Assembly: GCF_003634015.1 (NCBI RefSeq) | Contig: NZ_RBII01000002.1 | Span: 957,597-1,021,596 of the forward strand | Source: Litorimonas taeanensis | GTDB lineage: Bacteria > Pseudomonadota > Alphaproteobacteria > Caulobacterales > Maricaulaceae | Length of the DNA: 64,000 nt | Reading direction: 5' to 3' | Part shown: positions 1 to 64,000 of the stretch, piece by piece | Layout: each line of letters opens with the position of its first letter | How positions within the stretch are numbered: the first letter of the stretch is position 1 | Translations under genes and position numbers: made by a program | Notes under the pieces: generated by a model | Seen by the model: only the letters and a program-made list of their open reading frames with translations | What the model was told of the DNA's origin: nothing | Database searches by the model: none

Positions 1-2
1 CC

Positions 3-932
3 GTCGTTCTGGCCGCTGCGTTTTTTGAGAGTGACGAAGAAACGGATGCGGATAGAAACCGAAGCTTCAATAATTTTGTTACAGGTGTCGAAAAGGCAGA
101 GCCTGCGCCTTTTTCAAAAAGCTTATCGACAATTGGCAGCGCAGCTGGCTCTGAATGGGCATTGGCTGAAATTGATGTTTATGGGTTTTATCGTAGTGAT
201 GTGGTCAAAACCAAATCACTTTATTCGTCGCGCCAAGGCTGGACAATTCCAGGCAATGGCACACGAACTTTTCGGTTAAATACATCCGCCCCACGGACGA
301 TAGGACGTGTTGATGATATCTTTAAGTGGACAAAGGGTTCTATCAGTACTTTGTCTGGCGGGGCAGAAATTTGCGGAGGGCCACAAAGCGCCCAATTTAG
401 TCAGAATGAGAACACTGTATCCGATCAATTTTCTCGTACAGAGAATGCAGCCCTGAGCGGTTACAACGACAAAACATTTAACAATTACACAGTTGCTCAG
501 TGTCAATCCGCCTGTCTGAATGAAAAGAGTTTCTATTGTAAATCTTTTGATTACGGCAAGGAGACAGGTCGTTGTGATTTGAGCAAGAATGACGCTTCTG
601 GAAAGACCTCTCTAAAAAGAGATTATCCTGGAAACCCTTATGATCATTATAAAAGAGTTTCTAAGGCGTCTCAGGCAGCCATAGCGGAGAAATTCTCTCA
701 TACGCGAAATGCTGCTTTAAGCGGATATAATCATAAATCCTTCTCAAATTATACAGTCGCGCAATGTCAAAGCGCATGTGTGAATGAAGACAGTTTTTAT
801 TGCAAATCTATCGATTACAATAAGAATACGGGACAGTGCGACCTAAGTAAAAATGATGCGTCGGCTGGTCTTAGTTTAAGCACAGACTATCCTGGGAACC
901 CTTATGACCATTATAAGAGACTATCAAAATAG
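3..932 (+). CDS. Secreted PAN/Apple-repeat protein, 3' part
   Basis: The reading frame is open from base 3, so the gene starts left of the window. The visible part is about 309 residues. The C-terminal half holds two copies of one cysteine-rich module 88 residues apart, each with the spacing C-x3-C-x7-C-x11-C and each ending in DYPGNPYDHYKR. This resembles PAN/Apple domains, which are disulfide-bonded and bind proteins or carbohydrates outside the cytoplasm. The residues before the modules (GSEWALAEIDVYGFYRSD and onward) match no family I know. The two modules are near copies of each other, indicating internal duplication. Extracytoplasmic location is inferred from the paired cysteines; the signal peptide would be outside the window. 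Binding partner unknown. Confidence 0.8.
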   Translation, partial: VVLAAAFFESDEETDADRNRSFNNFVTGVEKAEPAPFSKSLSTIGSAAGSEWALAEIDVYGFYRSDVVKTKSLYSSRQGWTIPGNGTRTFRLNTSAPRTIGRVDDIFKWTKGSISTLSGGAEICGGPQSAQFSQNENTVSDQFSRTENAALSGYNDKTFNNYTVAQCQSACLNEKSFYCKSFDYGKETGRCDLSKNDASGKTSLKRDYPGNPYDHYKRVSKASQAAIAEKFSHTRNAALSGYNHKSFSNYTVAQCQSACVNEDSFYCKSIDYNKNTGQCDLSKNDASAGLSLSTDYPGNPYDHYKRLSK

Positions 933-1000
933 ACGGGGTTGTCTTTCATTTGGCTGAAAGGCGCGCATATGATGGGTTCAGACTCGGTTATCAGAATGCG

Positions 1001-1069
1001 TACTCTGCTCAGTGTCTGTGCTCTCCGTTCTGTGCTCAGAGTTCTGTGTTCAGTGCTCTGTGCGGTTTC
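1001..1069. repeat. Degenerate GTTCTGTGCTCAG-like tandem repeat
   Basis: Between the PAN-repeat gene and the tetR gene there are several imperfect head-to-tail copies of a unit close to TTCTGTGCTCAG (for example TCTGTGCTCTCCG, TTCTGTGCTCAGAG, TTCTGTGTTCAGTG, CTCTGTGCGG). The region 933-1075 otherwise holds no convincing gene. The repeat lies in the convergent tail of both flanking genes. Its role is unknown. Confidence 0.45.
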
Positions 1070-1075
1070 CACGGC

Positions 1076-1690
1076 CTATTTTATCAACGCTAAGGCGCCG
1101 TCTTTGGCGTCTTTCATTATATCAATATCTTCACGTGATCGCGACATGATCCGAAGGCCCGAATAAACCGACAGCATCATTTGCGCTGTTTGTTGAATAC
1201 GTTTTTCTGGCCATTCTGGCCGAATTTCATATATCGCGCTTGATAAGGCCGCACTGAGTTTTCTAAAACTTCTTTGTACCAAAGCCCGCGTTTCTTCATC
1301 TGAGGAAGCGCGATCTGCAGATGAGTTGCAGAGGAAGCAGCCTTTATTGGGGGCGTTCACAGACATGTTCTTTATGGGGGCTGAGAGAAACTCATCTAGC
1401 CGCGAGATAGGGTCATCTGTTGATTTCAAAGAAGTAACAGCGGAGTCCACATAAATTTTCTCATATCTTTCGAGTGATTTTAGATAAAGATTATGTTTGC
1501 TTTCAAAGGCTTTATATATGCTCCCTTTGGTGAGGCCAGTTGCTGTCAGAATGTCTTTCAATCCTGTGCCTTCATAACCTTGCTTCCAGAACAATTTCAT
1601 GACGGCATCAAGTACGTCTTCTTCAACAAATTCTCGGGGCCGCCCGACCGGTTGCGAGGGTTTTTTCATATCACGCGTTTGTGAATTCAT
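1076..1690 (-). CDS. TetR/AcrR-family transcriptional regulator
   Basis: A 204-residue protein with an N-terminal TetR DNA-binding domain. Residues about 18-62 include the helix-turn-helix signature LKDILTATGLTKGSIYKAF. The ligand-binding C-terminal half contains a CFLCNSS segment, with two cysteines that could sense a reactive compound. An internal ATG at 1666 (MKKPSQ) is a possible alternative start. The gene is divergent from a DUF417 membrane protein, and the 111-bp gap holds a near-perfect operator placed between a -35 and a -10 for this gene, so it very probably represses itself and its neighbour. The ligand is unknown. The DUF417 link to reactive-chlorine stress (RclC) makes an oxidant or electrophile plausible, but that is inference. 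Confidence 0.88.
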   Translation of the reverse strand: MNSQTRDMKKPSQPVGRPREFVEEDVLDAVMKLFWKQGYEGTGLKDILTATGLTKGSIYKAFESKHNLYLKSLERYEKIYVDSAVTSLKSTDDPISRLDEFLSAPIKNMSVNAPNKGCFLCNSSADRASSDEETRALVQRSFRKLSAALSSAIYEIRPEWPEKRIQQTAQMMLSVYSGLRIMSRSREDIDIMKDAKDGALALIK

Positions 1691-1695
1691 AATTA

Positions 1696-1724
1696 TTGAC
1701 CAATCGGTTCCTATTGTCTATATC
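1696..1724 (+). promoter_or_regulatory. Putative DUF417 promoter with second TetR half-operator
   Basis: TTGACC (1696-1701), a 17-bp spacer and TATATC (1719-1724) form a reasonable sigma-70-like promoter reading toward the DUF417 gene. GACCAATCGGTT (1698-1709), which overlaps the -35, is a degraded copy of the core GACCAGTTGGTC found in the main operator at 1766-1785. Both sites suggest joint repression by the TetR protein. Confidence 0.5.
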
Positions 1725-1763
1725 AACTTCACCGCAGCCAGAAGGCTGCTTAATTTATAACTA

Positions 1764-1791
1764 AATATAGACCAGTTGGTCTATAAATCAA
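1764..1791 (-). promoter_or_regulatory. tetR promoter with embedded TetR operator
   Basis: On the minus strand TTGATT (1786-1791) and TATATT (1764-1769) are spaced 16 bp apart. The inverted repeat TATAGACCA-GT-TGGTCTATA occupies 1766-1785, between and across these elements. It is a 9-bp perfect dyad with a 2-bp centre, the usual size for a TetR-family site. It also lies just upstream of the ribosome binding site AAGGA (1790-1794) of the DUF417 gene. Confidence 0.75.
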
Positions 1792-1801
1792 GGACTACAT
1801 C

Positions 1802-2323
1802 ATGACTTCGACTGCAACACTTTCTAATAATAAAATTGCTGGATATTCTGCTGGCCAAATTAATGCGCTTGGAGACCGTATAAGTAAAATCGGTTTGCAC
1901 TCACTTCGTTTTACTGGTGCCGCTGTCTTAGGTTGGATTGGCGCAATGAAATTTACGGCCTATGAAGCGGGTGCTATAGAAGGCCTCGTCGCCTCTAGCC
2001 CGCTTACTTCTTGGCTCTATAGTGTGTTCAGTCTTCAAGGGGCGTCTAATTTAATCGGCACGATTGAAATTTCTTTGGCAATTATAATCGCCTTAGGGGC
2101 AAAATTCCCAAAATTGGCCCTTGTCGGTGCACTCGGGGCGTTAGCGACTTTCCTTGTCACATCGAGCTACCTTCTGACAGCCCCTGTTTGGGAAGCCAGT
2201 CTTGGCGGGTTTCCTGCGCTCTCTGTCGTGCCCGGGCAGTTTTTGCTCAAAGATATTGTTTTATTGGCAAGCGCGATTTTTCTCACGGGTGACGCGCTTA
2301 AGCGAGTGGCGCGCTCTGCGTAA
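1802..2323 (+). CDS. DUF417 (YkgB/RclC-like) inner-membrane protein
   Basis: A 173-residue protein with about four hydrophobic segments. It carries the DUF417 pattern GWIGAMKFTAYEAGAI near residues 41-56, then QGASNLIGTIEI and a C-terminal GQFLLKDIVLLASAIFL helix. The family includes E. coli RclC, part of the reactive-chlorine resistance set, though most members are uncharacterised. The start is the ATG at 1802, preceded by AAGGA. It is divergent from, and probably repressed by, the TetR regulator through the operator at 1766-1785. It is likely a small membrane protein induced by a chemical stress; the reaction or substrate is not known. Confidence 0.85.
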   Translation: MTSTATLSNNKIAGYSAGQINALGDRISKIGLHSLRFTGAAVLGWIGAMKFTAYEAGAIEGLVASSPLTSWLYSVFSLQGASNLIGTIEISLAIIIALGAKFPKLALVGALGALATFLVTSSYLLTAPVWEASLGGFPALSVVPGQFLLKDIVLLASAIFLTGDALKRVARSA

Positions 2324-2697
2324 TTAAACTTTTGATCAAACTCATATGGCTAGCTTGATACTATTCGGGTGTCAGGTCGGATGTCAGGCGATGCGCCTGC
2401 CTAAGCTCGCTACACAAGCGGAGGCAGGCGCGTTAGGCCCGCCTCTGGCCGACGAGGGAAAAGGCAGAGCTTTCATTAATTGTGATGTCAATGCCGCCTT
2501 TTGGGAATGACTGAGAACGCATACTTATGGGATTAGTAGGACGGCATGTGCATACAATTAGTATTAGGCACATTTTCATCAGTAAGCATTATGCTGGACG
2601 CGTGATAAGACATTGGGGCGGTATTCTAGAACGGCCCGATAGGGCTGGTAGATAGATTGATTACCTGCCTCTGTGGATAGTCAATGTCTAGATAGAA
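2324..2697. other. Intergenic stretch with one long hairpin, no gene
   Basis: No convincing coding sequence. It contains the stem-loop at 2393-2431 (listed separately) and sequence that looks degraded. It is the start of a roughly 1.7-kb scarred region between the DUF417 gene and the genomic island. Confidence 0.5.
2393..2431. repeat. Long inverted repeat (possible REP-like hairpin)
   Basis: GCGCCTGCCT (2393-2402) and AGGCAGGCGC (2422-2431) are a perfect 10-bp inverted repeat. The 19-base loop contains a second short stem, CGCT/AGCG. No T-run follows, so a terminator is less likely than a repeat-type palindrome, though it could end transcription of the DUF417 gene. Confidence 0.5.
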
Positions 2698-2904
2698 ATG
2701 GCTGTTAATATGACGAATGAATCTACCTTGCAAAAGTTGGAAAGTATTAATCAACGGATATGGGATATCATTTCAGATCTACATGATGATGTAAGTATCG
2801 AAAAAAAATCTATTAAGAATAGCCTAATAAGGACAAGCGGCGACCTCTGTGTAGAGTTAATAATACCTCTAGAAAAAGCTATTACTAAAGACAAAGTTGA
2901 CTGA
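2698..2904 (+). CDS. Small hypothetical protein, 68 aa
   Basis: An AT-rich reading frame encoding a polar, helix-prone protein (NESTLQKLESINQRIWDII near the N-terminus) with no recognised domain. A second ATG lies at 2710. Neither start has a good ribosome binding site. It sits in a degraded stretch beside an insertion-sequence remnant, so it may be a decayed gene fragment or not a gene at all. No function can be assigned. Confidence 0.35.
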   Translation: MAVNMTNESTLQKLESINQRIWDIISDLHDDVSIEKKSIKNSLIRTSGDLCVELIIPLEKAITKDKVD

Positions 2905-3060
2905 TAACATTTGGAAATGTGACGAATGTCTTGATGCGGAAACCGTGATTAGTGGCGCTTTAGGATCTGCCGTCGGATTTTCGGCCCATTTGAAAGAAAA
3001 GATGGAAAGCTTGGTTTGCGGGCGGAGGCCCTTCAGGGGATAAGACATCTCAGTTTAGTA

Positions 3061-3862
3061 GACTTTGTCACGTTAACTGTGTCGAATGAGTTCTTCCGCA
3101 TTCTGCATTCTTACGAGCACAATGATGCCATCGCTAAGTTCCATTCTAAGTTTGCCTGATGTTTGAACTTTCGAAGTGTTGATCGGGAGATGAGGTGGCG
3201 TCGGTGATTGAATAGGTTGTAGATTTGACCGTGGGCCGAGAGTAGTTTTTGAGCGTTCTTCACCGACCTGAATTTTTGTGATTTTCGTTATCTTCGCCGG
3301 ATAGGAACGTGTGAGTATTCTGCGCGATTATTGTTTCTTCCTCCCACGTCTTGCAAATGTTTCATGCCCAGTTCCTTTAGTGCTGCGTCATATGATCCGA
3401 GTTTATCTGTAACGATGCGCTCTGGCTAGACGCCTTGGTTTCTAAGGAGTTTCCGTAGCAAACGTGTAGCTGCTTTTGCATTACTCCTTCGTTGAACAAC
3501 AACATCCAGAACCGTTCCCTCGTTATCGACGGCTCGCCAAAGGTAAACCATCTTTCCACCAATCTTTGCATAGACTTCGTCCAAATGCCAAACAGGAGAG
3601 GGGTCTTCAGACCGACACTTTATGCGCTTTGCATAAGTCGACCCAAACTTATCGACCCATCTACGTATCGTTTCGTAAGATAATTCAACTCCGCGTTCGG
3701 CCATGAGTTCTTCCACGTCCCGGAAGCTGAGGTTGAACCGGAAATACATCCAAACAGCACGTCGAATAATGTCCGAATGGAAGCGATGGCGAGAATAGAT
3801 TGAGGTTGTCATCGCGTATGCTTAGCAGAATGTCTGAAAATTGATATTAATGTGACAAAGCC
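3061..3862 (-). mobile_element. IS6-family insertion sequence, decayed
   Basis: An 802-bp element. The ends form terminal inverted repeats: left GACTTTGTCACGTTAA (3061-3076) against right GGCTTTGTCACATTAA (3847-3862 read on the minus strand), 14 of 16 identical. Size and single transposase match the IS6/IS26 family. The flanking 8 bp (GTTTAGTA left, AATCAATG right) do not match, so there is no target duplication. This fits IS6-type recombination or deletion next to the element. Its right end cuts an older integrase gene. Confidence 0.85.
3111..3812 (-). pseudogene. IS6-family transposase, two in-frame stops
   Basis: The frame runs 234 codons from the ATG at 3812 to a TAA at 3111, the normal length for an IS6 transposase. 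It is interrupted by a TAG at 3426-3428 (after LLRNQGV) and by a TAA where the family usually has Glu in RRRERK. The DDE residues are all recognisable: Asp in WHLDEVYAKIGGKMVYLWR, Asp in RIVTDKLGSYDAA (after the first stop) and Glu in NNRAEYSHVP. No frameshift is needed to join the parts, so point mutations inactivated the gene. The element cannot move by itself unless a related transposase is present elsewhere. Confidence 0.88.
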
Positions 3863-3973
3863 AATCAATGTGCGGTCGTCTATTTGCCTGACTGCTTTGG
3901 GCACGCGCCGCACATAATGCCATATATCACCGCGTAACCGTAGGTATTGGTCGGGCCGTCTAATCGCTTTCAT
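3863..3973 (-). pseudogene. 5' remnant of a second tyrosine recombinase, cut by the IS
   Basis: Thirty-seven codons start at the ATG 3973-3971 (preceded by GGAG on the minus strand) and run exactly to the IS6 right end at 3863. The peptide begins MKAIRRPDQYLRLRGDIWHY and continues with VRRVPKAV. This resembles the N-terminus of DUF6538-type phage/island integrases. Everything downstream is lost. Its start lies 130 bp from the tRNA-Thr fragment at 4105, the arrangement expected for an integrase beside its attachment site. It therefore probably belonged to an earlier element that used the same tRNA gene. Confidence 0.65.
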
Positions 3974-4104
3974 CCTGCCATCTCCTGCGTCCGCCTTTTG
4001 TAAGGCAAGAAGTGAGGCAAATCACGCGAGTTACCGTGTGGAAAGTACAGGGAAGAGGGATTTTCCGAGACTTTTCAGAGGCATACGCAACTTGCTATGA
4101 TAGG

Positions 4105-4156
4105 AAAATGGTGCCCCCACACGGACTCGAACCGCGGACCCCCTGATTACAAATCA
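4105..4156. repeat. attL: 52-bp copy of the tRNA-Thr 3' half
   Basis: Identical over 52 bases to 33302-33353, which is the 3' half (anticodon loop through CCA) of the intact tRNA-Thr on the minus strand. Downstream of 4156 the two copies diverge at once. This copy is the displaced chromosomal tRNA end left by site-specific integration, and marks the left boundary of the island. Confidence 0.93.
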
Positions 4157-4196
4157 AAAAAAACAGTTCTCTCCACATCACTCATTTTCACTGCGC

Positions 4197-4209
4197 GTCA
4201 CTAAGTGAC
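4197..4209. repeat. Short palindrome GTCACT-A-AGTGAC near integrase
   Basis: A perfect 6-bp dyad with one central base, between attL and the integrase start. It could be an operator or a binding site for an accessory recombination protein. The evidence is limited to its symmetry and position. Confidence 0.35.
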
Positions 4210-4274
4210 TGTATTCATTATATAAAATTAGTGCTATTGTTCATCCGCGTACACAGGGGTTCTTTCTGAAACCT

Positions 4275-4307
4275 CTGCAATTGGTCCCTATTTGGACCCT
4301 TGAATTT
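4275..4307. repeat. Left terminal direct repeat (putative integrase arm site)
   Basis: Matches 33214-33246 at 31 of 33 positions and in the same orientation. Inside each copy the unit TTGGTCCCT occurs twice with an 11-bp period (the second unit reads TTGGACCCT here), i.e. on the same helix face. Such paired sites just inside both ends of an element are what integrase arm-binding sites look like. The site overlaps the region just upstream of the integrase start. Confidence 0.7.
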
Positions 4308-4329
4308 GAGAGTGGAGGGTGGAGCTATT

Positions 4330-5463
4330 ATGGCGAAGGGCAAAATTACATCTCGGAGTGTCAGTGCTTTCAAGGGTGAAGCAGGTAAAGATCTGTATCT
4401 TTGGGACACAGAAGTCAAAGGTTTTGGATTGCGGGTGCAGCCTTCCGGTCGTCGATCTTATATCTATAAGTTCAGAACGCCAGACGGCCGCAGACGAAAC
4501 AGGAAGATAGGTTCCCCTGAGACACTTACAGCCGAGGCCGCTCGTAAAACGGTTCAGGGTATGGTAGCGAATGTCACTCTTGGAAAAACAATTGTAGAAG
4601 ACCGCCCCAAGAAAAAAGCGATCACGATGCGAAAGCTATGTGATATGTATCTAGAGGATTATGCTCGGTTACACAAAAAGCCACGCAGTATTGAAGATGA
4701 CGCGCGATATATCGAAAAGGAGATTAAGCCGCTACTGGGCTCAAAGAGTCTCTCGGAAATTCGCAGTAAGGATATTGTGAGAATTCACAGCTCAATGAGC
4801 GCAAAACCCGTGAAGGCAAATCGCTTGCTCGCCTTGCTATCTAAAATGTTCAACCTTGCTGAAGAGTGGGAGCTAAGAGATGCAAATACGAACCCCACTC
4901 AGCATATCAGAAAGTATAAAGAAACGCCTAGGGAAAGGTATCTGTCACAGGACGAAATAGTCTCTCTTGAGCAGACTTTGTCAAAAGCACAAAAAGAACA
5001 CTTGGTGTCTCATTCGGTTATTCATGCGATAAGAGTTTTACTGATGACAGGAGCAAGACTTCAAGAAGTTTTGACCATGAAGTGGGAATATGTCGATATC
5101 GAAAATGGCAAGATCAATTTACCGGATTCCAAGTCGGGAAAGAAAACAATATGGTTGAGTGACAAAGCGCGGGATTATATCGAGGCCATTCCGTACAAGC
5201 GTGGTAACCCATATATATTTGTCGGACAAAGAAGTGGCTCGCCTTTGGTAAATTTGCAAAAGCCGTGGAGAAAGCTACGTGCAATGGCGGGCATTGACGA
5301 TGTGAGAATTCATGATTTGCGTCATACCTATGCAAGTTTAGCGGTATCACAAAACTTGTCACTTCCGATTGTTGGGAAGCTTCTGGGTCATAAGAGCATC
5401 AAGTCAACTGAACGATATGCCCATCTCTATGACGACGTTATGCGGGATGCAGCGAATTTTTAG
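4330..5463 (+). CDS. int: P4-type tyrosine integrase of the island
   Basis: A 377-residue integrase. The N-terminal DUF4102-like arm-binding domain is at about residues 1-85, with the DTEVKGFGLRVQPSGRRSY segment. A SAM-like core-binding domain follows, then the catalytic domain with Arg in TGARLQEVLTMKW, HxLR in HDLRHTYAS, His in LGHKSIKSTERYAHL and the final Tyr of that segment. The start is the ATG at 4330, preceded by GGAGGGTGGAG; a longer frame from TTG 4300 lacks this support. It reads into the island from the left attachment site and should catalyse integration and excision at the tRNA-Thr 3' end. All catalytic residues are present, so it looks active. Confidence 0.95.
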   Translation: MAKGKITSRSVSAFKGEAGKDLYLWDTEVKGFGLRVQPSGRRSYIYKFRTPDGRRRNRKIGSPETLTAEAARKTVQGMVANVTLGKTIVEDRPKKKAITMRKLCDMYLEDYARLHKKPRSIEDDARYIEKEIKPLLGSKSLSEIRSKDIVRIHSSMSAKPVKANRLLALLSKMFNLAEEWELRDANTNPTQHIRKYKETPRERYLSQDEIVSLEQTLSKAQKEHLVSHSVIHAIRVLLMTGARLQEVLTMKWEYVDIENGKINLPDSKSGKKTIWLSDKARDYIEAIPYKRGNPYIFVGQRSGSPLVNLQKPWRKLRAMAGIDDVRIHDLRHTYASLAVSQNLSLPIVGKLLGHKSIKSTERYAHLYDDVMRDAANF

Positions 5464-5691
5464 TTTAAGATTCGTTCAAAGAAATATGAATTTAGTGGTC
5501 TCGTACAAATCCATGTAAGTTGTATTTTTTACTATGCAATTTAACTGGGCAGACTAACTCTCACAAGCTAAACTCACTTTATGGATGAGTCGCAAGCTTA
5601 TTTTTAAGCCCTTTAAAGTTGAGTGCGTGTTCAGTAATCATTCATTAACTAAGACTATATCCTACAATCTTGCTTTTGGGAGGGAGTTCAA

Positions 5692-6363
5692 TTGGTGGGG
5701 CAAACATTGACATTTAGTGTTCTTAAAGCTCGGCATAGAGAAATACGAACTTCAAAGGATTATCCCGAAGCTCTCTCTTTAAGGGTGCATCGCGCTTTAT
5801 CCTGGCTCAAACCTGCTGAAATTGAAGATGACTGCGATATAAAATTCATTCTCTATTGGATTGCATTTAACGCGGCATACGCCAAAACTGTACCCGAGCA
5901 CGACGCTTCATCTGAGAAAGACCAAATGAAATCATTCTTCGACCGACTGGTGAAGCTAGATGCAAGCAAGGTTATCTATAAATCAATTTGGTCCGAATTT
6001 TCGGGGTCGGTTCGCATTCTCCTCGAAAACAAATACGTCTTTGCTCCGTTCTGGCGCTATCAGCAAGAAGTGGTATCGAAGAGCGAATGGGAGATGTGGT
6101 TTGCTGCATCCAGAAAGCTCACGCAAAAATCGTTCATGAAACAAGATACAGTCAGCGTGCTATCCAGCTTGTTTCCACGTATATACACGCTCAGAAATCA
6201 AATTATTCACGGCGGTGCAACATGGCAAAGTGGAGTTAACCGTGACCAAGTCCGAGATTGCATGCGAATATTGGAAACACTCGTTCCCGTTTTCATTAGC
6301 CTGATGATGGAAGACATTCATGGTGATTGGGATATGCCTGCCTATCCTGTAGTGAGCGCGTGA
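5692..6363 (+). CDS. HEPN (Apea-like) protein, first gene of the defence operon
   Basis: A 223-residue helical protein. The C-terminal half contains RNQIIH at residues 168-173, the R-x4-H motif of HEPN ribonucleases, within LRNQIIHGGATW, and is followed by NRDQVRDCMRIL as in Apea-like HEPN proteins. The N-terminal part has the accompanying FILYWIAFNAAYA segment. HEPN proteins of this motif usually cut RNA, often as toxins or phage-triggered effectors. The start is TTG 5692 (GGGAGGGA 6 bp upstream); GTG 5695 is an alternative. It lies 52 bp before the SNF2 gene and is probably co-transcribed with it. It may be an RNA-cutting effector of the operon; that role is inference. Confidence 0.72.
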   Translation: MVGQTLTFSVLKARHREIRTSKDYPEALSLRVHRALSWLKPAEIEDDCDIKFILYWIAFNAAYAKTVPEHDASSEKDQMKSFFDRLVKLDASKVIYKSIWSEFSGSVRILLENKYVFAPFWRYQQEVVSKSEWEMWFAASRKLTQKSFMKQDTVSVLSSLFPRIYTLRNQIIHGGATWQSGVNRDQVRDCMRILETLVPVFISLMMEDIHGDWDMPAYPVVSA

Positions 6364-6415
6364 GGTGTTGTTGCATTCAGCTCTTGTATTCAGTCATTTT
6401 TATTGAGGGAGCATT

Positions 6416-9400
6416 TTGCGAACGCTTGACAACATAAACGATCTCTTTGGGGACGATCTCAAAGGCAGAATAAAAAAAGGTTCCAAACTGCAAATCGCGG
6501 CGTCCTGCTTTTCTATCTATGCTTATGAGGCCTTGAAAAAGGAGCTAGAGAAGGTCGACGCGTTGGAGTTTATTTTTACGGCTCCAACTTTCGTTCCAAA
6601 TGAGCAATCCGACAAAATCAGGAAAGAACGACGGGAATTTTCTATTCCAAAACGCGACCGCGAACGTGGCCTTTACGGGACGGAGTTTGAAATCAGGCTC
6701 AAAAACCAGCTTACCCAAAAAGCTATCGCCAAGGAATGCGCAGACTGGATAAGGCGGAAAGCGCGATTTAAATCCAATACAACCTCTGCGCCTATGCAAC
6801 AATTCGCGTGCATACCTGGAAATGATGCGATGGCTTATATGCCAATTCAGGGCTTCACGGCTGTAGACCTTGGGTATGAGCAAGGCAATGCGGTTTCTAA
6901 CATGGTCAACTGCTTGAATGAGCCGACTATGGCGAAAACATTTCTCGATTTGTTCGAGAATATCTGGCGTGACCCTACAAAGCTTCAGGATGTCACGGAA
7001 CAGCTCTGCAATCACATTGAAAATATCTATCAGGAAAACGCGCCAGATAAAGTCTATTTCCTAATCTTATATAATATTTTCAATGAGTTTCTTGAAGACT
7101 TAAGTGAAGACGTCCTTCCCAATGACCTGACTGGATATCAAGACAGCGTGGTTTGGAATACACTTTACAATTTTCAGAAAGACGCGGCTGTTGGTCTCAT
7201 CAATAAGCTTGAGACTTATAATGGCTGTATACTCGCCGACAGTGTTGGTCTGGGTAAAACTTTTACTGCTCTTGGAGTTATCAAATATTACGAGCTACGT
7301 AACAAGGCTGTACTTGTCCTTTGCCCGAAAAAACTCGCGGGAAATTGGCAGACCTATAACAGCAATCTAAAAACAAATATTCTAGCCAAGGACCGCCTAA
7401 ATTACGACATCCTTTGCCACACGGACCTTAGCCGAACGAGTGGTGAAAGTCTTGGACTTCCGCTCAATCAGGTCAATTGGGGTAATTACGATCTGGTCGT
7501 TATCGATGAGTCTCATAATTTCAGGAATAATGAAGCGCTCAAAGAGAAAGAGACACGATATCAAAAACTGATGCGTATGGTTATTCGAGAAGGCGTCATG
7601 ACCAAAGTCCTTATGCTCTCAGCTACACCGGTGAATAATCGTTTCACGGATCTACGCAATCAATTGGCTCTGGCCTATGAAGGAGAATCCTCCACGCTTT
7701 CTAAAAAGCTCGGAACTGAACGACCCATTGAAGACATTTTCAAACGGGCGCAGGCCGTTTTTAATGACTGGTCAAAACTGCCTACAGAAGAGCGCACGGC
7801 GGAACTTATCCTAGAGCGCCTTGATTTTGATTTTTTCAAACTTCTCGATAGCGTCACTATCGCTCGGTCTCGCAAACACATCACAACGTATTATGATACG
7901 GCAGATATTGGCGATTTCCCGAATAGACGACAGCCTGTTTCACATCGTTGTAAGCTGACCAGCCGCACGGATGTCATGAGCTTCAACGAAATCTACACGG
8001 ACCTCAGGCAGGTCAAAATGTCAGTCTACGCGCCAATCAGCTATGTCCTGCCGAGCCGTCTCAAAAAATATGAAGAGATGTACGACACTGAAGTTCGCGA
8101 AGGCAAAGGCCGCCTCACGCAAATGGACCGCGAAAAGGCTTTGCAAAGCTTGATGACTGTAAATTTGCTTAAGCGTCTTGAGAGTTCTGTCCACGCGTTT
8201 CGGCTGACACTCGAAAAGCTCAATAACTTTTATCTCTCAACGCTTGAGAAAATTGCCGCTTACGAAGCCACTGGTAAAATGGAGTCTATCGATAATATAA
8301 TCGATGACCTTGATCCAGATGATGATGAGCTCCCGACACCTGAAGAACAATTGATTGGTGGAAAAATTAAAATAGATCTTGCCGATATCGACCTGCCGAG
8401 CTGGAAACACGAGCTCCAAGGCGACCAGCATCTTCTTTCACATCTCTTGCTGGAAATGGAAAAGGTCAGCCCTGAAGACGACTTCAAACTTCAGCACTTG
8501 ATTCAAAGCGTTAAAGACAAAATCTTGGACCCGTTCAATCCGGGCAATAAAAAGGCGCTTATATTTACGGCCTTCTCTGACACTGCAGATTATCTGTATA
8601 AACATCTCTCTGCAGAAGTGACGGATCAGTTCCAGCTCCATTCAGCCTGCGTAACCGGCGGATCAGGCAATCCGAAATCGACATTGGGAACATCTTATGA
8701 CTTTCAGGAAGTCATGACATTATTTTCGCCGCGTTCCAAAAAGAAAGACCTTATACTTGAAAATGAACCGCGCGAGATTGACGTACTGGTCGGTACGGAT
8801 TGCATCTCCGAAGGACAAAATCTTCAAGATTGCGACATCGTCATCAACTACGATATTCATTGGAACCCTGTGCGAATTATCCAACGCTTTGGTCGGGTTG
8901 ACCGAATAGGTTCCACAAATACGGATATACAGCTGGTCAATTACTGGCCGGATATTTCACTTGATGAATATATCAATCTTAAAGACCGTGTAGAGTCGCG
9001 CATGGTTATCGCCGATGTCTCAGCGACGGGGGATGATAATGTCCTCTCTGCTAAAGCCAATGACACAGAATACCGTAAAGAACAGCTTCGCCGCCTTCAG
9101 GACGAAGTCATTGAGCTAGAAGATTTGAAGACTGGCGTATCAATCACTGATCTCGGTCTAAATGACTTTCGAATGGACCTGGTCCGCTATCTCAAAGATC
9201 ATCCCGATATTCCTAAACTACCCAATGGAATTCATACAGTTGTCACTGCGGCACCCGAAAAAGGGCTCGTCCCGGGCGTTATTTTCGCTATGAAAAACAT
9301 CAAGGCGACAACACCGGATATTGGTGGCCATAACAGGCTCCATCCATTTTATCTGGTCTATATCGGGCATGATGGAGAAATCATCGCCGAGCACTCTCGG

Positions 9401-9682
9401 GCAAAACACTTACTCGATTTGGCCAGAGCGGCATGTAAACCTTATCCAGAGCCGATTGCAAAGGTCGTGGAGCATTTCAACAAAAACACCAAAGATGGCC
9501 GTAATATGCAGGCCTATTCAGACCTTCTAGATAGTGCCATCAAGTCTATGATCAATGTCAAAGAGGACAAGGACATTGACAGCCTCTTTACTGGAGCGCG
9601 CACAACCGCGCTTCTCGACTCCATAGCTGGTCTGGATGACTTTGAACTGTTGGGTTTTATTGTTGTATATGGTGAGACTTAA
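6416..9682 (+). CDS. SNF2-family helicase with possible PLD-like N-terminus
   Basis: A 1088-residue superfamily 2 ATPase. The N-terminal 270 residues (for example KLQIAASCFSIYAYEALKKE) resemble the truncated phospholipase-D-like domain seen on 'helicase-related' defence proteins; I see no clear HKD pair, so nuclease activity is not supported. Motif I is ADSVGLGKT (about 273-281), motif II VIDESHN (about 362-368), motif III SATPVNN (about 401), and the C-terminal helicase lobe contains EGQNLQDCDIVINYD and QRFGRVDRIGS (about 800-835). The start is TTG 6416 after GAGGGA. It abuts the DUF4391 gene with no gap. It probably moves on DNA as a partner of the type III Mod/Res proteins downstream. Confidence 0.85.
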   Translation: MRTLDNINDLFGDDLKGRIKKGSKLQIAASCFSIYAYEALKKELEKVDALEFIFTAPTFVPNEQSDKIRKERREFSIPKRDRERGLYGTEFEIRLKNQLTQKAIAKECADWIRRKARFKSNTTSAPMQQFACIPGNDAMAYMPIQGFTAVDLGYEQGNAVSNMVNCLNEPTMAKTFLDLFENIWRDPTKLQDVTEQLCNHIENIYQENAPDKVYFLILYNIFNEFLEDLSEDVLPNDLTGYQDSVVWNTLYNFQKDAAVGLINKLETYNGCILADSVGLGKTFTALGVIKYYELRNKAVLVLCPKKLAGNWQTYNSNLKTNILAKDRLNYDILCHTDLSRTSGESLGLPLNQVNWGNYDLVVIDESHNFRNNEALKEKETRYQKLMRMVIREGVMTKVLMLSATPVNNRFTDLRNQLALAYEGESSTLSKKLGTERPIEDIFKRAQAVFNDWSKLPTEERTAELILERLDFDFFKLLDSVTIARSRKHITTYYDTADIGDFPNRRQPVSHRCKLTSRTDVMSFNEIYTDLRQVKMSVYAPISYVLPSRLKKYEEMYDTEVREGKGRLTQMDREKALQSLMTVNLLKRLESSVHAFRLTLEKLNNFYLSTLEKIAAYEATGKMESIDNIIDDLDPDDDELPTPEEQLIGGKIKIDLADIDLPSWKHELQGDQHLLSHLLLEMEKVSPEDDFKLQHLIQSVKDKILDPFNPGNKKALIFTAFSDTADYLYKHLSAEVTDQFQLHSACVTGGSGNPKSTLGTSYDFQEVMTLFSPRSKKKDLILENEPREIDVLVGTDCISEGQNLQDCDIVINYDIHWNPVRIIQRFGRVDRIGSTNTDIQLVNYWPDISLDEYINLKDRVESRMVIADVSATGDDNVLSAKANDTEYRKEQLRRLQDEVIELEDLKTGVSITDLGLNDFRMDLVRYLKDHPDIPKLPNGIHTVVTAAPEKGLVPGVIFAMKNIKATTPDIGGHNRLHPFYLVYIGHDGEIIAEHSRAKHLLDLARAACKPYPEPIAKVVEHFNKNTKDGRNMQAYSDLLDSAIKSMINVKEDKDIDSLFTGARTTALLDSIAGLDDFELLGFIVVYGET

Positions 9683-10333
9683 TTGAGTGCCCTCTTCGCA
9701 TATCCAAAGCGAGCGAAGTTTGACCGTATGGTCTCCAAGACCAAGCTGTTTTCATATGAGAAAGCAACACCGCGTATTCGAGACCTATTCTCCGACCAAG
9801 TGGAGCAAGTGCGTTGGATTTATAAACTAGCCCCTGAAACGATCAATCTAATGGCCTCAAAAAATGTGCCTGAAATTCAAATTTTTAACCTTAGGCTTAA
9901 AGGTGAAGAATTGGATGATGATGTTCTCAGACATATAGACAAAGCCATTGCCTTTCCGATAATTTTTGAATTGGCATATGGCGACAATCGTAAAGCTGTC
10001 GCTTCGCCAAAATGGCAGGGCGGCAAGCCAGGCAAACATTATTATGCCTCTAACTGGGTGGCTGAACAGAGCGAGAGGCAAGTCTTACCCGTCGCCACAA
10101 ATCTAGAGGGACTTTACAGCCAGCTATTACAAAGCTTGATGCCCTATAAGGGACGTGACTATGAAGGTCTATTCGAGCTTAATGCCCGCATTGAAGAGAT
10201 AAGATCACTCGAGAAAAGATGCGAGTCCCTTCGCTCTAAGATAGGCAAAGAGAAACAATTTAATCGTCGAGTGGAATTTAATCGGGAACTTAAGAAAACG
10301 TCCGAACATCTTTCGGAGTTGATCCATGGTTAG
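9683..10333 (+). CDS. DUF4391 protein
   Basis: A 216-residue protein of the DUF4391 family. A globular first part (with FELAYGDNR and a basic WQGGKPGKHYYASNW strand segment) is followed by a C-terminal coiled coil from about residue 165 on (IEEIRSLEKRCESLRSKIGKE). DUF4391 genes are often found between a SNF2/PLD helicase and type III mod-res genes, as here, which implies a shared complex. The biochemical role is not established. The start is TTG 9683, directly after the helicase stop, so translation is probably coupled. The last 8 bases overlap the next gene. Confidence 0.82.
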   Translation: MSALFAYPKRAKFDRMVSKTKLFSYEKATPRIRDLFSDQVEQVRWIYKLAPETINLMASKNVPEIQIFNLRLKGEELDDDVLRHIDKAIAFPIIFELAYGDNRKAVASPKWQGGKPGKHYYASNWVAEQSERQVLPVATNLEGLYSQLLQSLMPYKGRDYEGLFELNARIEEIRSLEKRCESLRSKIGKEKQFNRRVEFNRELKKTSEHLSELIHG

Positions 10334-11267
10334 ATATGTATGGTGGTGCGAACATGAACGGCTTTGTGCTTCGGGTGTTATAACGAGCGTACGGGGTCAC
10401 TTTAAAGGTCTACAGAATGCTCTTCCTGATATCCGAAAGCGCTATGATTTTGCTAAGCTGGTTGCTGAAAAAGGATCCAATTGGGGCGATCAATTCATAA
10501 CACGTGGCGCCCCGTGCCCACAATGTGACAGGCCAACTTATTATTATTCACGAGAGAAACATGAGCATGCATGGTTTGATAGGGTTGGCTATAAATGGGT
10601 TACGCATAAATGCATGTCGGATATCATTACGGAATGCCAACCCGCAAAAGCTGCCCAAAAATACACCCCAAGGGCTATCCCTGAGAGACGTCCTTTAATA
10701 TTAGTGCGCAAGAAGAAAAAAGCACATATAGCGCAAAATTTGAAAATCATTGAAGAGCAAAAGCGCAGCCCAATTCAGACCAATTATATTTGTCCTGACT
10801 GCAATAGTGCGGTTTATAAGTTTCAGTCTTCAAATGGCAGACAAGCTTTATTTGATACTTTGGAACCAACTTGGTCAAAGCATGCTTGCCTTACTTCCAA
10901 TACGGAGCCAGTAGGAGCATCGTCAGAACAAACAAATATAAAACTTGCCGATTTAAAGAGCATTTTTGAAAAACCCGGCACCACTCCAGAGATTGGCTCG
11001 ACCCTAGAAAATATGACGCAGCTTGGCCTACCTCATGTCTTGTGCAAGGTAATGAAAATTACGCGCTATCAGAAAGGTTTTCGAATACGCCTAAACCCTC
11101 TGGCTCTCCCCAAGGTTGACATCGTTATTTTTGGTCGTTTTTTAGAAAACCAGATAAATGGTTTGAATTTCGTGTATCTTAAAGAGAATCATATCAAGTT
11201 TCTTTCGCTTCACAGCCTTTTGCCAATTGAAGCTGAAATAGAATATCATGACGTCAGACAAATGTAG
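10326..11267 (+). CDS. Protein with two CX2CX26HXC zinc-binding modules
   Basis: A 313-residue protein of unknown function. Two repeats share spacing CX2C-X26-HXC: Cys64, Cys67, His94, Cys96 and Cys156, Cys159, His186, Cys188. Both include an aromatic stretch and FD...W..H.C (AWFDRVGYKWVTHKC and ALFDTLEPTWSKHAC). This pattern strongly suggests two small zinc ribbons. A basic linker (LILVRKKKKAH) separates them, and the last 100 residues look like an OB- or beta-barrel-type domain (inference). The ATG at 10326 overlaps the DUF4391 stop by 8 bases, and mod begins 9 bp after it, so it is embedded in the cassette. It may recognise nucleic acid or bridge subunits; it is not part of the usual mod-res sets I know. 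Confidence 0.7.
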   Translation: MVRYVWWCEHERLCASGVITSVRGHFKGLQNALPDIRKRYDFAKLVAEKGSNWGDQFITRGAPCPQCDRPTYYYSREKHEHAWFDRVGYKWVTHKCMSDIITECQPAKAAQKYTPRAIPERRPLILVRKKKKAHIAQNLKIIEEQKRSPIQTNYICPDCNSAVYKFQSSNGRQALFDTLEPTWSKHACLTSNTEPVGASSEQTNIKLADLKSIFEKPGTTPEIGSTLENMTQLGLPHVLCKVMKITRYQKGFRIRLNPLALPKVDIVIFGRFLENQINGLNFVYLKENHIKFLSLHSLLPIEAEIEYHDVRQM

Positions 11268-11276
11268 GACCCTCCC

Positions 11277-13154
11277 GTGGACAATAAACAAAATATAGAA
11301 AAACTGGATATGACGACGCCCAATATCACTGATGCCAATGTCGCGCGGATTGCAGAACTGTTTCCGAATGTCGTGACCGAGGGCCGGGATGAAAATGGCA
11401 AGCTCACCCATGTCGTCGATTTTGATGCGCTGAAGCAGGAGCTCTCTGATTCTATCGTTGAAGGACCGCAAGAACGCTATCGTCTGGATTGGCCCGGCAA
11501 ACGCGAAGCTATGCTGGCGGCCAATACGCCGATTACGAAAACTTTGCGCCCGGTCCGCGAGGAGAGTGTGGATTTCGACACCACCAAAAACCTGTTTATC
11601 GAAGGCGATAATCTGGACGCGCTCAAACTCTTGCAGGAAACCTATTTGGGCAAGGTCAAGATGATCTATATCGATCCGCCCTATAATACGGGTAAGGATT
11701 TTATCTATAAGGATAATTTTACAGGCGATAAGCAGGACTATCTTGAGGATAGCGGACAGGTGGATGAAGAGGGCGGGAAATTAGTCGCCAACCCTGAAAG
11801 CAATGGTCGCTATCACTCTGATTGGCTTTCAATGATGTATCCGCGTTTGAAGCTTGCGCGGAACTTACTAAGGGATGATGGCAATTTCTTGATTAGCCTA
11901 GATGAAAATGAAATAAACAACGCCAGAATTATTCTTGACGAAATATTTGGAAAAACTAATTTTGTAGGAACAATAGCTTGGGAGTCAAAAACTAAGTCTC
12001 AAAATACCCAAGGCGCATATAATAAGCTACAGCCAAAAGTAGAGTATATTCTCCTCTATACTAGGGCATCGGGAAGAAGATTTAATCTGAGAGTTGCAGG
12101 GGAGAAGGCTTATCCCGAAATTGATGAAAAAGGTAAATATCGACTGCACAGACAGGAAGCAATGAGCGCCCAAGGAATACGAGGTCGCGAAACGATGATA
12201 TACGACATGCTAGAGATATCTCCCCCAGAAGGACGACAATGGCAAGTCGGGAAAGAAACCTATGAGAAGTTTTTATCACGCGATGATGTTTTTTTAGATG
12301 GACAAACACCGGTGTTTAAGATGCGCCCCGGTGACGAAAGAGGCTCTATAACAGAACCGTTTTGGGGTTTTTTTTCAAAAGATTGCGGAACAGCGGAAAG
12401 TGCGAAAAAAGAACTCTCAGGTCTCTTAGATGGAAAAATTCATGCATTTGATACTGTGAAACCGACTCAAATCCTTAGCGACTTAATCTTTCACTGCACC
12501 AAACAAGGAGACATAGTTTTAGATTTCTTTGCGGGTTCGGGATCAACTCACAATGCATCGTTTGTCGAGTCTACGCGATCTGGAGAAAGAACAGTAATTA
12601 GTGTTCAGCTTGGGAATGCATCAACAAATGTTGAATTAAAAGAGGCCAGCGATTTTGACGACGTTTCTCAATTATCCAAAGAACGCATTCGCCAAGCGGG
12701 TAAGAAAGTTTTGGAAGAAAATTCTGACCAAGCTGGGACGTTGGACGTAGGTTTCCGTGTCCTAAAAATCGACAGTTCTAATATGAATGATGTCTATTAT
12801 GCGCCGGGCGAGCTTGAACAAGGCAGTCTCTTGGATGCTGTGGAACACATTAAGCCTGACCGTACAGCTGAAGATCTTTTGTTTCAGGTCATGTTAGATT
12901 GGGGTGTGGATTTGGCACTGCCCATTACACTAGAGGTGATTGACGGTAAAACCGTTTATTGGGTGGGCGAGGATAATCTGGCCGCCTGTTTTGATCTGAA
13001 AATCACCGAAAACATCATAAAAGCTATGGCAGAACGAAAGCCTCTTAGGGCTGTTTTCCGAGATGATGGGTTTGGATCTGATGATATGAAAATCAATGCC
13101 GGACAGCTTTTTGCGCAAATGACAGATGGTCATACGGACATGAAAGTTATCTAG
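11277..13154 (+). CDS. mod: Type III restriction-modification methyltransferase (Mod)
   Basis: A 625-residue beta-class DNA methyltransferase. The catalytic motif IV DPPY is at residues 133-136 (YIDPPYNTGKDF), and the SAM-binding motif I is in LDFFAGSGST near residue 417. The central target-recognition region lies between them, as in EcoPI/EcoP15I Mod, and predicts N6-adenine methylation. The start is GTG 11277, 9 bp after the zinc-module gene, and res follows 5 bp after the stop. The target-recognition segment (about 11,860-12,700) is more AT-rich than the flanks (18 G+C in 11941-12000 against 28 in 11581-11640 and 29 in 12781-12840), suggesting swapping. Runs of T7 and T8 occur in it. It should set self versus non-self for Res. 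Confidence 0.93.
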   Translation: MDNKQNIEKLDMTTPNITDANVARIAELFPNVVTEGRDENGKLTHVVDFDALKQELSDSIVEGPQERYRLDWPGKREAMLAANTPITKTLRPVREESVDFDTTKNLFIEGDNLDALKLLQETYLGKVKMIYIDPPYNTGKDFIYKDNFTGDKQDYLEDSGQVDEEGGKLVANPESNGRYHSDWLSMMYPRLKLARNLLRDDGNFLISLDENEINNARIILDEIFGKTNFVGTIAWESKTKSQNTQGAYNKLQPKVEYILLYTRASGRRFNLRVAGEKAYPEIDEKGKYRLHRQEAMSAQGIRGRETMIYDMLEISPPEGRQWQVGKETYEKFLSRDDVFLDGQTPVFKMRPGDERGSITEPFWGFFSKDCGTAESAKKELSGLLDGKIHAFDTVKPTQILSDLIFHCTKQGDIVLDFFAGSGSTHNASFVESTRSGERTVISVQLGNASTNVELKEASDFDDVSQLSKERIRQAGKKVLEENSDQAGTLDVGFRVLKIDSSNMNDVYYAPGELEQGSLLDAVEHIKPDRTAEDLLFQVMLDWGVDLALPITLEVIDGKTVYWVGEDNLAACFDLKITENIIKAMAERKPLRAVFRDDGFGSDDMKINAGQLFAQMTDGHTDMKVI

Positions 13155-13159
13155 GCCTT

Positions 13160-16100
13160 ATGACCCGTCAGATATTCAAACATATGGCCTATCAGGGCGA
13201 GGCGGTGGACGCTGTCGTCGACTGCTTTGAAGGCCAGCCACGCGAGAGCGGGTTTCGTTATCGCATGGATCCGGGCCTCATAAAAAAGGGCGAGCGCCTG
13301 CGGCAAGACTATGAGCTGGAAGCTTTGCGGAACACTGAAATCCGCCTCACTGAAGGCGATGTATTAAAAAACATCAATGGGGTTCAACAACGCGGCATTG
13401 CCAAAAACCGCGCTATGACCCGCGAGGGCGCTCTACGCGATGCCTATGGTAAGGACTGGTTTAATGGCGGGAAGCTCGCCGCGCCTAAAATCTGCGGGAT
13501 TAATCTGGATGTAGAGATGGAGACAGGCACGGGTAAAACCTATGTCTATATTAAAACCATTTTTGAGCTGAATAAGCGCTATGGCTGGAGCAAATTCATC
13601 GTCATGGTGCCGAGCATCGCTATTCGTGAGGGCGTCTATAAAACCTTCTCTGACACGGCTGATCACTTCCAAAGCGATTATGAGACGAAAGCCAATGTCT
13701 TTATCTATAATTCGCGGCATCTGGATAAGCTGGAAAGTTTCAGCTCCAATGCCGGCATTCAGGTCATGGTTATCAATACGCAGGCTTTTAATGCGACTGG
13801 CAAGGATGCCCGCCGTATTTTTATGGAACTGGATGAGTTTCAATCACGTCGACCGATAGATGTGATCGCCGCCAACCGTCCCATTCTTATTTTGGACGAA
13901 CCGCAAAAGATGGAGGGAACAAAGACGGTTGAAAGCCTAGCGAAGTTTAATCCACTTTTCACTCTGCGTTACTCTGCAACCCACAAAACGGTTCATAATC
14001 TGGTGCACCGCCTTGATGCGCTTGATGCCTATAACAAAAAGTTGGTCAAGAAGATTGCCGTGCGCGGGATAACTGTCCGTCACTTGCCGGGGACGAGTGA
14101 TTATCTCTATGCGGAGCAAATCCGTGTCTCCACGACTAGGCCACCGCAGGTGCGCTTACGTATTGAGAGTAAAACCGCTAGCGGAACCGTAAAACGAAAA
14201 TCTATCTGGGGCGATAAAGGCACGAACCTTTCAGATGCTTCTGGCGGGATTGGTGCGTATGGGGATTATGTCATTTCGGATATTCGCGCGGATCGGAACG
14301 AGGTACATTTCACGGCAAAGGACCCAATAAAGGTCGGACAGGTTTATGGCGATGTCACCGAAGATACACTGCGCCGCATTCAGATACGCGAAACTATCCG
14401 CGCCCATTTGGAGAAAGAAAAGCGACTATTTTCTCAAGGTATAAAAGTGCTTTCTCTATTCTTTATAGACAGTGTCGCTAAATATCGCATTTACGGGGAT
14501 GAAGGCGCAACGGGCGGTGAATATGCCCATATCTTCGAAGAAGAGTATAAACGCGCCGTGGATGAATTAGGTGTTTTAGATGACCCCGACTATATGGCTT
14601 ATTTGGCCCGTGATGAGGCTTCGCAAATCCATCAGGGTTATTTTTCTGTCGATAAGAAAGGTAAGCTCAAAGACCCGAAGGAAGCAAAAAAGGGGGAGTT
14701 TGCAGGCCATGCTATGGGCGAAGATGCGTCTGATGCCTACGAGCTTATCCTGAAGGATAAGGCACGGCTTTTATCTATCGAGGAGCCTGTACGTTTTATC
14801 TTCTCTCATTCGGCTCTGCGCGAAGGCTGGGACAATCCTAATGTCTTCCAGATTTGCACGCTCAAACAAAGCAGCAATGATATTTCAAGGCGTCAAGAAG
14901 TCGGGCGGGGTCTACGAATTTGCGTTAACAAATTAGGCGACCGCATGGATGACCCGGCTATTGTCCACACTATCAATGTCCTTACCGTTATCGCCAGTGA
15001 GAGCTATGAAGACTTTGTCGACGGCTTTCAGAAGGAAACTCGGGAGAGCCTTAAGGCGCGGCCCAAACAAGCGAATGAAGCTTATTTCAAAGGCAAGATA
15101 TTTGAAATTGAGGGCGGTGATAATGTGCTGGTTGATGAGGCCATGGCCCGCGCGCTTTATCGCTACCTCATCAAGAATGATTATACGGATGATAATGATC
15201 ATCTCAATGAGACCTATCAAACCGATAAAGAGAATGGAACTTTGGCGGCCTTACCGGAGACAATTGAGCCTTATGCAGTACAGGCCTTTGCTCTAATCGA
15301 TAGCGTACTGTCGGATGCCAGCCTGCCATCAATTGATGACGACCTGGCCAAGCTGGAAAACAAGCGCCACGAGGATAACTTCGCTAAAAAAGAATTTCAG
15401 AAGCTCTGGAAAACTATCAATCGCAAAGCGGTCTATCTGGTGGATTTCGATACGGATGAGTTGATCGCTAATTGCATAAAGGCCATCGATAAAAATGTTC
15501 GTGTCGTTGCAACAACCTATACCGTCAAAAAAGGCGAGCAAAGAGATAGCTTCTCAGCAGATGACCTTCAGAGCGGTCAAAGTTTTGGAAATGAAGTGCG
15601 TGAAGATCAAGCCGCATTTGGTGAAAAATCGTTAGGGCTTTCCAATGTACGATATGACCTCGTCGGAGATATATCAAAGAAAACCGCTCTAACACGCAAA
15701 ACTGTAGGTCGGATTTTGCAAGGAATTAGCACTGCTGTTTTTAGCACATACAGGGACAATCCTGAGATGTTCATCTCAGAAGTGTCCAAAGTCGTTGATG
15801 ACGAAAAGGCCACGGCAGTTGTCGAGCATATCAGTTATAACCTTCTCGATGAAACATTCAGTGACGCTGATATTTTTACTAAATCCACAATCATACCTGA
15901 CGGATTGAAACGTGCAAAACCTGCTAAGAAACATGTCTATGAATATGTAATCAGCGACTCTGGTACAGAGCGAAAATTCTCAGGTGAGCTCGATGCAAGT
16001 GGAGACGTCGTTGTCTACGCCAAGCTTCCAGGCGGCTTTTATATTCCTACGCCTGTTGGCAATTATAATCCCGATTGGGCCATCGCTTTTGAAGAGAACG

Positions 16101-16282
16101 CCGTAAAACATATCTATTTCGTCGCTGAAACAAAAGGTTCAATGCGCTCTATGGATTTGCGCCAAAAAGAACTTGGGAAAATAGATTGTGCCCGAAAATT
16201 TTTCGCGAAGATGCAGTCCCCAAAGATACAATACGACGTGGTCGACAGCTTTGATAAGTTAATTGATGTTGTGCGGAAATAA
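13160..16282 (+). CDS. res: Type III restriction enzyme helicase-nuclease (Res)
   Basis: A 1040-residue Res subunit. Motif I is METGTGKTY (residues 120-128), motif II is LDEPQ near 245, SAT-type motif III is LRYSATH, and the later helicase motifs include FIFSHSALREGWDNPNVFQIC and RRQEVGRGLR. The C-terminal PD-(D/E)xK nuclease is visible as NPDWAIAF near residue 970 followed by FVAETKGS near 988-995. With Mod it should use ATP to move along or switch state on DNA and cut when unmodified sites face each other. The frame is intact and of full length. It begins 5 bp after mod and is followed 24 bp later by the McrB gene. Confidence 0.94.
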   Translation: MTRQIFKHMAYQGEAVDAVVDCFEGQPRESGFRYRMDPGLIKKGERLRQDYELEALRNTEIRLTEGDVLKNINGVQQRGIAKNRAMTREGALRDAYGKDWFNGGKLAAPKICGINLDVEMETGTGKTYVYIKTIFELNKRYGWSKFIVMVPSIAIREGVYKTFSDTADHFQSDYETKANVFIYNSRHLDKLESFSSNAGIQVMVINTQAFNATGKDARRIFMELDEFQSRRPIDVIAANRPILILDEPQKMEGTKTVESLAKFNPLFTLRYSATHKTVHNLVHRLDALDAYNKKLVKKIAVRGITVRHLPGTSDYLYAEQIRVSTTRPPQVRLRIESKTASGTVKRKSIWGDKGTNLSDASGGIGAYGDYVISDIRADRNEVHFTAKDPIKVGQVYGDVTEDTLRRIQIRETIRAHLEKEKRLFSQGIKVLSLFFIDSVAKYRIYGDEGATGGEYAHIFEEEYKRAVDELGVLDDPDYMAYLARDEASQIHQGYFSVDKKGKLKDPKEAKKGEFAGHAMGEDASDAYELILKDKARLLSIEEPVRFIFSHSALREGWDNPNVFQICTLKQSSNDISRRQEVGRGLRICVNKLGDRMDDPAIVHTINVLTVIASESYEDFVDGFQKETRESLKARPKQANEAYFKGKIFEIEGGDNVLVDEAMARALYRYLIKNDYTDDNDHLNETYQTDKENGTLAALPETIEPYAVQAFALIDSVLSDASLPSIDDDLAKLENKRHEDNFAKKEFQKLWKTINRKAVYLVDFDTDELIANCIKAIDKNVRVVATTYTVKKGEQRDSFSADDLQSGQSFGNEVREDQAAFGEKSLGLSNVRYDLVGDISKKTALTRKTVGRILQGISTAVFSTYRDNPEMFISEVSKVVDDEKATAVVEHISYNLLDETFSDADIFTKSTIIPDGLKRAKPAKKHVYEYVISDSGTERKFSGELDASGDVVVYAKLPGGFYIPTPVGNYNPDWAIAFEENAVKHIYFVAETKGSMRSMDLRQKELGKIDCARKFFAKMQSPKIQYDVVDSFDKLIDVVRK

Positions 16283-16306
16283 GACGCGAGTGGGGAGAAT
16301 ATAGAC

Positions 16307-18505
16307 ATGGTTTCGAAGGCCAACAGGTATGAATTGTGGGATGAATTTCTTGAAGCATGGCCTGTTGAGGCTGTAGAGACCCTCACTTTAACTCAGTATA
16401 CAAGTAGTGCGGATGACAGATTAGGTGATAATCCTGAATACCCTTTTACCTATTGGTTGGAGTCCATAACTAATGATCTCGGGTCTATATGGGGTGGGTC
16501 TGCTTTCAAATTTGGCATTTTCAAAAGAGCTAAAAAAGAAGAGAAAACAGCAGATAAATCACGGTCCTACTCAGACGATTATGGTTGGTATGCCAAATTT
16601 GGGGACGACCCAGAAACAGCTTTTAAAAATGTTAAATCTGCGATTTTGGAAATTATAAAGAATGTAAAAAATGGCCGTCTGGACTTAATTGATAAGTCGC
16701 CCATTGGTGACGTCGTTTCCTGGAAAGTAGCTTTTTTATATCAGGATCGTAACAAGCCAATAGTTGTTCCGATTTATGCGGCACGTTCAATTCGTGATAC
16801 CCATCCAAACATTAAACCGAGCACGCCACTTAGCCGATGCCATGAGATTTTGATAGGTGAAAGAAATGGTGTCGACATTTTCGATTACTATGATCAGCTA
16901 TTACAACATAGCGAAGCTCATGACGAGGACTCTAAAGAACAGCTAAAGATTACTATAAACAGCTATCCTAAGAACCTCATATTATATGGCCCTCCTGGGA
17001 CAGGCAAAACATGGACAAGTTCAGAAATTGCAGTGAAAATTTGTGATGGACAGGCTCCCGTTGATCGTGGTGCTCTGATGGATCGTTATAGAGACTTGGT
17101 TAAATCAGGACGTATAGCCTTTACAACATTTCACCAATCAATGGGTTATGAAGAATTTGTGGAGGGCTTACGGCCGGTCACAGATGGAGACACAGATGAA
17201 GGGGCATCTAGTGGGGGCTTTCGTCTTGTCGCACGCAATGGCTTGTTTCGTAATATTTGCGCTCTTGCTAAGCAAAGTGGAACCCATAACTCAAAAATTG
17301 ACATTAACCTTGATAAGCATGCGATCTTTAAGATGTCGCTTGGGAACGCAAAGACCGAACCGCATATTTATGCTGCATCATTAAAAAAGGATTGCATAAC
17401 TCTTGGATATGGAGGGCAGTTTGATTGGTCTGATCCTAAATTCAATAAGTATGACAAAGTAAAAGCTCAATGGGATTCTCTTGGCGTAAATGGGCAAGAT
17501 ATGACGAGTGGGATAAGGGAGTTTCGCAAGTTTCGGTGTGACATGTCTATTGGCGATATTGTAATAGTCTCTGATGGGAATTCTGCCTTTCGCGCAATAG
17601 GGCAAATAATTGGTAATTACGAATATGCAGAACCTAGTGACGATGGGGAAGACCCTTTCGATGAAGGTAATTATTACCATCACCGAAGAAAAGTAAAATG
17701 GCTGAAGATTTTAGAAGAGTCATTGCCTGTAGAAAACATTAAGTCGGGAAAGTTCACCCAATCGAGTTGCTACCGACTAGATAAATTACAAATAAATTTT
17801 GACGTTCTTGAGCGCTTAATCTCTGCTGGCGAGACAGGTAAGTCCAATCTCGCTAATAATGAAGTGCAAAATTATGTTCTTATTATTGATGAAATAAACC
17901 GCGCTAATATATCAAAAGTTTTTGGTGAACTAATTACGCTTCTTGAGCCCGATAAACGAATTGGTTCAGGGCCTAATGCTCTACAAGTCACTCTGCCGTA
18001 TTCCAGAGACAAATTCGGTGTGCCACAAAACCTTTATATCGTTGGAACGATGAACACAGCGGATCGTTCAATTGCGCTTTTGGATACAGCGTTACGGCGG
18101 AGGTTTAGTTTTAAAGAAATGATGCCGCGCTATGATATTCCCCCGATTGATAGAAAGGTCGAAGGCATTCATCTAGGAAAATTTCTGAAAGCAATTAATG
18201 CCCGTATAGAATGGATGTTCGACAGGGATCATCAAATTGGTCACAGCTTTCTAACAAGCGTTCAGACTCAAGACGATTTAGACCAAGTAATGCGCGACAA
18301 AATAATACCCCTACTTACGGAGTACTTTTATGAAGATTGGGAAAAAGTATGTGTCGCGCTGAATGATAAAGGCAATCAGTTTATAAAGAAGAAAAAACTT
18401 ATTGCTCCAACAATGCAAGGCTCTGAGGAAGAAGAAAGATTTCGTTACAAAGTTAAAGTTAAGCCCTTTCCTTTAGAGGCTTATAAAACGGTTTATCAAT
18501 CGTGA
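16307..18505 (+). CDS. mcrB: McrB-like AAA+ GTPase/ATPase with inserted PUA/EVE-like domain
   Basis: A 732-residue protein. The first 200 residues are a target-recognition-type domain. Walker A is GPPGTGKT (228-235), Walker B LIIDEIN (about 525-531), and the McrB signature MNTADRSIALLDTALRRRF follows. Between Walker A and B, about residues 330-490 form an extra module with GDIVIVSDGNSAFRAIGQII and an HHRRKVKWL ending. This resembles PUA/EVE-type domains that read modified bases. The ATG 16307 is preceded by GGGGAGAA. It overlaps mcrC by 4 bases. With McrC it should restrict DNA carrying foreign modifications. The gene is AT-richer than its neighbours (18 G+C in 16501-16560), so it may have joined the operon separately. 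Confidence 0.9.
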   Translation: MVSKANRYELWDEFLEAWPVEAVETLTLTQYTSSADDRLGDNPEYPFTYWLESITNDLGSIWGGSAFKFGIFKRAKKEEKTADKSRSYSDDYGWYAKFGDDPETAFKNVKSAILEIIKNVKNGRLDLIDKSPIGDVVSWKVAFLYQDRNKPIVVPIYAARSIRDTHPNIKPSTPLSRCHEILIGERNGVDIFDYYDQLLQHSEAHDEDSKEQLKITINSYPKNLILYGPPGTGKTWTSSEIAVKICDGQAPVDRGALMDRYRDLVKSGRIAFTTFHQSMGYEEFVEGLRPVTDGDTDEGASSGGFRLVARNGLFRNICALAKQSGTHNSKIDINLDKHAIFKMSLGNAKTEPHIYAASLKKDCITLGYGGQFDWSDPKFNKYDKVKAQWDSLGVNGQDMTSGIREFRKFRCDMSIGDIVIVSDGNSAFRAIGQIIGNYEYAEPSDDGEDPFDEGNYYHHRRKVKWLKILEESLPVENIKSGKFTQSSCYRLDKLQINFDVLERLISAGETGKSNLANNEVQNYVLIIDEINRANISKVFGELITLLEPDKRIGSGPNALQVTLPYSRDKFGVPQNLYIVGTMNTADRSIALLDTALRRRFSFKEMMPRYDIPPIDRKVEGIHLGKFLKAINARIEWMFDRDHQIGHSFLTSVQTQDDLDQVMRDKIIPLLTEYFYEDWEKVCVALNDKGNQFIKKKKLIAPTMQGSEEEERFRYKVKVKPFPLEAYKTVYQS

Positions 18506-19806
18506 GAACGCTGACGATCTTTGAGCACGCTTATGTGAGTATTTCTGATAAACCTGCCGAGGGGCGTCTGATGCAAGCGGACGTCGAGGCATTAGACCTC
18601 GCTCAAAAATCCATGGGAGCGAATGCTTTTGCGTGGGACGGACGCAACAGGATAAAAGCATCGCAATTTGTGGGTATCATTGCCGCACCCGGAATCAGGC
18701 TTGAAATTCTGCCAAAGATTGACAAAAGTGAAAATATAGAGACACGCGGCACATTGATAAAAATGATTGCTGCGGCACTATCTATTCCAATTTATGACGG
18801 TGATATAACGCCTCTCAATTCTCAAGACCAGGATTTTCTTGAAATCCTTGTACTTGTATTTGCGCGCCGATTAGCAAGCGAAGTTCGAAAAGGACTGACC
18901 CGTAATTATAAACGGCAGACTGATGATTTGGCACGACTGCGGGGCAAATTGGATGTGACGCGTCAGTTCACAAAATTCGCGGCTACGCCTCAAATTCTTG
19001 CTTGCGAATTTGATGAGTTTAGCGCTGATAATGCGCTGAACAGGCTCTTGGCGTGCGCGACGTCTCTCTTGATGAGAAAGACTAATGTTGCCACCACTCA
19101 GCGTCTCCTAGCGGAAATTGATGCTCACTTCGCCGAGGTTTCGCCAGTGACAGTTCAGCAGGCACTCCAAGAACCGATAATCCTGGATCGCAAAAACCAA
19201 AGATGGAGTGTGTGCGAGAAACTCGCGAGGTTACTTCTGCAATCTTTGTATCAAACAGTTCATGGTGGGAAGCGCGAGGGTGTGGCCCTGCTCTTTGATA
19301 TGAATAAACTGTTTGAAGCTTATGTAACTCGCCTTGCGCAAAAGACCTTGAGACCGATGGGTTACACTGTTTGGACCCAAAAACCGCAAAAAGCCTTAGT
19401 GCATGACAAGGAAGGGCGACGCGCCTTCATCACCAAACCTGATATCTATGTGAAGGGGCATGGCGAAGTAATAATAATTGATACTAAATGGAAGACGCTC
19501 GATTTCTCAAAAGGAAACTTTGGTATTTCGCAAGCTGACGCGTACCAAATGCATGGATATGCAAGAGTCTATGATGCCACAAAAACTATTCTGCTCTACC
19601 CACAAATGCATGATAAATCGGGTGCATTCGCAAGTTGGACCTTTGAGAATTCGGATACCCAATTACAAGTGGCTACAATCGATATTCTAGACGAAACAAA
19701 AATGGCGGAAAGCTTATTGTCGATAGTCCAGCTGCAAGGCAATTCGCTTAGTGGGACCGAAATCTCGCAAAGGTACGATCACGCTAGTTTAGCTGCGCAG
19801 GTATAA
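18502..19806 (+). CDS. mcrC: McrC-like nuclease subunit
   Basis: A 434-residue McrC family protein. The N-terminal part (KASQFVGIIAAPGIRLEILPKI) is the McrB-binding beta domain. The C-terminal PD-(D/E)xK nuclease shows KPDIYVKGHGEVIIIDTKWK near residues 312-331, with the catalytic Asp and the D-x-K pair present. The ATG at 18502 overlaps the mcrB stop by 4 bases, so translation is coupled. McrB and McrC together form a motor-nuclease that cuts modified DNA. The gene ends 5 bp before the TM0106-type nuclease-helicase gene, which keeps the operon continuous. Confidence 0.92.
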   Translation: MRTLTIFEHAYVSISDKPAEGRLMQADVEALDLAQKSMGANAFAWDGRNRIKASQFVGIIAAPGIRLEILPKIDKSENIETRGTLIKMIAAALSIPIYDGDITPLNSQDQDFLEILVLVFARRLASEVRKGLTRNYKRQTDDLARLRGKLDVTRQFTKFAATPQILACEFDEFSADNALNRLLACATSLLMRKTNVATTQRLLAEIDAHFAEVSPVTVQQALQEPIILDRKNQRWSVCEKLARLLLQSLYQTVHGGKREGVALLFDMNKLFEAYVTRLAQKTLRPMGYTVWTQKPQKALVHDKEGRRAFITKPDIYVKGHGEVIIIDTKWKTLDFSKGNFGISQADAYQMHGYARVYDATKTILLYPQMHDKSGAFASWTFENSDTQLQVATIDILDETKMAESLLSIVQLQGNSLSGTEISQRYDHASLAAQV

Positions 19807-19811
19807 GCAAA

Positions 19812-22800
19812 GTGTATTTATCTTCCGGACAGCTTGTATTTTCACCCTCGGACCTCATCACATTCATGGAGTCAGAATATGCTTCTGCAATGGAGCGGTT
19901 GAAGCTCGGAGATGAGTCTATCGCTGAATTGATGGATGCCGAAGATGTGGTGTTGGCGAGCTTGCAGCAAAAAGGTTACGCCCATGAGGATGCCTTTACG
20001 GAGCGGCTCAAGACTCTTGGCAAGGATGTTCTGGAGACGAAGCGGGCCACGCCTCAGCAGACCTTTGATGCCACTTTAGAGGCTATGAAAGCTGGGCAAG
20101 AAGTTATCACGCAGGGTTACCTCTCTTTAGGGCAATTTGGTGGGTTTACGGATTATTTGGTCCGCGTGCCTGGGGCCTCTAATTTTGGCAATTATCACTA
20201 TGAGGTCTGGGACACGAAGCTCTCTAAAAAGCTCAAACCTTATTTTGCCATTCAGCTCTGTTGTTACATTGAAATGCTGGAAGCCATTCAGGGGGTAAGA
20301 CCCAAGCAGATGGTTGTCGTGTTAGGTGACGAAACAGAAGCCCGGCTGAATGTCGATAATTACTTTGCCTATTATCAGAATTTGAAATCAGCATTTTTAG
20401 CATTTCATGCGGAGCCTCCGAAAGGCTTGCCGGACCCAAATATCAGTAAGAGCTATGGCCGCTGGAGTGACCTTGCCCATGAGCAGCTTGTTGAGCGTGA
20501 TCATCTTTCCCTCGTGGCTAATATTTCTCGCTCGCAAGTCAAGAATTTAGAGAAAGCCGGTATTTTCACGATGCAGGCTTTAGCGGATAGCGAGCTTACG
20601 AGCATTCCCAATATGAGCGGCAATGTCTTTGCACGGGCAAAAGCCCAAGCCAAATTGCAAATCGCGTCGAGGGGTAAGGAGATACCTGATTATACTATTC
20701 TGCCGCATGAAACGGGCGCGCAGCGCGGTCTTGCGATACTCCCGCCCCATAGTGGGAATGATGTGTTCTTTGATATTGAGGGCTGCCCCCATATTGAAGG
20801 CGGGCTCGAATATCTCTGGGGCAATACTTATTTTGATAAAAGCGGCACGAAACAGTTCAAAGAGTTTTGGGCGCACGATTATAAGCAAGAAAAAACAATA
20901 TTCACCGAGTTCATTGATTGGATTTACGGCCTGTGGCTCGAAGACCCAACCATGCATGTCTATCATTATGCCAATTATGAGATAGCGGCCATACGCAAGT
21001 TGATGGGACGCTATGGCGTATGCGAAGAGAAGGTTGATAACCTTCTGCGCAATAATGTCTTTGTCGATTTGTATAATGTCGTGCGCCACGGCATCATGAT
21101 TGGCGAGCCGCGTTACTCCATTAAAAATGTTGAGCATATTTATCGCGGTAAACGCGACACTGACGTCGCCTCCGGCGGTGAAAGTATTGTCGTCTATGAG
21201 AACTGGCGTGAGGATCCAGATGGGCTGACATGGGAAACTTCGAAAGTTCTGAACTCTATTCGGGATTATAATATTGATGATTGTGATAGCACACAGGAGC
21301 TGACTGTCTGGCTGCGGGATGAGCAGGCCAAGCATAATATTGCCTATCTTGTGCCCGACGGCGAAGGCGAGAAAGAGGTGCCTGAAGAGGTCACAGACAT
21401 CACCCAATTACGAGACCGTTTATTAGAGGCGTCTGAAACGCAAGAGGATGTGAAACGCGCGGCGCTGCTGGATGTTTTAGCTTGGTCGTTGGAGTTTCAT
21501 CGCCGTGAGAACAAGCCGACATGGTGGCGACTCTATGAGCGGCTTGGATGGACGGAGCCTGAATTTTTTGATGATATGGACTGCCTCGCAGGTCTGACCC
21601 GAACGGCTACCGAGCCTTATCTGCCTACATCGCGCGCGCGTAATCATGTCTATGAATATGCTTACGATACGAACCAACCCTTCAAAGGCTCGGGTAAGAA
21701 GTTCTATGTTCTGGGCGAAGAGAATATGAAGATCTCCCGCTATGCTTATGACCCCGATGCCGGATTGATTTCCTTCCAATATAAGGAGCCTTTGCCCAAT
21801 AGATTGAGCATCCTACCTGATGAATATGTCAGGCCCGTGCCTATTCCAGGCGCGATTAAGGCCGTCATCGAAACACTATTTGAGACTGATTTTGAGCCTT
21901 GCGCGATTGTGGATTTTTTAACCCGCTCTCGCCCCCGTATTACTGGTTTTTCAGGCGGTGACATTATCAGGACTGAGGCTGATTTTATGGCCGAAATCAT
22001 TCAGGCCGCGACAAATCTGGACAATAGCTATCTGTGCATTCAAGGACCGCCAGGCGCAGGAAAAACCTATACCGCTAAGCATATTATTGGTGAGCTCCTG
22101 CGCCAAGGCAAACGGGTAGGCATTTCGTCTAATAGTCATAAGGCGATTATCAATCTGATGAAAGGCGTGGCTGAATATGTTGATGGCGAGAGTATTGATT
22201 GCAGCATAGTCAAAGCGGGCGGCGATAAAGAGGATGAAATCTTTGACAGGGACAATGTAAACTATGTTGCCAGTGTAACAAAGTTCACACCGAAAGATGG
22301 ATGCTGCTTTGGCGGTACGGCATGGGCTTTTAGTAATGAGCACGTCAAAGACAGTTTCGACTATCTATTTATTGACGAGGCGGGCCAAGTCTCTGTCGCC
22401 AATATGATCGGTATGAGCCAATCCTGCAGCAATATCATTCTCATGGGTGACCAGATGCAGCTCGGCCAGCCTATCCAAGGCACGCATCCCGGAGAGAGCG
22501 GGATGTCTATTCTGGATTACTTACTTGAAGATCATGCCACTATCCCATCCGATATTGGTGTGTTTCTGCCAAAGACGTTTAGGATGCATCCGAATGTGTG
22601 TGATTTGATTTCACGGCAAGTCTATGAGGGTAAACTGTCATCTGACGAAGTGACTCATAAGCATATTGTAGAGACTTCTGGGCCGTTAATTACGCAGCCA
22701 TCAGGTGTCTGTTTTGTCCCAGTTGCCCATGAGGGAAATACGCAAGGCAGTCCCGAGGAAGTGGAACACATTTCAGCCATCGCCAATGAACTTATCGGCA

Positions 22801-23168
22801 GTCCTTATTGGCCGGACCCTGAGGGGAATGAACGGGTGATTGGATGGGGCGATGTTCTATTTGTTGCGCCATATAATTATCAGGTTAATTTACTGCGGGC
22901 GGCACTGGGAGACAGTGCGAAGATTGGCAGTATTGACAAATTCCAAGGCCAGGAAGCGCCTATCGTTATTCTGTCTATGTGCGCCTCAGATGCCGCAGAT
23001 AGTCCGCGCGGTATAGATTTCCTGTTTTCTAAGAACAGGATGAATGTGGCGATATCGCGAGCGCAAGCTTTAGCGATTGTCGTGGGGAATCCGAAGCTGG
23101 CGCAAACCAGCGTCAATAGTTTGAAGCAGATGGAACAGATTAATTTTTTCTGTGATATTGTGAGGTAG
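19812..23168 (+). CDS. TM0106-type RecB-like nuclease fused to UPF1-like SF1 helicase
   Basis: An 1118-residue three-part protein. A RecB-family PD-(D/E)xK nuclease lies at about residues 105-160 (GFTDYLVRV, then YEVWDTKLS and YFAIQLCCY). An RNase H-like DEDD exonuclease region lies at about 315-500, starting VFFDIEGCP. A superfamily 1 helicase lies at about 735-1118, with Walker A GPPGAGKT (about 745), motif II FIDEAGQ (about 853), VLFVAPYNYQVNLLRAAL, SIDKFQGQEAP and NVAISRAQ. The start is GTG 19812. Members of this family are annotated as 'TM0106 family RecB-like putative nuclease'. It may degrade phage DNA or unwind recombination intermediates. It is more G+C rich than mcrB (30 G+C in 20761-20820). 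Confidence 0.88.
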   Translation: MYLSSGQLVFSPSDLITFMESEYASAMERLKLGDESIAELMDAEDVVLASLQQKGYAHEDAFTERLKTLGKDVLETKRATPQQTFDATLEAMKAGQEVITQGYLSLGQFGGFTDYLVRVPGASNFGNYHYEVWDTKLSKKLKPYFAIQLCCYIEMLEAIQGVRPKQMVVVLGDETEARLNVDNYFAYYQNLKSAFLAFHAEPPKGLPDPNISKSYGRWSDLAHEQLVERDHLSLVANISRSQVKNLEKAGIFTMQALADSELTSIPNMSGNVFARAKAQAKLQIASRGKEIPDYTILPHETGAQRGLAILPPHSGNDVFFDIEGCPHIEGGLEYLWGNTYFDKSGTKQFKEFWAHDYKQEKTIFTEFIDWIYGLWLEDPTMHVYHYANYEIAAIRKLMGRYGVCEEKVDNLLRNNVFVDLYNVVRHGIMIGEPRYSIKNVEHIYRGKRDTDVASGGESIVVYENWREDPDGLTWETSKVLNSIRDYNIDDCDSTQELTVWLRDEQAKHNIAYLVPDGEGEKEVPEEVTDITQLRDRLLEASETQEDVKRAALLDVLAWSLEFHRRENKPTWWRLYERLGWTEPEFFDDMDCLAGLTRTATEPYLPTSRARNHVYEYAYDTNQPFKGSGKKFYVLGEENMKISRYAYDPDAGLISFQYKEPLPNRLSILPDEYVRPVPIPGAIKAVIETLFETDFEPCAIVDFLTRSRPRITGFSGGDIIRTEADFMAEIIQAATNLDNSYLCIQGPPGAGKTYTAKHIIGELLRQGKRVGISSNSHKAIINLMKGVAEYVDGESIDCSIVKAGGDKEDEIFDRDNVNYVASVTKFTPKDGCCFGGTAWAFSNEHVKDSFDYLFIDEAGQVSVANMIGMSQSCSNIILMGDQMQLGQPIQGTHPGESGMSILDYLLEDHATIPSDIGVFLPKTFRMHPNVCDLISRQVYEGKLSSDEVTHKHIVETSGPLITQPSGVCFVPVAHEGNTQGSPEEVEHISAIANELIGSPYWPDPEGNERVIGWGDVLFVAPYNYQVNLLRAALGDSAKIGSIDKFQGQEAPIVILSMCASDAADSPRGIDFLFSKNRMNVAISRAQALAIVVGNPKLAQTSVNSLKQMEQINFFCDIVR

Positions 23169-23175
23169 GCCCAAG

Positions 23176-25164
23176 ATGAAAAACAAAACTTACCGTAATC
23201 TGTTAGCGGATGTTTTGGATAGCCTTGAAGGTATTAAAGCTGCCATTTTACAAACATCAATAGACGAAGTGCGGCGAGTGAGGGTGAACTCCACAAGGGC
23301 GCTTAAAGGACTCGTCTATGTTGGCGCAACCAGTTCTACATTAGGGATTGTCACTTTATTTGGCACAGCCGGTACTGGGACAGCCATATCAACTTTAAGC
23401 GGGGCGGCCCTCACGAGCTCGCAATTGGCGTTTCTAGGGTTTGGCTCCATGGCAACAGGAGTTGTGGTTTTAGGCGCGATCGGCTTTGCGACCTGCCAAG
23501 CCGTCGGTTGGATGTATAAGACAACGGTTTATGGAAAACCCCGCAAGTTTAAAACGCTCTCGGATAATGAAGTGTCTATTCTGAGTATGATTGATAGCCT
23601 AGTCGCGCCTCTGGCAGATGCGTTGGAAACTACATCTGAAAATCACGCATATTCACGAGAAGATATTTTTCTATATGCTTTTGATGGGCTCGCACCTTTG
23701 CAGGATTTATTGGAAGAAGAATTTGGTTCGAATGTCTTTATCGATGAAAAAGTCGTTCAAGATGTCAATAACTCAATAAAACTTTCATTGGCGTCAAGAG
23801 CTGCTTTAAAAAGAAGGTTTTGGGGACTTGTACAGGCCGTTGAGCGCATCACAAATCGCGCCTTAAATGACGTTATGACGCGATTGGAGGCAGGTGTCGC
23901 GCCAGCTAGTTCTCCGGTCCATAATCTCGTAGTTAAAGCGCTACGCCAAAGCGTTGCGCCGCAGGAGGTAAGTGATCTAAAACTTGCCGACTGCGTAAGG
24001 AGGTTTGACCGCCAGAAAAATGAGACTGTTAAAGGTCAAGCTAAATTGATTTTACTTAAACAGTTGGAACAACTCAAACAGCCGCATGCTCTTGAAAAGG
24101 TCGAAGGAGCTGTCATCGTCACAGTTGACGGCGTTTCAAAAACTATTGGGACGCACGGCAAGAAACTTATCAAAACAAGCACTGAGAAAATGAGGCCAGC
24201 GGTGGGCGTATTCAAAGACGAAATGGCGCAGCCGCGTTGGGATCGCGTCCGTGACCATAATTTATTAAAACCGGAAGGTAGACTCGCGACGGCGGTTACA
24301 AGTGCGGCTCCAAAAATTCAGAACTTAACGGGTAATGCAAAGGGTCTGGGGCGTAAAGTTATTGGAGACTTTTGGCGAAAGACTAAGATTGCTAGAGATA
24401 AGCTTGAAGATGCAGCGGCAACAAATGTCTTGGAGTACAACTCAGAAACATCTTATAGTGAACCTCAATCCCGGTTAGCTTCTGTCGTCATTGCCGTGTG
24501 CGTCGAGCGCTTGATGAGTAATAGGCTGCGGTACTGGACGTTGGAAGAAGATCTCGTGCTTCAAGCTCTTAGATTATCTATCCCAGATTTATCAGAGGCC
24601 GATATTACGGAACTCTCTTCATATTTACGAAATAGTGATCCAGCCCAAATGCGGGGTGTCCTTGCGACAACGAAAGGAAAATATCATGAACTTATTGTTA
24701 AGCAGGCTGAAAATATGGATGGGGACGAGGTTTCGGCGAGGCTTTTTGAAGACCTGAATCATCCCGGAAGTGACATTGAATTTATCGTGGATGGGCAGGT
24801 CATTGAAGAAGTTCAGTTAAAGGCCGTCGTTTCAGAAGCGCTGATAATTGAGCATCAAAGTAAATATCCTGATATTACAATATTGGCGACAGAAGAAGCT
24901 GCCAGCCGTGTTGATGGGGTGGAAAGTTCAGGGTTTTCTAATGCGCAATTGCAGGCCGATGTTGAAGAGAGGCTAAAGGAGCTTGAAGGTGACGGAACTC
25001 TTGACAATATGGGTGATGCCTTTGTTGTGTCAGCTCTAAGTCTTGCGGCTTTAAACGCAAAGAAAATTGCCAAAGGGGATGTTAGTGCGGATGATCTGCG
25101 TACATCTGCAAATGACATTGCCGCAGGGCTCACAACATCAATTCTGTTGGATATGATATTTTGA
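23176..25164 (+). CDS. Membrane protein with glycine-rich hairpin, last gene of the defence operon
   Basis: A 662-residue protein that I do not recognise. Residues about 46-115 form two hydrophobic, glycine/alanine-rich segments (LFGTAGTGTAISTLSGAA, then LGFGSMATGVVVLGAI). Such glycine-zipper stretches recur in membrane-inserting effectors and in conjugation or defence proteins. The rest is soluble, mostly helical and charged, with a QLKAVVSEALIIEHQ segment near 540-555 and a weakly hydrophobic C-terminus. It starts 7 bp after the nuclease-helicase stop and ends the run of ten genes; a 216-bp gap follows. A membrane-disrupting or membrane-sensing role is a guess from the hairpin and the context. 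It could instead be a structural or transport protein. Confidence 0.6.
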   Translation: MKNKTYRNLLADVLDSLEGIKAAILQTSIDEVRRVRVNSTRALKGLVYVGATSSTLGIVTLFGTAGTGTAISTLSGAALTSSQLAFLGFGSMATGVVVLGAIGFATCQAVGWMYKTTVYGKPRKFKTLSDNEVSILSMIDSLVAPLADALETTSENHAYSREDIFLYAFDGLAPLQDLLEEEFGSNVFIDEKVVQDVNNSIKLSLASRAALKRRFWGLVQAVERITNRALNDVMTRLEAGVAPASSPVHNLVVKALRQSVAPQEVSDLKLADCVRRFDRQKNETVKGQAKLILLKQLEQLKQPHALEKVEGAVIVTVDGVSKTIGTHGKKLIKTSTEKMRPAVGVFKDEMAQPRWDRVRDHNLLKPEGRLATAVTSAAPKIQNLTGNAKGLGRKVIGDFWRKTKIARDKLEDAAATNVLEYNSETSYSEPQSRLASVVIAVCVERLMSNRLRYWTLEEDLVLQALRLSIPDLSEADITELSSYLRNSDPAQMRGVLATTKGKYHELIVKQAENMDGDEVSARLFEDLNHPGSDIEFIVDGQVIEEVQLKAVVSEALIIEHQSKYPDITILATEEAASRVDGVESSGFSNAQLQADVEERLKELEGDGTLDNMGDAFVVSALSLAALNAKKIAKGDVSADDLRTSANDIAAGLTTSILLDMIF

Positions 25165-25380
25165 TTAAGTTTGCGTACTTGAAAACACCTGAATATTCAA
25201 CGGTTTCGGTTCGTAGAAATTGTGATAGTTAGGAGTTGGGCTTCGTTTAGTCACTTTCACTCGAGTATTTACTCATTATATTTCTAATTTTTCCTCATTT
25301 ACTTACTCTAAAATTTCCTCGTATAGTGGATGCATGAAAAACTGATGTTGCTAGTTATCAATACGTAACTGGAGAACAAC
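25165..25380. other. AT-rich intergenic region before the DUF4258-like gene
   Basis: A 216-bp gap after the defence operon. It holds repeated TTTACTC/TTTCCTC-type pyrimidine-rich words (TATTTACTCATTA, TTTACTTACTC) and probably the promoter of the next gene. No dependable -35/-10 pair or terminator is visible. Confidence 0.35.
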
Positions 25381-25671
25381 ATGACTAAACAAGCTTTAAA
25401 TCTAACAAAACACGTAACAACTCGTATGCAACAACGTGGAATTAGAGGCATATATATGGATTACCTCTTTAAATATGCTGATCGCTACGAATATGCAGGC
25501 GGCGGAAGTGAGCGTGTATATATTTCAACTCGTGAATTTAATTCCTTAAATACTGCGGGTGTTATTCCGGCGGATATCTTGTCCAAAATTCGAAATTTAT
25601 GCGTCATTATTAAGGATAATGTTGTGGTTACGGCCATGCATAAAACCCAACGCACACGTCGTTGCAATTAA
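25381..25671 (+). CDS. DUF4258-like small protein (RelE-superfamily fold)
   Basis: A 96-residue protein resembling a widespread family of small proteins that begin H-x3-R-M-x2-R-G-I (HVTTRMQQRGI) and end with a beta strand and a basic tail (VVVTAMHKTQRTRR). The family is usually assigned to DUF4258, distantly related to RelE/ParE. Whether it cuts RNA is unknown. The ATG at 25381 is preceded by GGAG (ACTGGAGAACAAC). Another gene follows 14 bp downstream with a strong ribosome binding site, so the two form a small operon. A toxin-like role is possible but unproved; the usual antitoxin is not obvious. Confidence 0.6.
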   Translation: MTKQALNLTKHVTTRMQQRGIRGIYMDYLFKYADRYEYAGGGSERVYISTREFNSLNTAGVIPADILSKIRNLCVIIKDNVVVTAMHKTQRTRRCN

Positions 25672-25685
25672 TCAGGAGGTCAGCC

Positions 25686-27341
25686 ATGACAAAACAAAGA
25701 TCAGATGGTGTTAAAACTGATACCTGGGATAATGTTGAAGGCACCCTTCATTCAAAATTATCCTCTGCGGATGCATGGCAGATGGCTCAGAATCTAGGGT
25801 TTTTTGTTTCAGAAAAAAAAGGAAGCATGTCACCGCAAAAATTTATCAGACGTATTTTTGAGTCTGCGTATGGTGACCTAGCGGAGTCAAAAATAAAAAA
25901 TAGAAAGCGTTGGGTCGTCTTACCTGAGGAAGTCAAGGGGCGCACAGTCCGAGATCTGAAAAACAACGACTTAGCTAAGTCAGGAGGTGATTTTAAGCGA
26001 CTTGCGCAATCACTGGGATTATCGCGAGTGGACTCTTTAGCTATGTTGGTCAAAGAAACGACCCTAGAGCCCGCTTATCTAAAAGTAGCCATTTTAGAAA
26101 ACTCTGGCTTCAATTTGGTAGAAAATCTTTGCGCATCCATATCGAAAAAATATAACTTAGTTGATTATTATAAAACCCTTGTAACTTATGGCGTAAGTTG
26201 GAAGCATTTAGACCCTACTGCTACTGATGAGGAAACCATTCAACGCGCACTTCCTCGCATCAACATTGATGATGACGTTAAACTTAAGTCATATGAAAAA
26301 GGAGAGCTAGCACAGGTAAATAAATATGGGTGGCCTGTAGGGTTTTCACTTTCCGGTAATAAGAATAATTACGATAGCTTAGAAGAGCATTTATCTTTTA
26401 AATACTCCATGAATGATTCTGACCTGATAGTTCTAGCGCCGACTGTTTTTTTAGGAAATTTATTTTTACCAAATCCCATCTTTAAGGTTCAGTATCCTAA
26501 AGAGGTTGGGTTAAAAAATTGGGAGATGGAAGAGCCTGCGTCTTGGACTGAATTTTCAGATAGTTTGAAAACCCAATTTAGTCACTTTCCTTTTTTTGAA
26601 GAGCCATCGGAAGGAATAAAAATATATGACCATGATTTTAAATATGAGCATTGTAGAAAAGAGTATGAAGGCTGGTCCAAACTTATAAAACAGCAAGCTA
26701 GCGACATGAAAATTAGCTTTGCAGCGGGATATTCGTTTCACCGAGTGTATATGAGTTTATTACCGAGCGCTGATGGTTCTGAGGTCATACCGCATATCAT
26801 CATTTCGGGTGACCACACGATTGGTGGAACTTATTATTCTGCCTTTCTACCGGAAAAAATTAAGTCTTATTCCTTCAATGGTAATCGTGACATTCAATTT
26901 GTGGATCACGGTCGTATTGGTTTTTTTGCTCTCTACGATGAAGCCGAATGGGAGAATGATTTTTCGAAATTTTCACCGCTTATTCAGACCGCTTTTCCTT
27001 TAAAGTCACGCTCAGCGAATAGTCTGTTCGCTCATCGTTGTGATAAAAGCGGAAGCTGGCTGAAAGAAGTTGAGGTCAGTGATTTGTATGATAATTATAA
27101 TCCGGTATTTCACCCAAGCTTTCAATATTCGGAGGAGACGTTAGTCAATTCTGTTGAAGATAGCATAATTGGGAAGCTTCATCGTCATTTGTTGACAATA
27201 AAACCTGAAAATTGTGTTTTGGCTATCCTTGATGAGGAGGCAAAGTTGTTTACCGAAAACCTAAGTTATTTCTTGAAAGACATTCGCCAAAAAAACTCAG
27301 AAATAGAAGATAATTTAAAATCATACTTTGATAGAAAGTGA
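25686..27341 (+). CDS. Unknown protein, 551 aa
   Basis: I do not recognise this protein. It starts at the ATG 25686, with CAGGAGGT 8 bp upstream, rather than at 25662. Residues 20-130 are helical and basic and may contain a helix-turn-helix-like region (RLAQSLGLSRVDSLAML). The middle, residues about 220-420, is rich in aromatic residues and looks like a mixed alpha/beta or beta-rich domain. The C-terminus is a short coiled coil (LKDIRQKNSEIEDNLKSYF). No catalytic signature is evident. It is AT-rich (19 G+C in 26581-26640), unlike the chromosomal genes, so it was probably acquired. It shares an operon with the DUF4258-like gene, and a joint function is likely. Confidence 0.7.
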   Translation: MTKQRSDGVKTDTWDNVEGTLHSKLSSADAWQMAQNLGFFVSEKKGSMSPQKFIRRIFESAYGDLAESKIKNRKRWVVLPEEVKGRTVRDLKNNDLAKSGGDFKRLAQSLGLSRVDSLAMLVKETTLEPAYLKVAILENSGFNLVENLCASISKKYNLVDYYKTLVTYGVSWKHLDPTATDEETIQRALPRINIDDDVKLKSYEKGELAQVNKYGWPVGFSLSGNKNNYDSLEEHLSFKYSMNDSDLIVLAPTVFLGNLFLPNPIFKVQYPKEVGLKNWEMEEPASWTEFSDSLKTQFSHFPFFEEPSEGIKIYDHDFKYEHCRKEYEGWSKLIKQQASDMKISFAAGYSFHRVYMSLLPSADGSEVIPHIIISGDHTIGGTYYSAFLPEKIKSYSFNGNRDIQFVDHGRIGFFALYDEAEWENDFSKFSPLIQTAFPLKSRSANSLFAHRCDKSGSWLKEVEVSDLYDNYNPVFHPSFQYSEETLVNSVEDSIIGKLHRHLLTIKPENCVLAILDEEAKLFTENLSYFLKDIRQKNSEIEDNLKSYFDRK

Positions 27342-27552
27342 CTTATTTTAAATGTTAGAGCCTTATGACGTTCTGATATAATGAGGTGATTTTAAATTTA
27401 AAAGGCCTGATTGCGATTATGCTAAGATTAGCTAGGCGCTCAACATGAGGCGCCAAAGCGGCATTTTTGCAATAAGACGCGCTTCAACGCCTTCATTAGC
27501 GGGTCTGGTTTCATGTAAAAAACCGGACAGCATTAAGGGCTCAATGACGCCG
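27342..27552. other. Intergenic stretch, no gene
   Basis: Between the 551-aa gene and a minus-strand pseudogene. AT-rich at first; no coding potential or clear signal is seen. The short inverted segment around GCGCTCAACATGAGGCGCC (27435-27453) might fold weakly. Confidence 0.4.
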
Positions 27553-28113
27553 TTATAAAAGTGGTATAGCTTGTGCTGGTTTCCTGTAAGCGTTCAATTT
27601 ATCGGTCGGGCCGTAAAACTCTGTATGAAGTCTATCAAGTCTGGCAGGCGTGTCTGCTGCGCGATGTAAAACATTTATCCATATATCCCAATTGCCAACG
27701 GGACTGCTGCGCATACGGGAAAAGGCCAAATGATCGACTTCAAATAAGTAGGCCGGAATTATCATGTTATATAAAGCGCTTATGTTATTGCATAAGCTCT
27801 GGTCTATTCTCGTGAGCTTTAGAGTGCCTTTAAAATGGAGCACTAATTTATGATGACGCAAAAGTTCATGCACTATAATAACAGGTGGAAAATCATCGGC
27901 ATTCATGCCTGTTGAAACGGCGTAATACTCCTCAATATAATAATACGGTCAATCATATTACCGAGCTAGTGGGTCAACATATTTGCGCTTTAATCGTCCC
28001 GTTTGCGTCAGTTCTATGCCGTCCTTCTCTTTGCAATAATTTAGTGTGAGGTGGAGCGCCCGCGTAAGGGCCGAGTGCTTAAATGTGGCCTCGGCCGGGA
28101 TAATGGTATCCAA
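27553..28113 (-). pseudogene. Broken gene with two in-frame stops, plasmid/island family
   Basis: One frame of 187 codons can be read on the minus strand from TTG 28113 to 27553. It carries segments typical of a plasmid- or island-borne hypothetical family: AEATFKHSALTRALHLTLNY, GIELTQTGRLKRKYVDPL, then FPPVIIVHELLRHHKL, FKGTLKLTRIDQSL and GNWDIWINVLH. Two stops, TAA and TGA, interrupt it in ...PLAR*YD*PYYYIEEYY, where relatives keep an open frame, as I recall them. No frameshift is needed. The 3' part alone (27553-27906) is an open frame of 117 residues but lacks a plausible start signal. Function unknown. Confidence 0.6.
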
Positions 28114-28202
28114 ATTAAAAAGTTATGACTGTGCCATATGCGACGAATAGATAGAGTTCTCAGACTTTCAAAGTGTTTGTAAAGATCCGCTTGTTTTTTG
28201 GC

Positions 28203-28484
28203 TTATGGCTTTGGTATCTTTGTTTTGTTTTCATGCGTGAAAAACTCATACAGGTTGAATTTGAGAATTTTGGCGAGGTATTCATATTCCACCACATCAA
28301 CACGTCTTAGGCCGCTTTCCATGCGGGCGACGAAAGATTGATATTCGCCAAGCGCTTTAGCAAGTTCTGATTGGCTCAGTCCGGCGTCTTTGCGCTTTTG
28401 CGTTAGAAACGCGATAAGCGCTCTATGGCGTGATGTTCCTAATGTTTTACTCAAGTTACCCTCTGGACACATGTAGAGGGGCAT
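28203..28484 (-). CDS. XRE-family DNA-binding regulator
   Basis: A 93-residue protein made mainly of one Cro/C1-type helix-turn-helix domain (RHRALIAFLTQKRKDAG, then LSQSELAKALGEYQSFVARM). It lacks a C-terminal ligand domain. The ATG at 28484 gives the longest form. A TTG at 28454 (LSKTLGTSRHRAL), preceded by GAGGG, may be the true start. It is divergent from the GIY-YIG gene, and the gap holds three 9-bp sites at exact 16-bp spacing right above its start. It therefore probably regulates itself and the GIY-YIG gene, in the manner of restriction-modification controller proteins. That comparison is inference. Confidence 0.85.
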   Translation of the reverse strand: MPLYMCPEGNLSKTLGTSRHRALIAFLTQKRKDAGLSQSELAKALGEYQSFVARMESGLRRVDVVEYEYLAKILKFNLYEFFTHENKTKIPKP

Positions 28485-28485
28485 C

Positions 28486-28526
28486 AGGTAATCTGCTTTT
28501 TAGATTATCTTAAATTCAGATAATCT
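28486..28526. promoter_or_regulatory. Three operator sites with 16-bp period
   Basis: AGGTAATCT (28486-28494), AGATTATCT (28502-28510) and AGATAATCT (28518-28526) are three copies of AGRTWATCT. Each is itself a near-palindrome, and the starts are exactly 16 bp apart. The last two form a perfect 9-bp inverted repeat with a 7-bp spacer. Their place between the divergent XRE and GIY-YIG genes points to operators of the XRE protein. Confidence 0.7.
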
Positions 28527-28579
28527 ATGGATGGCTGTCTGTATCTTGCGTAAGAGCGTTTGTCTTGATATCGGTAGCT

Positions 28580-29434
28580 ATGGAGAGAACGTGGAATGAA
28601 GATTGGATCTTTGAAGGTTATGAAACCTTACTCAAAGCGCATCTGAAATCTATTTCATCTTATTACGTCTACGCGCTTTGCCGCCCAAGTGGCGAGCCTT
28701 TTTACATTGGAAAAGGTAAAGGATTGCGGGCTTTGAATCATATATCTGAGGCCAAGCAAGGTCCGCGATTATTTCAGAATAATCCACATAAAAATAACAT
28801 TATACGAAAGATACGCAGGAATGGTGAGGCTGTTTATTATAAACTTGCAGATATATTTGAAGGTGAAGATGCGTGCTTAGATTTCGAGCATAGATTAATT
28901 GAGCATTATAAACGATTTTGCGATGGCGGATGTCTAAGCAATCTAGATCCTGGTCGAGGCTCGGCGAGAGGGCCAGCGCCACTGTCCAAGGCCCGTCATG
29001 GAGCGACCTTATCAGGCGCGCCACAGAATAATCCGAAGCGAGCAATACTCAATCGTTTTTTACAAAGCATCGGAGGCGTTGAAAGCGTTCCCATTAAACC
29101 GTTTGGTCAGATAAAATTGCAACACTCAGTGCCGCATACACAAAATCGAAAACCGACAAAAAGGTCAGCTTATGCATTAATTGCAAGTGCATCTGCACAT
29201 GAACTTATCCTTGAAGAAGGCGTCGTAATACCAAGACACTTTGTTTTTGAAGGTGTTGAGGGGATTTTAGAGAATGGCGTATGTCGGGATATTTTGAAAT
29301 CGGGTATGGCTACATTAAATCCAGCCAAGCATCCCAAGGATGAACACTTTATATTAGCGGCAAAGCAGATTGAAATACTTGAGAGGCTCTACGGCGCTGA
29401 AAGATTATCCGAATTTGGGTTAGTGGTGGGGTAG
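28580..29434 (+). CDS. GIY-YIG nuclease-like protein
   Basis: A 284-residue protein from the ATG at 28580 (a longer form could start at TTG 28565). Near the N-terminus, SSYYVYALCRPSGEPFYIGK matches the GIY-YIG fold in its LEM3-like form (YVY ... FYIGKG), followed by an Arg (GLRALNHISEA) and a later Glu (DFEHRLIEHY). This is the metal-bound, one-nuclease DNA-cleavage fold. The C-terminal half (residues about 150-284) is of unknown type and may bind the target. The nuclease could cut DNA in defence or be a selfish element. It is controlled, by position, from the three-site operator shared with the XRE gene. Confidence 0.78.
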   Translation: MERTWNEDWIFEGYETLLKAHLKSISSYYVYALCRPSGEPFYIGKGKGLRALNHISEAKQGPRLFQNNPHKNNIIRKIRRNGEAVYYKLADIFEGEDACLDFEHRLIEHYKRFCDGGCLSNLDPGRGSARGPAPLSKARHGATLSGAPQNNPKRAILNRFLQSIGGVESVPIKPFGQIKLQHSVPHTQNRKPTKRSAYALIASASAHELILEEGVVIPRHFVFEGVEGILENGVCRDILKSGMATLNPAKHPKDEHFILAAKQIEILERLYGAERLSEFGLVVG

Positions 29435-29491
29435 AGTAGTTGGCTTCAAGTTGGTGCATCAACTATCATTTGGAGTAAAACAAGGAATAAA

Positions 29492-30169
29492 ATGAGCAAC
29501 ATATATAAACCCACGCGGGGAGCCGATGATTGGCGTGATTTTTTAGCTGACCCCATATTGCATTGGAAGACTGGGTATTCGGCCAAGTCGATGGCTTATG
29601 CTTGGGAAGAGAATGCAGGGATGCCGCCGCGTATCCAGCAGGCTTTAAGCTCGGCCTTTGAGGGCAAAATTGACCCATTAATCGTAATTCCGGAATATAA
29701 ATTTCCACTTCCGAGCGGCCGGACGCAAAGTCAAAATGATGCACTTGTATTGGCTTGAACTGGGAATCAAACTGCGGTTATTATGATAGAAGGAAACGTG
29801 GAAGAACCTTTTGGGGATCCGATTTCCATATTGTTTGACCCGGCGTCAAAAGGAAAGACTGAGCGACTGACTTATTTGACGAAAACACTGGGTCTATCCG
29901 AAAGTCCGCCTGTTCATTTATGCTATCAGCTCTTTCATAGAACGGCATCAGCGTTAATAGAGGTTGAAAGGTTCAAGGCGGATATGGCGATAATGCTGGT
30001 TCATAGTTTTTCCCAAACACATAAATGGTTTGGTGATTATGCGGCATTTGCAGATTTGATGCGATGTGATGGAGCCTATTTGGAAAATGTGATTAAGAGT
30101 GATTTAGCAACCGTAAAGACTCTTTATTTGGGATGGGTGACTGGGGATCTCGTATATCTAACGCGTTAG
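29492..30169 (+). pseudogene. DUF6946-type gene split by an in-frame TGA
   Basis: Two open frames, 29492-29758 (88 aa) and 29783-30169 (128 aa), are in the same frame and are separated only by TGA at 29756-29758 and a short link. Read together they make a 225-codon protein that begins SNIYKPTRGADDWRDFLADP and continues with VEEPFGDP, YQLFHRTASALIEVERF and LVHSFSQTHKWFGDY. I associate this with DUF6946 proteins. The family continues with Arg at the stop position as I recall it, so CGA-to-TGA is the likely change. An ATG at 29783 could restart translation. The function of the family is unknown. Confidence 0.65.
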
Positions 30170-30186
30170 AGAATATTGGACTTATT

Positions 30187-30816
30187 ATGAGAAAACCTGG
30201 ATCAGTAAAAAGCCTCACGGATTTAGGGCGTGTTCAATTATCTCCCTCATTCTTCATGCGGGACATGCTTTATTCGGAAATTGCAAACTTCCATGGACTT
30301 CCAAATATTCCCAACAACCCGGACCTCGCGATCGCTGCAGGCCGAAAACTTTGCACAGAGCTGCTGGAACCCTTACAAGCCAAATTTGGTAAGGTTTCGA
30401 TACGTTCAGCTTACAGAAGCCCAAGTGTAAATAAATTTGGGAATGAGAATAAATTAGCCTGTTCCCGCAATGAAATTACTTTAGCTGACCATATATGGGA
30501 CTATAGGGATAAAGAGGGGAATATGGGCGCAACCGCTACTGTGGTCGTGAATAGCTTCATTCCATATTATGAAAGAACGCAGGATTGGGAATCTATGGCG
30601 TGGTACATTCACGACAATTTACCCTATTCAGGATTGGAATTTTATCCGAAGCTAGGCGCTTTTAATATTAGATGGCGAGAGAATCCCGAAAAGCGAATTT
30701 ACAGTCGTTGCCCTCCACGTACGGGTTATCTGACAAAAGTTGGAATGAGTAATCATTCAGGAGATCATTCGCATCTGTATTCTCAAATGTTGTCTGAGGT
30801 TTGTAAAAAGCCATAA
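30187..30816 (+). CDS. Peptidase-M15-like protein
   Basis: A 209-residue protein that starts best at ATG 30187 (MRKPGSVKSLTDLGRVQLS); a longer form from 30133 is also open. The motif SIRSAYRSPSVNKFGNE near residues 78-94, then ADHIWD and a final GDHS, resembles the Zn-binding frame of the M15/DD-peptidase group (S-x-Y-R-x-P...H...D...H). Strict catalytic identity cannot be shown from sequence alone. A close family of unannotated proteins has the same N-terminus (LSPSFFMRDMLYSEIANFHG). It lies 17 bp downstream of the split DUF6946 gene, and both may be one transcript. It is likely a cytoplasmic protein, as no signal peptide is visible. Confidence 0.55.
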   Translation: MRKPGSVKSLTDLGRVQLSPSFFMRDMLYSEIANFHGLPNIPNNPDLAIAAGRKLCTELLEPLQAKFGKVSIRSAYRSPSVNKFGNENKLACSRNEITLADHIWDYRDKEGNMGATATVVVNSFIPYYERTQDWESMAWYIHDNLPYSGLEFYPKLGAFNIRWRENPEKRIYSRCPPRTGYLTKVGMSNHSGDHSHLYSQMLSEVCKKP

Positions 30817-31133
30817 GTTATTTGGTTGGGCGCCTCCCTGCGCTACCGCTTCGGGCTAGGCTGTTGTGAACCAAGCCCGCTTCGCGGTCTCGGCCATGCG
30901 GCGGCCATCCTTGACGCATCCCGCTACCCACGGGTCTATTTCAGGCGTCTGCTTCTCAGCAGACAATTCCGCATTCCGGCACAGGCTTACCCAGTGACTT
31001 TTGGAGAGAGCCACTGGGTCGATCACCCGCCGCTCATTCCAACGTATAGACGGAGATGACTCAGCGCGTGCTCTAAGCCGCGACGGCCTGCGGACCTACG
31101 CAGCCTTTGAACTGCATCCAAGGGCCGCTATGA
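30817..31133. other. G+C-rich remnant, no intact gene
   Basis: This stretch has a composition unlike the AT-rich genes on its left and is riddled with stops in every frame of useful length. The short codon run GRYDS (near 31123-31137), just before the trbI fragment, is typical of TrbI but in a shifted frame. It probably contains decayed plasmid or conjugation sequence. Confidence 0.45.
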
Positions 31134-31469
31134 CAGCGTGATAGCATACAGCTCGATAACTTGCCTGGCTCCGACGGCCAAGGTTTTGCGGGCCTGAAAG
31201 ACAAAGTGGATCGCCATACGTGGCAATTCATTAAAGGCGCGGCCTTATCATCTCTTCTCTCGGTAGGGTCTGAGCTTGCGAGTGATGACGGTGATCGTCT
31301 GACTCGCGCGTTGCAAAATGCGGGGCAGGACACGGCCAACATTGCAGGACAGCGAATTATTGACCGCAATCTGAATGTTCAACCGACCCTGCGCGTTCGG
31401 CAGGGCTGGCGGTTTAACGTCATCGTCTCCCGCGATCTTATTCTTAAACCTTATGGAGAAAGCCGATGA
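31134..31469 (+). pseudogene. trbI: 3' remnant of trbI (VirB10-like conjugation protein)
   Basis: An open frame, bounded upstream by TGA 31131, encodes the C-terminus of TrbI: IQLDNLPGSDGQGFAGLKDK, then VDRHTWQFIKGAALSSLLSVG, NIAGQRIIDRNLNVQPTLRV and VIVSRDLILKPYG. These are the periplasmic-channel residues of the VirB10/TrbI family. The N-terminal cytoplasmic and transmembrane parts, about three quarters of the protein, are missing. A GRYDS fragment in another frame just before it shows an internal deletion or frameshift. Its stop overlaps the DUF2274 start by four bases (ATGA), the usual order in trb operons. The remnant shows that the island descends from, or merged with, a conjugative element. 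Confidence 0.82.
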
Positions 31470-31690
31470 GCCAACCCAAAATCAAACTCGATAAGCTTCC
31501 TAATATGAAGCCCGTTAAACACACGATTACAGTGATGCCTGAACTAGAAGCGGATTTGAAGGCTTATGCCAAAGTCTATGAAAAGGCTTACGGCGAGAAA
31601 GTAGATATCACCGCCCTTATTCCGTCAATGCTTGCAGGATTTCTTGCCAGTGATGCCGGTTACAAGAAGGCCAAGCGTGAGCTGGCCTAA
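31466..31690 (+). CDS. DUF2274 protein, trb-operon associate
   Basis: A 74-residue protein with a DUF2274 pattern (IKLDKLPNMKPVKHTITVMP, then LIPSMLAGFLASD). DUF2274 genes follow trbI in many proteobacterial plasmids and integrative elements; the function is unknown. The ATG overlaps the trbI stop (ATGA) and so kept the operon order. It is intact, but its conjugation partners are lost. Confidence 0.88.
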   Translation: MSQPKIKLDKLPNMKPVKHTITVMPELEADLKAYAKVYEKAYGEKVDITALIPSMLAGFLASDAGYKKAKRELA

Positions 31691-31719
31691 TCCCCAAGAA
31701 GCCAGAGAAAGGAATTATT

Positions 31720-32043
31720 ATGGCAACCATTGGAACATTCAGCCCTACAAAAGCCGGAGGCTATGAGGGCACAATCACGACGTTAATGACAAGCCGCAAA
31801 GTTAGGTTTGTCCCCAACGACAAAAAGAAGACTGAGGCATCACCGGATTTCTTTGTGAAATCTGGTCGCTGTGACATCGGCGTGGCTTGGAATGAAACGT
31901 CCGATCCGCAAGATGACAGTGAACCTATGGACTATATCAGCGTCAAACTTGACGGGCCTGAAATGAATAAGCCAATCAATGCGGCATTGTTTGACCGCGA
32001 AGACGGCGCTGACTTGGTTTGGTCTCGTCCGAAGGCTCAATAG
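31720..32043 (+). CDS. DUF736 protein
   Basis: A 107-residue protein of the DUF736 family (GTFSPTKAGGYEGTITTL, then KVRFVPNDKK, SGRCDIGVAWNE and SVKLDGPEMNKPINAALF). DUF736 genes are almost always on plasmids and integrative elements of alphaproteobacteria, near conjugation and ParB-type genes. Its biochemical role is unknown. The ATG at 31720 has AGAAAGGA upstream. It probably shares a transcript with the DUF2274 gene 29 bp before it. The HigBA-type pair on the opposite strand ends 2 bp after it. Confidence 0.9.
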   Translation: MATIGTFSPTKAGGYEGTITTLMTSRKVRFVPNDKKKTEASPDFFVKSGRCDIGVAWNETSDPQDDSEPMDYISVKLDGPEMNKPINAALFDREDGADLVWSRPKAQ

Positions 32044-32045
32044 CC

Positions 32046-32327
32046 CTATACGAAACGCAATTCTGCGCGTTTCCCTAAGGCCCGCGCCAGCTTCTTAATT
32101 GTTGCTGGCGTGGGCCATTGACCGCTTTCGAGCCTTGAAACTTGGGCTTGCGTCATACCGGCTTTCTCGGCGAGTTCAGCTTGGGTAAGACCAGCCTCGG
32201 CGCGCGCTTTAATCATGGCGCTTGCCACAGCATATTCCGGAGTAAATTCATCATAAGCGACCTTGTTCTTGGGATCCGCCAAAAACTCTGATTTCATATC
32301 TTTGAAAGTGTGGGTCTGTGTACTCAT
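32046..32327 (-). CDS. higA: HigA-like antitoxin (XRE family)
   Basis: A 93-residue Cro/C1-type DNA-binding protein. The helix-turn-helix is GLTQAELAEKAGMTQAQVSR (residues about 46-65) followed by LESGQWPTPATIKKLARAL. It lies downstream of the toxin gene with a 4-base overlap (toxin stop and antitoxin start share 32324-32327). Toxin-first order is typical of HigBA pairs. It should neutralise the toxin and repress the promoter through the operator at 32650-32667. It may help keep the island in the cell; that is inference. Confidence 0.87.
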   Translation of the reverse strand: MSTQTHTFKDMKSEFLADPKNKVAYDEFTPEYAVASAMIKARAEAGLTQAELAEKAGMTQAQVSRLESGQWPTPATIKKLARALGKRAELRFV

Positions 32328-32650
32328 GGTTCAAATCCTTTCATGCGGTTTCTAGCTTTAATCAATTCCTGCTTAGGCGTTTTCTGCGACTTCTTTACAA
32401 AGGCAGAACAAACAACAATGCGTTTGCCGACGACTGTGAAATAGATAGCGCGTGCTATACCGCTTTTTCCTTTCATTTTCATTTCCCACAAGCCGCCTTC
32501 AAGATGACGCACATGCGGCATGCCCACTTGTTGTGGGCCGTGTTCAGTGAGCATGTCGCCAATTTGGAAGAAACGCGCTTGTAGGTCGCGAGGTAGTGAT
32601 TTAACTTCGCGCCTTGCAGCGGGTAGGGCTTCAATTGTCCACTTACTCAT
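32324..32650 (-). CDS. higB: HigB/RelE-family toxin
   Basis: A 108-residue protein of the phage-derived Gp49/HigB (RelE) group: residues 1-20 form the first helix pair (LPAARREVKSLPRDLQ), followed by HVRHLEGGLWEMKMKGKSGI and AIYFTVVGKRIVVCSAFVKK. The basic and aromatic residues fit a ribosome-dependent mRNA interferase. The start is ATG 32648-32650. It has no Shine-Dalgarno sequence, and the likely -10 ends 11 bases before it, so the message may be leaderless or nearly so. It overlaps the antitoxin gene downstream by 4 bases. It is the right-end cargo of the island. Confidence 0.88.
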   Translation of the reverse strand: MSKWTIEALPAARREVKSLPRDLQARFFQIGDMLTEHGPQQVGMPHVRHLEGGLWEMKMKGKSGIARAIYFTVVGKRIVVCSAFVKKSQKTPKQELIKARNRMKGFEP

Positions 32651-32690
32651 ATATCATATGTGATATAATGTAAAAGTGCCGTTTTGTCAA
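32650..32690 (-). promoter_or_regulatory. higBA promoter and palindromic operator
   Basis: On the minus strand, TTGACA (32685-32690), a 17-bp spacer and TATATC (32662-32667) form a good promoter. The dyad TATATCA-TATG-TGATATA (32650-32667) covers the -10 and ends on the first base of the start codon. A repressor bound here would block initiation, as expected for toxin-antitoxin autoregulation. Confidence 0.75.
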
Positions 32691-32737
32691 TTCATCTCTG
32701 ATGATGGACTGAATTCGATGTGTTTCGTTATTGACTA

Positions 32738-32764
32738 TTGAAACAATATTTAATATTGTTTCAA
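32738..32764. repeat. 12-bp perfect inverted repeat, likely operator
   Basis: TTGAAACAATAT and ATATTGTTTCAA separated by TTA. The dyad lies 29 bp upstream of the 90-aa gene start and 88 bp from the toxin start. It is AT-rich and long enough for a dimeric repressor. No poly-T follows. Confidence 0.65.
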
Positions 32765-32793
32765 TAATGAATATTGTAAAAAGGTAGGTTATC

Positions 32794-33066
32794 ATGATTT
32801 CAGGAATTGATGGCAGCAATTGCATTCTAGAATCTATGGCTAGAATCAGAGTTGAAAAAAAAATGATTGATAGGGCTAAAATCCTAGGGAGTAAGGGTGA
32901 TTATACAATTGAGTTTCATGGGTCATGTTCGGAATGGGAGGGGCAACAACTTGTTCTTTGCAGCTCACGAAACCCTTATGAACCACGATCATTTAAAAGT
33001 TTAGATGGAGCGGTATCTCAACTTTCTAGAATAGGCTTAGCTAGTCTATCTATCATAGTTGAATAA
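32794..33066 (+). CDS. Small protein of unknown function, 90 aa
   Basis: A 90-residue protein beginning MISGIDGSNCILESMARIRV. The ATG is preceded by AAAGGTAGG. It has an alternating polar/hydrophobic middle (DYTIEFHGSCSEWEGQQLVL) and a C-terminal amphipathic segment. No domain is recognised. The 12-bp dyad 29 bp upstream implies tight control. It is the last gene before the right attachment site, the position where recombination directionality factors or maintenance genes are often found. There is no direct support for such a role. Confidence 0.55.
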   Translation: MISGIDGSNCILESMARIRVEKKMIDRAKILGSKGDYTIEFHGSCSEWEGQQLVLCSSRNPYEPRSFKSLDGAVSQLSRIGLASLSIIVE

Positions 33067-33213
33067 AGGAAATTTCATATCCAGCGTGATTTCAAAATAC
33101 TCAATGGATGACGTTACTGATTCTCTGTGAAATTGGAGATTTCAATGGCTTTCTTGAGAAGTCTTACAGAGCTTTAATTTTAAAGAAATGCACCACGATA
33201 CTGTAGATATCAC

Positions 33214-33246
33214 CTGCAATTGGTCCCTATTTGGTCCCTTGAGTTT
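33214..33246. repeat. Right terminal direct repeat (putative integrase arm site)
   Basis: The right copy of the 33-bp repeat at 4275-4307, with 31 of 33 matches and the same orientation. It contains TTGGTCCCT twice with an 11-bp period and lies 55 bp inside the right core repeat. Confidence 0.7.
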
Positions 33247-33301
33247 TTCGGTTCAAAATGACAATTGTTAAAAATCGTCTAAGTTATTGATTTTACTGAG
33301 A

Positions 33302-33353
33302 AAAATGGTGCCCCCACACGGACTCGAACCGCGGACCCCCTGATTACAAATCA
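33302..33353. repeat. attR: 52-bp core repeat within tRNA-Thr
   Basis: Identical to 4105-4156. It spans the tRNA-Thr 3' half from inside the anticodon stem to just past the CCA. As the intact tRNA remains functional, the island brought in a copy of the tRNA 3' end and restored the gene. Confidence 0.93.
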
Positions 33354-33381
33354 GGTGCTCTACCAGCTGAGCTATAGGGGC
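33306..33381 (-). tRNA. tRNA-Thr (anticodon TGT)
   Basis: A 76-base cloverleaf with encoded CCA. Acceptor stem GCCCCTA/TGGGGGC, D stem GCTC/GAGC, anticodon stem CCTGA/TCAGG around the loop TTTGTAA, and T stem CGCGG/CCGTG with loop TTCGAGT. The discriminator base is A. The anticodon TGT reads ACA and related Thr codons. Its 3' half is the integration target of the island, which lies directly 3' of the gene. Confidence 0.97.
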
Positions 33382-33502
33382 ACTGGTAGGATGGCGCGCC
33401 TCTTAGCTTTTGCGTGGCGTTGTGGCAAGCGGATTATTGCGTCTTTTCTGTAAAAAATGAGAGCTTTTACATTTCCGTGAAAACTCTCATTGAATTTACG
33501 TG

Positions 33503-33955
33503 CTATGTGTCACCGACTGTGACTTTGTCTTTACCGCGAAAAGCCGCATATATGGCTGCCATAATTAGATAACCGACCAAAAAATGGCCTAGATCGATGA
33601 AAAATCCATTCAGGGGATATCCGCCATAAACGCTTGCATATCCCAAGAGGGGCGCGACAATTGTCACGACTAACCAAAAGGCCGTTTTTAAACAGGCTGG
33701 CAAACGCTTAGCGCCTGCCAAATGAAGCACCATGAGGACGCCTACGGCTTGACCCAAAGTGATGAGAATGGCCGATACTAACCATTGTGCCATACCCATC
33801 TCCTCGAGTCGGGCCGTAGCCATGTCTTCTGTGATGCCTTCGGCCACCATCCAAGCCTCGCCAAATATTGGCCCATACCATAGCCACCCCAGCATAAAGA
33901 AAGCGATGGTCGCTAGAATGACGGCGAGCCAGCTCGTGTTGAAAATTGTTGGCAT
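33503..33955 (-). CDS. DUF1761 membrane protein
   Basis: A 150-residue protein with four hydrophobic segments: residues 8-28 (SWLAVILATIAFFMLGWLWY), 56-80, 86-106 and 115-140. The sequence FMLGWLWYGPIFGEAW near the start is characteristic of DUF1761. Its function is unknown. The Met start has GGGGAAACACT upstream on the minus strand. It sits between the tRNA-Thr and the metG gene, and is the first chromosomal gene right of the island, so it marks the original chromosome. Confidence 0.88.
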   Translation of the reverse strand: MPTIFNTSWLAVILATIAFFMLGWLWYGPIFGEAWMVAEGITEDMATARLEEMGMAQWLVSAILITLGQAVGVLMVLHLAGAKRLPACLKTAFWLVVTIVAPLLGYASVYGGYPLNGFFIDLGHFLVGYLIMAAIYAAFRGKDKVTVGDT

Positions 33956-34110
33956 AGTGTTTCCCCTTATATTAATGGCCTTTTGGCCTTAGATAGAAAC
34001 TACTCTGATTTAGAGAGATTAGCAAATTTTTGGAGTTCGATCCGTGCCAATACTGTTTTGAGCGCGATTTACGCTTGCACGCTGAAGGCGGCACGGTAGA
34101 AGCCATCATT

Positions 34111-35841
34111 ATGGCTCGAATTCTTATTACATCTGCATTGCCTTATATTAATGGCGTTAAACATCTAGGTAATTTGGCGGGGTCAATGTTGCCCGCCGAT
34201 GTCTATGCGCGCGCCATGCGTTTAATGGGGCATGAAGTGTTATACATATGCGCCACGGATGAACATGGCACTCCAGCAGAGTTAGCGGCTCAGGCGGCCA
34301 ATATGCCCGTCGCAGAATATTGCGAACAAATGCATGCAGCCCAAAAAGAGGCTGGTGCACATTTCGGATTATCCTATGATTATTTTGGACGGTCATCGGC
34401 GGCGTCCACAGCAAAACTGACGCAGCATTTCGCAACCGTGTTAGAAAACAATGGTTTGATTGAAGAACGGGTTTCCAAACAAGTCTATTCAAATGCTGAT
34501 GGGCGGTATCTACCAGACCGCTATGTAGAAGGGACTTGTCCAAATTGTGGGTTTGAAAAAGCCCGAGGTGATCAATGCGATAATTGCGGTAAGCTCTTGG
34601 ACCCTGTTGATCTGATTAATCCATATTCGTCCGTATCCGGCAGCCATGACGTCGAAATCCGCGACACAAATCATCTCTATTTATTGCAATCGAAAATGAG
34701 CGACAATTTACGGAATTGGGTAAATGAAGCCACGGGGTGGCCGCCATTGGCAACGTCAATTGCGATGAAATGGCTTGATGAAGGATTGCGTGACCGCTCA
34801 ATAACACGCGACCTCGACTGGGGTATTCCCGTCGTCAATGCAGATGGCGCGGTTCGGGAAGGCTTTGACGGGAAAGTTTTCTATGTATGGTTTGACGCTC
34901 CCATTGCGTATATTGGTGCCACGCAGGATTGGGCCGCAGAAAATAACAGTGACTGGGAGCGTTGGTGGCGCACTGATAAAGGCGCTGAAGATGTTCAGTA
35001 TGTGCAATTTATGGGCAAGGACAATGTCGCTTTCCATACATTGTCCTTTCCTACGACCCTTAAAGGGAGCCAAGAACCGTGGAAGCTCGTTGACCAGTTA
35101 AAGGCCTTTAATTGGGTGACTTGGTATGGCGGCAAGTTTTCTACGTCTCAGGGTCGCGGCGTGTTTATGGATCAGGCAAGCGAGTTAGCACCGGGTGATT
35201 ATTGGCGCTGGTACCTTATGGCGAATGCGCCAGAAGGCTCGGATGCGGCATTTACTTGGGAAGAGTTCCAATCTTCTATTAATTCAGATCTTGCCAATGT
35301 TTTGGGTAATTTCGTCAATCGCATCACAAAATATTGTGTCGGTAAATTTGATGGAAAAATACCAGAAGGCGGCGCAGCGGGAGAGGCGGAGGCCTGGATA
35401 ATTGCTGAGCTTCAGACACGTTTGCCACAGCTAATCGCTTATTACGAAGCGCGCGAGTTTAGAAAGGCCATGGCAGAAACCCGGGCCATTTGGGCGGCGG
35501 GAAATGAATATTTAACAAAAGCAGCGCCGTGGACACATTATAAAACGGATATTGAAATGGCCGCAATTGGCGTACGGACCGGGTTAAATCTTGTCGTACT
35601 CTTTGCCATTATTGCTCAGCCTATTATACCCGATACGGCTGAGAAAATTCTAGCGGCCCTAAATATTCCTAAAGAAAATCGGAAATGGTCGTTTGGAGAT
35701 GCTAACGGAATTGCTGAGCTTATCGATGCACTTCCAATCGGTCTCGAAGTGGCCGCGCCAGAACTTCTGTTCTCTAAAATAGAAGATGATGACGTCGCTG
35801 CTTGGGCAGAGCGGTTTGGCGGTGGGGCAGATAAAGTATAA
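34111..35841 (+). CDS. metG: Methionyl-tRNA synthetase
   Basis: A 576-residue class I aminoacyl-tRNA synthetase that attaches Met to tRNA-Met in the cytoplasm. The HIGH-equivalent HLGN lies in [20 protein letters not shown], the Zn-binding insert is [19 protein letters not shown], and the KMSKS-equivalent is KFSTSQGRG. The start is ATG 34111 ([12 protein letters not shown]); a longer frame from 34030 lacks family similarity upstream. There is no C-terminal tRNA-binding domain, as is common in this group. It stands alone, and the short downstream gap before the DUF805 gene shows no clear terminator. The gene is intact. Confidence 0.97.
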
Positions 35842-35915
35842 AGGCACAATTTTAATATGTGTCTAAGACGCAAGTGATACAGAAGCGTTTATCACAAATT
35901 TGAAAGGGAAGAGTT

Positions 35916-36353
35916 GTGGGATTTACTGAGGCTATTAAGACATTTTACGCCAGATACACAGATTTTTCGGGTCGTTCTAGTCGTTCGGAATTTTGGTGGG
36001 TTCAGCTTTGCTTGGCAATTTTGACATTCCTATTTTACTTTGGTGTCGCTATTTCATCTGAGTCGTCTATTGGTGGTGAAATCAGCGTAACACAATTGGT
36101 GTTGATTGGAGGACTGATATTGATCTTCTTGGGGCATTTAATTGGTCTGATTGCCTTGCAGGTAAGACGGTTTCATGACTTGGATAAGACAGGCTGGTTG
36201 GTACTTGTCTTCGGAATATTAAGTTTAATTCCACTGGTTGGTACCTTGGTCAGTATTGGACAGCTTATCTGGTTTTGTTTTCGTGGAACAATTGGCGGAA
36301 ATCAATATGGCCCAGACCCATTAGGCCCCAATCATGCCGAAGTTTTTGATTAA
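35916..36353 (+). CDS. DUF805 inner-membrane protein
   Basis: A 145-residue protein of the DUF805 (YhaH-like) family. It starts GFTEAIKTFYARYTDFSGRS, a typical opening, and has about four membrane segments (28-48, 58-80, 100-120). The motif RFHDLDKTGWLVL is diagnostic. The start is GTG 35916, preceded by AAAGGGAAGAG. The function is unknown. A terminator-like stem follows the gene. Confidence 0.9.
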   Translation: MGFTEAIKTFYARYTDFSGRSSRSEFWWVQLCLAILTFLFYFGVAISSESSIGGEISVTQLVLIGGLILIFLGHLIGLIALQVRRFHDLDKTGWLVLVFGILSLIPLVGTLVSIGQLIWFCFRGTIGGNQYGPDPLGPNHAEVFD

Positions 36354-36413
36354 AGCTGATATATCCTCCCCTAGAGTCTTTCTTTAGGGTTTAGGGAGTC
36401 AAATTAAAGTTAT

Positions 36414-36449
36414 AAACCGTCCCGATTCATTCGAGGCGGTCTTTTTTAT
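36414..36449 (+). terminator. Rho-independent terminator after DUF805 gene
   Basis: ACCGTCCCGA pairs with TCGAGGCGGT across the TTCAT loop (one mismatch and one G-U pair). The run CTTTTTTAT follows at once. Position and T-run fit termination of the DUF805 transcript. Confidence 0.75.
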
Positions 36450-36507
36450 ACCATCTGATCTCTTTTATACTATCTGATCTCTGGCATTCAGAACGCTAGC
36501 CTTCAGA

Positions 36508-37359
36508 TTAATCTTCAATCTGTGTTGTCTCTCTTGCTTGAAAGTCTCGTACATATGTTTTGGGCTTAAGTGTTGAAGCCGTAATGATGGAAACTAAGCC
36601 AATCGTTGATGCCCAAGCTATTAGAGTTTCGCCTTGGGGGTTGAAGGCGTGTTTTATAATCAAAAAGGCTAGGCCCCAAGCGATTGGAAAGGCGAAGGCA
36701 CGGTTCGCTCCACTGTTCCTAATGAAATAGAGCGCCCAAGCCATAGCTAATGCAAGAATCAGAATATTCATAATAAGAAGCGTGTTGGACGAATGGACGA
36801 ACCCAGTTGCAAGAGGTGCCCAGTTTAGGAAAAATGCCAAGGAGACCCAGCCTGCTATCAAGCTGATTGGCACAAAGACGCAAACTCTCTCACTTGTCTC
36901 TAAAGAACCATAATGTTGACTCAGAATGCTCATAGCTTTCACGAGCGATATGAGGGCAGGCACAAAAATAATAGCTGTGGCCCATTGGGCCAGATCGCGC
37001 GGGGCAAAGGCTGATGCGAGAGACCAAACACATATACTCCCAAAGCCAAGGGCAGTCCACCAGCCAATCCGCTGATATAGAGGGTGAGTGCGTTTAGAGG
37101 GCAGGGTTTGAATGACGCCATAGGCAATACAGCCCACAAAGATTGGAAACCAAATCGAGAAAGCAATACCCAAAGGGACGAGAAAAGATTCGTTTATCTC
37201 GGATAGTTCTTTTGGGCTTCGCGCAGAAGTCATAAACACTGAAAGGCTAGAAAGAACCCACATAAGAGGGGCAAAAAGAAAGTTTAATGCGATACGAATA
37301 ACATCCTTTGGCATTGTTGAGTCCGGCTCTTTATTCAGTGGTTTTAATGGTGATGACAT
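36508..37359 (-). CDS. TspO-related multi-pass membrane protein
   Basis: A 283-residue protein with eight or so hydrophobic segments. The stretch LVPLGIAFSIWFPIFVGCIA (residues about 56-75) resembles the 'PxGxxFSIWxxIY' element of TspO-related proteins, which bind porphyrins or other tetrapyrroles in other systems. The match covers a short motif only, so the family call is moderate. The N-terminal MSSPLKPLNKEPDS tail is soluble. It is convergent with the DUF805 gene. Upstream, the hpf gene is transcribed in the opposite direction. Confidence 0.6.
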   Translation of the reverse strand: MSSPLKPLNKEPDSTMPKDVIRIALNFLFAPLMWVLSSLSVFMTSARSPKELSEINESFLVPLGIAFSIWFPIFVGCIAYGVIQTLPSKRTHPLYQRIGWWTALGFGSICVWSLASAFAPRDLAQWATAIIFVPALISLVKAMSILSQHYGSLETSERVCVFVPISLIAGWVSLAFFLNWAPLATGFVHSSNTLLIMNILILALAMAWALYFIRNSGANRAFAFPIAWGLAFLIIKHAFNPQGETLIAWASTIGLVSIITASTLKPKTYVRDFQARETTQIED

Positions 37360-37515
37360 TCTGTTTATACGCTCTAAGAGGCCATTTTGCTCCCGTAATA
37401 TGGTTAGATATTATAGACCATATCCATATTTTTATCTTTAAAAGCAGTTTTATGGGAGTCACGCCTTATTATTTGTGCTAGCCTTGGGATGTTAAACACT
37501 AACGAAAGGTCTATA

Positions 37516-38103
37516 ATGCAAATTCAAATCGTTTCTAAAGGTATTGATGTTTCACCCGCGCTCCGCGAGCGTATCACAGGCCGACTAGACGAGATGATGG
37601 ACAAGTATATTCACCGCGATGGTGAAGCCCATGTTGCGGTCAGCCGCGAAGGGAGTGGTTTTCGAACGGTATGTTCAGTGCATTTACCAAGTGGAGCCAC
37701 GATGGAAGGGCAAGGCGAAGCTCAGGAAGCCTATGGCGCCACGGACGAAGCCCTTACGCATATGGAAAAAAGGTTGCGGCGATATAAACGTCGACTGAAA
37801 GACCATAGTCAAAAAGCCAAGGCGAAAGAAATGTCGCTTTTCGTTCTGCAAGACCCTTCTGGCGATTACGACATTGACGATGAAAGTGATGCCAATGCGG
37901 AAATCGCTGATGAACCTATGGTGATTGCTGAACGTCAGACAAAAATCCGTACTATGACGCCCTCTATGGCTGCATTAGAGTTAGGACTCGCGGATAGCGG
38001 TGTTGTTGTTTTTCACAATGCCCGCCATGGCGGATTGAATGTCGTTTTCAAGCGGCCTGACGGTAATATCGGCTGGGTCGACCCAGAAGAGGCGTCTGCC
38101 TAA
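37516..38103 (+). CDS. hpf: Long-form ribosome hibernation factor (HPF)
   Basis: A 195-residue protein. The N-terminal 100 residues are the ribosome-binding domain (MQIQIVSKGIDVSPALRERI, then KRLRRYKRRLKDHS). After a linker, residues about 140-195 are the HPF C-terminal dimer domain (KIRTMTPSMAALELGLADS, then HGGLNVVFKRPDGNIGWV). Long-form HPF joins two 70S ribosomes into an inactive 100S pair in stationary phase. The start is ATG 37516; a longer frame from 37489 is less likely. ptsN lies 163 bp downstream, the same order as in many proteobacteria near rpoN. Confidence 0.92.
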   Translation: MQIQIVSKGIDVSPALRERITGRLDEMMDKYIHRDGEAHVAVSREGSGFRTVCSVHLPSGATMEGQGEAQEAYGATDEALTHMEKRLRRYKRRLKDHSQKAKAKEMSLFVLQDPSGDYDIDDESDANAEIADEPMVIAERQTKIRTMTPSMAALELGLADSGVVVFHNARHGGLNVVFKRPDGNIGWVDPEEASA

Positions 38104-38211
38104 GCAAGTCTCAACATTTTTAATCAATGAGCGTACTGAATGCGCTAATTGACCTTTTGAAGCGCCTCCTTTATGGGGGCGCTCATTATTATGCGTTAGA
38201 GCATAAGTTGA

Positions 38212-38248
38212 ATCCGATTCCGAGGGTAGATTTTTAGGGTAATCGGAT
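38212..38248. repeat. Inverted repeat upstream of ptsN
   Basis: ATCCGATT (38212-38219) and AATCGGAT (38241-38248) make a perfect 8-bp dyad around a 21-base loop. It ends 18 bases before the ptsN start and could be a regulator site or an RNA hairpin close to the start. Confidence 0.35.
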
Positions 38249-38266
38249 AGTTTAAATGAGTATATT

Positions 38267-38746
38267 ATGACAACCCCACCGCTTTTTAGTGCGGATAGTG
38301 TTCTGTTTGATGTGAACGCTGGAAGCCAGAAACAATTGTTTCAAGAAATTGCGACCAAGCTGATTAAAACTCAGAACTTGGAAAGCAAAGGTATAGCTTG
38401 CCGGGATATTGTCGCGGCTGCGGTAGAGCGTGAGCGTTTAGGGTCAACCGGTGTAGGAAATGGTGTGGCATTGCCGCATGCCCGTTTAGACGGTGTGGAG
38501 CATGTTAGCGCCATATTTGCAAAACTAAGCCAGCCCTTGGAGTTTGATTCAGTTGATGACCGCGATGTAGATCTTGTTGTTTTCCTTTTGGCTCCAGGCG
38601 ATGCTGGCGGAGCGCATTTAAGAGCACTGGCCAAGGTCTCTCGTTTGTTACGGCGGCAGGAAATTCGGGCTCGTCTTCGCGCCGCTCCGAATGCGGAAGC
38701 TTTGTTTACAATATTGACTGATTTATCGGATGCTAAGGCTGCGTGA
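38267..38746 (+). CDS. ptsN: PTS IIA-like nitrogen-regulatory protein
   Basis: A 159-residue EIIA-Ntr protein. The phosphorylated His lies in GNGVALPHARLDGV (near residue 68), and the RLGSTGVGNG segment before it is conserved. In the Ntr phosphotransfer chain it accepts phosphate from NPr/EI-Ntr and links nitrogen and carbon status to potassium transport and stress responses. The ATG at 38267 lies after hpf. No EI-Ntr or NPr gene is in the window. The gene is intact. Confidence 0.92.
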   Translation: MTTPPLFSADSVLFDVNAGSQKQLFQEIATKLIKTQNLESKGIACRDIVAAAVERERLGSTGVGNGVALPHARLDGVEHVSAIFAKLSQPLEFDSVDDRDVDLVVFLLAPGDAGGAHLRALAKVSRLLRRQEIRARLRAAPNAEALFTILTDLSDAKAA

Positions 38747-38830
38747 TTAACGTCTCTCTTGGCATTCATTGTCAAATAATATTCATCTCAAACTTCTGTC
38801 AATTTTAAATTGGTCTGACTAAAAGACGCT

Positions 38831-40972
38831 ATGACAGAAAAAGCAACATCCCGTTATTTCAACCGAGAGCTCTCTTGGCTTTTCTTCAACACGCGTGTGT
38901 TAGAAGAAGCGCAAAACCCTGCTGTCCCCTTATTGGAACGCGTACGGTTCTTATCGATTTCAGCTTCTAATTTGGACGAGTTTTATATGGTGCGAGTCGC
39001 TGGGGTGCGAACGCAAATACTGGCGAATATGACGACACCTTCGGCCGACGGTTTAACACCAGAGCAGCAAATATCAAAGATTGGACGCCGCGCGGGTAAG
39101 ATTGTGAAACGTCAGGGTGAGTGCTGGTCGCAATTGGTCGAAGAACTTGCCAATGAAAAAATCTATATTCGGAAAATGTCCGAGCTAGATGAGGTCTCAA
39201 GAGAAGCTGTTAAATCGCGGTACGAGGAAAATGTTCTGCCGCTTCTTTCGCCCTTAGCTGTTGATCCAGCGCACCCATTCCCTTTCTTACCAAATTTAGG
39301 GTTCGGAATGGCTCTGTCTATGAATGTCGAAGGCCGAGATGAGCCAATGTATGGCCTGATTATTATTCCATCCTATGTCGACCGGTTTATGGTTGTTCCC
39401 GATAGCGGGAAGGGCCAAAGCTATGTTTTGATTGAAGATGTGCTTGAGACATTTGCTCAGGATCTCTTCCCTGACTTTGCGATTAAATCAAGCGGCTTAT
39501 TTCGCATTACGCGAGACAGCGATATGACCGTTGATGAAGAAGCAGAAGATCTTGTGAGGCATTTCGAATTTCTATTGAAAAAACGCCGCCGGGGCCGTGT
39601 TATACGTTTGGAAACGGGGACAGGTATTGCGAATGATTTACGCGCCTTTTTAATTGATAGTTTCGAATGTTGGGATGAGGACATACAGGACGAGAATAAT
39701 ATGCTCGGACTGTCAGATGTTTCGGAGATTATCTCGAGCCAAAAACCTGAACTTTTATTCCCGTCATTTACAGCGCGTTTTCCAGAACGCATCAGAGAAT
39801 TTGACGGCAATTGCTTTGCCGCTATTGCTGCCAAAGATATTGTAGTTCACCATCCTTACGAAGAATTCGATGTGGTGATACAATTTTTAGAACAAGCGGC
39901 TGCGGACCCAAATGTTGTAGCTATAAAACAAACCTTATACAGAACCTCTGATGATAGTCCGATCGTGGCGGCGCTTATTAACGCGGCAGAAAACGGAAAA
40001 ATTGTAACCGCTTTGGTGGAACTAAAGGCCCGGTTTGATGAGGCGACGAATATGCGCTGGGCGCGTGATTTGGAGCGGGCAGGGGTCCATGTGGTCTATG
40101 GGTTCGTCGGTTATAAAACTCACGCCAAAGTATCCTTGGTCCTAAGGCGTGAAGATGACACCTTACGTAGCTACGCGCATTTAGGAACGGGTAATTACCA
40201 CGCACAAAATGCAAAAATCTACACTGACCTCGCATTGTTTACCGCAGACCCCGAAATGGGAGAAGATGTAGGGAAGTTGTTTAATTATGTTACCAGCTAT
40301 TCTCGGCCTCGCGGTTTGAATAAACTTGTTATCGCACCTATGGGGCTTAGGGATGCCCTCTATGAACATATTGATGCAGAGATTGCTTTTGTAAAAGCAG
40401 GAAAACCAGGTGGTATTTGGGCGAAAATGAACGCACTCGTCGATGCTGATATGATTGAAAAACTTTATGAAGCGTCTGCCGCAGGCGTAGAAATTGATTT
40501 AATTGTGCGGGGTATTTGTTGTTTGCGCCCTGGCGTTCCAGGGTTGTCTGAAAACATAAGAGTGAAGTCAATTGTCGGCCGTTTCCTAGAACACTCACGA
40601 ATTATCTGTTTCGGGAATGGCGCCGTAATGCCGCATGATAATGCAAAGGTCTTTGTTTCAAGCGCTGACTGGATGCCGAGGAACTTGGATCGCCGTGTGG
40701 AAACCCTGATACCGATTGAAGACCCTACTGTGCATGGTCAAGTTCTAGATCAGGTAATGGTTGCCAATTTGATTGATACGGCCAATAGTTGGCAATTAGA
40801 GCCGAAAGGAAAATACACACGCGTGAGTGCTGAAGCTGATAAAGAACCTTTCTCTGCGCATGGGTATTTCATGCGCAACCCGTCTTTATCTGGACGCGGC
40901 CAAGCCTTGAATAATGATGCGCCTCTACCGCTTGAGACTCTTTTTGCTGAAAGGCTAAGGGAGAAAAAGTGA
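38831..40972 (+). CDS. ppk: Polyphosphate kinase 1
   Basis: A 713-residue PPK1, which builds polyphosphate from ATP and breaks it down in reverse. The N-terminal domain starts RYFNRELSWLFFNTRVLEEA. The autophosphorylated His is in SYAHLGTGNYHAQNAKIY, and the second catalytic His in FLEHSRIICFGNG. All four domains are present. The stop overlaps the ppx start by four bases (40969-40972), so the pair is co-translated, the usual ppk-ppx order. Together they set cellular polyphosphate levels. Confidence 0.96.
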   Translation: MTEKATSRYFNRELSWLFFNTRVLEEAQNPAVPLLERVRFLSISASNLDEFYMVRVAGVRTQILANMTTPSADGLTPEQQISKIGRRAGKIVKRQGECWSQLVEELANEKIYIRKMSELDEVSREAVKSRYEENVLPLLSPLAVDPAHPFPFLPNLGFGMALSMNVEGRDEPMYGLIIIPSYVDRFMVVPDSGKGQSYVLIEDVLETFAQDLFPDFAIKSSGLFRITRDSDMTVDEEAEDLVRHFEFLLKKRRRGRVIRLETGTGIANDLRAFLIDSFECWDEDIQDENNMLGLSDVSEIISSQKPELLFPSFTARFPERIREFDGNCFAAIAAKDIVVHHPYEEFDVVIQFLEQAAADPNVVAIKQTLYRTSDDSPIVAALINAAENGKIVTALVELKARFDEATNMRWARDLERAGVHVVYGFVGYKTHAKVSLVLRREDDTLRSYAHLGTGNYHAQNAKIYTDLALFTADPEMGEDVGKLFNYVTSYSRPRGLNKLVIAPMGLRDALYEHIDAEIAFVKAGKPGGIWAKMNALVDADMIEKLYEASAAGVEIDLIVRGICCLRPGVPGLSENIRVKSIVGRFLEHSRIICFGNGAVMPHDNAKVFVSSADWMPRNLDRRVETLIPIEDPTVHGQVLDQVMVANLIDTANSWQLEPKGKYTRVSAEADKEPFSAHGYFMRNPSLSGRGQALNNDAPLPLETLFAERLREKK

Positions 40973-42495
40973 AGGGGACAAGACGTTCATTAGGGAGAGA
41001 AGTCGGGGTCGTTGATATCGGCTCGAACTCGGTTCGCCTTGTGATTTTTGATATATTTGGTGCGCATTTCACACCAATTTATAATGAGAAAGTTCTCGCT
41101 GGTTTGGGGCGTGCATTAAAGAAAACGGGGCGCTTATCGGAAGAGGGTAAGGTTCTTACGCTTCAAGCCCTGCAAAGATTTGTACGCATTGCCAAAGCCA
41201 GAAACCTTCCGCCCTTAATCATTGGGGCTACGGCAGCATTGCGAATGGCCGAAGATGCGGCTGATTTTATCAAAGTGATTAAGCGCAAAACCGGATTAGA
41301 TATTTCTCCCATTAGCGGGGATGAAGAAGCGCGCTTAAGTGCGATGGGGCTGATATCTATGCATCCTCGCGCGAAGGGATTGGCGGCGGATTTAGGCGGG
41401 GCGAGTTTAGAGTTGGTCGAAATTTGCCAAGGCGAAAGAGAACCCTCTGTTGGCCGCCGAAAGTCATTGCCTTTGGGCCCATTTGATTTGATTGGAGATG
41501 ACCTCACAAAAATGGGGCCAAAACAAATTGAAAAGGCGAGAAAAACTATACGGTCATATTTAGCCGAGCACACAGATTTAATTAAACAGGGCAAAGGAGC
41601 CACGCTTTACTTAATTGGGGGGGCCTGGCGGAATCTGGCGGCGATACACCAAAGTTATGTCGACTATCCTTTACGGACTTTACAAAGCTATACTCTCTCG
41701 CCATCCGTAGCGCGAAAACAAGCGAAATGGGCTTATGGAGATGGCCGCGAGGCTGTTCTGAAATGGCCGGGACTACGCCAAAGACGGGCTGAAACATTGC
41801 CATATAGTGGCTTACTGTTGGATATCTTACTGGATGTCGTTAAACCCGCCCAAATTGTAATTTCTCACTCAGGGTTACGCGAAGGCCTTGTGCATAATGC
41901 TATTCCCAAAACCCAAAGACAACGCGACCCATTGTTTGATGGTTGCCGTGCCTTTGCAAAAGGTTCGTTGCAAACTGTAAATTTTGGCCGCCCACTTTAT
42001 AGGTTCATTTCAGCTATTGAACCTTCTTTGCCGACAGTTTTTAACACCTTGGATGATGCCCGGCTTTTACAGGCGGCGTGTTTACTGGCGGGTATTGGCA
42101 AGGACTTGCACCCTGATTACCGCGCCGAGGGTATTTTTGCGGCTATGCTTTATGCTCCCGTCGCAGGACTATATCACGAAGAACGTGTCTTTTTGGCGCT
42201 TTGCTTATTTCGATCCTACACGGCGACGCGTGAAGTGCCTTCGCCTGATATCATTAAGGCATTACTGACCCCTGAACAGCAAAATACGGCGAGTATAATC
42301 GGAGCTGCAATGCGGCTAGCGGCTGTCGCGACAGGACAATCTTCAGAGTTATTAGATGCCTTTACGCTGCGCCAGAAAAAGGGTGTGTTGACCTTAAGCG
42401 TGGTGAAAAAAGAAAATGATTTAATTACAGATCAAATCGTCTTTCGACTAAAGAAGCTCGCGTCAAAATTAGATTTAGATTACGCAATCGAGTAA
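40969..42495 (+). CDS. ppx: Exopolyphosphatase / GppA-type phosphatase
   Basis: A 508-residue member of the Ppx/GppA family, which hydrolyses polyphosphate and in some members (p)ppGpp. The actin-like ATPase fold shows VVDIGSNSVRLVIFD at the N-terminus, ATAALRMAEDA, and ADLGGASLELVEI near residue 140. The C-terminal HD-like region starts after SHSGLREG. The start is GTG 40969, overlapping the ppk stop. It is convergent with the sorbosone-dehydrogenase-like gene 3 bp downstream. Confidence 0.93.
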   Translation: MKGTRRSLGREVGVVDIGSNSVRLVIFDIFGAHFTPIYNEKVLAGLGRALKKTGRLSEEGKVLTLQALQRFVRIAKARNLPPLIIGATAALRMAEDAADFIKVIKRKTGLDISPISGDEEARLSAMGLISMHPRAKGLAADLGGASLELVEICQGEREPSVGRRKSLPLGPFDLIGDDLTKMGPKQIEKARKTIRSYLAEHTDLIKQGKGATLYLIGGAWRNLAAIHQSYVDYPLRTLQSYTLSPSVARKQAKWAYGDGREAVLKWPGLRQRRAETLPYSGLLLDILLDVVKPAQIVISHSGLREGLVHNAIPKTQRQRDPLFDGCRAFAKGSLQTVNFGRPLYRFISAIEPSLPTVFNTLDDARLLQAACLLAGIGKDLHPDYRAEGIFAAMLYAPVAGLYHEERVFLALCLFRSYTATREVPSPDIIKALLTPEQQNTASIIGAAMRLAAVATGQSSELLDAFTLRQKKGVLTLSVVKKENDLITDQIVFRLKKLASKLDLDYAIE

Positions 42496-42498
42496 AGA

Positions 42499-43806
42499 TC
42501 AATTAGAACGCTTGTCTTTTGTGCGGCTTTTTTCGGAGTCCATGATAGAGATATCTTCACCGTTTTTCTCATCATCTAGTGATAATGGTTTATAATCTCT
42601 GATAATGGTTGAGCCCACGTCAAGGCTTGAAGCGCCCTCAAGAGTACTGGCCAGGCCGATTTGGCTGCCTTCGATTGTCGATAGTAGAGTGGAAGGCGGC
42701 GTCGTCGAAGCGGGTTCATCGGAAAGTGGGGGCACGGGGTTTGGTTCGTCCAATGGTGCGGCTGTCGGTGCAGCTGAACGCGTCACCCGATAAATATCGC
42801 CGTTAAATGCATCCGTTACCAGCAGGCCGAGGCTATCAATGGTTAAGGCCGCAGGCGCTCCCCAGGCTGTTCGGCTATTCGCGGGAAAAAAACCTGATAA
42901 CAAAGGATAAGCCAGAGACTGTGGTTGGCCAAACTTTGTGGGTATAATCAGGACATCAAATCCATCTGGTGCGCGGCGTGATACCAATAAACTATTTTCA
43001 TCAATTGGGTGGTTCGCAGGTGCAGGCTTTTGGCCTCGTTTAAAGTAAATGTCGGGGACTGGACTTATTCCCGCAAAAGACAGGTCATCGCGGAATTGAT
43101 GGCTATTTTTTATTGTGGGGCCAAACTTATCCTTTTGTAAAACCCATGGGTATTGGGCACCGATATCCACAAGCGCTAGAATGGGTTGATCGGATTTCTG
43201 TGTTTCAACTAATTCGGCCGTCCCCGTTTCCGTATCTATTGATAATAATTTTACTTCACCTTCATTTGTTTGCAGGCCTAAAAACAATGTCAGGCCATCA
43301 GAAGAGAGACTTAAAGGGTGGGCCATCGCTGTTGAGTTGGCGGCTCTTAAACCCGCTAATATAGTGGGGGGGTGGTCGCCTTTGACGCGCCAAATGGCAT
43401 TCCTATCAGCGACGAAGAGTATATCTGAATGGAGGGCCAAACCCGTTGGATTATCAAAACGATGAGCAAGGGCACGTTTCTGATCAACCCGTCCGTCTTG
43501 TGCTCTGTCCGGCAGATGCCATATTCGCCCGCTTTGCTGGTCCGCTGCGAATAAATTGCCCTTCATATCTGTCGTTATGGCAGAGAGGTTTCCTAAATTC
43601 GAAGCGATTAGCGTTGTCTCGAAACCCTCAGCCGTCATTAAATTATTCGCTCGTTTACCTTTGCGTAAAGCGGGAAGCGTTTGAAGCGGAGCTTTTTCAA
43701 CTAAATCAATAACGGGCAGAGGTTGACCACCCATTTGTGCCTGAGGTTGTTCCGCAGAGAAACCGAGTCCGAGAACGATTAGTGGTAATATAAAAACGAA
43801 TCGCAT
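42499..43806 (-). CDS. Secreted sorbosone-dehydrogenase/PQQ-type beta-propeller protein
   Basis: A 435-residue protein with an N-terminal signal peptide (MRFVFILPLIVLGLGFSA). Residues about 55-340 form a six-bladed beta-propeller like the PQQ-dependent sugar/L-sorbosone dehydrogenase group (GFETTLIASNLGNLSAITTD, and later GAPAALTIDSLGLLVTDAFN). The last 90 residues are low-complexity Ser/Pro/Thr/Asp sequence and probably disordered. Catalytic residues cannot be confirmed, so it may be a non-enzymatic propeller. It is convergent with ppx. Confidence 0.8.
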   Translation of the reverse strand: MRFVFILPLIVLGLGFSAEQPQAQMGGQPLPVIDLVEKAPLQTLPALRKGKRANNLMTAEGFETTLIASNLGNLSAITTDMKGNLFAADQQSGRIWHLPDRAQDGRVDQKRALAHRFDNPTGLALHSDILFVADRNAIWRVKGDHPPTILAGLRAANSTAMAHPLSLSSDGLTLFLGLQTNEGEVKLLSIDTETGTAELVETQKSDQPILALVDIGAQYPWVLQKDKFGPTIKNSHQFRDDLSFAGISPVPDIYFKRGQKPAPANHPIDENSLLVSRRAPDGFDVLIIPTKFGQPQSLAYPLLSGFFPANSRTAWGAPAALTIDSLGLLVTDAFNGDIYRVTRSAAPTAAPLDEPNPVPPLSDEPASTTPPSTLLSTIEGSQIGLASTLEGASSLDVGSTIIRDYKPLSLDDEKNGEDISIMDSEKSRTKDKRSN

Positions 43807-44185
43807 GATTGTTTATGCCGTTGAAAACTGAGTTTGACGATTGAACTTTACAGAAATTGGGTGAATTCAATCTGAAAGGTAGTTTTCAGAGTGAAAAACG
43901 TACCAAAAAGGGTTGTTTTTACACGAAGCTTTCTTCTGCTTGTCATCGACCTGTCATAGGGTTTACTTATGTTAAACTTATTGAGCGCGGAGAAATCAGT
44001 TTCAGTAACCTCAAATATGAAATATCCCGATTAAAGGAATGGCTGTGCCCAGCCAAACCAATAGCTTGTATTGGTTCCTGTAGCTTTTTGTTTGATACAG
44101 AAACAACAAACCCTTCATCAAATTCCTTACCAACTCTCTGCTCTCCCTTCAGGTTTTACTTTCTAAATCATTTTGAGAGCGTTTT
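43807..44185. other. Intergenic region before the HNH gene, no gene supported
   Basis: 379 bp between divergent genes. An open frame at 43857-44189 shows no similarity or codon signal that supports it. The region should carry the HNH promoter, but no convincing -35/-10 pair stands out. Confidence 0.5.
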
Positions 44186-44770
44186 ATGAGTCTTCAGGCG
44201 GTTGATTTTTCCGAAGCTAAACCGGTCGCACAAGGAAACTATCCTTGTTTGATCTTAAATGCGGATTTTCAACCCCTTTCATATTTCCCGCTTTCTCTTT
44301 GGTCATGGCAAGATGCGATTAAAGCTGTGTTCTTAGATCGCGTTAATGTTGTTGACCATTATGAGCAATGCGTGCGTTCTGCGAATTTCGAAATGCAAAT
44401 GCCGAGTGTCGTCGCGCTAAAAGATTTCGTTCCGCAAAATCGCGCTCCCGCTTTTACACGGTTTAATTTATTTTTGCGCGATGGTTTTGAATGCGTTTAT
44501 TGTCACAGTGAAACAGAGCTGACGTTTGACCATGTCATACCTCGCCGCCTCGGTGGTAAAACCAGCTGGACAAATATTGTGGCGGCCTGCTCCAGTTGTA
44601 ATCTAAAAAAAGGGGGGCGGCATCCCGATCAAGCAGGCATGCGACCCCTTATAAAACCTTTCCAACCTACAATGCATCAATTGCAGGCCCAAGGACGACG
44701 CTTCCCGCCCAATCATTTACACGAGAGTTGGCTTGATTATCTTTATTGGGATATTGAGTTAAAGGATTAG
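44186..44770 (+). CDS. HNH endonuclease
   Basis: A 194-residue protein with a C-terminal HNH nuclease domain: CVYCHSETELTFDHVIPRRL (CxxC and the DH pair), then WTNIVAACSSCNLKKGGRHP (N and the second CxxC). Such proteins are common in alphaproteobacterial chromosomes, often as stand-alone genes; the substrate is unknown. The N-terminal 90 residues (LILNADFQPLSYFPLSLWSW) are typical of this subfamily. The ATG at 44186 follows GAGAGCG. It is convergent with sufE 12 bp downstream. Confidence 0.92.
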   Translation: MSLQAVDFSEAKPVAQGNYPCLILNADFQPLSYFPLSLWSWQDAIKAVFLDRVNVVDHYEQCVRSANFEMQMPSVVALKDFVPQNRAPAFTRFNLFLRDGFECVYCHSETELTFDHVIPRRLGGKTSWTNIVAACSSCNLKKGGRHPDQAGMRPLIKPFQPTMHQLQAQGRRFPPNHLHESWLDYLYWDIELKD

Positions 44771-44781
44771 GCGTTAATCTC

Positions 44782-45222
44782 TCAAACGAGGCTTTCTGCC
44801 TCGGCCTTTATCCGAGCGACCATGGCTTGTAATCCATTTGAACGCTGCGGCGATAAATGTTCTGAAAGCCCCAATTTCTCTAATATAGATCGGGCCTCTA
44901 ATTTTAAGATTTCTGAGGCGTGACGTCCTGAAAAGATTTCCAAAACGACTGCGACAAGCCCTTTTACAATATGAGCATCGCTATCGCCTTTAAACTTCAA
45001 AACAGGGTTCTCCTCGCCACTGCGTTCGCTAACAAGCCAGACTTGGCTGACACAGCCTTTCACTTTGGTAGCGTCCGTTTTTAAAGCAGGTTCTAATGGG
45101 GGGAGGGACTTACCCATATCGATGACATGCATATAACGGTCTTCCCAACTGTCGAGAAATTCGAAGTCAGAAATAAGATCCTGAATGTTTTCAGGCATAG
45201 ATTCAAGCAAAGCATCATTCAT
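44782..45222 (-). CDS. sufE: Fe-S cluster sulfur acceptor SufE
   Basis: A 146-residue SufE family protein. The active-site Cys lies in TKVKGCVSQVWLV (residue about 57), which takes sulfur from the SufS cysteine desulfurase for Fe-S cluster assembly. The fold is recognisable from DLISDFEFLDSWEDRYMHVI near the N-terminus. No suf operon genes are near, so it is a detached sufE, as often found in alphaproteobacteria. It is intact. Confidence 0.95.
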   Translation of the reverse strand: MNDALLESMPENIQDLISDFEFLDSWEDRYMHVIDMGKSLPPLEPALKTDATKVKGCVSQVWLVSERSGEENPVLKFKGDSDAHIVKGLVAVVLEIFSGRHASEILKLEARSILEKLGLSEHLSPQRSNGLQAMVARIKAEAESLV

Positions 45223-45384
45223 TCAAAGCAGATAGGCATAAGAATGAAGAGCGGCAAGGGTCAAAGGCTATAAAGTGTTAGCGCATGCCCCCTGCGAAAA
45301 CCTCTGGAAAATACCCCTCAGATGGGAAAAGACTGGTCACATCACGTGAAAAAGTGATTTGTTTTACTTTGTTATGTTTAAAGG

Positions 45385-47058
45385 ATGACTTTGACACAAA
45401 TGCAAAATTGGCGTGCCACCTTTATTCCTTGTCTAATTTGGATAGGGGTCGTTACGGCTGCCCTTATCGCAGGTTTGGCAAAAGGGCTGTCCTTGCAGGA
45501 CTTAGCGCTTCCAGCTGTTATACTGGCGATACCCGGCATATTTGGCGTGTGCCTAAGTCCTATTATTGAACGTGAATGGGCGCAAATTGGCTTAATTTTG
45601 GCCTGGTTAGCCCTGGCTATTTGTGTGTGCCTTTTTGCTGGGTATTATCCTTTTGCCGTTTTATTCTTGGCGGCCCCGGTTATCGCGTCTTTGTTTAAAC
45701 GAGAAAAAATTGTCGAGTCACTCATTTTAGCCACTGTTTTTGCGGCGCTTATATATTTTGCCTTTGTCAAAGGGGCTATTCCTGAATCACCACTTAATGA
45801 TGTGCAAAAGCTCTGGATGAGCCAAGCTGGTATTATGGGGCTGATTTCTCTGGTGATCAGCACGCTGTTTTCTATAGCGCAGGAAAGAGTCGAAACAGCC
45901 GTACCCTCATCAGCAGGGATAAGCACAGACGCTATTGAGGTCAGAGGTGATAATAGATTTGTTTTGGATAGCGATGTTATTGAGACCCTTAACGGAAGTG
46001 TTATGCGGTTCTCAAAGTCAGGCGCTTTGATGGCGGCAAATAATGAGGCGCGCTCTAAGTTTCATTTTAATGCACTGGGAATGACCACACTAAACTCTGT
46101 GATGTCAGGTAGTCATTCTGTTCAAGAGACGTTCTCAAACGCGGTGAAGAAGAGTTTAAAATCAGATCAGCCGGAAACAATCCGTATCGCTTTGCCTAAT
46201 CCTTTTGATGCTCAGTCTATCAATAGTTTTGACGCTACTCTCTTGCCGCAAAGTGATGGCGGCGTTTTAGTGCATGCAATTGATCGTACAGCCGAAGAAA
46301 CGCAAATTGAAGCGCTTCGTCAGCAAGCTGTGATTCTTGAAGGTCGTCCAGATGAAAAGACACTCTTCTTTGCAGGTGTAAGTCATGAGCTAAGAACGCC
46401 TTTGAATGCAATTATTGGTTTCTCTGATATGATGCGGTCGCGCCTTTTCGGACCATTGCCTTCGAAATACGCCGAATATGCAGATTTAATTCACGATAGT
46501 GGTCAACATATGTTGGACCTTATCGGAGATGTTTTGGATTTATCTAAAGTCGAGGCTGGAAAATATAGTTTGCAATATGACACCTTCGATGCCTCTGATG
46601 TTGTTAGAAGCTCTGTGAAAATGTTACGTCCCGCAGCAGATGCAGCAGAAGTAAAGTTCGAAGTGTCAATTGATAGCGATGATAGCTTGCTTGTTGAGGC
46701 GGATAGAAAGGCTTTGCGTCAAATCCTATTAAACTTGCTCTCTAATGCGGTGAAGTTTTCGTATAAAGGTGGGCAAGTACTGGTTAAGGCGCAGCATAAA
46801 AATGAATATTTGCTTTTAGTCGTCGAGGACCAAGGGGAAGGTATAAGCGCTGATGAGTTAGAAAGGATTGGGACGCCGTTTACTCAATCCCAGAGTGGAT
46901 TAAATAGTAATGAACGCGGAAGCGGCCTTGGCTTGTCTCTGGTAAAGTCTTTGACAGAATTACATCAAGGCCAGTTTTCTATACAAAGTGAGTTGGAGCA
47001 AGGCACGCGAGTTACCGTGGCCTTGCCTTGGTCAAGACCTATCACAGAGCTTAAATAA
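45385..47058 (+). CDS. Membrane sensor histidine kinase, PleC/DivJ-like
   Basis: A 557-residue kinase. The N-terminal 170 residues hold about six membrane helices. A PAS-like region (about 195-300) follows. The phosphorylated His is in FFAGVSHELRTPLNAIIGFS (near residue 341), the N box is LLNLLSNAVKFSYKGGQV, and the G1/G2 boxes are VVEDQGEGISADEL and GSGLGLSLVKSL. The H-box and adjacent ADLIHDSGQHMLDLIGDVLD are close to the PleC/DivJ group of cell-cycle kinases in Caulobacter relatives. No response regulator is adjacent, as for those orphan kinases. The start is ATG 45385 after AAAGG. Confidence 0.9.
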   Translation: MTLTQMQNWRATFIPCLIWIGVVTAALIAGLAKGLSLQDLALPAVILAIPGIFGVCLSPIIEREWAQIGLILAWLALAICVCLFAGYYPFAVLFLAAPVIASLFKREKIVESLILATVFAALIYFAFVKGAIPESPLNDVQKLWMSQAGIMGLISLVISTLFSIAQERVETAVPSSAGISTDAIEVRGDNRFVLDSDVIETLNGSVMRFSKSGALMAANNEARSKFHFNALGMTTLNSVMSGSHSVQETFSNAVKKSLKSDQPETIRIALPNPFDAQSINSFDATLLPQSDGGVLVHAIDRTAEETQIEALRQQAVILEGRPDEKTLFFAGVSHELRTPLNAIIGFSDMMRSRLFGPLPSKYAEYADLIHDSGQHMLDLIGDVLDLSKVEAGKYSLQYDTFDASDVVRSSVKMLRPAADAAEVKFEVSIDSDDSLLVEADRKALRQILLNLLSNAVKFSYKGGQVLVKAQHKNEYLLLVVEDQGEGISADELERIGTPFTQSQSGLNSNERGSGLGLSLVKSLTELHQGQFSIQSELEQGTRVTVALPWSRPITELK

Positions 47059-47088
47059 ATCTCACTGAGAAATGTGTTTTAAGTTGGT

Positions 47089-49836
47089 TTAGTACTGTTT
47101 TCCATTCCGGCTTTTCGGGGAAGACGCCCCCAATAAAAAGGCCAAAACACCCACAGCCAAGATTAAGAGTAAAGCCGCTACGCTTATACTTTGATTCGTC
47201 CAGTTCTTTTGAGTGGTTCCAAAACCAGACAGCCGTGAAGAATCTGAACGCCAATTTTTAGCGATAGATTGAGCAGACTTTTGCATGTTCTGAACGTCTT
47301 TTTTAGGTCTCCAAGCTGATATCTTTTGTTTTATAGTCGTCCAACTGTTCCCAACCCAGTTAAGGGCCGTGTTAGCAGGCGTAGTCGAGACATTAGCCTC
47401 GCGAATGGTAATCTGACTATCGGGAAGTGCGGCCTCTAAGAAGCTTTGGCTTTGTGACGGTGGGCTCGGTGCGTCAAATTGAGGTGAGGCGGCGGCCTTC
47501 CTTAAGTAATCGCTATAATCCAATGGTAGAGTGGGCTGACTAGTTGTTTTAATTCCGGCATCGGCTTTAGCTTCAGCATATTCTGCTATGGATATGTTAG
47601 GCTTGGTTGATAGTGTCTCTGTTGATGGTGTCTCTGTTTTCCAGAATGTGAGTTTCTCTAAGATTTCGGTTCCGTCAATATTGGGGAGCTCAAAATCAAA
47701 TTTTGGAAGTGAGGCCGTTATCGAACTAAGGTCAGGCAAGCTGACCTTGGGCAGATCCCAATTGGGTATTGCGAAATGAGGCACGTTAATTTCTGGCAGA
47801 TCGAAGTTTGAAAAATTCAGACCCGATTTTCCCGATGAGGCAGAAGGGGAAATAGAGCGGGAAAAGCCAATGAGAGGCGCTGAGAGTTCAGCCATAAAGA
47901 CGCTTTTATCGCTCCATCGCGCGACAGAACCTTCAATAGCATTCCAGTGGTCTTCGGTAAGAAGTGACTGCAAGGTAGATGGAAATGATTGACCAGGAAC
48001 ATTCGTAATGACGCCGACCATTTTATCAGATTGGTATGGTGAGCTATATAAGGCTGCGACGCCGCCAAGGCGCACTGAATTTCTCTGCTTTGCCTTTTGG
48101 GCAATCGCTTGATAAGCCGCCTGTGCATTTGTTCCGGCGTATTGCTCGCTCTTCACTTGTAATAAATCTTGGCCTTCATACCGATGGCCGCGCAAAGCTG
48201 AGCGCACAGTCTTGGGGGCATTATGCTTTGCTATAGAAGGCAACTCTGTAGAGGGTAAAATAAAGAGGATATTTTTATTGTCTTTATATGCCTCTAGCTT
48301 GGCTGTGCCTCTTATAAATTGTGCTTGATTCCATCCCTCTGCTTGGCTTTCAGCAAGCTTGGCAATGACAGCGAGGGCGGCATTATAATCTGAATTATTG
48401 CGGGGTAATATGATGAGCGTATCGCGGCCATTCGCATCCGAGAAAGGCGCTCCCGTGGCGGCAAAGCGTGAAAGGTCGCTAAGAGGTGTTTCATTATTTG
48501 ATGTCAAAATTAATTGAGAATTGGATTTTAGATATACCCCTGGGGACGCCAACCCATTGCAGGCTTTTTCAGCGTCTGCGTTTAAGTCTGCGCTGAGGCG
48601 TAGTTCATTTTTCTGGCCCCTCAATAGTCCAGACGGAATAGAGAAGCTGGCAGTTTTTCTAGGTTGATCCAGACGTGTGTGGCCAATCACATGGTCATTT
48701 AATCTAAGGCTAATGGCATTATTGGCAGATAAAGCTGTTTCGGAGCTTGCTAGCTCTAAAGTGACTTGCCCCTCGCTTGCTGCAGGGTCGGATAGGTTGA
48801 ATTCATACACTTCATCTGCAGGATTCCATCCCGCTTCAAAGGCTGTATTGCCAAGAGCCGATAATTTGGTTTTACCAGATATGCGAGGCGCCTTTTCGGA
48901 AAACCTTTTTTGCATGTGGATCTCACCAATCGTCGTTGAAAGGCGTTTTGTACGGGGTAATTCATATTGAGAAAAAGCCCGCGCAAGGGCCAAGACTTCT
49001 GCATCTGTGTCGCCCGTGAATATAAGACGAGAAGGTCGTCCTTCATCAAAGCCCAGTCGTGCGCCCGTTCCTGCTAGAATGGATTTATCTTTAACAAAGG
49101 ATGAGATTTGATCGCGTCGTCCTGCAATGATCTGAAAGTCACCTTTGCCTTTCAAAGTGGTGAATTTCGGCGCGGCTTTCATTCGTTGTCCTACGCCTTG
49201 TGCAAGTAAGCTTTGAAGTGCGGTAACGTCTTCACCTCTCGTATATAAGCTAACGGATTGGGGAGTAGTAAGCGGGTTGCCCAATATATTCTCGACATCA
49301 CCAACTTTCAGGCTTTGACTTTTAGCCTGACGGGTTAAAGCGATTTTTGAATTGTTTAGGTCAACAACCCATGCTGAGTCATCATGTGCCGCGCAATTCG
49401 CGTCTGTGGGGGCTTGGACATATAGACGAATTGTATTGTTTTTCGTCTTCATTTTCGCGGTTTGCAGCTTTAACTGCGCATCGAATCCTCGACCCGTGGA
49501 TTTAATCTCGGTTGGTGCCTCTTGATTAAATTGAATAAAGAGAGAATGTCCTCTCGCATTATTCCGTGAGGGGTCTGCTGATAGAAAAAGTTTTGCTGAG
49601 GTGATGAAATCCGTATCGGGGGCGTCAAACGTAATTGTTTTCGACGGGCTTCGCCAATCGATAACAAATTTTTCCGCTTTGGATTGAAAAGCCGATAAGG
49701 GAGCAGAATGTGTCTGGGCCATCGACCCAGAATGATTTGTGCCATATACTGCATTGGCAGAAGCCGCTGGGGCTGTTGCTGATAAAATGGCAATAATCGC
49801 GACAGTTTTTAAACTATTTAGACGAAATTGGGACAT
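47089..49836 (-). CDS. bcsB: BcsB-like cellulose-synthase regulatory subunit
   Basis: A 915-residue protein starting best at ATG 49836 (MSQFRLNSLKTVAIIAILS, with AAGGACA before it). A signal peptide leads into the BcsB domain: FVIDWRSPSKTITFDAPDTD, ADPSRNNARGHSLFIQFNQ and RLYVQAPTDANCAAHDDSAW. The C-terminus has one membrane helix (SVAALLLILAVGVLAFLLG). Around 680-740 (47,620-47,800) is an unusual Asp-Leu-Pro rich repeat (DLPEINVPHFAIPNWDLPKV and onward). BcsB guides glucan chains across the periplasm next to BcsA. No bcsA lies in the window, so it may work with a distant synthase or another polymer. The exact polymer is inference. Confidence 0.82.
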   Translation of the reverse strand: MSQFRLNSLKTVAIIAILSATAPAASANAVYGTNHSGSMAQTHSAPLSAFQSKAEKFVIDWRSPSKTITFDAPDTDFITSAKLFLSADPSRNNARGHSLFIQFNQEAPTEIKSTGRGFDAQLKLQTAKMKTKNNTIRLYVQAPTDANCAAHDDSAWVVDLNNSKIALTRQAKSQSLKVGDVENILGNPLTTPQSVSLYTRGEDVTALQSLLAQGVGQRMKAAPKFTTLKGKGDFQIIAGRRDQISSFVKDKSILAGTGARLGFDEGRPSRLIFTGDTDAEVLALARAFSQYELPRTKRLSTTIGEIHMQKRFSEKAPRISGKTKLSALGNTAFEAGWNPADEVYEFNLSDPAASEGQVTLELASSETALSANNAISLRLNDHVIGHTRLDQPRKTASFSIPSGLLRGQKNELRLSADLNADAEKACNGLASPGVYLKSNSQLILTSNNETPLSDLSRFAATGAPFSDANGRDTLIILPRNNSDYNAALAVIAKLAESQAEGWNQAQFIRGTAKLEAYKDNKNILFILPSTELPSIAKHNAPKTVRSALRGHRYEGQDLLQVKSEQYAGTNAQAAYQAIAQKAKQRNSVRLGGVAALYSSPYQSDKMVGVITNVPGQSFPSTLQSLLTEDHWNAIEGSVARWSDKSVFMAELSAPLIGFSRSISPSASSGKSGLNFSNFDLPEINVPHFAIPNWDLPKVSLPDLSSITASLPKFDFELPNIDGTEILEKLTFWKTETPSTETLSTKPNISIAEYAEAKADAGIKTTSQPTLPLDYSDYLRKAAASPQFDAPSPPSQSQSFLEAALPDSQITIREANVSTTPANTALNWVGNSWTTIKQKISAWRPKKDVQNMQKSAQSIAKNWRSDSSRLSGFGTTQKNWTNQSISVAALLLILAVGVLAFLLGASSPKSRNGKQY

Positions 49837-49961
49837 TGTCCTTGGCCTCATGAATAACATAAGGGTAACCAAGCAAGCGGGATGCCAACATGCTGTATAA
49901 GGGGAAACTAATTCTTATTTCTCGCAGTATGGGCGAAGTTTAAACAAGAAAGGGGGAGGCA

Positions 49962-50348
49962 ATTACTCCGAGATTGAAATCAGAATTTTGGGTCCAAGCC
50001 CTTCTCCGGCGCACTCAATCCGAGGGAGGTTTTGCGTCTGTCTTACGAAGAGGTGATGCAGATGCAGGTATTGTTTTGATAATTTTCCGCGAGAGGAAAC
50101 AGCTCACCCTCTTTTCGCCAGAACGCAACTTTGAAGGTGAACGGGTATGGCACCCTGAATTTATAGATAACCAAGCCAGTTTAGATTCAAAAGTTAACAA
50201 ACGTGTTGACTATGACCCAGACCTTTGGATTTTAGAGATTGAGTCAACGCTCTCGCCAGAAAGGCTAATCGGGGAACCTATCGCGGGGTTGACGGCAGAG
50301 CCTGATCCCGCCGAAGCTGCTGCACAAGCCTTATTCCGAGGGCGATAA
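49962..50348 (+). CDS. DUF1491 protein
   Basis: A protein of about 128 residues in the DUF1491 family: RLKSEFWVQALLRRTQSEGG, then ADAGIVLIIF, and the WILEIES segment. Relatives usually begin M-[TA]-[PR]RLKS. Here the codons before TTG 49974 are ATT ACT CCG AGA, so the family start would fall on ATT at 49962, just after AGGGGGAGG. TTG 49974 is the alternative. The last 71 bases overlap the convergent MATE gene. The function is unknown. It is mostly restricted to alphaproteobacteria. Confidence 0.8.
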   Translation: MTPRLKSEFWVQALLRRTQSEGGFASVLRRGDADAGIVLIIFRERKQLTLFSPERNFEGERVWHPEFIDNQASLDSKVNKRVDYDPDLWILEIESTLSPERLIGEPIAGLTAEPDPAEAAAQALFRGR

Positions 50349-51708
50349 AGGCGGCGATTAATCCAGCCATAAGGCCATACCAGACGCCTCGCGCTCCGAG
50401 AGGTGTGTAAAAGGCTAAGTAGTACGCGACCGGAAATCCTATCACCCAATAGCTGACCCCTGTTAAAAACATGGTCCAGTTCACATCTTTTAGCCCGCGC
50501 AAAAGTTGATTGCAGGCAACTTGGGCCGCATCAAAAAAGGCGAAAGCGGCCGCGATGGGAACGAAAGTTAAAATAAAGGCCATGACCTTTTGGTTCTCTG
50601 GTTTATTTACATCTAAATATAAAGCCGCAATTGTTTCTGGGGTAATGGCCATAGGGACGGCAAAAATGCCAATGGCAAAAATGGACGCGATTATTGTAGT
50701 TGTGGCCGCGCGCTTTTGGGCGGGCAAATTGCCAGCACCGCGCGCTAAGCCGATGCGCACAGCGCCTGCCATACTCATACCATAAGAGAGCATGAAGGCG
50801 AGAGAGGCGATGTTTAGTCCAATTTGATATGCGGCTTGTTCGATGACGCCAATAACACCAACAATCAATAAACCTGCATTGAACAACATGCCTTCAAACA
50901 TCATCGTGACAGAGATTGGCCAGCCCAGACGAACAACATCTTTTAGACGCTCCCAATCTGGTTTTAAAATATTCTTGAAAATGTCAAAGGTTTTGGCACG
51001 GCTATCCCATTGGATATAGGCAATGAAAAGACCAAAGCCGAGAATGGCGGATAGGGTTGAGGCTAGGCCCGCTCCGATGAGTTCTAGTCTGGGGAATCCA
51101 AATAGACCGAATATCATTACAGCGTTGAAGAAGGCATTTAAGAGCGTCACGAGGACGATAATGATAAATGGAATAAGGGTCTTATCTAAGGCGGCTAGGA
51201 AATTTCGTAAGACCAACGTGCCTAGAGTAAAGGGTAAACCAATGCCGACAGCAAAAACATAGGTTTGAGCGCGACGAGTCGCTTCCGGGTCTTGCCCTAG
51301 AGCGAGTGCAACGGGTTTCGTTAAAAAAAGAACAGCAAAGATGAGGGGCGTTAATCCAAAAACGGCCCACAAGCCCATCCTTACGGTACGGCGTACATCT
51401 CTTGTGTCATTGACATCTGCGCCTAAGGCTTGAGAGGCGAGAGGCGAGACGGCGATGGCGGGCCCGCCGCCAATCATCCACATCAAAAAGACGATAATAC
51501 TACCAATGCCTACGGCGGCGATATCGACAGGCGAAAGTCGACCAATCATGACAGCATCCACAAAGTAAATTGAAAACTGTACGAGCTGGGTCAGCGCCAT
51601 AGGGATGCCTAAACGCAGAAGCGCGCCCATTTCTCCGCGCCAAGTGTCAGGAAGTTTTGCCGTTTCCTGCGCTTTGATATCATGCCCTGCGTTCATGATG
51701 TGGGCCAT
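50278..51708 (-). CDS. MATE-family efflux transporter
   Basis: A 476-residue inner-membrane protein with twelve predicted helices in two homologous halves, as in NorM-type antiporters that export drugs or toxic cations using a Na+ or H+ gradient. The first half begins RLGIPMALTQLVQFSIYFVD with VMIGRLSPVDIAAV, and the second half has RLGWPISVTMMFEGMLFNAG. An internal ATG near 51694 (MNAGHD) is a possible start. The 3' end overlaps the convergent DUF1491 gene by 71 bases. The substrate cannot be told from the sequence. Confidence 0.93.
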   Translation of the reverse strand: MAHIMNAGHDIKAQETAKLPDTWRGEMGALLRLGIPMALTQLVQFSIYFVDAVMIGRLSPVDIAAVGIGSIIVFLMWMIGGGPAIAVSPLASQALGADVNDTRDVRRTVRMGLWAVFGLTPLIFAVLFLTKPVALALGQDPEATRRAQTYVFAVGIGLPFTLGTLVLRNFLAALDKTLIPFIIIVLVTLLNAFFNAVMIFGLFGFPRLELIGAGLASTLSAILGFGLFIAYIQWDSRAKTFDIFKNILKPDWERLKDVVRLGWPISVTMMFEGMLFNAGLLIVGVIGVIEQAAYQIGLNIASLAFMLSYGMSMAGAVRIGLARGAGNLPAQKRAATTTIIASIFAIGIFAVPMAITPETIAALYLDVNKPENQKVMAFILTFVPIAAAFAFFDAAQVACNQLLRGLKDVNWTMFLTGVSYWVIGFPVAYYLAFYTPLGARGVWYGLMAGLIAAFIALGIRLVQQLRRDQALPSTPR

Positions 51709-51823
51709 AGGGGGTTTTTACAAAAAGGTGAAGTCGCATTCTCGGCAGCCTCACCGATATATCTTAGCGCGCGATTGTAGCGGCCCCTAAAATTCCAATA
51801 TTAATCATGCTTATCTCCAACGA

Positions 51824-52765
51824 CTACGCAGCGTCCGTTGCGTAGGTTAAGGCCATAAAGACATCTTCAAGGTCAGGTTCTTCTGTACGCAAATCGCCAA
51901 TAGACAATCCAGCCTCTTTAAATTGATTAAGCAGTCCAGAAATAGAGTCTGTTCCCGCTTGATATGAAATGACCAAATCACCTTCTTCACTGATCTCGGC
52001 GTCAAGGCTCTGTAATGACTGAGGTATTGTCGTCAGGTTTTCTGTCGGCGTTATGACGAGCTTACGTTTATCCAATCGGGACAACAGGGCTGTTTTGGAT
52101 TCATTTGCTGTAATTTCGCCGTTATGAATAATTGCAATTTGATCACACAGCGCCTCTGCTTCTTCCAAATAATGCGTTGTGAGAATGATAGTGGTGCCGC
52201 GGCGGTGAAGCTCTTTGACATAGGTCCAAAGCTGCCTACGTAACTCTATGTCGACACCTGCTGTGGGTTCGTCCAAAATCAAAACGGGCGGGTTATGGAC
52301 TAAGGCTTTCGCTATCAATAGTCTGCGTTTCATACCGCCTGATAATTGACGAACATAGGCGTCACGTTTGTCGAGTAAGCCAAGTGCCTCTAGAATTTCT
52401 TCTGTACGTCTTTGCGATTTTGGCACGCCATAATAACCCGCTTGAATTTCAAGGGCTTGATATGGTGTGAAAAACACATCCATTGTGATTTCTTGCGGAA
52501 CAATGCCAATGGATGCCCGTGCTTGTCGTGTTTGGGTTTCAATGTCGTAACCACAGATTTTCGCTGAACCAGAGCTTTTGTTAACAAGCCCCGCCAAAAT
52601 ATTAATCATAGTTGATTTGCCCGCTCCATTGGGACCTAAGAGACCAAAAATTGACCCTCGTGGGACAACAAGGTCGACGCCTTTTAAAGCGTTTTTCGCA
52701 GCGGCTTTGCGTGAAGCCTTATAGGTTTTTTGCAAGTTTTTGATTTCAATCGCAGCGTCGCTCAT
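51824..52765 (-). CDS. ABC transporter ATP-binding protein
   Basis: A 313-residue ATPase. Walker A is GLLGPNGAGKST (residues about 42-53), the signature is VRQLSGGMKRRLLIAKALV (about 138-156), Walker B is LILDEPTAGVD and the H loop TTHYLEE. The C-terminal 80 residues are a DUF4162-type extension found in drug- or polysaccharide-export ABC ATPases. No permease is adjacent on the minus strand, so the partner is elsewhere. The operon link to the MATE gene 115 bp downstream is uncertain. Confidence 0.93.
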   Translation of the reverse strand: MSDAAIEIKNLQKTYKASRKAAAKNALKGVDLVVPRGSIFGLLGPNGAGKSTMINILAGLVNKSSGSAKICGYDIETQTRQARASIGIVPQEITMDVFFTPYQALEIQAGYYGVPKSQRRTEEILEALGLLDKRDAYVRQLSGGMKRRLLIAKALVHNPPVLILDEPTAGVDIELRRQLWTYVKELHRRGTTIILTTHYLEEAEALCDQIAIIHNGEITANESKTALLSRLDKRKLVITPTENLTTIPQSLQSLDAEISEEGDLVISYQAGTDSISGLLNQFKEAGLSIGDLRTEEPDLEDVFMALTYATDAA

Positions 52766-52887
52766 GATTTTATCCTAAATTCTTGTTAGAGAAGCACAGT
52801 AGGGGGAAACTCGATGATTTCCGCCGTTGACGAGTCACTCCTGCAAATTTACACATGTTTCCATATATCTTTCATAGAGGCCTTTAC

Positions 52888-53073
52888 ATGGCAAATTCTA
52901 ATCAAAATGAAGTCATTATCGTCAGTCAAACCCGTATTGCCTGTGATGGTGGCGGAGGTGCGCTTGGGCACCCTAAAGTCTGGCTAGATATGGGGCAGGA
53001 TAATACGGTTCGTTGCAAATATTGTGATCGTGTTTTCGCACTCGATCCAAATGCTGTCACAGTCGCGCATTAG
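52888..53073 (+). CDS. CHCC-type zinc-finger protein
   Basis: A 61-residue protein from ATG 52888; a longer frame from 52855 adds residues not in the family. It contains the zf-CHCC pattern IACDGGGGALGHPKVWLDMG and RCKYCDRVF, with the metal ligands Cys, His, Cys and Cys. It is homologous to the mitochondrial complex I accessory subunit NDUFS6, and in alphaproteobacteria it may help or belong to complex I. That assignment is from family knowledge. It is a single gene between the ABC ATPase (divergent) and the TonB-like gene (convergent). Confidence 0.92.
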   Translation: MANSNQNEVIIVSQTRIACDGGGGALGHPKVWLDMGQDNTVRCKYCDRVFALDPNAVTVAH

Positions 53074-53090
53074 GTGAAGCTTAGCGCGTC

Positions 53091-54059
53091 TTATTCGGGC
53101 TCGAACCGAAAGCGCTTAACAACTCCAAAGACGGCAACTGGTTCTCCATCAACGATTTTGGGATAGTATCGAGAGCGCAGGGCGGCTCTTTCGGCCGCGC
53201 GTACGAAGTCTTTTTCATAACGCTCGGCTTCAATGCTGACGAGTTCTGTTGAATCGACGCGGCCTTTCTCATTTATATCTAATTCTAATGTTACGACGGC
53301 GCCAATGTTTCGGCGCATAGCATTTCTTGGATACACGAGTTTTCCATTGCTTCTCACTCGGAGAGGTGCGTTTTCCGCTGTTTCTTCATCCTCTTGTGGC
53401 GTGTCTAGGGCGTCTAAGGGTTCAGTTTCATCATCTTCATCAAATTCATTTTCAAGATAAGAAGGGCCGCCGGCTAAGACCTCGTCGGGAATCGAATCGG
53501 GAATAGGACTCTCAACATCCTCTAAACGTCGGTCAGGAAGTTCGTTTATCTCTACAAGGCCTATGATTTCGCCGCGCAGACGATCAATGTCATCTTCTCG
53601 CGTTCCTAGGTAAGAACCGCCCCAATCCGCTTCAAATAAATTTAGGGCTTCAAGTTTCTCATCTTTAGTGAGCGCGGGTGATGAATTGCCAGATTCAAAG
53701 GTATTATAAACTTGGTCTTGTAGTTTTTCCCAATCTGCAATTTCATAACGATTGATCACGTCAATTTGTGCCAATACAGCCATTTTATGCGGCCCATCTT
53801 TTACACTGTTCAAATAATCATTCAGTCTAGCTCTGCGTAAAGCGGGATTGGGCTCAGAGAGCGCTTTCCGATAGAGTAAGTCGCTGGCTTGTTTGAGGTC
53901 AATTTTTACTGATGTATCTGGCGCATCCAGCTTAAGTGCGAAAATAGCACCCCAAACACTGCCTGCAAAAACAATGCCGATGATAAAGGGCCAAGGACTT
54001 AGGCGTTTCTTTTTCGCATTCTCCTCTTCGGGCTGAGTTTCATCTATGGATTGATACAC
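53091..54059 (-). CDS. TonB-like energy-transducer protein
   Basis: A 322-residue protein with a short cytoplasmic N-terminus, one membrane helix (SPWPFIIGIVFAGSVWGAIF, residues about 21-40), a charged periplasmic middle and a C-terminal TonB domain from about 235 (YPRNAMRRNIGAVVTLELDI, then RSRYYPKIVDGEPVAVFGVV). TonB proteins pass energy from the inner membrane to outer-membrane receptors. The middle lacks the usual Pro-rich spacer and instead has acidic helical sequence, which is unusual. No exbB/exbD gene is near. The specific receptor is unknown. Confidence 0.85.
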   Translation of the reverse strand: MYQSIDETQPEEENAKKKRLSPWPFIIGIVFAGSVWGAIFALKLDAPDTSVKIDLKQASDLLYRKALSEPNPALRRARLNDYLNSVKDGPHKMAVLAQIDVINRYEIADWEKLQDQVYNTFESGNSSPALTKDEKLEALNLFEADWGGSYLGTREDDIDRLRGEIIGLVEINELPDRRLEDVESPIPDSIPDEVLAGGPSYLENEFDEDDETEPLDALDTPQEDEETAENAPLRVRSNGKLVYPRNAMRRNIGAVVTLELDINEKGRVDSTELVSIEAERYEKDFVRAAERAALRSRYYPKIVDGEPVAVFGVVKRFRFEPE

Positions 54060-54268
54060 GGTTTTGGGTCTTCTTTATCAGTTTAAAATCTAAAGGTTTG
54101 CTTCAGGCTTTTGATTGTGCAGCCGTAATACGTCTTTCTGCGTTTGTTTATAATAGCCTTAGCTTACTTTATACAAAGGAAAGCCTAAAGTGCTATTGAA
54201 TTTCAGCCCTCTTCCCCTCAAAACTTGTTTCAAGGCTTAGGCCCGGAAACTTGAAATAATAGGTTGTT

Positions 54269-57106
54269 ATGTCTGTTGCCATTAAAACAGTTGATGAAAA
54301 TTCCCATGTCGTCCTTGTCGATGGTTCTGGATATATTTTTCGGGCCTATCATGCATTGCCCCCGCTTACGCGAAAGACGGACGGATTGCCCATCGGTGCC
54401 GTGGCCGGGTTTTCCAATATGTTGTTTAAACTCCTGCAAGGCCAAAACAACGAATCTCGTCCTACCCATTTTGCGGTTATATTTGATGCGTCTAGTCAAA
54501 CTTTCCGTAATGATATTTATGACCTTTATAAGGCTAATCGGTCGGAACCACCCGAGGATCTACGACCGCAATTTCCGTTGGTTCGCGATGCAACACGCGC
54601 TTTTGGCGCGCCTGCTGTTGAAATGGAAGGATTTGAAGCGGATGATTTGATTGCGACTTATGCCAAACAGGCCGAAGCTCTGGGCGCGCGTGTCACGATT
54701 ATCTCTTCGGACAAAGACCTGATGCAACTCGTATCTGAAAAAGTTCGTATGCTCGATACAATGAAAAATAAAGATATCGGTATTGAGCAAGTCATCGAGA
54801 AATTCGGTTTACCTCCTGAAAGCGTGATCGATGTTCAGGCGCTTGCTGGGGATTCAGTTGATAATATCCCAGGGGTGCCTGGTATTGGGGTCAAGACGGC
54901 GGCTTTATTGCTGACGCAATATGGCACGCTTGAAAACCTTCTCGATCATGCCGAAGAGATTCCGCAAAAAGGCCGCCGTGAGAAGCTTATGGCCAACAAA
55001 GAAATGGCGCTTTTATCCAAAGAGCTCGTCACATTGAAAACAGATGTGGATGTTGATGAGAGCCTAGATGATTTCGTCGTGGGTGATCCTGACGTTGACG
55101 TCTTATTCGACTTTCTTGAGCTCATGACATTCCGTACGCTGACAGCAAGAGTGCGTGCGCAGCTGGGGGAAGGCGAAACAGATGGCCTTCGCCGCGACGA
55201 TGATGTTGGCCGAGGTGTAGAGAGCCCTGCGGAGGCCCGCGGCCCAGCTAATGTTATTTTTAATAAAGAGAAATATGTCTGTGTCCAAGATGTTGAAACC
55301 TTGAATCATTGGGTTCAGCGAGGATTAGAAGCCGGCGTTGTTGCTGTTGATTTAGAAACAGACAGTTTAGATAGTGCGGCCGCCAAAATGGTCGGCGTTT
55401 GCTTGGCAGTTGCCGATAATGAAGCCTGTTATATCCCGCTAGGCCATGTCGGCGCCGATGGCGGCGGCGATATGTTTGGGGCTGACGCCCCCAAGCAAAT
55501 ACCGCTGAATGAGGCTGTACGCATATTAAAACCCCTACTTCATGCGAAAGGTGTCTTAAAGGTTGGACAAAATTTCAAATATGATTTGGGTGTGTTCCAG
55601 CGTTACGGTCTATATCCGGCGCCCTATGATGATACGATGTTGATGTCTTATGCTTTGGGGATGGGGCTCCATAATCATGGTATGGATGCCCTGTCTGAAA
55701 TGCATTTCGGTCATAAACCGATTGCATTTAAAGACATTGCAGGGACAGGAAAATCACAAAAAACCTTTGACCAAATTGAGTTGGATGTAGCCACACCTTA
55801 TGCGGCCGAAGATGCAGATGTAACTTTACGGCTTTGGAAGTTTTTAAAGCCAAAGCTAGCCGCAGAGCATGTTTCGACAGTTTATGAAACTATGGACCGT
55901 GGGCTGCCTGCTGTGCTTGCGCAAATGGAGAATCATGGTGTGAAAGTTGATAGGGCAGAGCTATCTCGCCTGTCTGGTATGTTCGCGCAGAAAATGGCAG
56001 AGCTTGAAGATGAAGCTTATAATCTTGCTGGGGCCAAGTTTAACATGGGGTCCCCAAAACAAATTGGTGAAATATTGTTTGACCAAATGGGGCTTGAAGG
56101 CGGTAAGAAAACGAAAACAGGGGCCTGGCAAACTGGTGTTGATGTCTTAGAAAAGCTAGCTGATGCAGGTGAGGCGCTACCACGTACAATTCTGGATTGG
56201 CGGGGCTATTCCAAATTAAAGTCCACCTATTCTGATGCCTTGGTGCAGCAGATTAATGCGGATACAGGCCGAGTGCATACTAGTTTTTCTCTTGCCGCGA
56301 CAACGACGGGACGGTTGAGTTCTTCTGATCCGAACCTTCAGAACATTCCCATACGTACCGAAGAGGGGCGTAAAATACGGGATGCATTTGTCGCGGAAAC
56401 TGGCCATGTTTTAGTGGCGGCAGATTACTCTCAAATTGAGCTGCGAATTTTGGCGCATGTTGCTGACCTGATGACGATGAAGCAAGCCTTTGCAGATGGT
56501 GTGGATATTCATGCCCTAACCGCTAGCGAAATGTTTAATGTACCGCTGGAGGAAATGACGTCTGAAATTCGCCGCAATGCGAAAGCCATTAATTTTGGCA
56601 TTATCTACGGCATTAGCGCTTTTGGTCTGGCGAAGAATATCGACATTAGCCGTACAGAAGCGAGCGACTATATTAAAAAATATTTTGAGAAGTTTCCCGG
56701 TATCAAAGACTATATGGAAGAGACCAAAGCGCAGGCACGCGAAGAGGGGTATGTGAAAACTATATTTGGCCGCAAATGCCACATTAAAGGTATAGCCGAT
56801 CGCAATCAAATGATGCGTGCCTTTGCAGAACGCCAAGCGATTAATGCGCCTATTCAAGGCGCGGCGTCTGACATTATGCGACGGGCGATGATCCGCATGC
56901 CAGAGGCGATATCAAGTGTCGAAGGTGCACGCATGCTTTTACAAGTGCATGATGAACTTGTTTTTGAGGTTCCTGAAGGCAATGCAGCGGCGCTTATCGG
57001 AGTCGTGAAGCCGACAATGGAAAACGCCGCCATGCCCGCTGTAGATATTAGCGTACCATTGGTCGTTGAAGCGCATGCCGCGAAAAATTGGAATGATGCG
57101 CATTAA
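54269..57106 (+). CDS. polA: DNA polymerase I
   Basis: A 945-residue polymerase with three domains: 5'-3' exonuclease (residues about 10-300, with VDGSGYIFRAYHALPPLTRK), 3'-5' exonuclease (about 345-530, with Asp/Glu in AVDLETDSLD) and the polymerase (about 570-945) with motif A VAADYSQIELRILAH, motif B NAKAINFGIIYGIS and motif C LLQVHDELVFEVP. The proofreading catalytic residues appear present, so all activities may be functional. It fills gaps in replication and repair. The start is ATG 54269 with a weak ribosome binding site. Confidence 0.97.
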   Translation: MSVAIKTVDENSHVVLVDGSGYIFRAYHALPPLTRKTDGLPIGAVAGFSNMLFKLLQGQNNESRPTHFAVIFDASSQTFRNDIYDLYKANRSEPPEDLRPQFPLVRDATRAFGAPAVEMEGFEADDLIATYAKQAEALGARVTIISSDKDLMQLVSEKVRMLDTMKNKDIGIEQVIEKFGLPPESVIDVQALAGDSVDNIPGVPGIGVKTAALLLTQYGTLENLLDHAEEIPQKGRREKLMANKEMALLSKELVTLKTDVDVDESLDDFVVGDPDVDVLFDFLELMTFRTLTARVRAQLGEGETDGLRRDDDVGRGVESPAEARGPANVIFNKEKYVCVQDVETLNHWVQRGLEAGVVAVDLETDSLDSAAAKMVGVCLAVADNEACYIPLGHVGADGGGDMFGADAPKQIPLNEAVRILKPLLHAKGVLKVGQNFKYDLGVFQRYGLYPAPYDDTMLMSYALGMGLHNHGMDALSEMHFGHKPIAFKDIAGTGKSQKTFDQIELDVATPYAAEDADVTLRLWKFLKPKLAAEHVSTVYETMDRGLPAVLAQMENHGVKVDRAELSRLSGMFAQKMAELEDEAYNLAGAKFNMGSPKQIGEILFDQMGLEGGKKTKTGAWQTGVDVLEKLADAGEALPRTILDWRGYSKLKSTYSDALVQQINADTGRVHTSFSLAATTTGRLSSSDPNLQNIPIRTEEGRKIRDAFVAETGHVLVAADYSQIELRILAHVADLMTMKQAFADGVDIHALTASEMFNVPLEEMTSEIRRNAKAINFGIIYGISAFGLAKNIDISRTEASDYIKKYFEKFPGIKDYMEETKAQAREEGYVKTIFGRKCHIKGIADRNQMMRAFAERQAINAPIQGAASDIMRRAMIRMPEAISSVEGARMLLQVHDELVFEVPEGNAAALIGVVKPTMENAAMPAVDISVPLVVEAHAAKNWNDAH

Positions 57107-57125
57107 ACCAGGTTAGACAAACCGT

Positions 57126-57272
57126 ATGGGGTCATTTTTCCGATATGGGCAAGTTTACTTATTGGTCTTAGGTTTGGTCTTTGGTGCCAGTTTTGTTGCC
57201 TTGGCAGTAGAAATGAACCAGATGGGCATAGCCTCTAACGCACGAAGCCCTGAGAGAAAATCTGAGGGCTAA
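57126..57272 (+). CDS. Small membrane protein, 48 aa
   Basis: A 48-residue reading frame starts MGSFFRYGQVYLLVLGLVFG and continues ASFVALAVEMNQMG. One membrane-spanning segment spans about residues 9-28, and the C-terminus is short and polar (SPERKSEG). It begins 20 bp after polA on the same strand and could share its transcript. No family is recognised. The evidence is a long hydrophobic stretch and an intact frame, without a clear ribosome binding site. Confidence 0.5.
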   Translation: MGSFFRYGQVYLLVLGLVFGASFVALAVEMNQMGIASNARSPERKSEG

Positions 57273-57378
57273 GAGAGGTTGAGTGCCTTCGAAAATTAAG
57301 CTAGCTATCACTCGATTTTCTGTCCTCTGGCGTTTGAAATCATGATGCGCCGTATGGCATGTTCAAAAGGAATATATA

Positions 57379-58107
57379 ATGACTAAACTCATCCTCGTTC
57401 GGCACGGGCAATCACAATGGAACCTTGAGAACCGCTTTACGGGGTGGGTGGATGTTGACCTGACAAAGGCCGGAGTTGCCGAGGCGAAAAAGGCCGGTAA
57501 ATTAATTGCCAAAGAAGACATTCAATTCGACGCAGCCTTTACGTCATATCAAAAGCGCGCGATTAAAACTCTTTGGCTGGCCCTAGAAGGCATTGATCAA
57601 ATGTACCTGCCCGTCACGAAAGACTGGCATTTGAACGAGCGTCATTATGGCGATCTTACAGGGCTGAATAAACAAGAAACGCGCGATAAACATGGTGACG
57701 AGCAAGTGCATATTTGGCGCCGTAGTTTTGATGTCCCACCGCCGCAAATTGATATGGAACATGAGTTTCACCCTTCCAAAGAAGTGAAATACCAACATAT
57801 CGACCCAAAAGAATTACCCACTGGCGAAAGTTTAAAAATCACTACGGAACGTGTTCTCCCATATTATAAAAATCAAATCGTGCCTTTTCTAAAGGCTGGG
57901 TCAAATCTTATTATTTCTGCGCATGGGAATAGTCTTCGTGCTTTGATGAAAGAAATTTTTGACGTGGCCGACGGAGATATTCCTGGTTTTGAATTCCCAA
58001 CAGGTAACCCTTTGTTGATTGATTTAGATTCTGAAACGCTCAAGCCTAATTCAGCGAAATATCTCGATAAAAAACGCGCAAAAGAACTGCCAGAGATTAA
58101 AGGCTAA
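57379..58107 (+). CDS. gpmA: 2,3-bisphosphoglycerate-dependent phosphoglycerate mutase
   Basis: A 242-residue enzyme that interconverts 3- and 2-phosphoglycerate in glycolysis and gluconeogenesis. The phospho-His is in LVRHGQSQWNLENRFTGWVD; the family signatures LNERHYGDLTGLNK and the second His in ISAHGNSLRALMKEI are present. Length is normal. The ATG at 57379 follows AAGGAA. Its transcript could run into the terminator-like hairpin at 58316. Confidence 0.96.
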   Translation: MTKLILVRHGQSQWNLENRFTGWVDVDLTKAGVAEAKKAGKLIAKEDIQFDAAFTSYQKRAIKTLWLALEGIDQMYLPVTKDWHLNERHYGDLTGLNKQETRDKHGDEQVHIWRRSFDVPPPQIDMEHEFHPSKEVKYQHIDPKELPTGESLKITTERVLPYYKNQIVPFLKAGSNLIISAHGNSLRALMKEIFDVADGDIPGFEFPTGNPLLIDLDSETLKPNSAKYLDKKRAKELPEIKG

Positions 58108-58258
58108 GCTGGACAGGGACAAAAATCGGACATTATTCGCAGAAACCCGTATAGAATTGAGGCGTTTAATCCTATCAGGGATCAAAGGCTTCAATTTCAA
58201 TCGCGCGACAGTCTGTTTGGCGTAAGCTCATAGTGTTAATATCTATGAGGAGCTTATC

Positions 58259-58306
58259 ATGTTTGTTGCATACGTGATTTTGTCAGGTTTAATTTTTAAC
58301 CGTTAG
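58259..58306 (+). CDS. Micro-ORF, 15 aa, with strong ribosome binding site
   Basis: ATG TTT GTT GCA ... CGT TAG encodes MFVAYVILSGLIFNR, a very hydrophobic 15-residue peptide. It is preceded by GAGGAG at good spacing and followed 10 bases later by a perfect terminator-like hairpin. It may be a leader peptide, a small membrane peptide or an accident of sequence. Confidence 0.4.
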   Translation: MFVAYVILSGLIFNR

Positions 58307-58315
58307 TTCAAGTTA

Positions 58316-58341
58316 GAATTGCCAGGGGTAACTGGCAATTC
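58316..58341 (+). terminator. Perfect stem-loop, likely terminator
   Basis: GAATTGCCAG and CTGGCAATTC form a perfect 10-bp stem with the loop GGGTAA, followed by CTTTACTCTGTTT, a modest T-rich tail. It probably ends the gpmA or micro-ORF transcript before the RibD-like gene at 58377. Confidence 0.65.
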
Positions 58342-58376
58342 CTTTACTCTGTTTCAATTGGCGTTATGTCTAGGAT

Positions 58377-58811
58377 ATGACGCAAAAAGAAACCTATATG
58401 TTGCGCGCACTGGAATTAGGCGCCGCGCAAAATGGCCGAACGGCGGAAAACCCCGCTGTTGGGTGTGTTCTCGTTAAAAATGGCGAGATCATTGGTCAGG
58501 GCGCGACCGCGGATGGCGGGCGGCCTCACGCCGAAACAATAGCCTTAATGAGCGCTGGGGCGGATGCGCGCGGGGCTACTGCTTATGTTACGCTAGAGCC
58601 TTGCTCACATTACGGTCAAACAGGCCCCTGCGCCAATGCGCTGATAGAGGCCGGTATTGTCGCTTGTTATATTGCTGTGATCGATCCCGACCCCCGCGTC
58701 CATTGGCGCGGGGCAGCCATCATGCAAGAGGCGGGTATAGATGTACAAATAGGGCTGTGCGCCGAAGAGGCCTTTAACGCACATGCCAATTTTTTTGCGC
58801 GGGTGAGTTAG
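58377..58811 (+). CDS. RibD-type deaminase domain, stand-alone
   Basis: A 144-residue cytidine-deaminase-fold protein of the RibD N-terminal type. The zinc site is GGRPHAETIAL (His-Ala-Glu) and LEPCSHYGQTGPC (Pro-Cys ... Pro-Cys). It should deaminate 2,5-diamino-6-ribosylamino-pyrimidinone phosphate in riboflavin synthesis. Normal RibD is about 360 residues and carries a reductase domain; here the frame stops right after the deaminase with a clean end (NAHANFFARVS). It may be a dedicated deaminase with a separate reductase, or a truncated duplicate. The stop overlaps the convergent fabI gene by 4 bases. Confidence 0.85.
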   Translation: MTQKETYMLRALELGAAQNGRTAENPAVGCVLVKNGEIIGQGATADGGRPHAETIALMSAGADARGATAYVTLEPCSHYGQTGPCANALIEAGIVACYIAVIDPDPRVHWRGAAIMQEAGIDVQIGLCAEEAFNAHANFFARVS

Positions 58812-59653
58812 CTCTCTAAGCTTGCCTTTAAGGCATCTTCCTGAGGCATGCCGATGGCGTGGAAGCCGCCATCTACGTGATGCGTTTCGCCCGTACAGGA
58901 GAGGCCCAAATCAGAGAGCAGATATAGCGCTGCGCCCGCGACGCCCATTGGGTCTGTATTGTCCTGCATAGCTGCGGCGGCTTTGTTAAAGCGGAACATA
59001 TGGCGGCCAGAGCCAATACCAGCAGCCGCAAGCGTTTTAATAGGGCCTGCGGAAATAGCGTTTACGCGAATGCCGCGCGGCCCAAGATCGGCGGCAATAT
59101 AGCGAGTGGAGGCTTCGAGTGCAGCTTTGGCAACGCCCATCACATTATAATTAGGGATAACACGCTCTGAGCCAAGATAAGTGAGAGTCACCATTGAACC
59201 GCCATCATTCATGATTTCAGCAGAGCGCCGCGCCGCATCAACGAATGAATAGGCTGAAATATCTAGGGCTGATTTGAAGCCTTCCCGTGTTGTATTATCA
59301 ACGAAAGAACCAGCTAGCTGATCTTTGCCAGCAAAGGCAATCGCGTGCACAAGAAAATCAATTTTACCAAATTTTTCTTTCAGAGTAGCAAAAGTGCTAT
59401 TCATAGTGGCGTCATCCGTAACGTCACATTCACATAAAATATCAGAACCAATGCTCTCGGCCAGTGGTTTCACGCGGCGAAGCAGCGCATCACCCTGATA
59501 TGTGAACGCAATTTCTGCGCCTTGAGCGGCGAGTTGGCGAGCAATTGCCCAAGCGATAGAGTTTTTATTGGCAACGCCCATGATAAGGCCGCGTTTCCCC
59601 TTCATCAAAGTGCCTTGGGGAAAGTTATCAAGGGGAGAGGTAGAATCAGACAT
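58808..59653 (-). CDS. fabI: Enoyl-ACP reductase (NADH)
   Basis: A 281-residue short-chain dehydrogenase of the FabI type, the last step of the fatty-acid elongation cycle. The NAD site is GKRGLIMGVANKNSIAWAIA, and the catalytic Tyr-x6-Lys pair lies in YNVMGVAKAALEAS. The C-terminus has DGGFHAIGMP. It is near fabA-fabB but separated by the luxR-type gene, on the same strand. FabI is the usual target of triclosan; no resistance-type change can be judged here. It is intact. Confidence 0.96.
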   Translation of the reverse strand: MSDSTSPLDNFPQGTLMKGKRGLIMGVANKNSIAWAIARQLAAQGAEIAFTYQGDALLRRVKPLAESIGSDILCECDVTDDATMNSTFATLKEKFGKIDFLVHAIAFAGKDQLAGSFVDNTTREGFKSALDISAYSFVDAARRSAEIMNDGGSMVTLTYLGSERVIPNYNVMGVAKAALEASTRYIAADLGPRGIRVNAISAGPIKTLAAAGIGSGRHMFRFNKAAAAMQDNTDPMGVAGAALYLLSDLGLSCTGETHHVDGGFHAIGMPQEDALKASLES

Positions 59654-59791
59654 GGATGTTCCTTACGTCAATCTAAATACGTCATTTGAGGCGTATTCTA
59701 TAAGGCGTGTCTGTTATGTCGACCAGAAAACAATGTTTGGCCAAAAGATATTCGCGAGCTTGGTGAAATTACTATAATTTTTAATTGCATA

Positions 59792-59808
59792 GAGGGAAAA
59801 TTCCCCTC
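59792..59808. promoter_or_regulatory. Imperfect palindrome between fabI and the luxR-type gene
   Basis: GAGGGAAAATTCCCCTC (17 bases) has complementary ends and lies in the gap between fabI and the luxR-type gene, 68 bp before the latter's start. Its right half, CCCCTCATAT with the flank, is close to CCCCTACATAT in the palindrome at 60642. It may be a weaker site of the same regulator. Confidence 0.35.
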
Positions 59809-59875
59809 ATATTCTTAAAAAAATAAACCGACGTGGGGCACAAGTCGAAATAATTAGTCGACTTAAACAGCTATT

Positions 59876-60631
59876 ATGCATCCAGAACAGTCTTTCGATC
59901 TGAATCGACTCGAATCTTTCATGAATCAAATACAAAATGCAAATACGGCTCAGGCTGTCTTTGATAGTTTTTGCGATAATGTGGCACCTTTTGGGTTCAC
60001 ATTTATTTCAATGGGCCGCCTTTTGCCGCCCTTGGAGGGGGCGCAGTCCGCCAAGAATATTCCGCGCCAATTTCACCTCTCGCGTGGCGGAGAGGATCTC
60101 ATTGAGGAGCTGGTAACAACGGGCGACCTCATGACAAAAAGCCCGCTTGTATTGCATGGCTTTCGAGTCTCTGTTCCCTTTAGGTGGCGTGAAGCTTTTC
60201 AGGTGCTCTCTGAAGAGCAAAAAATTCATGTAAAACGATCGCAGTCGCATGGACTAAAATTCGGTATTTGTTTTCCAATTTTACAGGTGCGTTCTGCTCC
60301 AGGACTCATGTCGATGGGGCGTGACACTGATTTCAATCTTTCTCTCCAGGAACTTGTTGCCTTAGAGGTCTTGGTCCGAAAGGCTTTTGAGAGAATGCAT
60401 GAATTGACAGAGATGCCAGAGGATTTGGGCTATCTTTCAATCACCGAGCGGGAGCGTGAAGTTTTATATCTTGTGGCGCGCGGAAAAACGAATTGGGAGA
60501 TTGGCGCCATACTAAATATTTCAGAATATTCGGTGAGAGACCACCTTAAAAGTGTGTCAAAAAGAATGGCAACGTCTAATCGTACTCATACTGTGACCAC
60601 GGCCATCCGAATGGGTCTAATTTTGCCATAA
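59876..60631 (+). CDS. LuxR-type regulator with autoinducer-binding-like domain
   Basis: A 251-residue transcription factor. Residues about 15-170 resemble the LuxR signal-binding domain (FDSFCDNVAPFGFTFISMGR, then PFRWREAFQVLSEEQKIHVK), and 180-251 is a GerE helix-turn-helix (LSITEREREVLYLVARGKTN, then ISEYSVRDHLKSVSKRM). No luxI gene is nearby, so it is either an orphan or answers a signal made elsewhere. It is flanked by two palindromes, one 10 bases past its stop. The target could include the neighbouring fatty-acid genes; that is inference. Confidence 0.85.
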   Translation: MHPEQSFDLNRLESFMNQIQNANTAQAVFDSFCDNVAPFGFTFISMGRLLPPLEGAQSAKNIPRQFHLSRGGEDLIEELVTTGDLMTKSPLVLHGFRVSVPFRWREAFQVLSEEQKIHVKRSQSHGLKFGICFPILQVRSAPGLMSMGRDTDFNLSLQELVALEVLVRKAFERMHELTEMPEDLGYLSITEREREVLYLVARGKTNWEIGAILNISEYSVRDHLKSVSKRMATSNRTHTVTTAIRMGLILP

Positions 60632-60641
60632 AAATGCCCTT

Positions 60642-60659
60642 CCCCTACATATGTAGGGG
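60642..60659. promoter_or_regulatory. 18-bp loopless palindrome downstream of luxR-type gene
   Basis: CCCCTACATATGTAGGGG is a perfect 18-bp palindrome with no spacer and no T-run after it (TTAGAATC follows). This is the size of a lux-box-like operator and unlike a terminator. It lies 10 bases past the LuxR-type stop. Confidence 0.55.
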
Positions 60660-60800
60660 TTAGAATCTTTGGAATTTCATAGATAAGCATCATGTAGTGG
60701 CGCTTTTGATTTCGCACTCATTTGACACCTCAGTGCCCCGAGATGTCTTCAACAAATGGGGGGGCAAGAGGGCCATTACATCCTCTATTTTCAATAGAAA

Positions 60801-60830
60801 AACGCCTCAGCCATTTCTGGCTGAGGCGTT
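60801..60830 (-). terminator. Terminator of the fabA-fabB transcript
   Basis: AACGCCTCAGCCA and TGGCTGAGGCGTT form a perfect 13-bp stem with loop TTTC. It lies 29 bp past the fabB stop. On the minus strand the tail is TTTCTATT; on the plus strand it is GATTTTATT, so it may work in both directions and also close the luxR-type transcript. Confidence 0.85.
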
Positions 60831-60859
60831 GATTTTATTAAGAATATTTGAGTTTATAA

Positions 60860-62089
60860 TTACACCTTGGCAAAAATAACACTGCCATTTGTTCCGCCAA
60901 ATCCGAAACTATTCGACATGGCGGTTTTAAGCTCTGTATCCACACGTTCACGCGCAATATTCAGTGTTGGAATTTCAGAATCCATTTCTGAAATGTTTAT
61001 GCTTGGGGCGACAAATCCTTCATCCATCATAAGTAACGTATAAATGGCTTCTTGTACGCCCGCTGCGCCGAGGCTGTGCCCGGTAAGGCACTTAGTCGCT
61101 GAAATATAAGGGCCCGTTTCACCGTCTTTACCTTCGACGAAGACACGGTGAATAGCTTTTGTTTCTGCGATGTCGCCAACAGGTGTCGAGGTGGCATGTG
61201 GGTTGATATAATCAACCGTATCCAAGCCTGCATCCTCAAGCGCCATACGCATGGCGCGCTCTGCGCCCTCGCCATTTGGCGCGACCATATCATAGCCGTC
61301 CGAGGTGGCGGCATAACCAATGATTTCAGCGTAAATTTTTGCGCCGCGTGCAACGGCATGGTCATAATCTTCGAGGACAACCATACCTGCGCCGCCTGCA
61401 ATGACAAAACCATCTCGTGTAGCATCAAAAGCGCGTGAGGCAGTTTCCGGCGTGTCATTATATTTGCTGCTCATTGCGCCCATGGCGTCAAAAAGAGATG
61501 ACATGGCCCATTCTACTTCTTCGCCGCCGCCAGCAAACATAATATCTTGTTTGCCCCATTGAATTTGCTCTGTCGCAGCTCCGATACAATGTAAAGACGT
61601 CGTACAGGCCGAGGTAATGGAATAGTTCACGCCTTTAATTTTAAAGTGCGTCGCTAAGGTCGCCGAGACGGTCGATGACATAGCCTTCGGTACGGCAAAA
61701 GGCCCAATGCGCTTTGGAGAATTATTCTTCCGTGTAATATCAGCAGCCCGAACAATCTCGATAGCAGATGGGCCGCCAGAACCAGCGATAATGCCCGTTC
61801 TGTCGTTAGAGACTTGGTCCTCAGTTAATCCCGCATCTGAAATAGCTTGATCCATAGCCACAGCGCTCCAGCCCGCAGCATCTGCCATAAAGCGCATAGA
61901 GCGTTTATGTATATGGTCTTTTGGGTCTAAGTCAGGCCGACCTGAAATCTGGCTGCGAAAGCCAAGTTCTGCCATTTTTTCATCTTTAGAGATGCCGCTT
62001 TTGCCTGCTTTTAAGCTCTCAGAGACGCTGGCTTTGTCATTTCCAATACAAGAGACAATGCCTAAACCTGTAACAACAACGCGGCGCAT
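60860..62089 (-). CDS. fabB: 3-oxoacyl-ACP synthase I
   Basis: A 409-residue beta-ketoacyl-ACP synthase. The catalytic Cys is in [16 protein letters not shown], and the two His are in [11 protein letters not shown] and [11 protein letters not shown]. The N-terminus [20 protein letters not shown] is typical. With FabA it is needed to elongate unsaturated acyl chains. The ATG shares a base with the fabA stop (TAATG), so translation is coupled. It ends at a strong terminator. Confidence 0.96.
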
Positions 62090-62610
62090 TATGCTTCTCC
62101 ATTCTCAGGGATAAATAATCCCACTCTTAGGTCTTTGGCTTTGTAAATAAGCTCATCATCAGAATACATGCGGCCATCCGCAATACCAAGAACGAGCTTG
62201 CGACGGATGACACGTTTTAGGTCGATTTCGTAACGTACTTTCTTAACGTCAGGGGTGACTTGTCCCGTGAATTTGACTTCGCCAACACCTAGAGCTCGGC
62301 CTCGGCCCGGAGAACCTGTCCAGCCAAGCCAAAAACCTACAAGCTGCCACATAGCGTCTAATCCCAAACAGCCTGGCATGACAGGGTCGCCTTTAAAATG
62401 GCATTCAAAGAACCAAAGGTCCGGGTTTATATCAAGTTCGGCAATCAACTGGCCTTTATCATACTCACCGCCATCTTCACTCATATGAGTAATTCTGTCG
62501 AGCATTAGCATAGGAGGCAAAGGCAATTTTGCATTGCCAGGGCCGAAAAGACTTTTCTCTCCACTGACAATAAGATCGTCATAGTCGTAAGAGGGTTTTA
62601 TTAGTTTCAT
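62089..62610 (-). CDS. fabA: 3-hydroxydecanoyl-ACP dehydratase/isomerase
   Basis: A 173-residue hot-dog-fold enzyme that both dehydrates and isomerises C10 intermediates, introducing the cis double bond in unsaturated fatty acids. The catalytic His is in [20 protein letters not shown], with the Asp nearby. The start is [14 protein letters not shown]. It is the first gene of the fabA-fabB pair, sharing one base with fabB. No FabR or other regulator is adjacent in the window. Confidence 0.96.
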
Positions 62611-62759
62611 GAAGCCATCTCTTATAGTAAATTCTTAAGAGGTCTTGGTAAAGCCTTGGGGTTTAAACTCAACCTTTAAGTCATTCGCGACTCTGCCAAA
62701 TCGCATCCTAGATGTATTTTCTCTCAAGAATTTAGTGTTTTGGCGGTAAATATAAAGCG

Positions 62760-63146
62760 CTATAAGAATTTCGGTAAGATAAAGGCAGAAAAGGCGCCTA
62801 TTGCCCAGACAATGAAGCCTAGCGCTAGTATGATTCCGCCTAAGGTGCGTAAACGGCTACAGAGCTTTGCTTGCTTAGGGTCTGCGGGGCAGGGCATGTT
62901 GCGCGTTGCGAAGCGAACAACCCAAGCGCAAAGTAGCAAAATAAAAGAGCCGCTGAATACGAGAGGTTTGTGCGCGGAGAGCCAAATGAGTTGTGGCACA
63001 TTTGTTGTTAGCGTCGATAATGCGGCCCCCATTCCCAATGTGATCATCACGGCGGGTAGAGTACAGCACACTAATGTCGACAAACTTGTAACAAGAGCAA
63101 TAGCAGGGGCTGCTGTTTCACGTGTGGCTAATTTCATTCGGCTCAT
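62760..63146 (-). CDS. MerT-like membrane protein
   Basis: A 128-residue protein with three hydrophobic segments. Residues about 16-40 include LVTSLSTLVCCTLPAVMITL with a vicinal Cys-Cys pair in the first helix, as in MerT-type mercury transporters. A later CPADPKQAKLCSRLR segment has two more cysteines. It follows a MerP-like gene 21 bp upstream and probably acts with it in moving a thiol-binding metal ion, such as Hg or Cu. The exact metal is unknown. The family is not classical MerT. Confidence 0.7.
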   Translation of the reverse strand: MSRMKLATRETAAPAIALVTSLSTLVCCTLPAVMITLGMGAALSTLTTNVPQLIWLSAHKPLVFSGSFILLLCAWVVRFATRNMPCPADPKQAKLCSRLRTLGGIILALGFIVWAIGAFSAFILPKFL

Positions 63147-63167
63147 GAGAGTCTCAGTATAAAATGA

Positions 63168-63506
63168 TTAGAGGCTTTTGACAGGTTTGCGGGTGATTTC
63201 AGTCACGGAATACCCTGCTTTTTTTACAAGTTTTGTAAGAGTGGCATCATCTAGTGAATGCCCCTCTTTGAAAACAACGGACAGTATTTTGGTGTCCAAA
63301 TCCACATACGTTGCTGCGACGGCTTTGTTCTTCTTGAATGTTTTATTTAGGGCGATGGAGCAAAAGTCGCACACCAAACCGTTTAAGCCGACTTGGACAT
63401 CGGCGGTCTCAACAATGACGGCTGGTGCCATATCTTCTTTGGCATGTACCATAACGGGCGCTGCGAATAACAATGCGCCTGTTAAACATAAAGTTCGTAA
63501 AATCAT
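63168..63506 (-). CDS. Periplasmic MerP/HMA-domain metal-binding protein
   Basis: A 112-residue protein from ATG 63506 (with AAGGAG before it) rather than the longer frame from 63656. It has a signal peptide (MILRTLCLTGALLFAAPVMV) and one HMA/MerP domain. The metal motif here is LVCDFCSIALNK, i.e. C-x2-C instead of the more usual MxCxxC arrangement, and the C-terminus has YSVTEITRKP. It should bind a soft metal and pass it to the MerT-like partner. It is the middle gene of the cluster, 10 bases after the outer-membrane gene. Confidence 0.8.
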   Translation of the reverse strand: MILRTLCLTGALLFAAPVMVHAKEDMAPAVIVETADVQVGLNGLVCDFCSIALNKTFKKNKAVAATYVDLDTKILSVVFKEGHSLDDATLTKLVKKAGYSVTEITRKPVKSL

Positions 63507-63516
63507 GACTGTCTCC

Positions 63517-63999
63517 TTAAAAACGGTGAATATAATTGATGAGAGGTTCGCCTTTGTCGTCAACACCGAGTTCCAAGAGGCTTGGACCTTTAAAGAGCCG
63601 AACAATTGCTGATGCCCCCGTTTTATCTTGGCTTTCGGGGCGATTATGCGCTTCAATCATCAACCATGTATGAAGGGCCCCCGTATTCGCTATATATGGA
63701 GCAATGCCCAAACGGCCATGATAACTAGAATAGTCGCCATATTGCCCATTATCCCAATATTCAGCGCTAGCAGAAACAAAATATCGACGTGTCTCCCAAT
63801 CACCAGATACACCTAAAAATAATGCTTCATCATCCTTTTGCGCGATTTGTGAGGGTTTTTCATCTTGTACTAAGCCTAAAGCTATTCGCCCATAAATATT
63901 AGCCTGACTGTCACGTTTGTTCCAGCGCTTCATTAGACGATTGGCTTGCACGCCAGTAAAGAGAAAGTCGCCTTCTCGATCATATCGTAGACGCAGCCC
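63517..63999 (-). CDS. C-terminal part of an outer-membrane-type protein of the metal cluster
   Basis: The frame is open to the window edge, so the 5' part is outside. The visible 160 residues alternate polar and aromatic residues (LRLRYDREGDFLFTGVQANR, then ALFLGVSGDWETRRYFVSAS and SSYHGRLGIAPYIANTGALH), the pattern of beta-barrel strands. Length, end and context suggest a CopB/PcoB-like or related outer-membrane protein, but no family-specific motif is visible. It precedes the MerP-like gene by 10 bp on the same strand, so the three are likely one operon. Confidence 0.55.
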   Translation of the reverse strand, partial: GLRLRYDREGDFLFTGVQANRLMKRWNKRDSQANIYGRIALGLVQDEKPSQIAQKDDEALFLGVSGDWETRRYFVSASAEYWDNGQYGDYSSYHGRLGIAPYIANTGALHTWLMIEAHNRPESQDKTGASAIVRLFKGPSLLELGVDDKGEPLINYIHRF

Positions 64000-64000
64000 A

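What the first reader, a model, noticed from the sequence alone, without database searches (positions are those of the whole stretch)
5692..25164. Ten-gene composite defence operon in one transcription unit
Ten genes run in the same direction with gaps of 0-52 bp or overlaps of up to 8 bp: HEPN, SNF2 helicase, DUF4391, double zinc-module protein, Mod, Res, McrB, McrC, TM0106 nuclease-helicase and a membrane protein. Parts of it are known separately: SNF2-DUF4391-mod-res cassettes and mcrBC (family knowledge). I know no named system with all ten. The tight spacing suggests one co-regulated system that modifies self DNA, cuts unmodified DNA, cuts foreign-modified DNA and may end with RNA or membrane damage.
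Basis: partly seen in the sequence, partly recalled or inferred. Interest (0 to 1): 0.85.

Follow-up and report, generated by a model that had tools for sequence, protein, structure and literature searches.

The report
Layered anti-phage operon on mobile island
Ten tightly packed bacterial genes, carried on a 29-kb mobile island in a tRNA gene, combine two restriction systems, a nuclease-helicase that may eat DNA ends, and possible last-resort toxins; the exact ten-gene set was found only here, but most of its parts recur together in shuffled order in two other bacteria.

Summary
In detail: ten co-directional ORFs at 5692-25164, gaps -8 to +52 bp, no terminator signal above chance. They are cargo of a 29.2-kb island in tRNA-Thr: 55-nt att repeats, adjacent integrase, empty site in a same-genus genome. 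No other locus examined holds all ten genes. SNF2-DUF4391-Mod-Res is a widespread type III restriction cassette with two insertion slots (extra DNA in 39 of 68); the zinc protein is slot-1 cargo. In two other alphaproteobacteria the cassette lies with McrBC and TM0106 in one locus; one (G680) is an 11-ORF co-directional run in permuted order. HEPN, TM0106 and McrBC also cluster without the cassette. Unequal identities (TM0106 82%, its neighbours 20-44% in G726) point to repeated assembly from modules, not one inherited ten-gene machine. Best reading: an echeloned superoperon. Mod marks self, Res/SNF2 and McrBC cut, the Dna2-like TM0106 enzyme degrades ends, HEPN and the membrane protein act last. 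Superoperons of this kind are published (CoCoNuTs, PMC11090510); this McrB has the ordinary NxxD motif, so it is not a CoCoNuT. New variant of a known kind; function untested.

The parts
4102..4156 (.). left att repeat: 55 nt, 3' part of tRNA-Thr plus flank
   Evidence: the repeat finder D1, 54/55 identical to 33299-33353
4300..5463 (+). tyrosine integrase of the island
   Evidence: Pfam Phage_integrase, Arm-DNA-bind_3, SAM-like
5692..6363 (+). HEPN protein, 223 aa, Rx4H motif (LRNQIIHGG), predicted RNase
   Evidence: motif in relatives; homologs
6416..9682 (+). SNF2-type helicase, 1088 aa, of the type III cassette
   Evidence: Pfam SNF2-rel_dom/Helicase_C; PADLOC C3a139 HKD+Snf2 420 bits
9683..10333 (+). 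DUF4391 protein, 216 aa
   Evidence: Pfam PF14335 159.7 bits; alignment A1
10326..11267 (+). double zinc-module protein, 313 aa; insert in slot 1 of the cassette
   Evidence: two CPxC...HxC modules; relative in G680
11277..13154 (+). type III Mod, N6-adenine methyltransferase
   Evidence: PDB matches Mod/EcoP15I
13160..16282 (+). type III Res, helicase plus endonuclease domain
16307..18505 (+). McrB: NTPase with NxxD motif and a sub-threshold EVE-like match between Walker A and B
18502..19806 (+). McrC with PD...DxK nuclease motif
   Evidence: Pfam PF10117 252.8 bits; motif
19812..23168 (+). TM0106 nuclease-helicase: RecB-like nuclease, DEDD-type RNase_H_2 domain, UPF1/DNA2-type SF1 helicase
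23176..25164 (+). predicted membrane protein, 662 aa, possible effector
   Evidence: PADLOC PDC-M09A/PDC-M72B partial; hydropathy
33299..33353 (.). right att repeat, overlapping tRNA-Thr
33306..33381 (-). intact tRNA-Thr(tgt), integration target
   Evidence: ARAGORN

Best explanation
A mobile, echeloned restriction superoperon assembled from interchangeable modules. Step 1 (inferred from family): Mod methylates one adenine motif and protects self. Step 2 (inferred): Res, helped by the SNF2-DUF4391 pair, finds and cuts unmethylated incoming DNA. Step 3 (inferred): McrBC cuts incoming DNA with modified bases, so phages that evade step 2 by base modification are still hit. Step 4 (proposed here): the TM0106 enzyme, built like Dna2 (RecB-type nuclease plus UPF1/DNA2-type helicase) with an extra DEDD-type exonuclease domain, degrades DNA from the ends made in steps 2 and 3. 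Step 5 (weakest): HEPN cleaves RNA and the membrane protein damages the membrane if the earlier layers fail. Shown here: gene content, intact motifs in HEPN, McrB, McrC and TM0106, an island with an empty site in a relative, and recurrence of seven of the families together in permuted order.
For: Ten tight co-directional genes. Motifs intact in HEPN, McrB, McrC and TM0106. The TM0106 helicase matches UPF1, SMUBP2 and DNA2 structures. G680: TM0106-165aa-DrmD-464aa-McrB-McrC-161aa-SNF2-DUF4391-Mod-Res co-directional. G726: McrB-McrC, TM0106 82% (opposite strand), SNF2-DUF4391-Mod-Res. Acaryochloris plasmid: HsdM, PDDEXK, HsdS, HsdR, SprT, McrC, McrB, TM0106 on one strand. G168: HsdS-HsdR-AAA/TOPRIM-UvrD-TM0106 on one strand. 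TM0106 beside SbcD-SbcC on two Sphingobium plasmids, an end-processing context. Class rates outside the own genome: TM0106 5 of 249, McrC 3 of 117; yet 2 of 5 other alphaproteobacterial DUF4391 genomes have both at the cassette. Island: att repeats, empty site in same-genus G787.
Against: No transcript, phage or biochemical data. Among 80 Res-anchored loci, tblastn finds no McrB, McrC, HEPN, zinc or membrane homolog and one weak TM0106 match; window-seeded profiles add partial McrB-like matches in 3 and helicase-type TM0106 matches in L063, L099 and L114, but still no McrC. Of 22 other DUF4391 genomes, 2 (G438, G469) have McrC and 1 (G389) TM0106 away from the cassette. Of 9 loci reached through TM0106 itself, McrBC is adjacent in 2; G065 has McrC on another contig. 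Of 8 other genomes with a HEPN homolog, only G159 has TM0106 beside it. The membrane protein has only partial relatives (8 of 371 other genomes; 2 plasmids), none seen beside McrBC. Defence genes cluster in general, numbers are small, and UPF1-type helicases often act on RNA.
Confidence: 0.55

Rival explanations
1. Stacked independent defence systems on one island: a type III cassette, an McrBC system and single-gene effectors share a promoter by arrival, not by function.
For: Identity to relatives differs by gene (G726: TM0106 82%, McrB 44%, SNF2 44%, McrC 39%, Mod 36%, Res 35%, DUF4391 20%). Order is permuted. Modules exist without the others: cassette alone, TM0106-McrB-McrC with HEPN but without the cassette. 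GC3 differs by gene, 0.349 to 0.512.
Against: The same seven families are gathered in one locus in G680 and G726 although TM0106 and McrC are each rare in the class; strict co-orientation with gaps up to 52 bp here.
Confidence: 0.35
2. A CoCoNuT-type system: McrBC plus UPF1-like helicase plus HEPN that targets RNA, with type III RM as ancillary layer.
For: UPF1-like helicase, HEPN and McrBC in one superoperon, and such superoperons can include Mod/Res (PMC11090510).
Against: McrB has NxxD (NTAD), not the NxD that defines the branch; McrC keeps PD...DxK; HEPN is a separate small protein at the other end of the operon, not a wHTH fusion next to the helicase.
Confidence: 0.05
3. TM0106 and HEPN form an older, plasmid-borne defence pair, and the cassette and McrBC are later insertions between them.
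For: HEPN and TM0106 lie within about 1 to 14 kb of each other in 7 of 9 HEPN-anchored plasmid loci opened (of 26 records), and here they stand at opposite sides of the other genes; both occur in G159 and, on separate contigs, in G060.
Against: Only 1 of 8 other genomes with HEPN has TM0106 beside it; two of the 7 plasmids are near-identical Sphingobium arrangements; HEPN was not found at the G680 and G726 loci.
Confidence: 0.15

Closest known systems
CoCoNuT-associated superoperons (Bell et al. 2024, PMC11090510; seen: abstract, sections 6 and 7, section 11 part 1 of 2, passages of others)
   Same: Many co-directional defence genes (reported upward of 40 kb) joining McrBC, UPF1-like helicase, HEPN and DNA restriction systems including Mod/Res; proposed echeloned defence ending in dormancy or death.
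   Different: McrB NxxD not NxD; active-looking McrC; none of the ten genes matches a CARF/RtcR regulator apart from a weak HEPN-part match to a CARF-HEPN model; helicase carries RecB and DEDD nuclease domains; HEPN not fused to wHTH.
E. coli-type McrBC beside type I RM in one orientation (as stated in PMC11090510 section 6)
   Same: NxxD McrBC in one unidirectional array with a modification-based RM system.
   Different: Type III RM with SNF2-DUF4391 instead of type I; TM0106, HEPN, zinc and membrane genes added.
SNF2-DUF4391-Mod-Res type III cassette
   Same: Same four-gene order in plasmids and genomes of many phyla.
   Different: Here slot 1 holds a rare zinc protein and McrBC-TM0106 follows Res.
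Defence genes embedded in prokaryotic immune systems (Payne et al. 2024 preprint; only its title seen, in a reference list; content recalled)
   Same: Extra genes nested inside known defence operons.
   Different: Not read; whether it covers this cassette is unknown.
Dna2 and Mre11-Rad50 end resection (recalled; helicase match)
   Same: RecB-type nuclease plus UPF1/DNA2-type helicase; TM0106 sits beside SbcDC on two plasmids opened.
   Different: Additional DEDD-type domain; defence context; no activity known.

Membership tests
Type III restriction-modification | Mod methyltransferase and Res helicase-nuclease in one operon | tested here: met
   MTase_III 666.8 bits, REase_III 984.5 bits, 5 bp apart
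Type III restriction-modification | Needs two inversely oriented unmethylated sites (recalled) | not testable with these tools
   biochemical
SNF2-DUF4391 type III cassette | Order SNF2, DUF4391, Mod, Res on one strand | tested here: met
   elsewhere 68 loci with SNF2, Mod and Res on one strand, DUF4391 found by profile in 61 of them
McrBC type IV restriction | McrB NTPase with Nx(x)D and McrC with PD-(D/E)xK | tested here: met
   NTAD; PF10117 252.8 bits; KPD...DTK
McrBC type IV restriction | Cuts DNA with modified bases | not testable with these tools
   only a sub-threshold EVE-like match (18.8 of 23.0 bits)
CoCoNuT | NxD form of the McrB motif | tested here: not met
   NxxD in the window and in 6 of 6 aligned McrB relatives; definition
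CoCoNuT | Long coiled-coil fused to McrB | not tested
   no coiled-coil prediction run
DISARM | DrmD-grade SNF2 helicase | tested here: not met
   142.9 bits against cut-off 610
DISARM | DrmA, DrmB, DrmC present among the ten | tested here: not met
   only a helicase-level match of the SNF2 protein to a DrmA model, 59.8 bits
Mokosh | Full MkoA or MkoC proteins | tested here: not met
   best-scoring stretches lie in the helicase part of TM0106 only
TM0106 family RecB-like nuclease | TIGR03491 above cut-off | tested here: met
   240 bits, cut-off 97.45
HEPN RNase | Rx4-6H motif in a HEPN fold | tested here: inconclusive
   motif conserved; family score below cut-off; no fold obtained
Integrative genomic island | Integrase, att direct repeats at a tRNA, empty site in a relative | tested here: met

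The most novel reading that the evidence does not exclude
TM0106 nuclease-helicases are a general 'resection' partner of bacterial restriction: a Dna2-like enzyme with an added DEDD-type exonuclease, recruited again and again behind type III RM, type I RM, McrBC, BREX, Gabija-like and SbcCD genes to destroy the DNA ends made by the first cut, with a HEPN RNase as abortive back-up. The window is the fullest assembly seen here: cut unmodified, cut modified, resect, abort, in one mobile operon.
Probability: 0.25. Interest if true: 0.75.

Novelty: new variant of a known kind. Interest (0 to 1): 0.5.

Why it matters
It gives a natural test of whether layered restriction is merely stacked or truly cooperative: three alphaproteobacterial loci gather the same seven gene families in different orders, so selection for the combination can be separated from descent. 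It also points to an unstudied enzyme family (TM0106) as a possible shared downstream nuclease of several defence systems; the PADLOC models searched match only its helicase part.

Tried and rejected
Rejected: a fixed ten-gene system (no second case in the loci opened); CoCoNuT membership (NxxD motif); DISARM membership; Mokosh membership. P0004 and P0010 gave no confirmed relative in viral contigs, and P0004 none in plasmids. TM0106 in phage records gave two weak helicase-range matches only. A megablast of the whole operon against plasmids found 14 records; the ten listed (of 14) cover at most 3% of the query. A PDB sequence search found no convincing relative for DUF4391 (best E 0.55) or HEPN (best E 0.15). 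An HKD nuclease in the SNF2 N-terminus was considered; the two blocks printed for 46 aligned proteins show no HxK, but the rest of the N-terminus was not examined. Structure prediction for DUF4391 was asked for; the machine was busy each time, so there is no model and no fold search. The promoter and terminator scan gave counts at or below shuffles and decides nothing. Papers: searches for DUF4391, TM0106 and COG2251 listed 1, 2 and 3 papers, none on these genes in phage defence by title; further searches. This covers only the held open-access library.

Dropped or kept rows: one search left out L059 (same plasmid as L010) and loci without SNF2, Mod and Res on one strand; it kept five rows with truncated SNF2 matches (L087, L100, L120, L121, L125) and near-copies such as L010/L011, and some slot-2 inserts are insertion sequences (L009). 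Of 42 DUF4391 plasmid records 9 were opened; of 26 HEPN records 9; of 266 TM0106 records 4 through TM0106 hits; of 290 McrB records 1; of 2 P0010 records 2.
Full report
Observation. The ten ORFs exist as described, all on the + strand, spaced -8 to +52 bp, with families confirmed by Pfam, PADLOC and NCBIfam except for the zinc protein, which matches none, and the membrane protein, which matches only two PADLOC candidate models in part. HEPN is a weak label: below the Pfam cut-off, but Rx4H is kept in 20 of 22 aligned rows, two of them the window's own. Motifs of McrB (GPPGTGKT, DEINR, NTAD), McrC (KPD...DTK) and TM0106 (RecB-type D, DTK, Q; DEDD-type DIE and YN..DC; helicase GPPGAGKT, DEAGQ) are intact. 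Promoter-like and terminator-like matches are at or below shuffled counts, and no + strand terminator-like site falls between genes.

The island. A 55-nt direct repeat (54/55) lies at 4102-4156 and 33299-33353; the right copy overlaps an intact tRNA-Thr. A tyrosine integrase follows the left copy. Nineteen of 20 relatives searched, the own genome included, have the flanking gene 34030-35841. Seven of them were opened there, five of the same genus and two of the same order. None shows any of the ten proteins in the stretch fetched (tblastn E<=1e-6; one stretch, G787, is only 5.2 kb). In G787 the left flank (window 3868-4156, 81% identical, of which 55 nt are the repeat) and the right flank (33354 onward) match adjoining bases, L208 2652 and 2651: an empty site. 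The host is alphaproteobacterial by inference: the 'same class' genome G331 has an 84,850-base contig, the size of the Phaeobacter porticola plasmid NZ_CP016367.1.

Module 1, the type III cassette. DUF4391 is found in 42 plasmid records and in 23 of 398 genomes of the phylum sample, own included. Of 80 Res-anchored loci from many phyla (best 80 of at least 587), 46 have SNF2, Mod and Res on one strand; with 9 plasmid and 13 unnamed-genome loci this makes 68, and DUF4391 is found by profile in 61 of the 68. Of the 68, 24 carry extra DNA between SNF2/DUF4391 and Mod, 29 between Mod and Res, 14 in both, and 29 in neither. So the cassette has two cargo slots; annotated inserts include an ATP-dependent endonuclease, DUF2130, AAA/DUF4276 and RNA-binding proteins. 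The zinc protein P0004 is slot-1 cargo. It is rare: outside the window 1 weak match in 384 class genomes, none in plasmids, and one relative of 179 aa in G680.

Module 2, McrBC, TM0106 and HEPN. TM0106-McrB-McrC with a divergent HEPN occurs on Leisingera and Aminobacter plasmids and in G159. An Acaryochloris plasmid has type I RM genes, SprT, McrC, McrB and TM0106 on one strand. Of 18 TM0106 loci examined in all, the window included and one split by an insertion sequence, 7 have McrBC in the locus; of the 9 reached through TM0106 itself, 2 do. Other TM0106 neighbours are SbcD-SbcC, BREX and TrlF genes, and type I RM with an AAA/TOPRIM-UvrD pair (the name Gabija for such a pair is recalled). 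HEPN lies within about 1 to 14 kb of TM0106 in 7 of 9 HEPN-anchored plasmid loci, but beside it in only 1 of 8 other genomes with HEPN. The membrane protein P0010 has only partial relatives: 8 of 371 other class genomes and 2 plasmids, none seen beside McrBC in the loci opened.

The two modules together. Of 22 other genomes with DUF4391, McrC is in 4 and TM0106 in 3. Both are in G680 and G726 only, and there both lie at the DUF4391 cassette; in G438, G469 (McrC) and G389 (TM0106) they lie elsewhere. G680 reads TM0106, 165 aa, DrmD, 464 aa, McrB, McrC, 161 aa, SNF2, DUF4391, Mod, Res on one strand, with gaps up to 116 bp by mechanical ORF starts and a divergent zinc-protein relative. This is the window's seven families in permuted order. 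G726 has McrB-McrC, TM0106 on the opposite strand (82% identical), then SNF2-DUF4391-Mod-Res. A Variovorax plasmid has an McrC fragment 2.8 kb after Res; an insertion between them is my guess. Class rates outside the own genome are 5 of 249 for TM0106 (E<=1e-40) and 3 of 117 for McrC, so finding both at the cassette in 2 of 5 other alphaproteobacterial DUF4391 genomes looks well above independent chance. Defence-gene clustering weakens that comparison and no formal test was run.

Results against a general link. In the 80 Res-anchored loci tblastn finds no McrB, McrC, HEPN, zinc or membrane homolog and one weak TM0106 match. Profiles grown from the window proteins add partial McrB-like matches in L072, L103 and L114 and helicase-type TM0106 matches in L063, L099 and L114 (358-476 bits) but no McrC; L099 lacks the nuclease motifs. 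Only 52 of the 80 extend 4 kb beyond Res and 34 also 9 kb before it.

Descent or assembly. Best-segment identities to the window in G726 are TM0106 82%, McrB and SNF2 44%, McrC 39%, Mod 36%, Res 35%, DUF4391 20%; in G680 TM0106 64%, SNF2 65%, Res 54%, McrB 38%. Such unequal values and the different orders fit repeated assembly from modules better than inheritance of one operon; no trees were built.

Mechanism. From family knowledge, Mod protects self and Res with SNF2-DUF4391 restricts unmodified DNA. McrBC restricts modified DNA; its sub-threshold EVE-like stretch (387-487) lies between Walker A (228) and Walker B (525), in keeping with specificity inserts reported in McrB GTPase domains (PMC11090510 section 6). 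TM0106 has a RecB-type nuclease, a PF13482 domain predicted to be a 3'-5' exonuclease (PMC3985635, passages) and a helicase like UPF1 and DNA2. I propose that it degrades the ends the restriction enzymes make. HEPN and the membrane protein would act last; this step is the least supported.

Known or new. Echeloned superoperons with McrBC, HEPN, UPF1-like helicases and RM systems, Mod/Res included, are published (PMC11090510). NxxD McrBC with type I RM in one orientation is also stated there. This window differs by the NxxD McrB with the SNF2-DUF4391 cassette, the nuclease-bearing TM0106 helicase and the order. I rate it a new variant of a known kind.

Noticed in passing
window 25381-27341: Two overlapping + strand ORFs (96 and 559 aa) 216 bp after the operon, with no Pfam or PADLOC match and lower GC (0.38); may be a further defence or toxin-antitoxin-like pair.
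   Followed up: no
window 4275-4307 and 33214-33246: A second 33-nt direct repeat just inside both att sites (94% identical), possibly integrase arm sites.
   Followed up: no
L197 (G168) 8088-19846: HsdS-HsdR-AAA/TOPRIM-UvrD-TM0106 on one strand: another RM array ending in TM0106.
   Followed up: partly
L005 14741-21181: Variovorax plasmid: type III cassette followed 2.8 kb later by an McrC fragment.
   Followed up: partly
L103 1939-2424 and L114 7558-8040: Short proteins (about 160 aa) matching part of the window McrB profile (about 103 bits) sit in the insertion slots of other cassettes; they may share its target-recognition part.
   Followed up: no
window 3426-3812: IS240-type transposase fragment left of the island; an 86% identical match lies near the same tRNA in G795.
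   Followed up: no
G794:C3, G795:C7, G722:C9: Matches to the flanking gene 34030-35841 hold one in-frame TGA in 3 of 19 genomes; sequencing error, decay or recoding not tested.
   Followed up: no
window 6416-9682, residues 125-175: A strongly conserved block (GFTAVDLGYxxGNAVSN) in the SNF2 N-terminus across phyla, of unknown role.
   Followed up: partly
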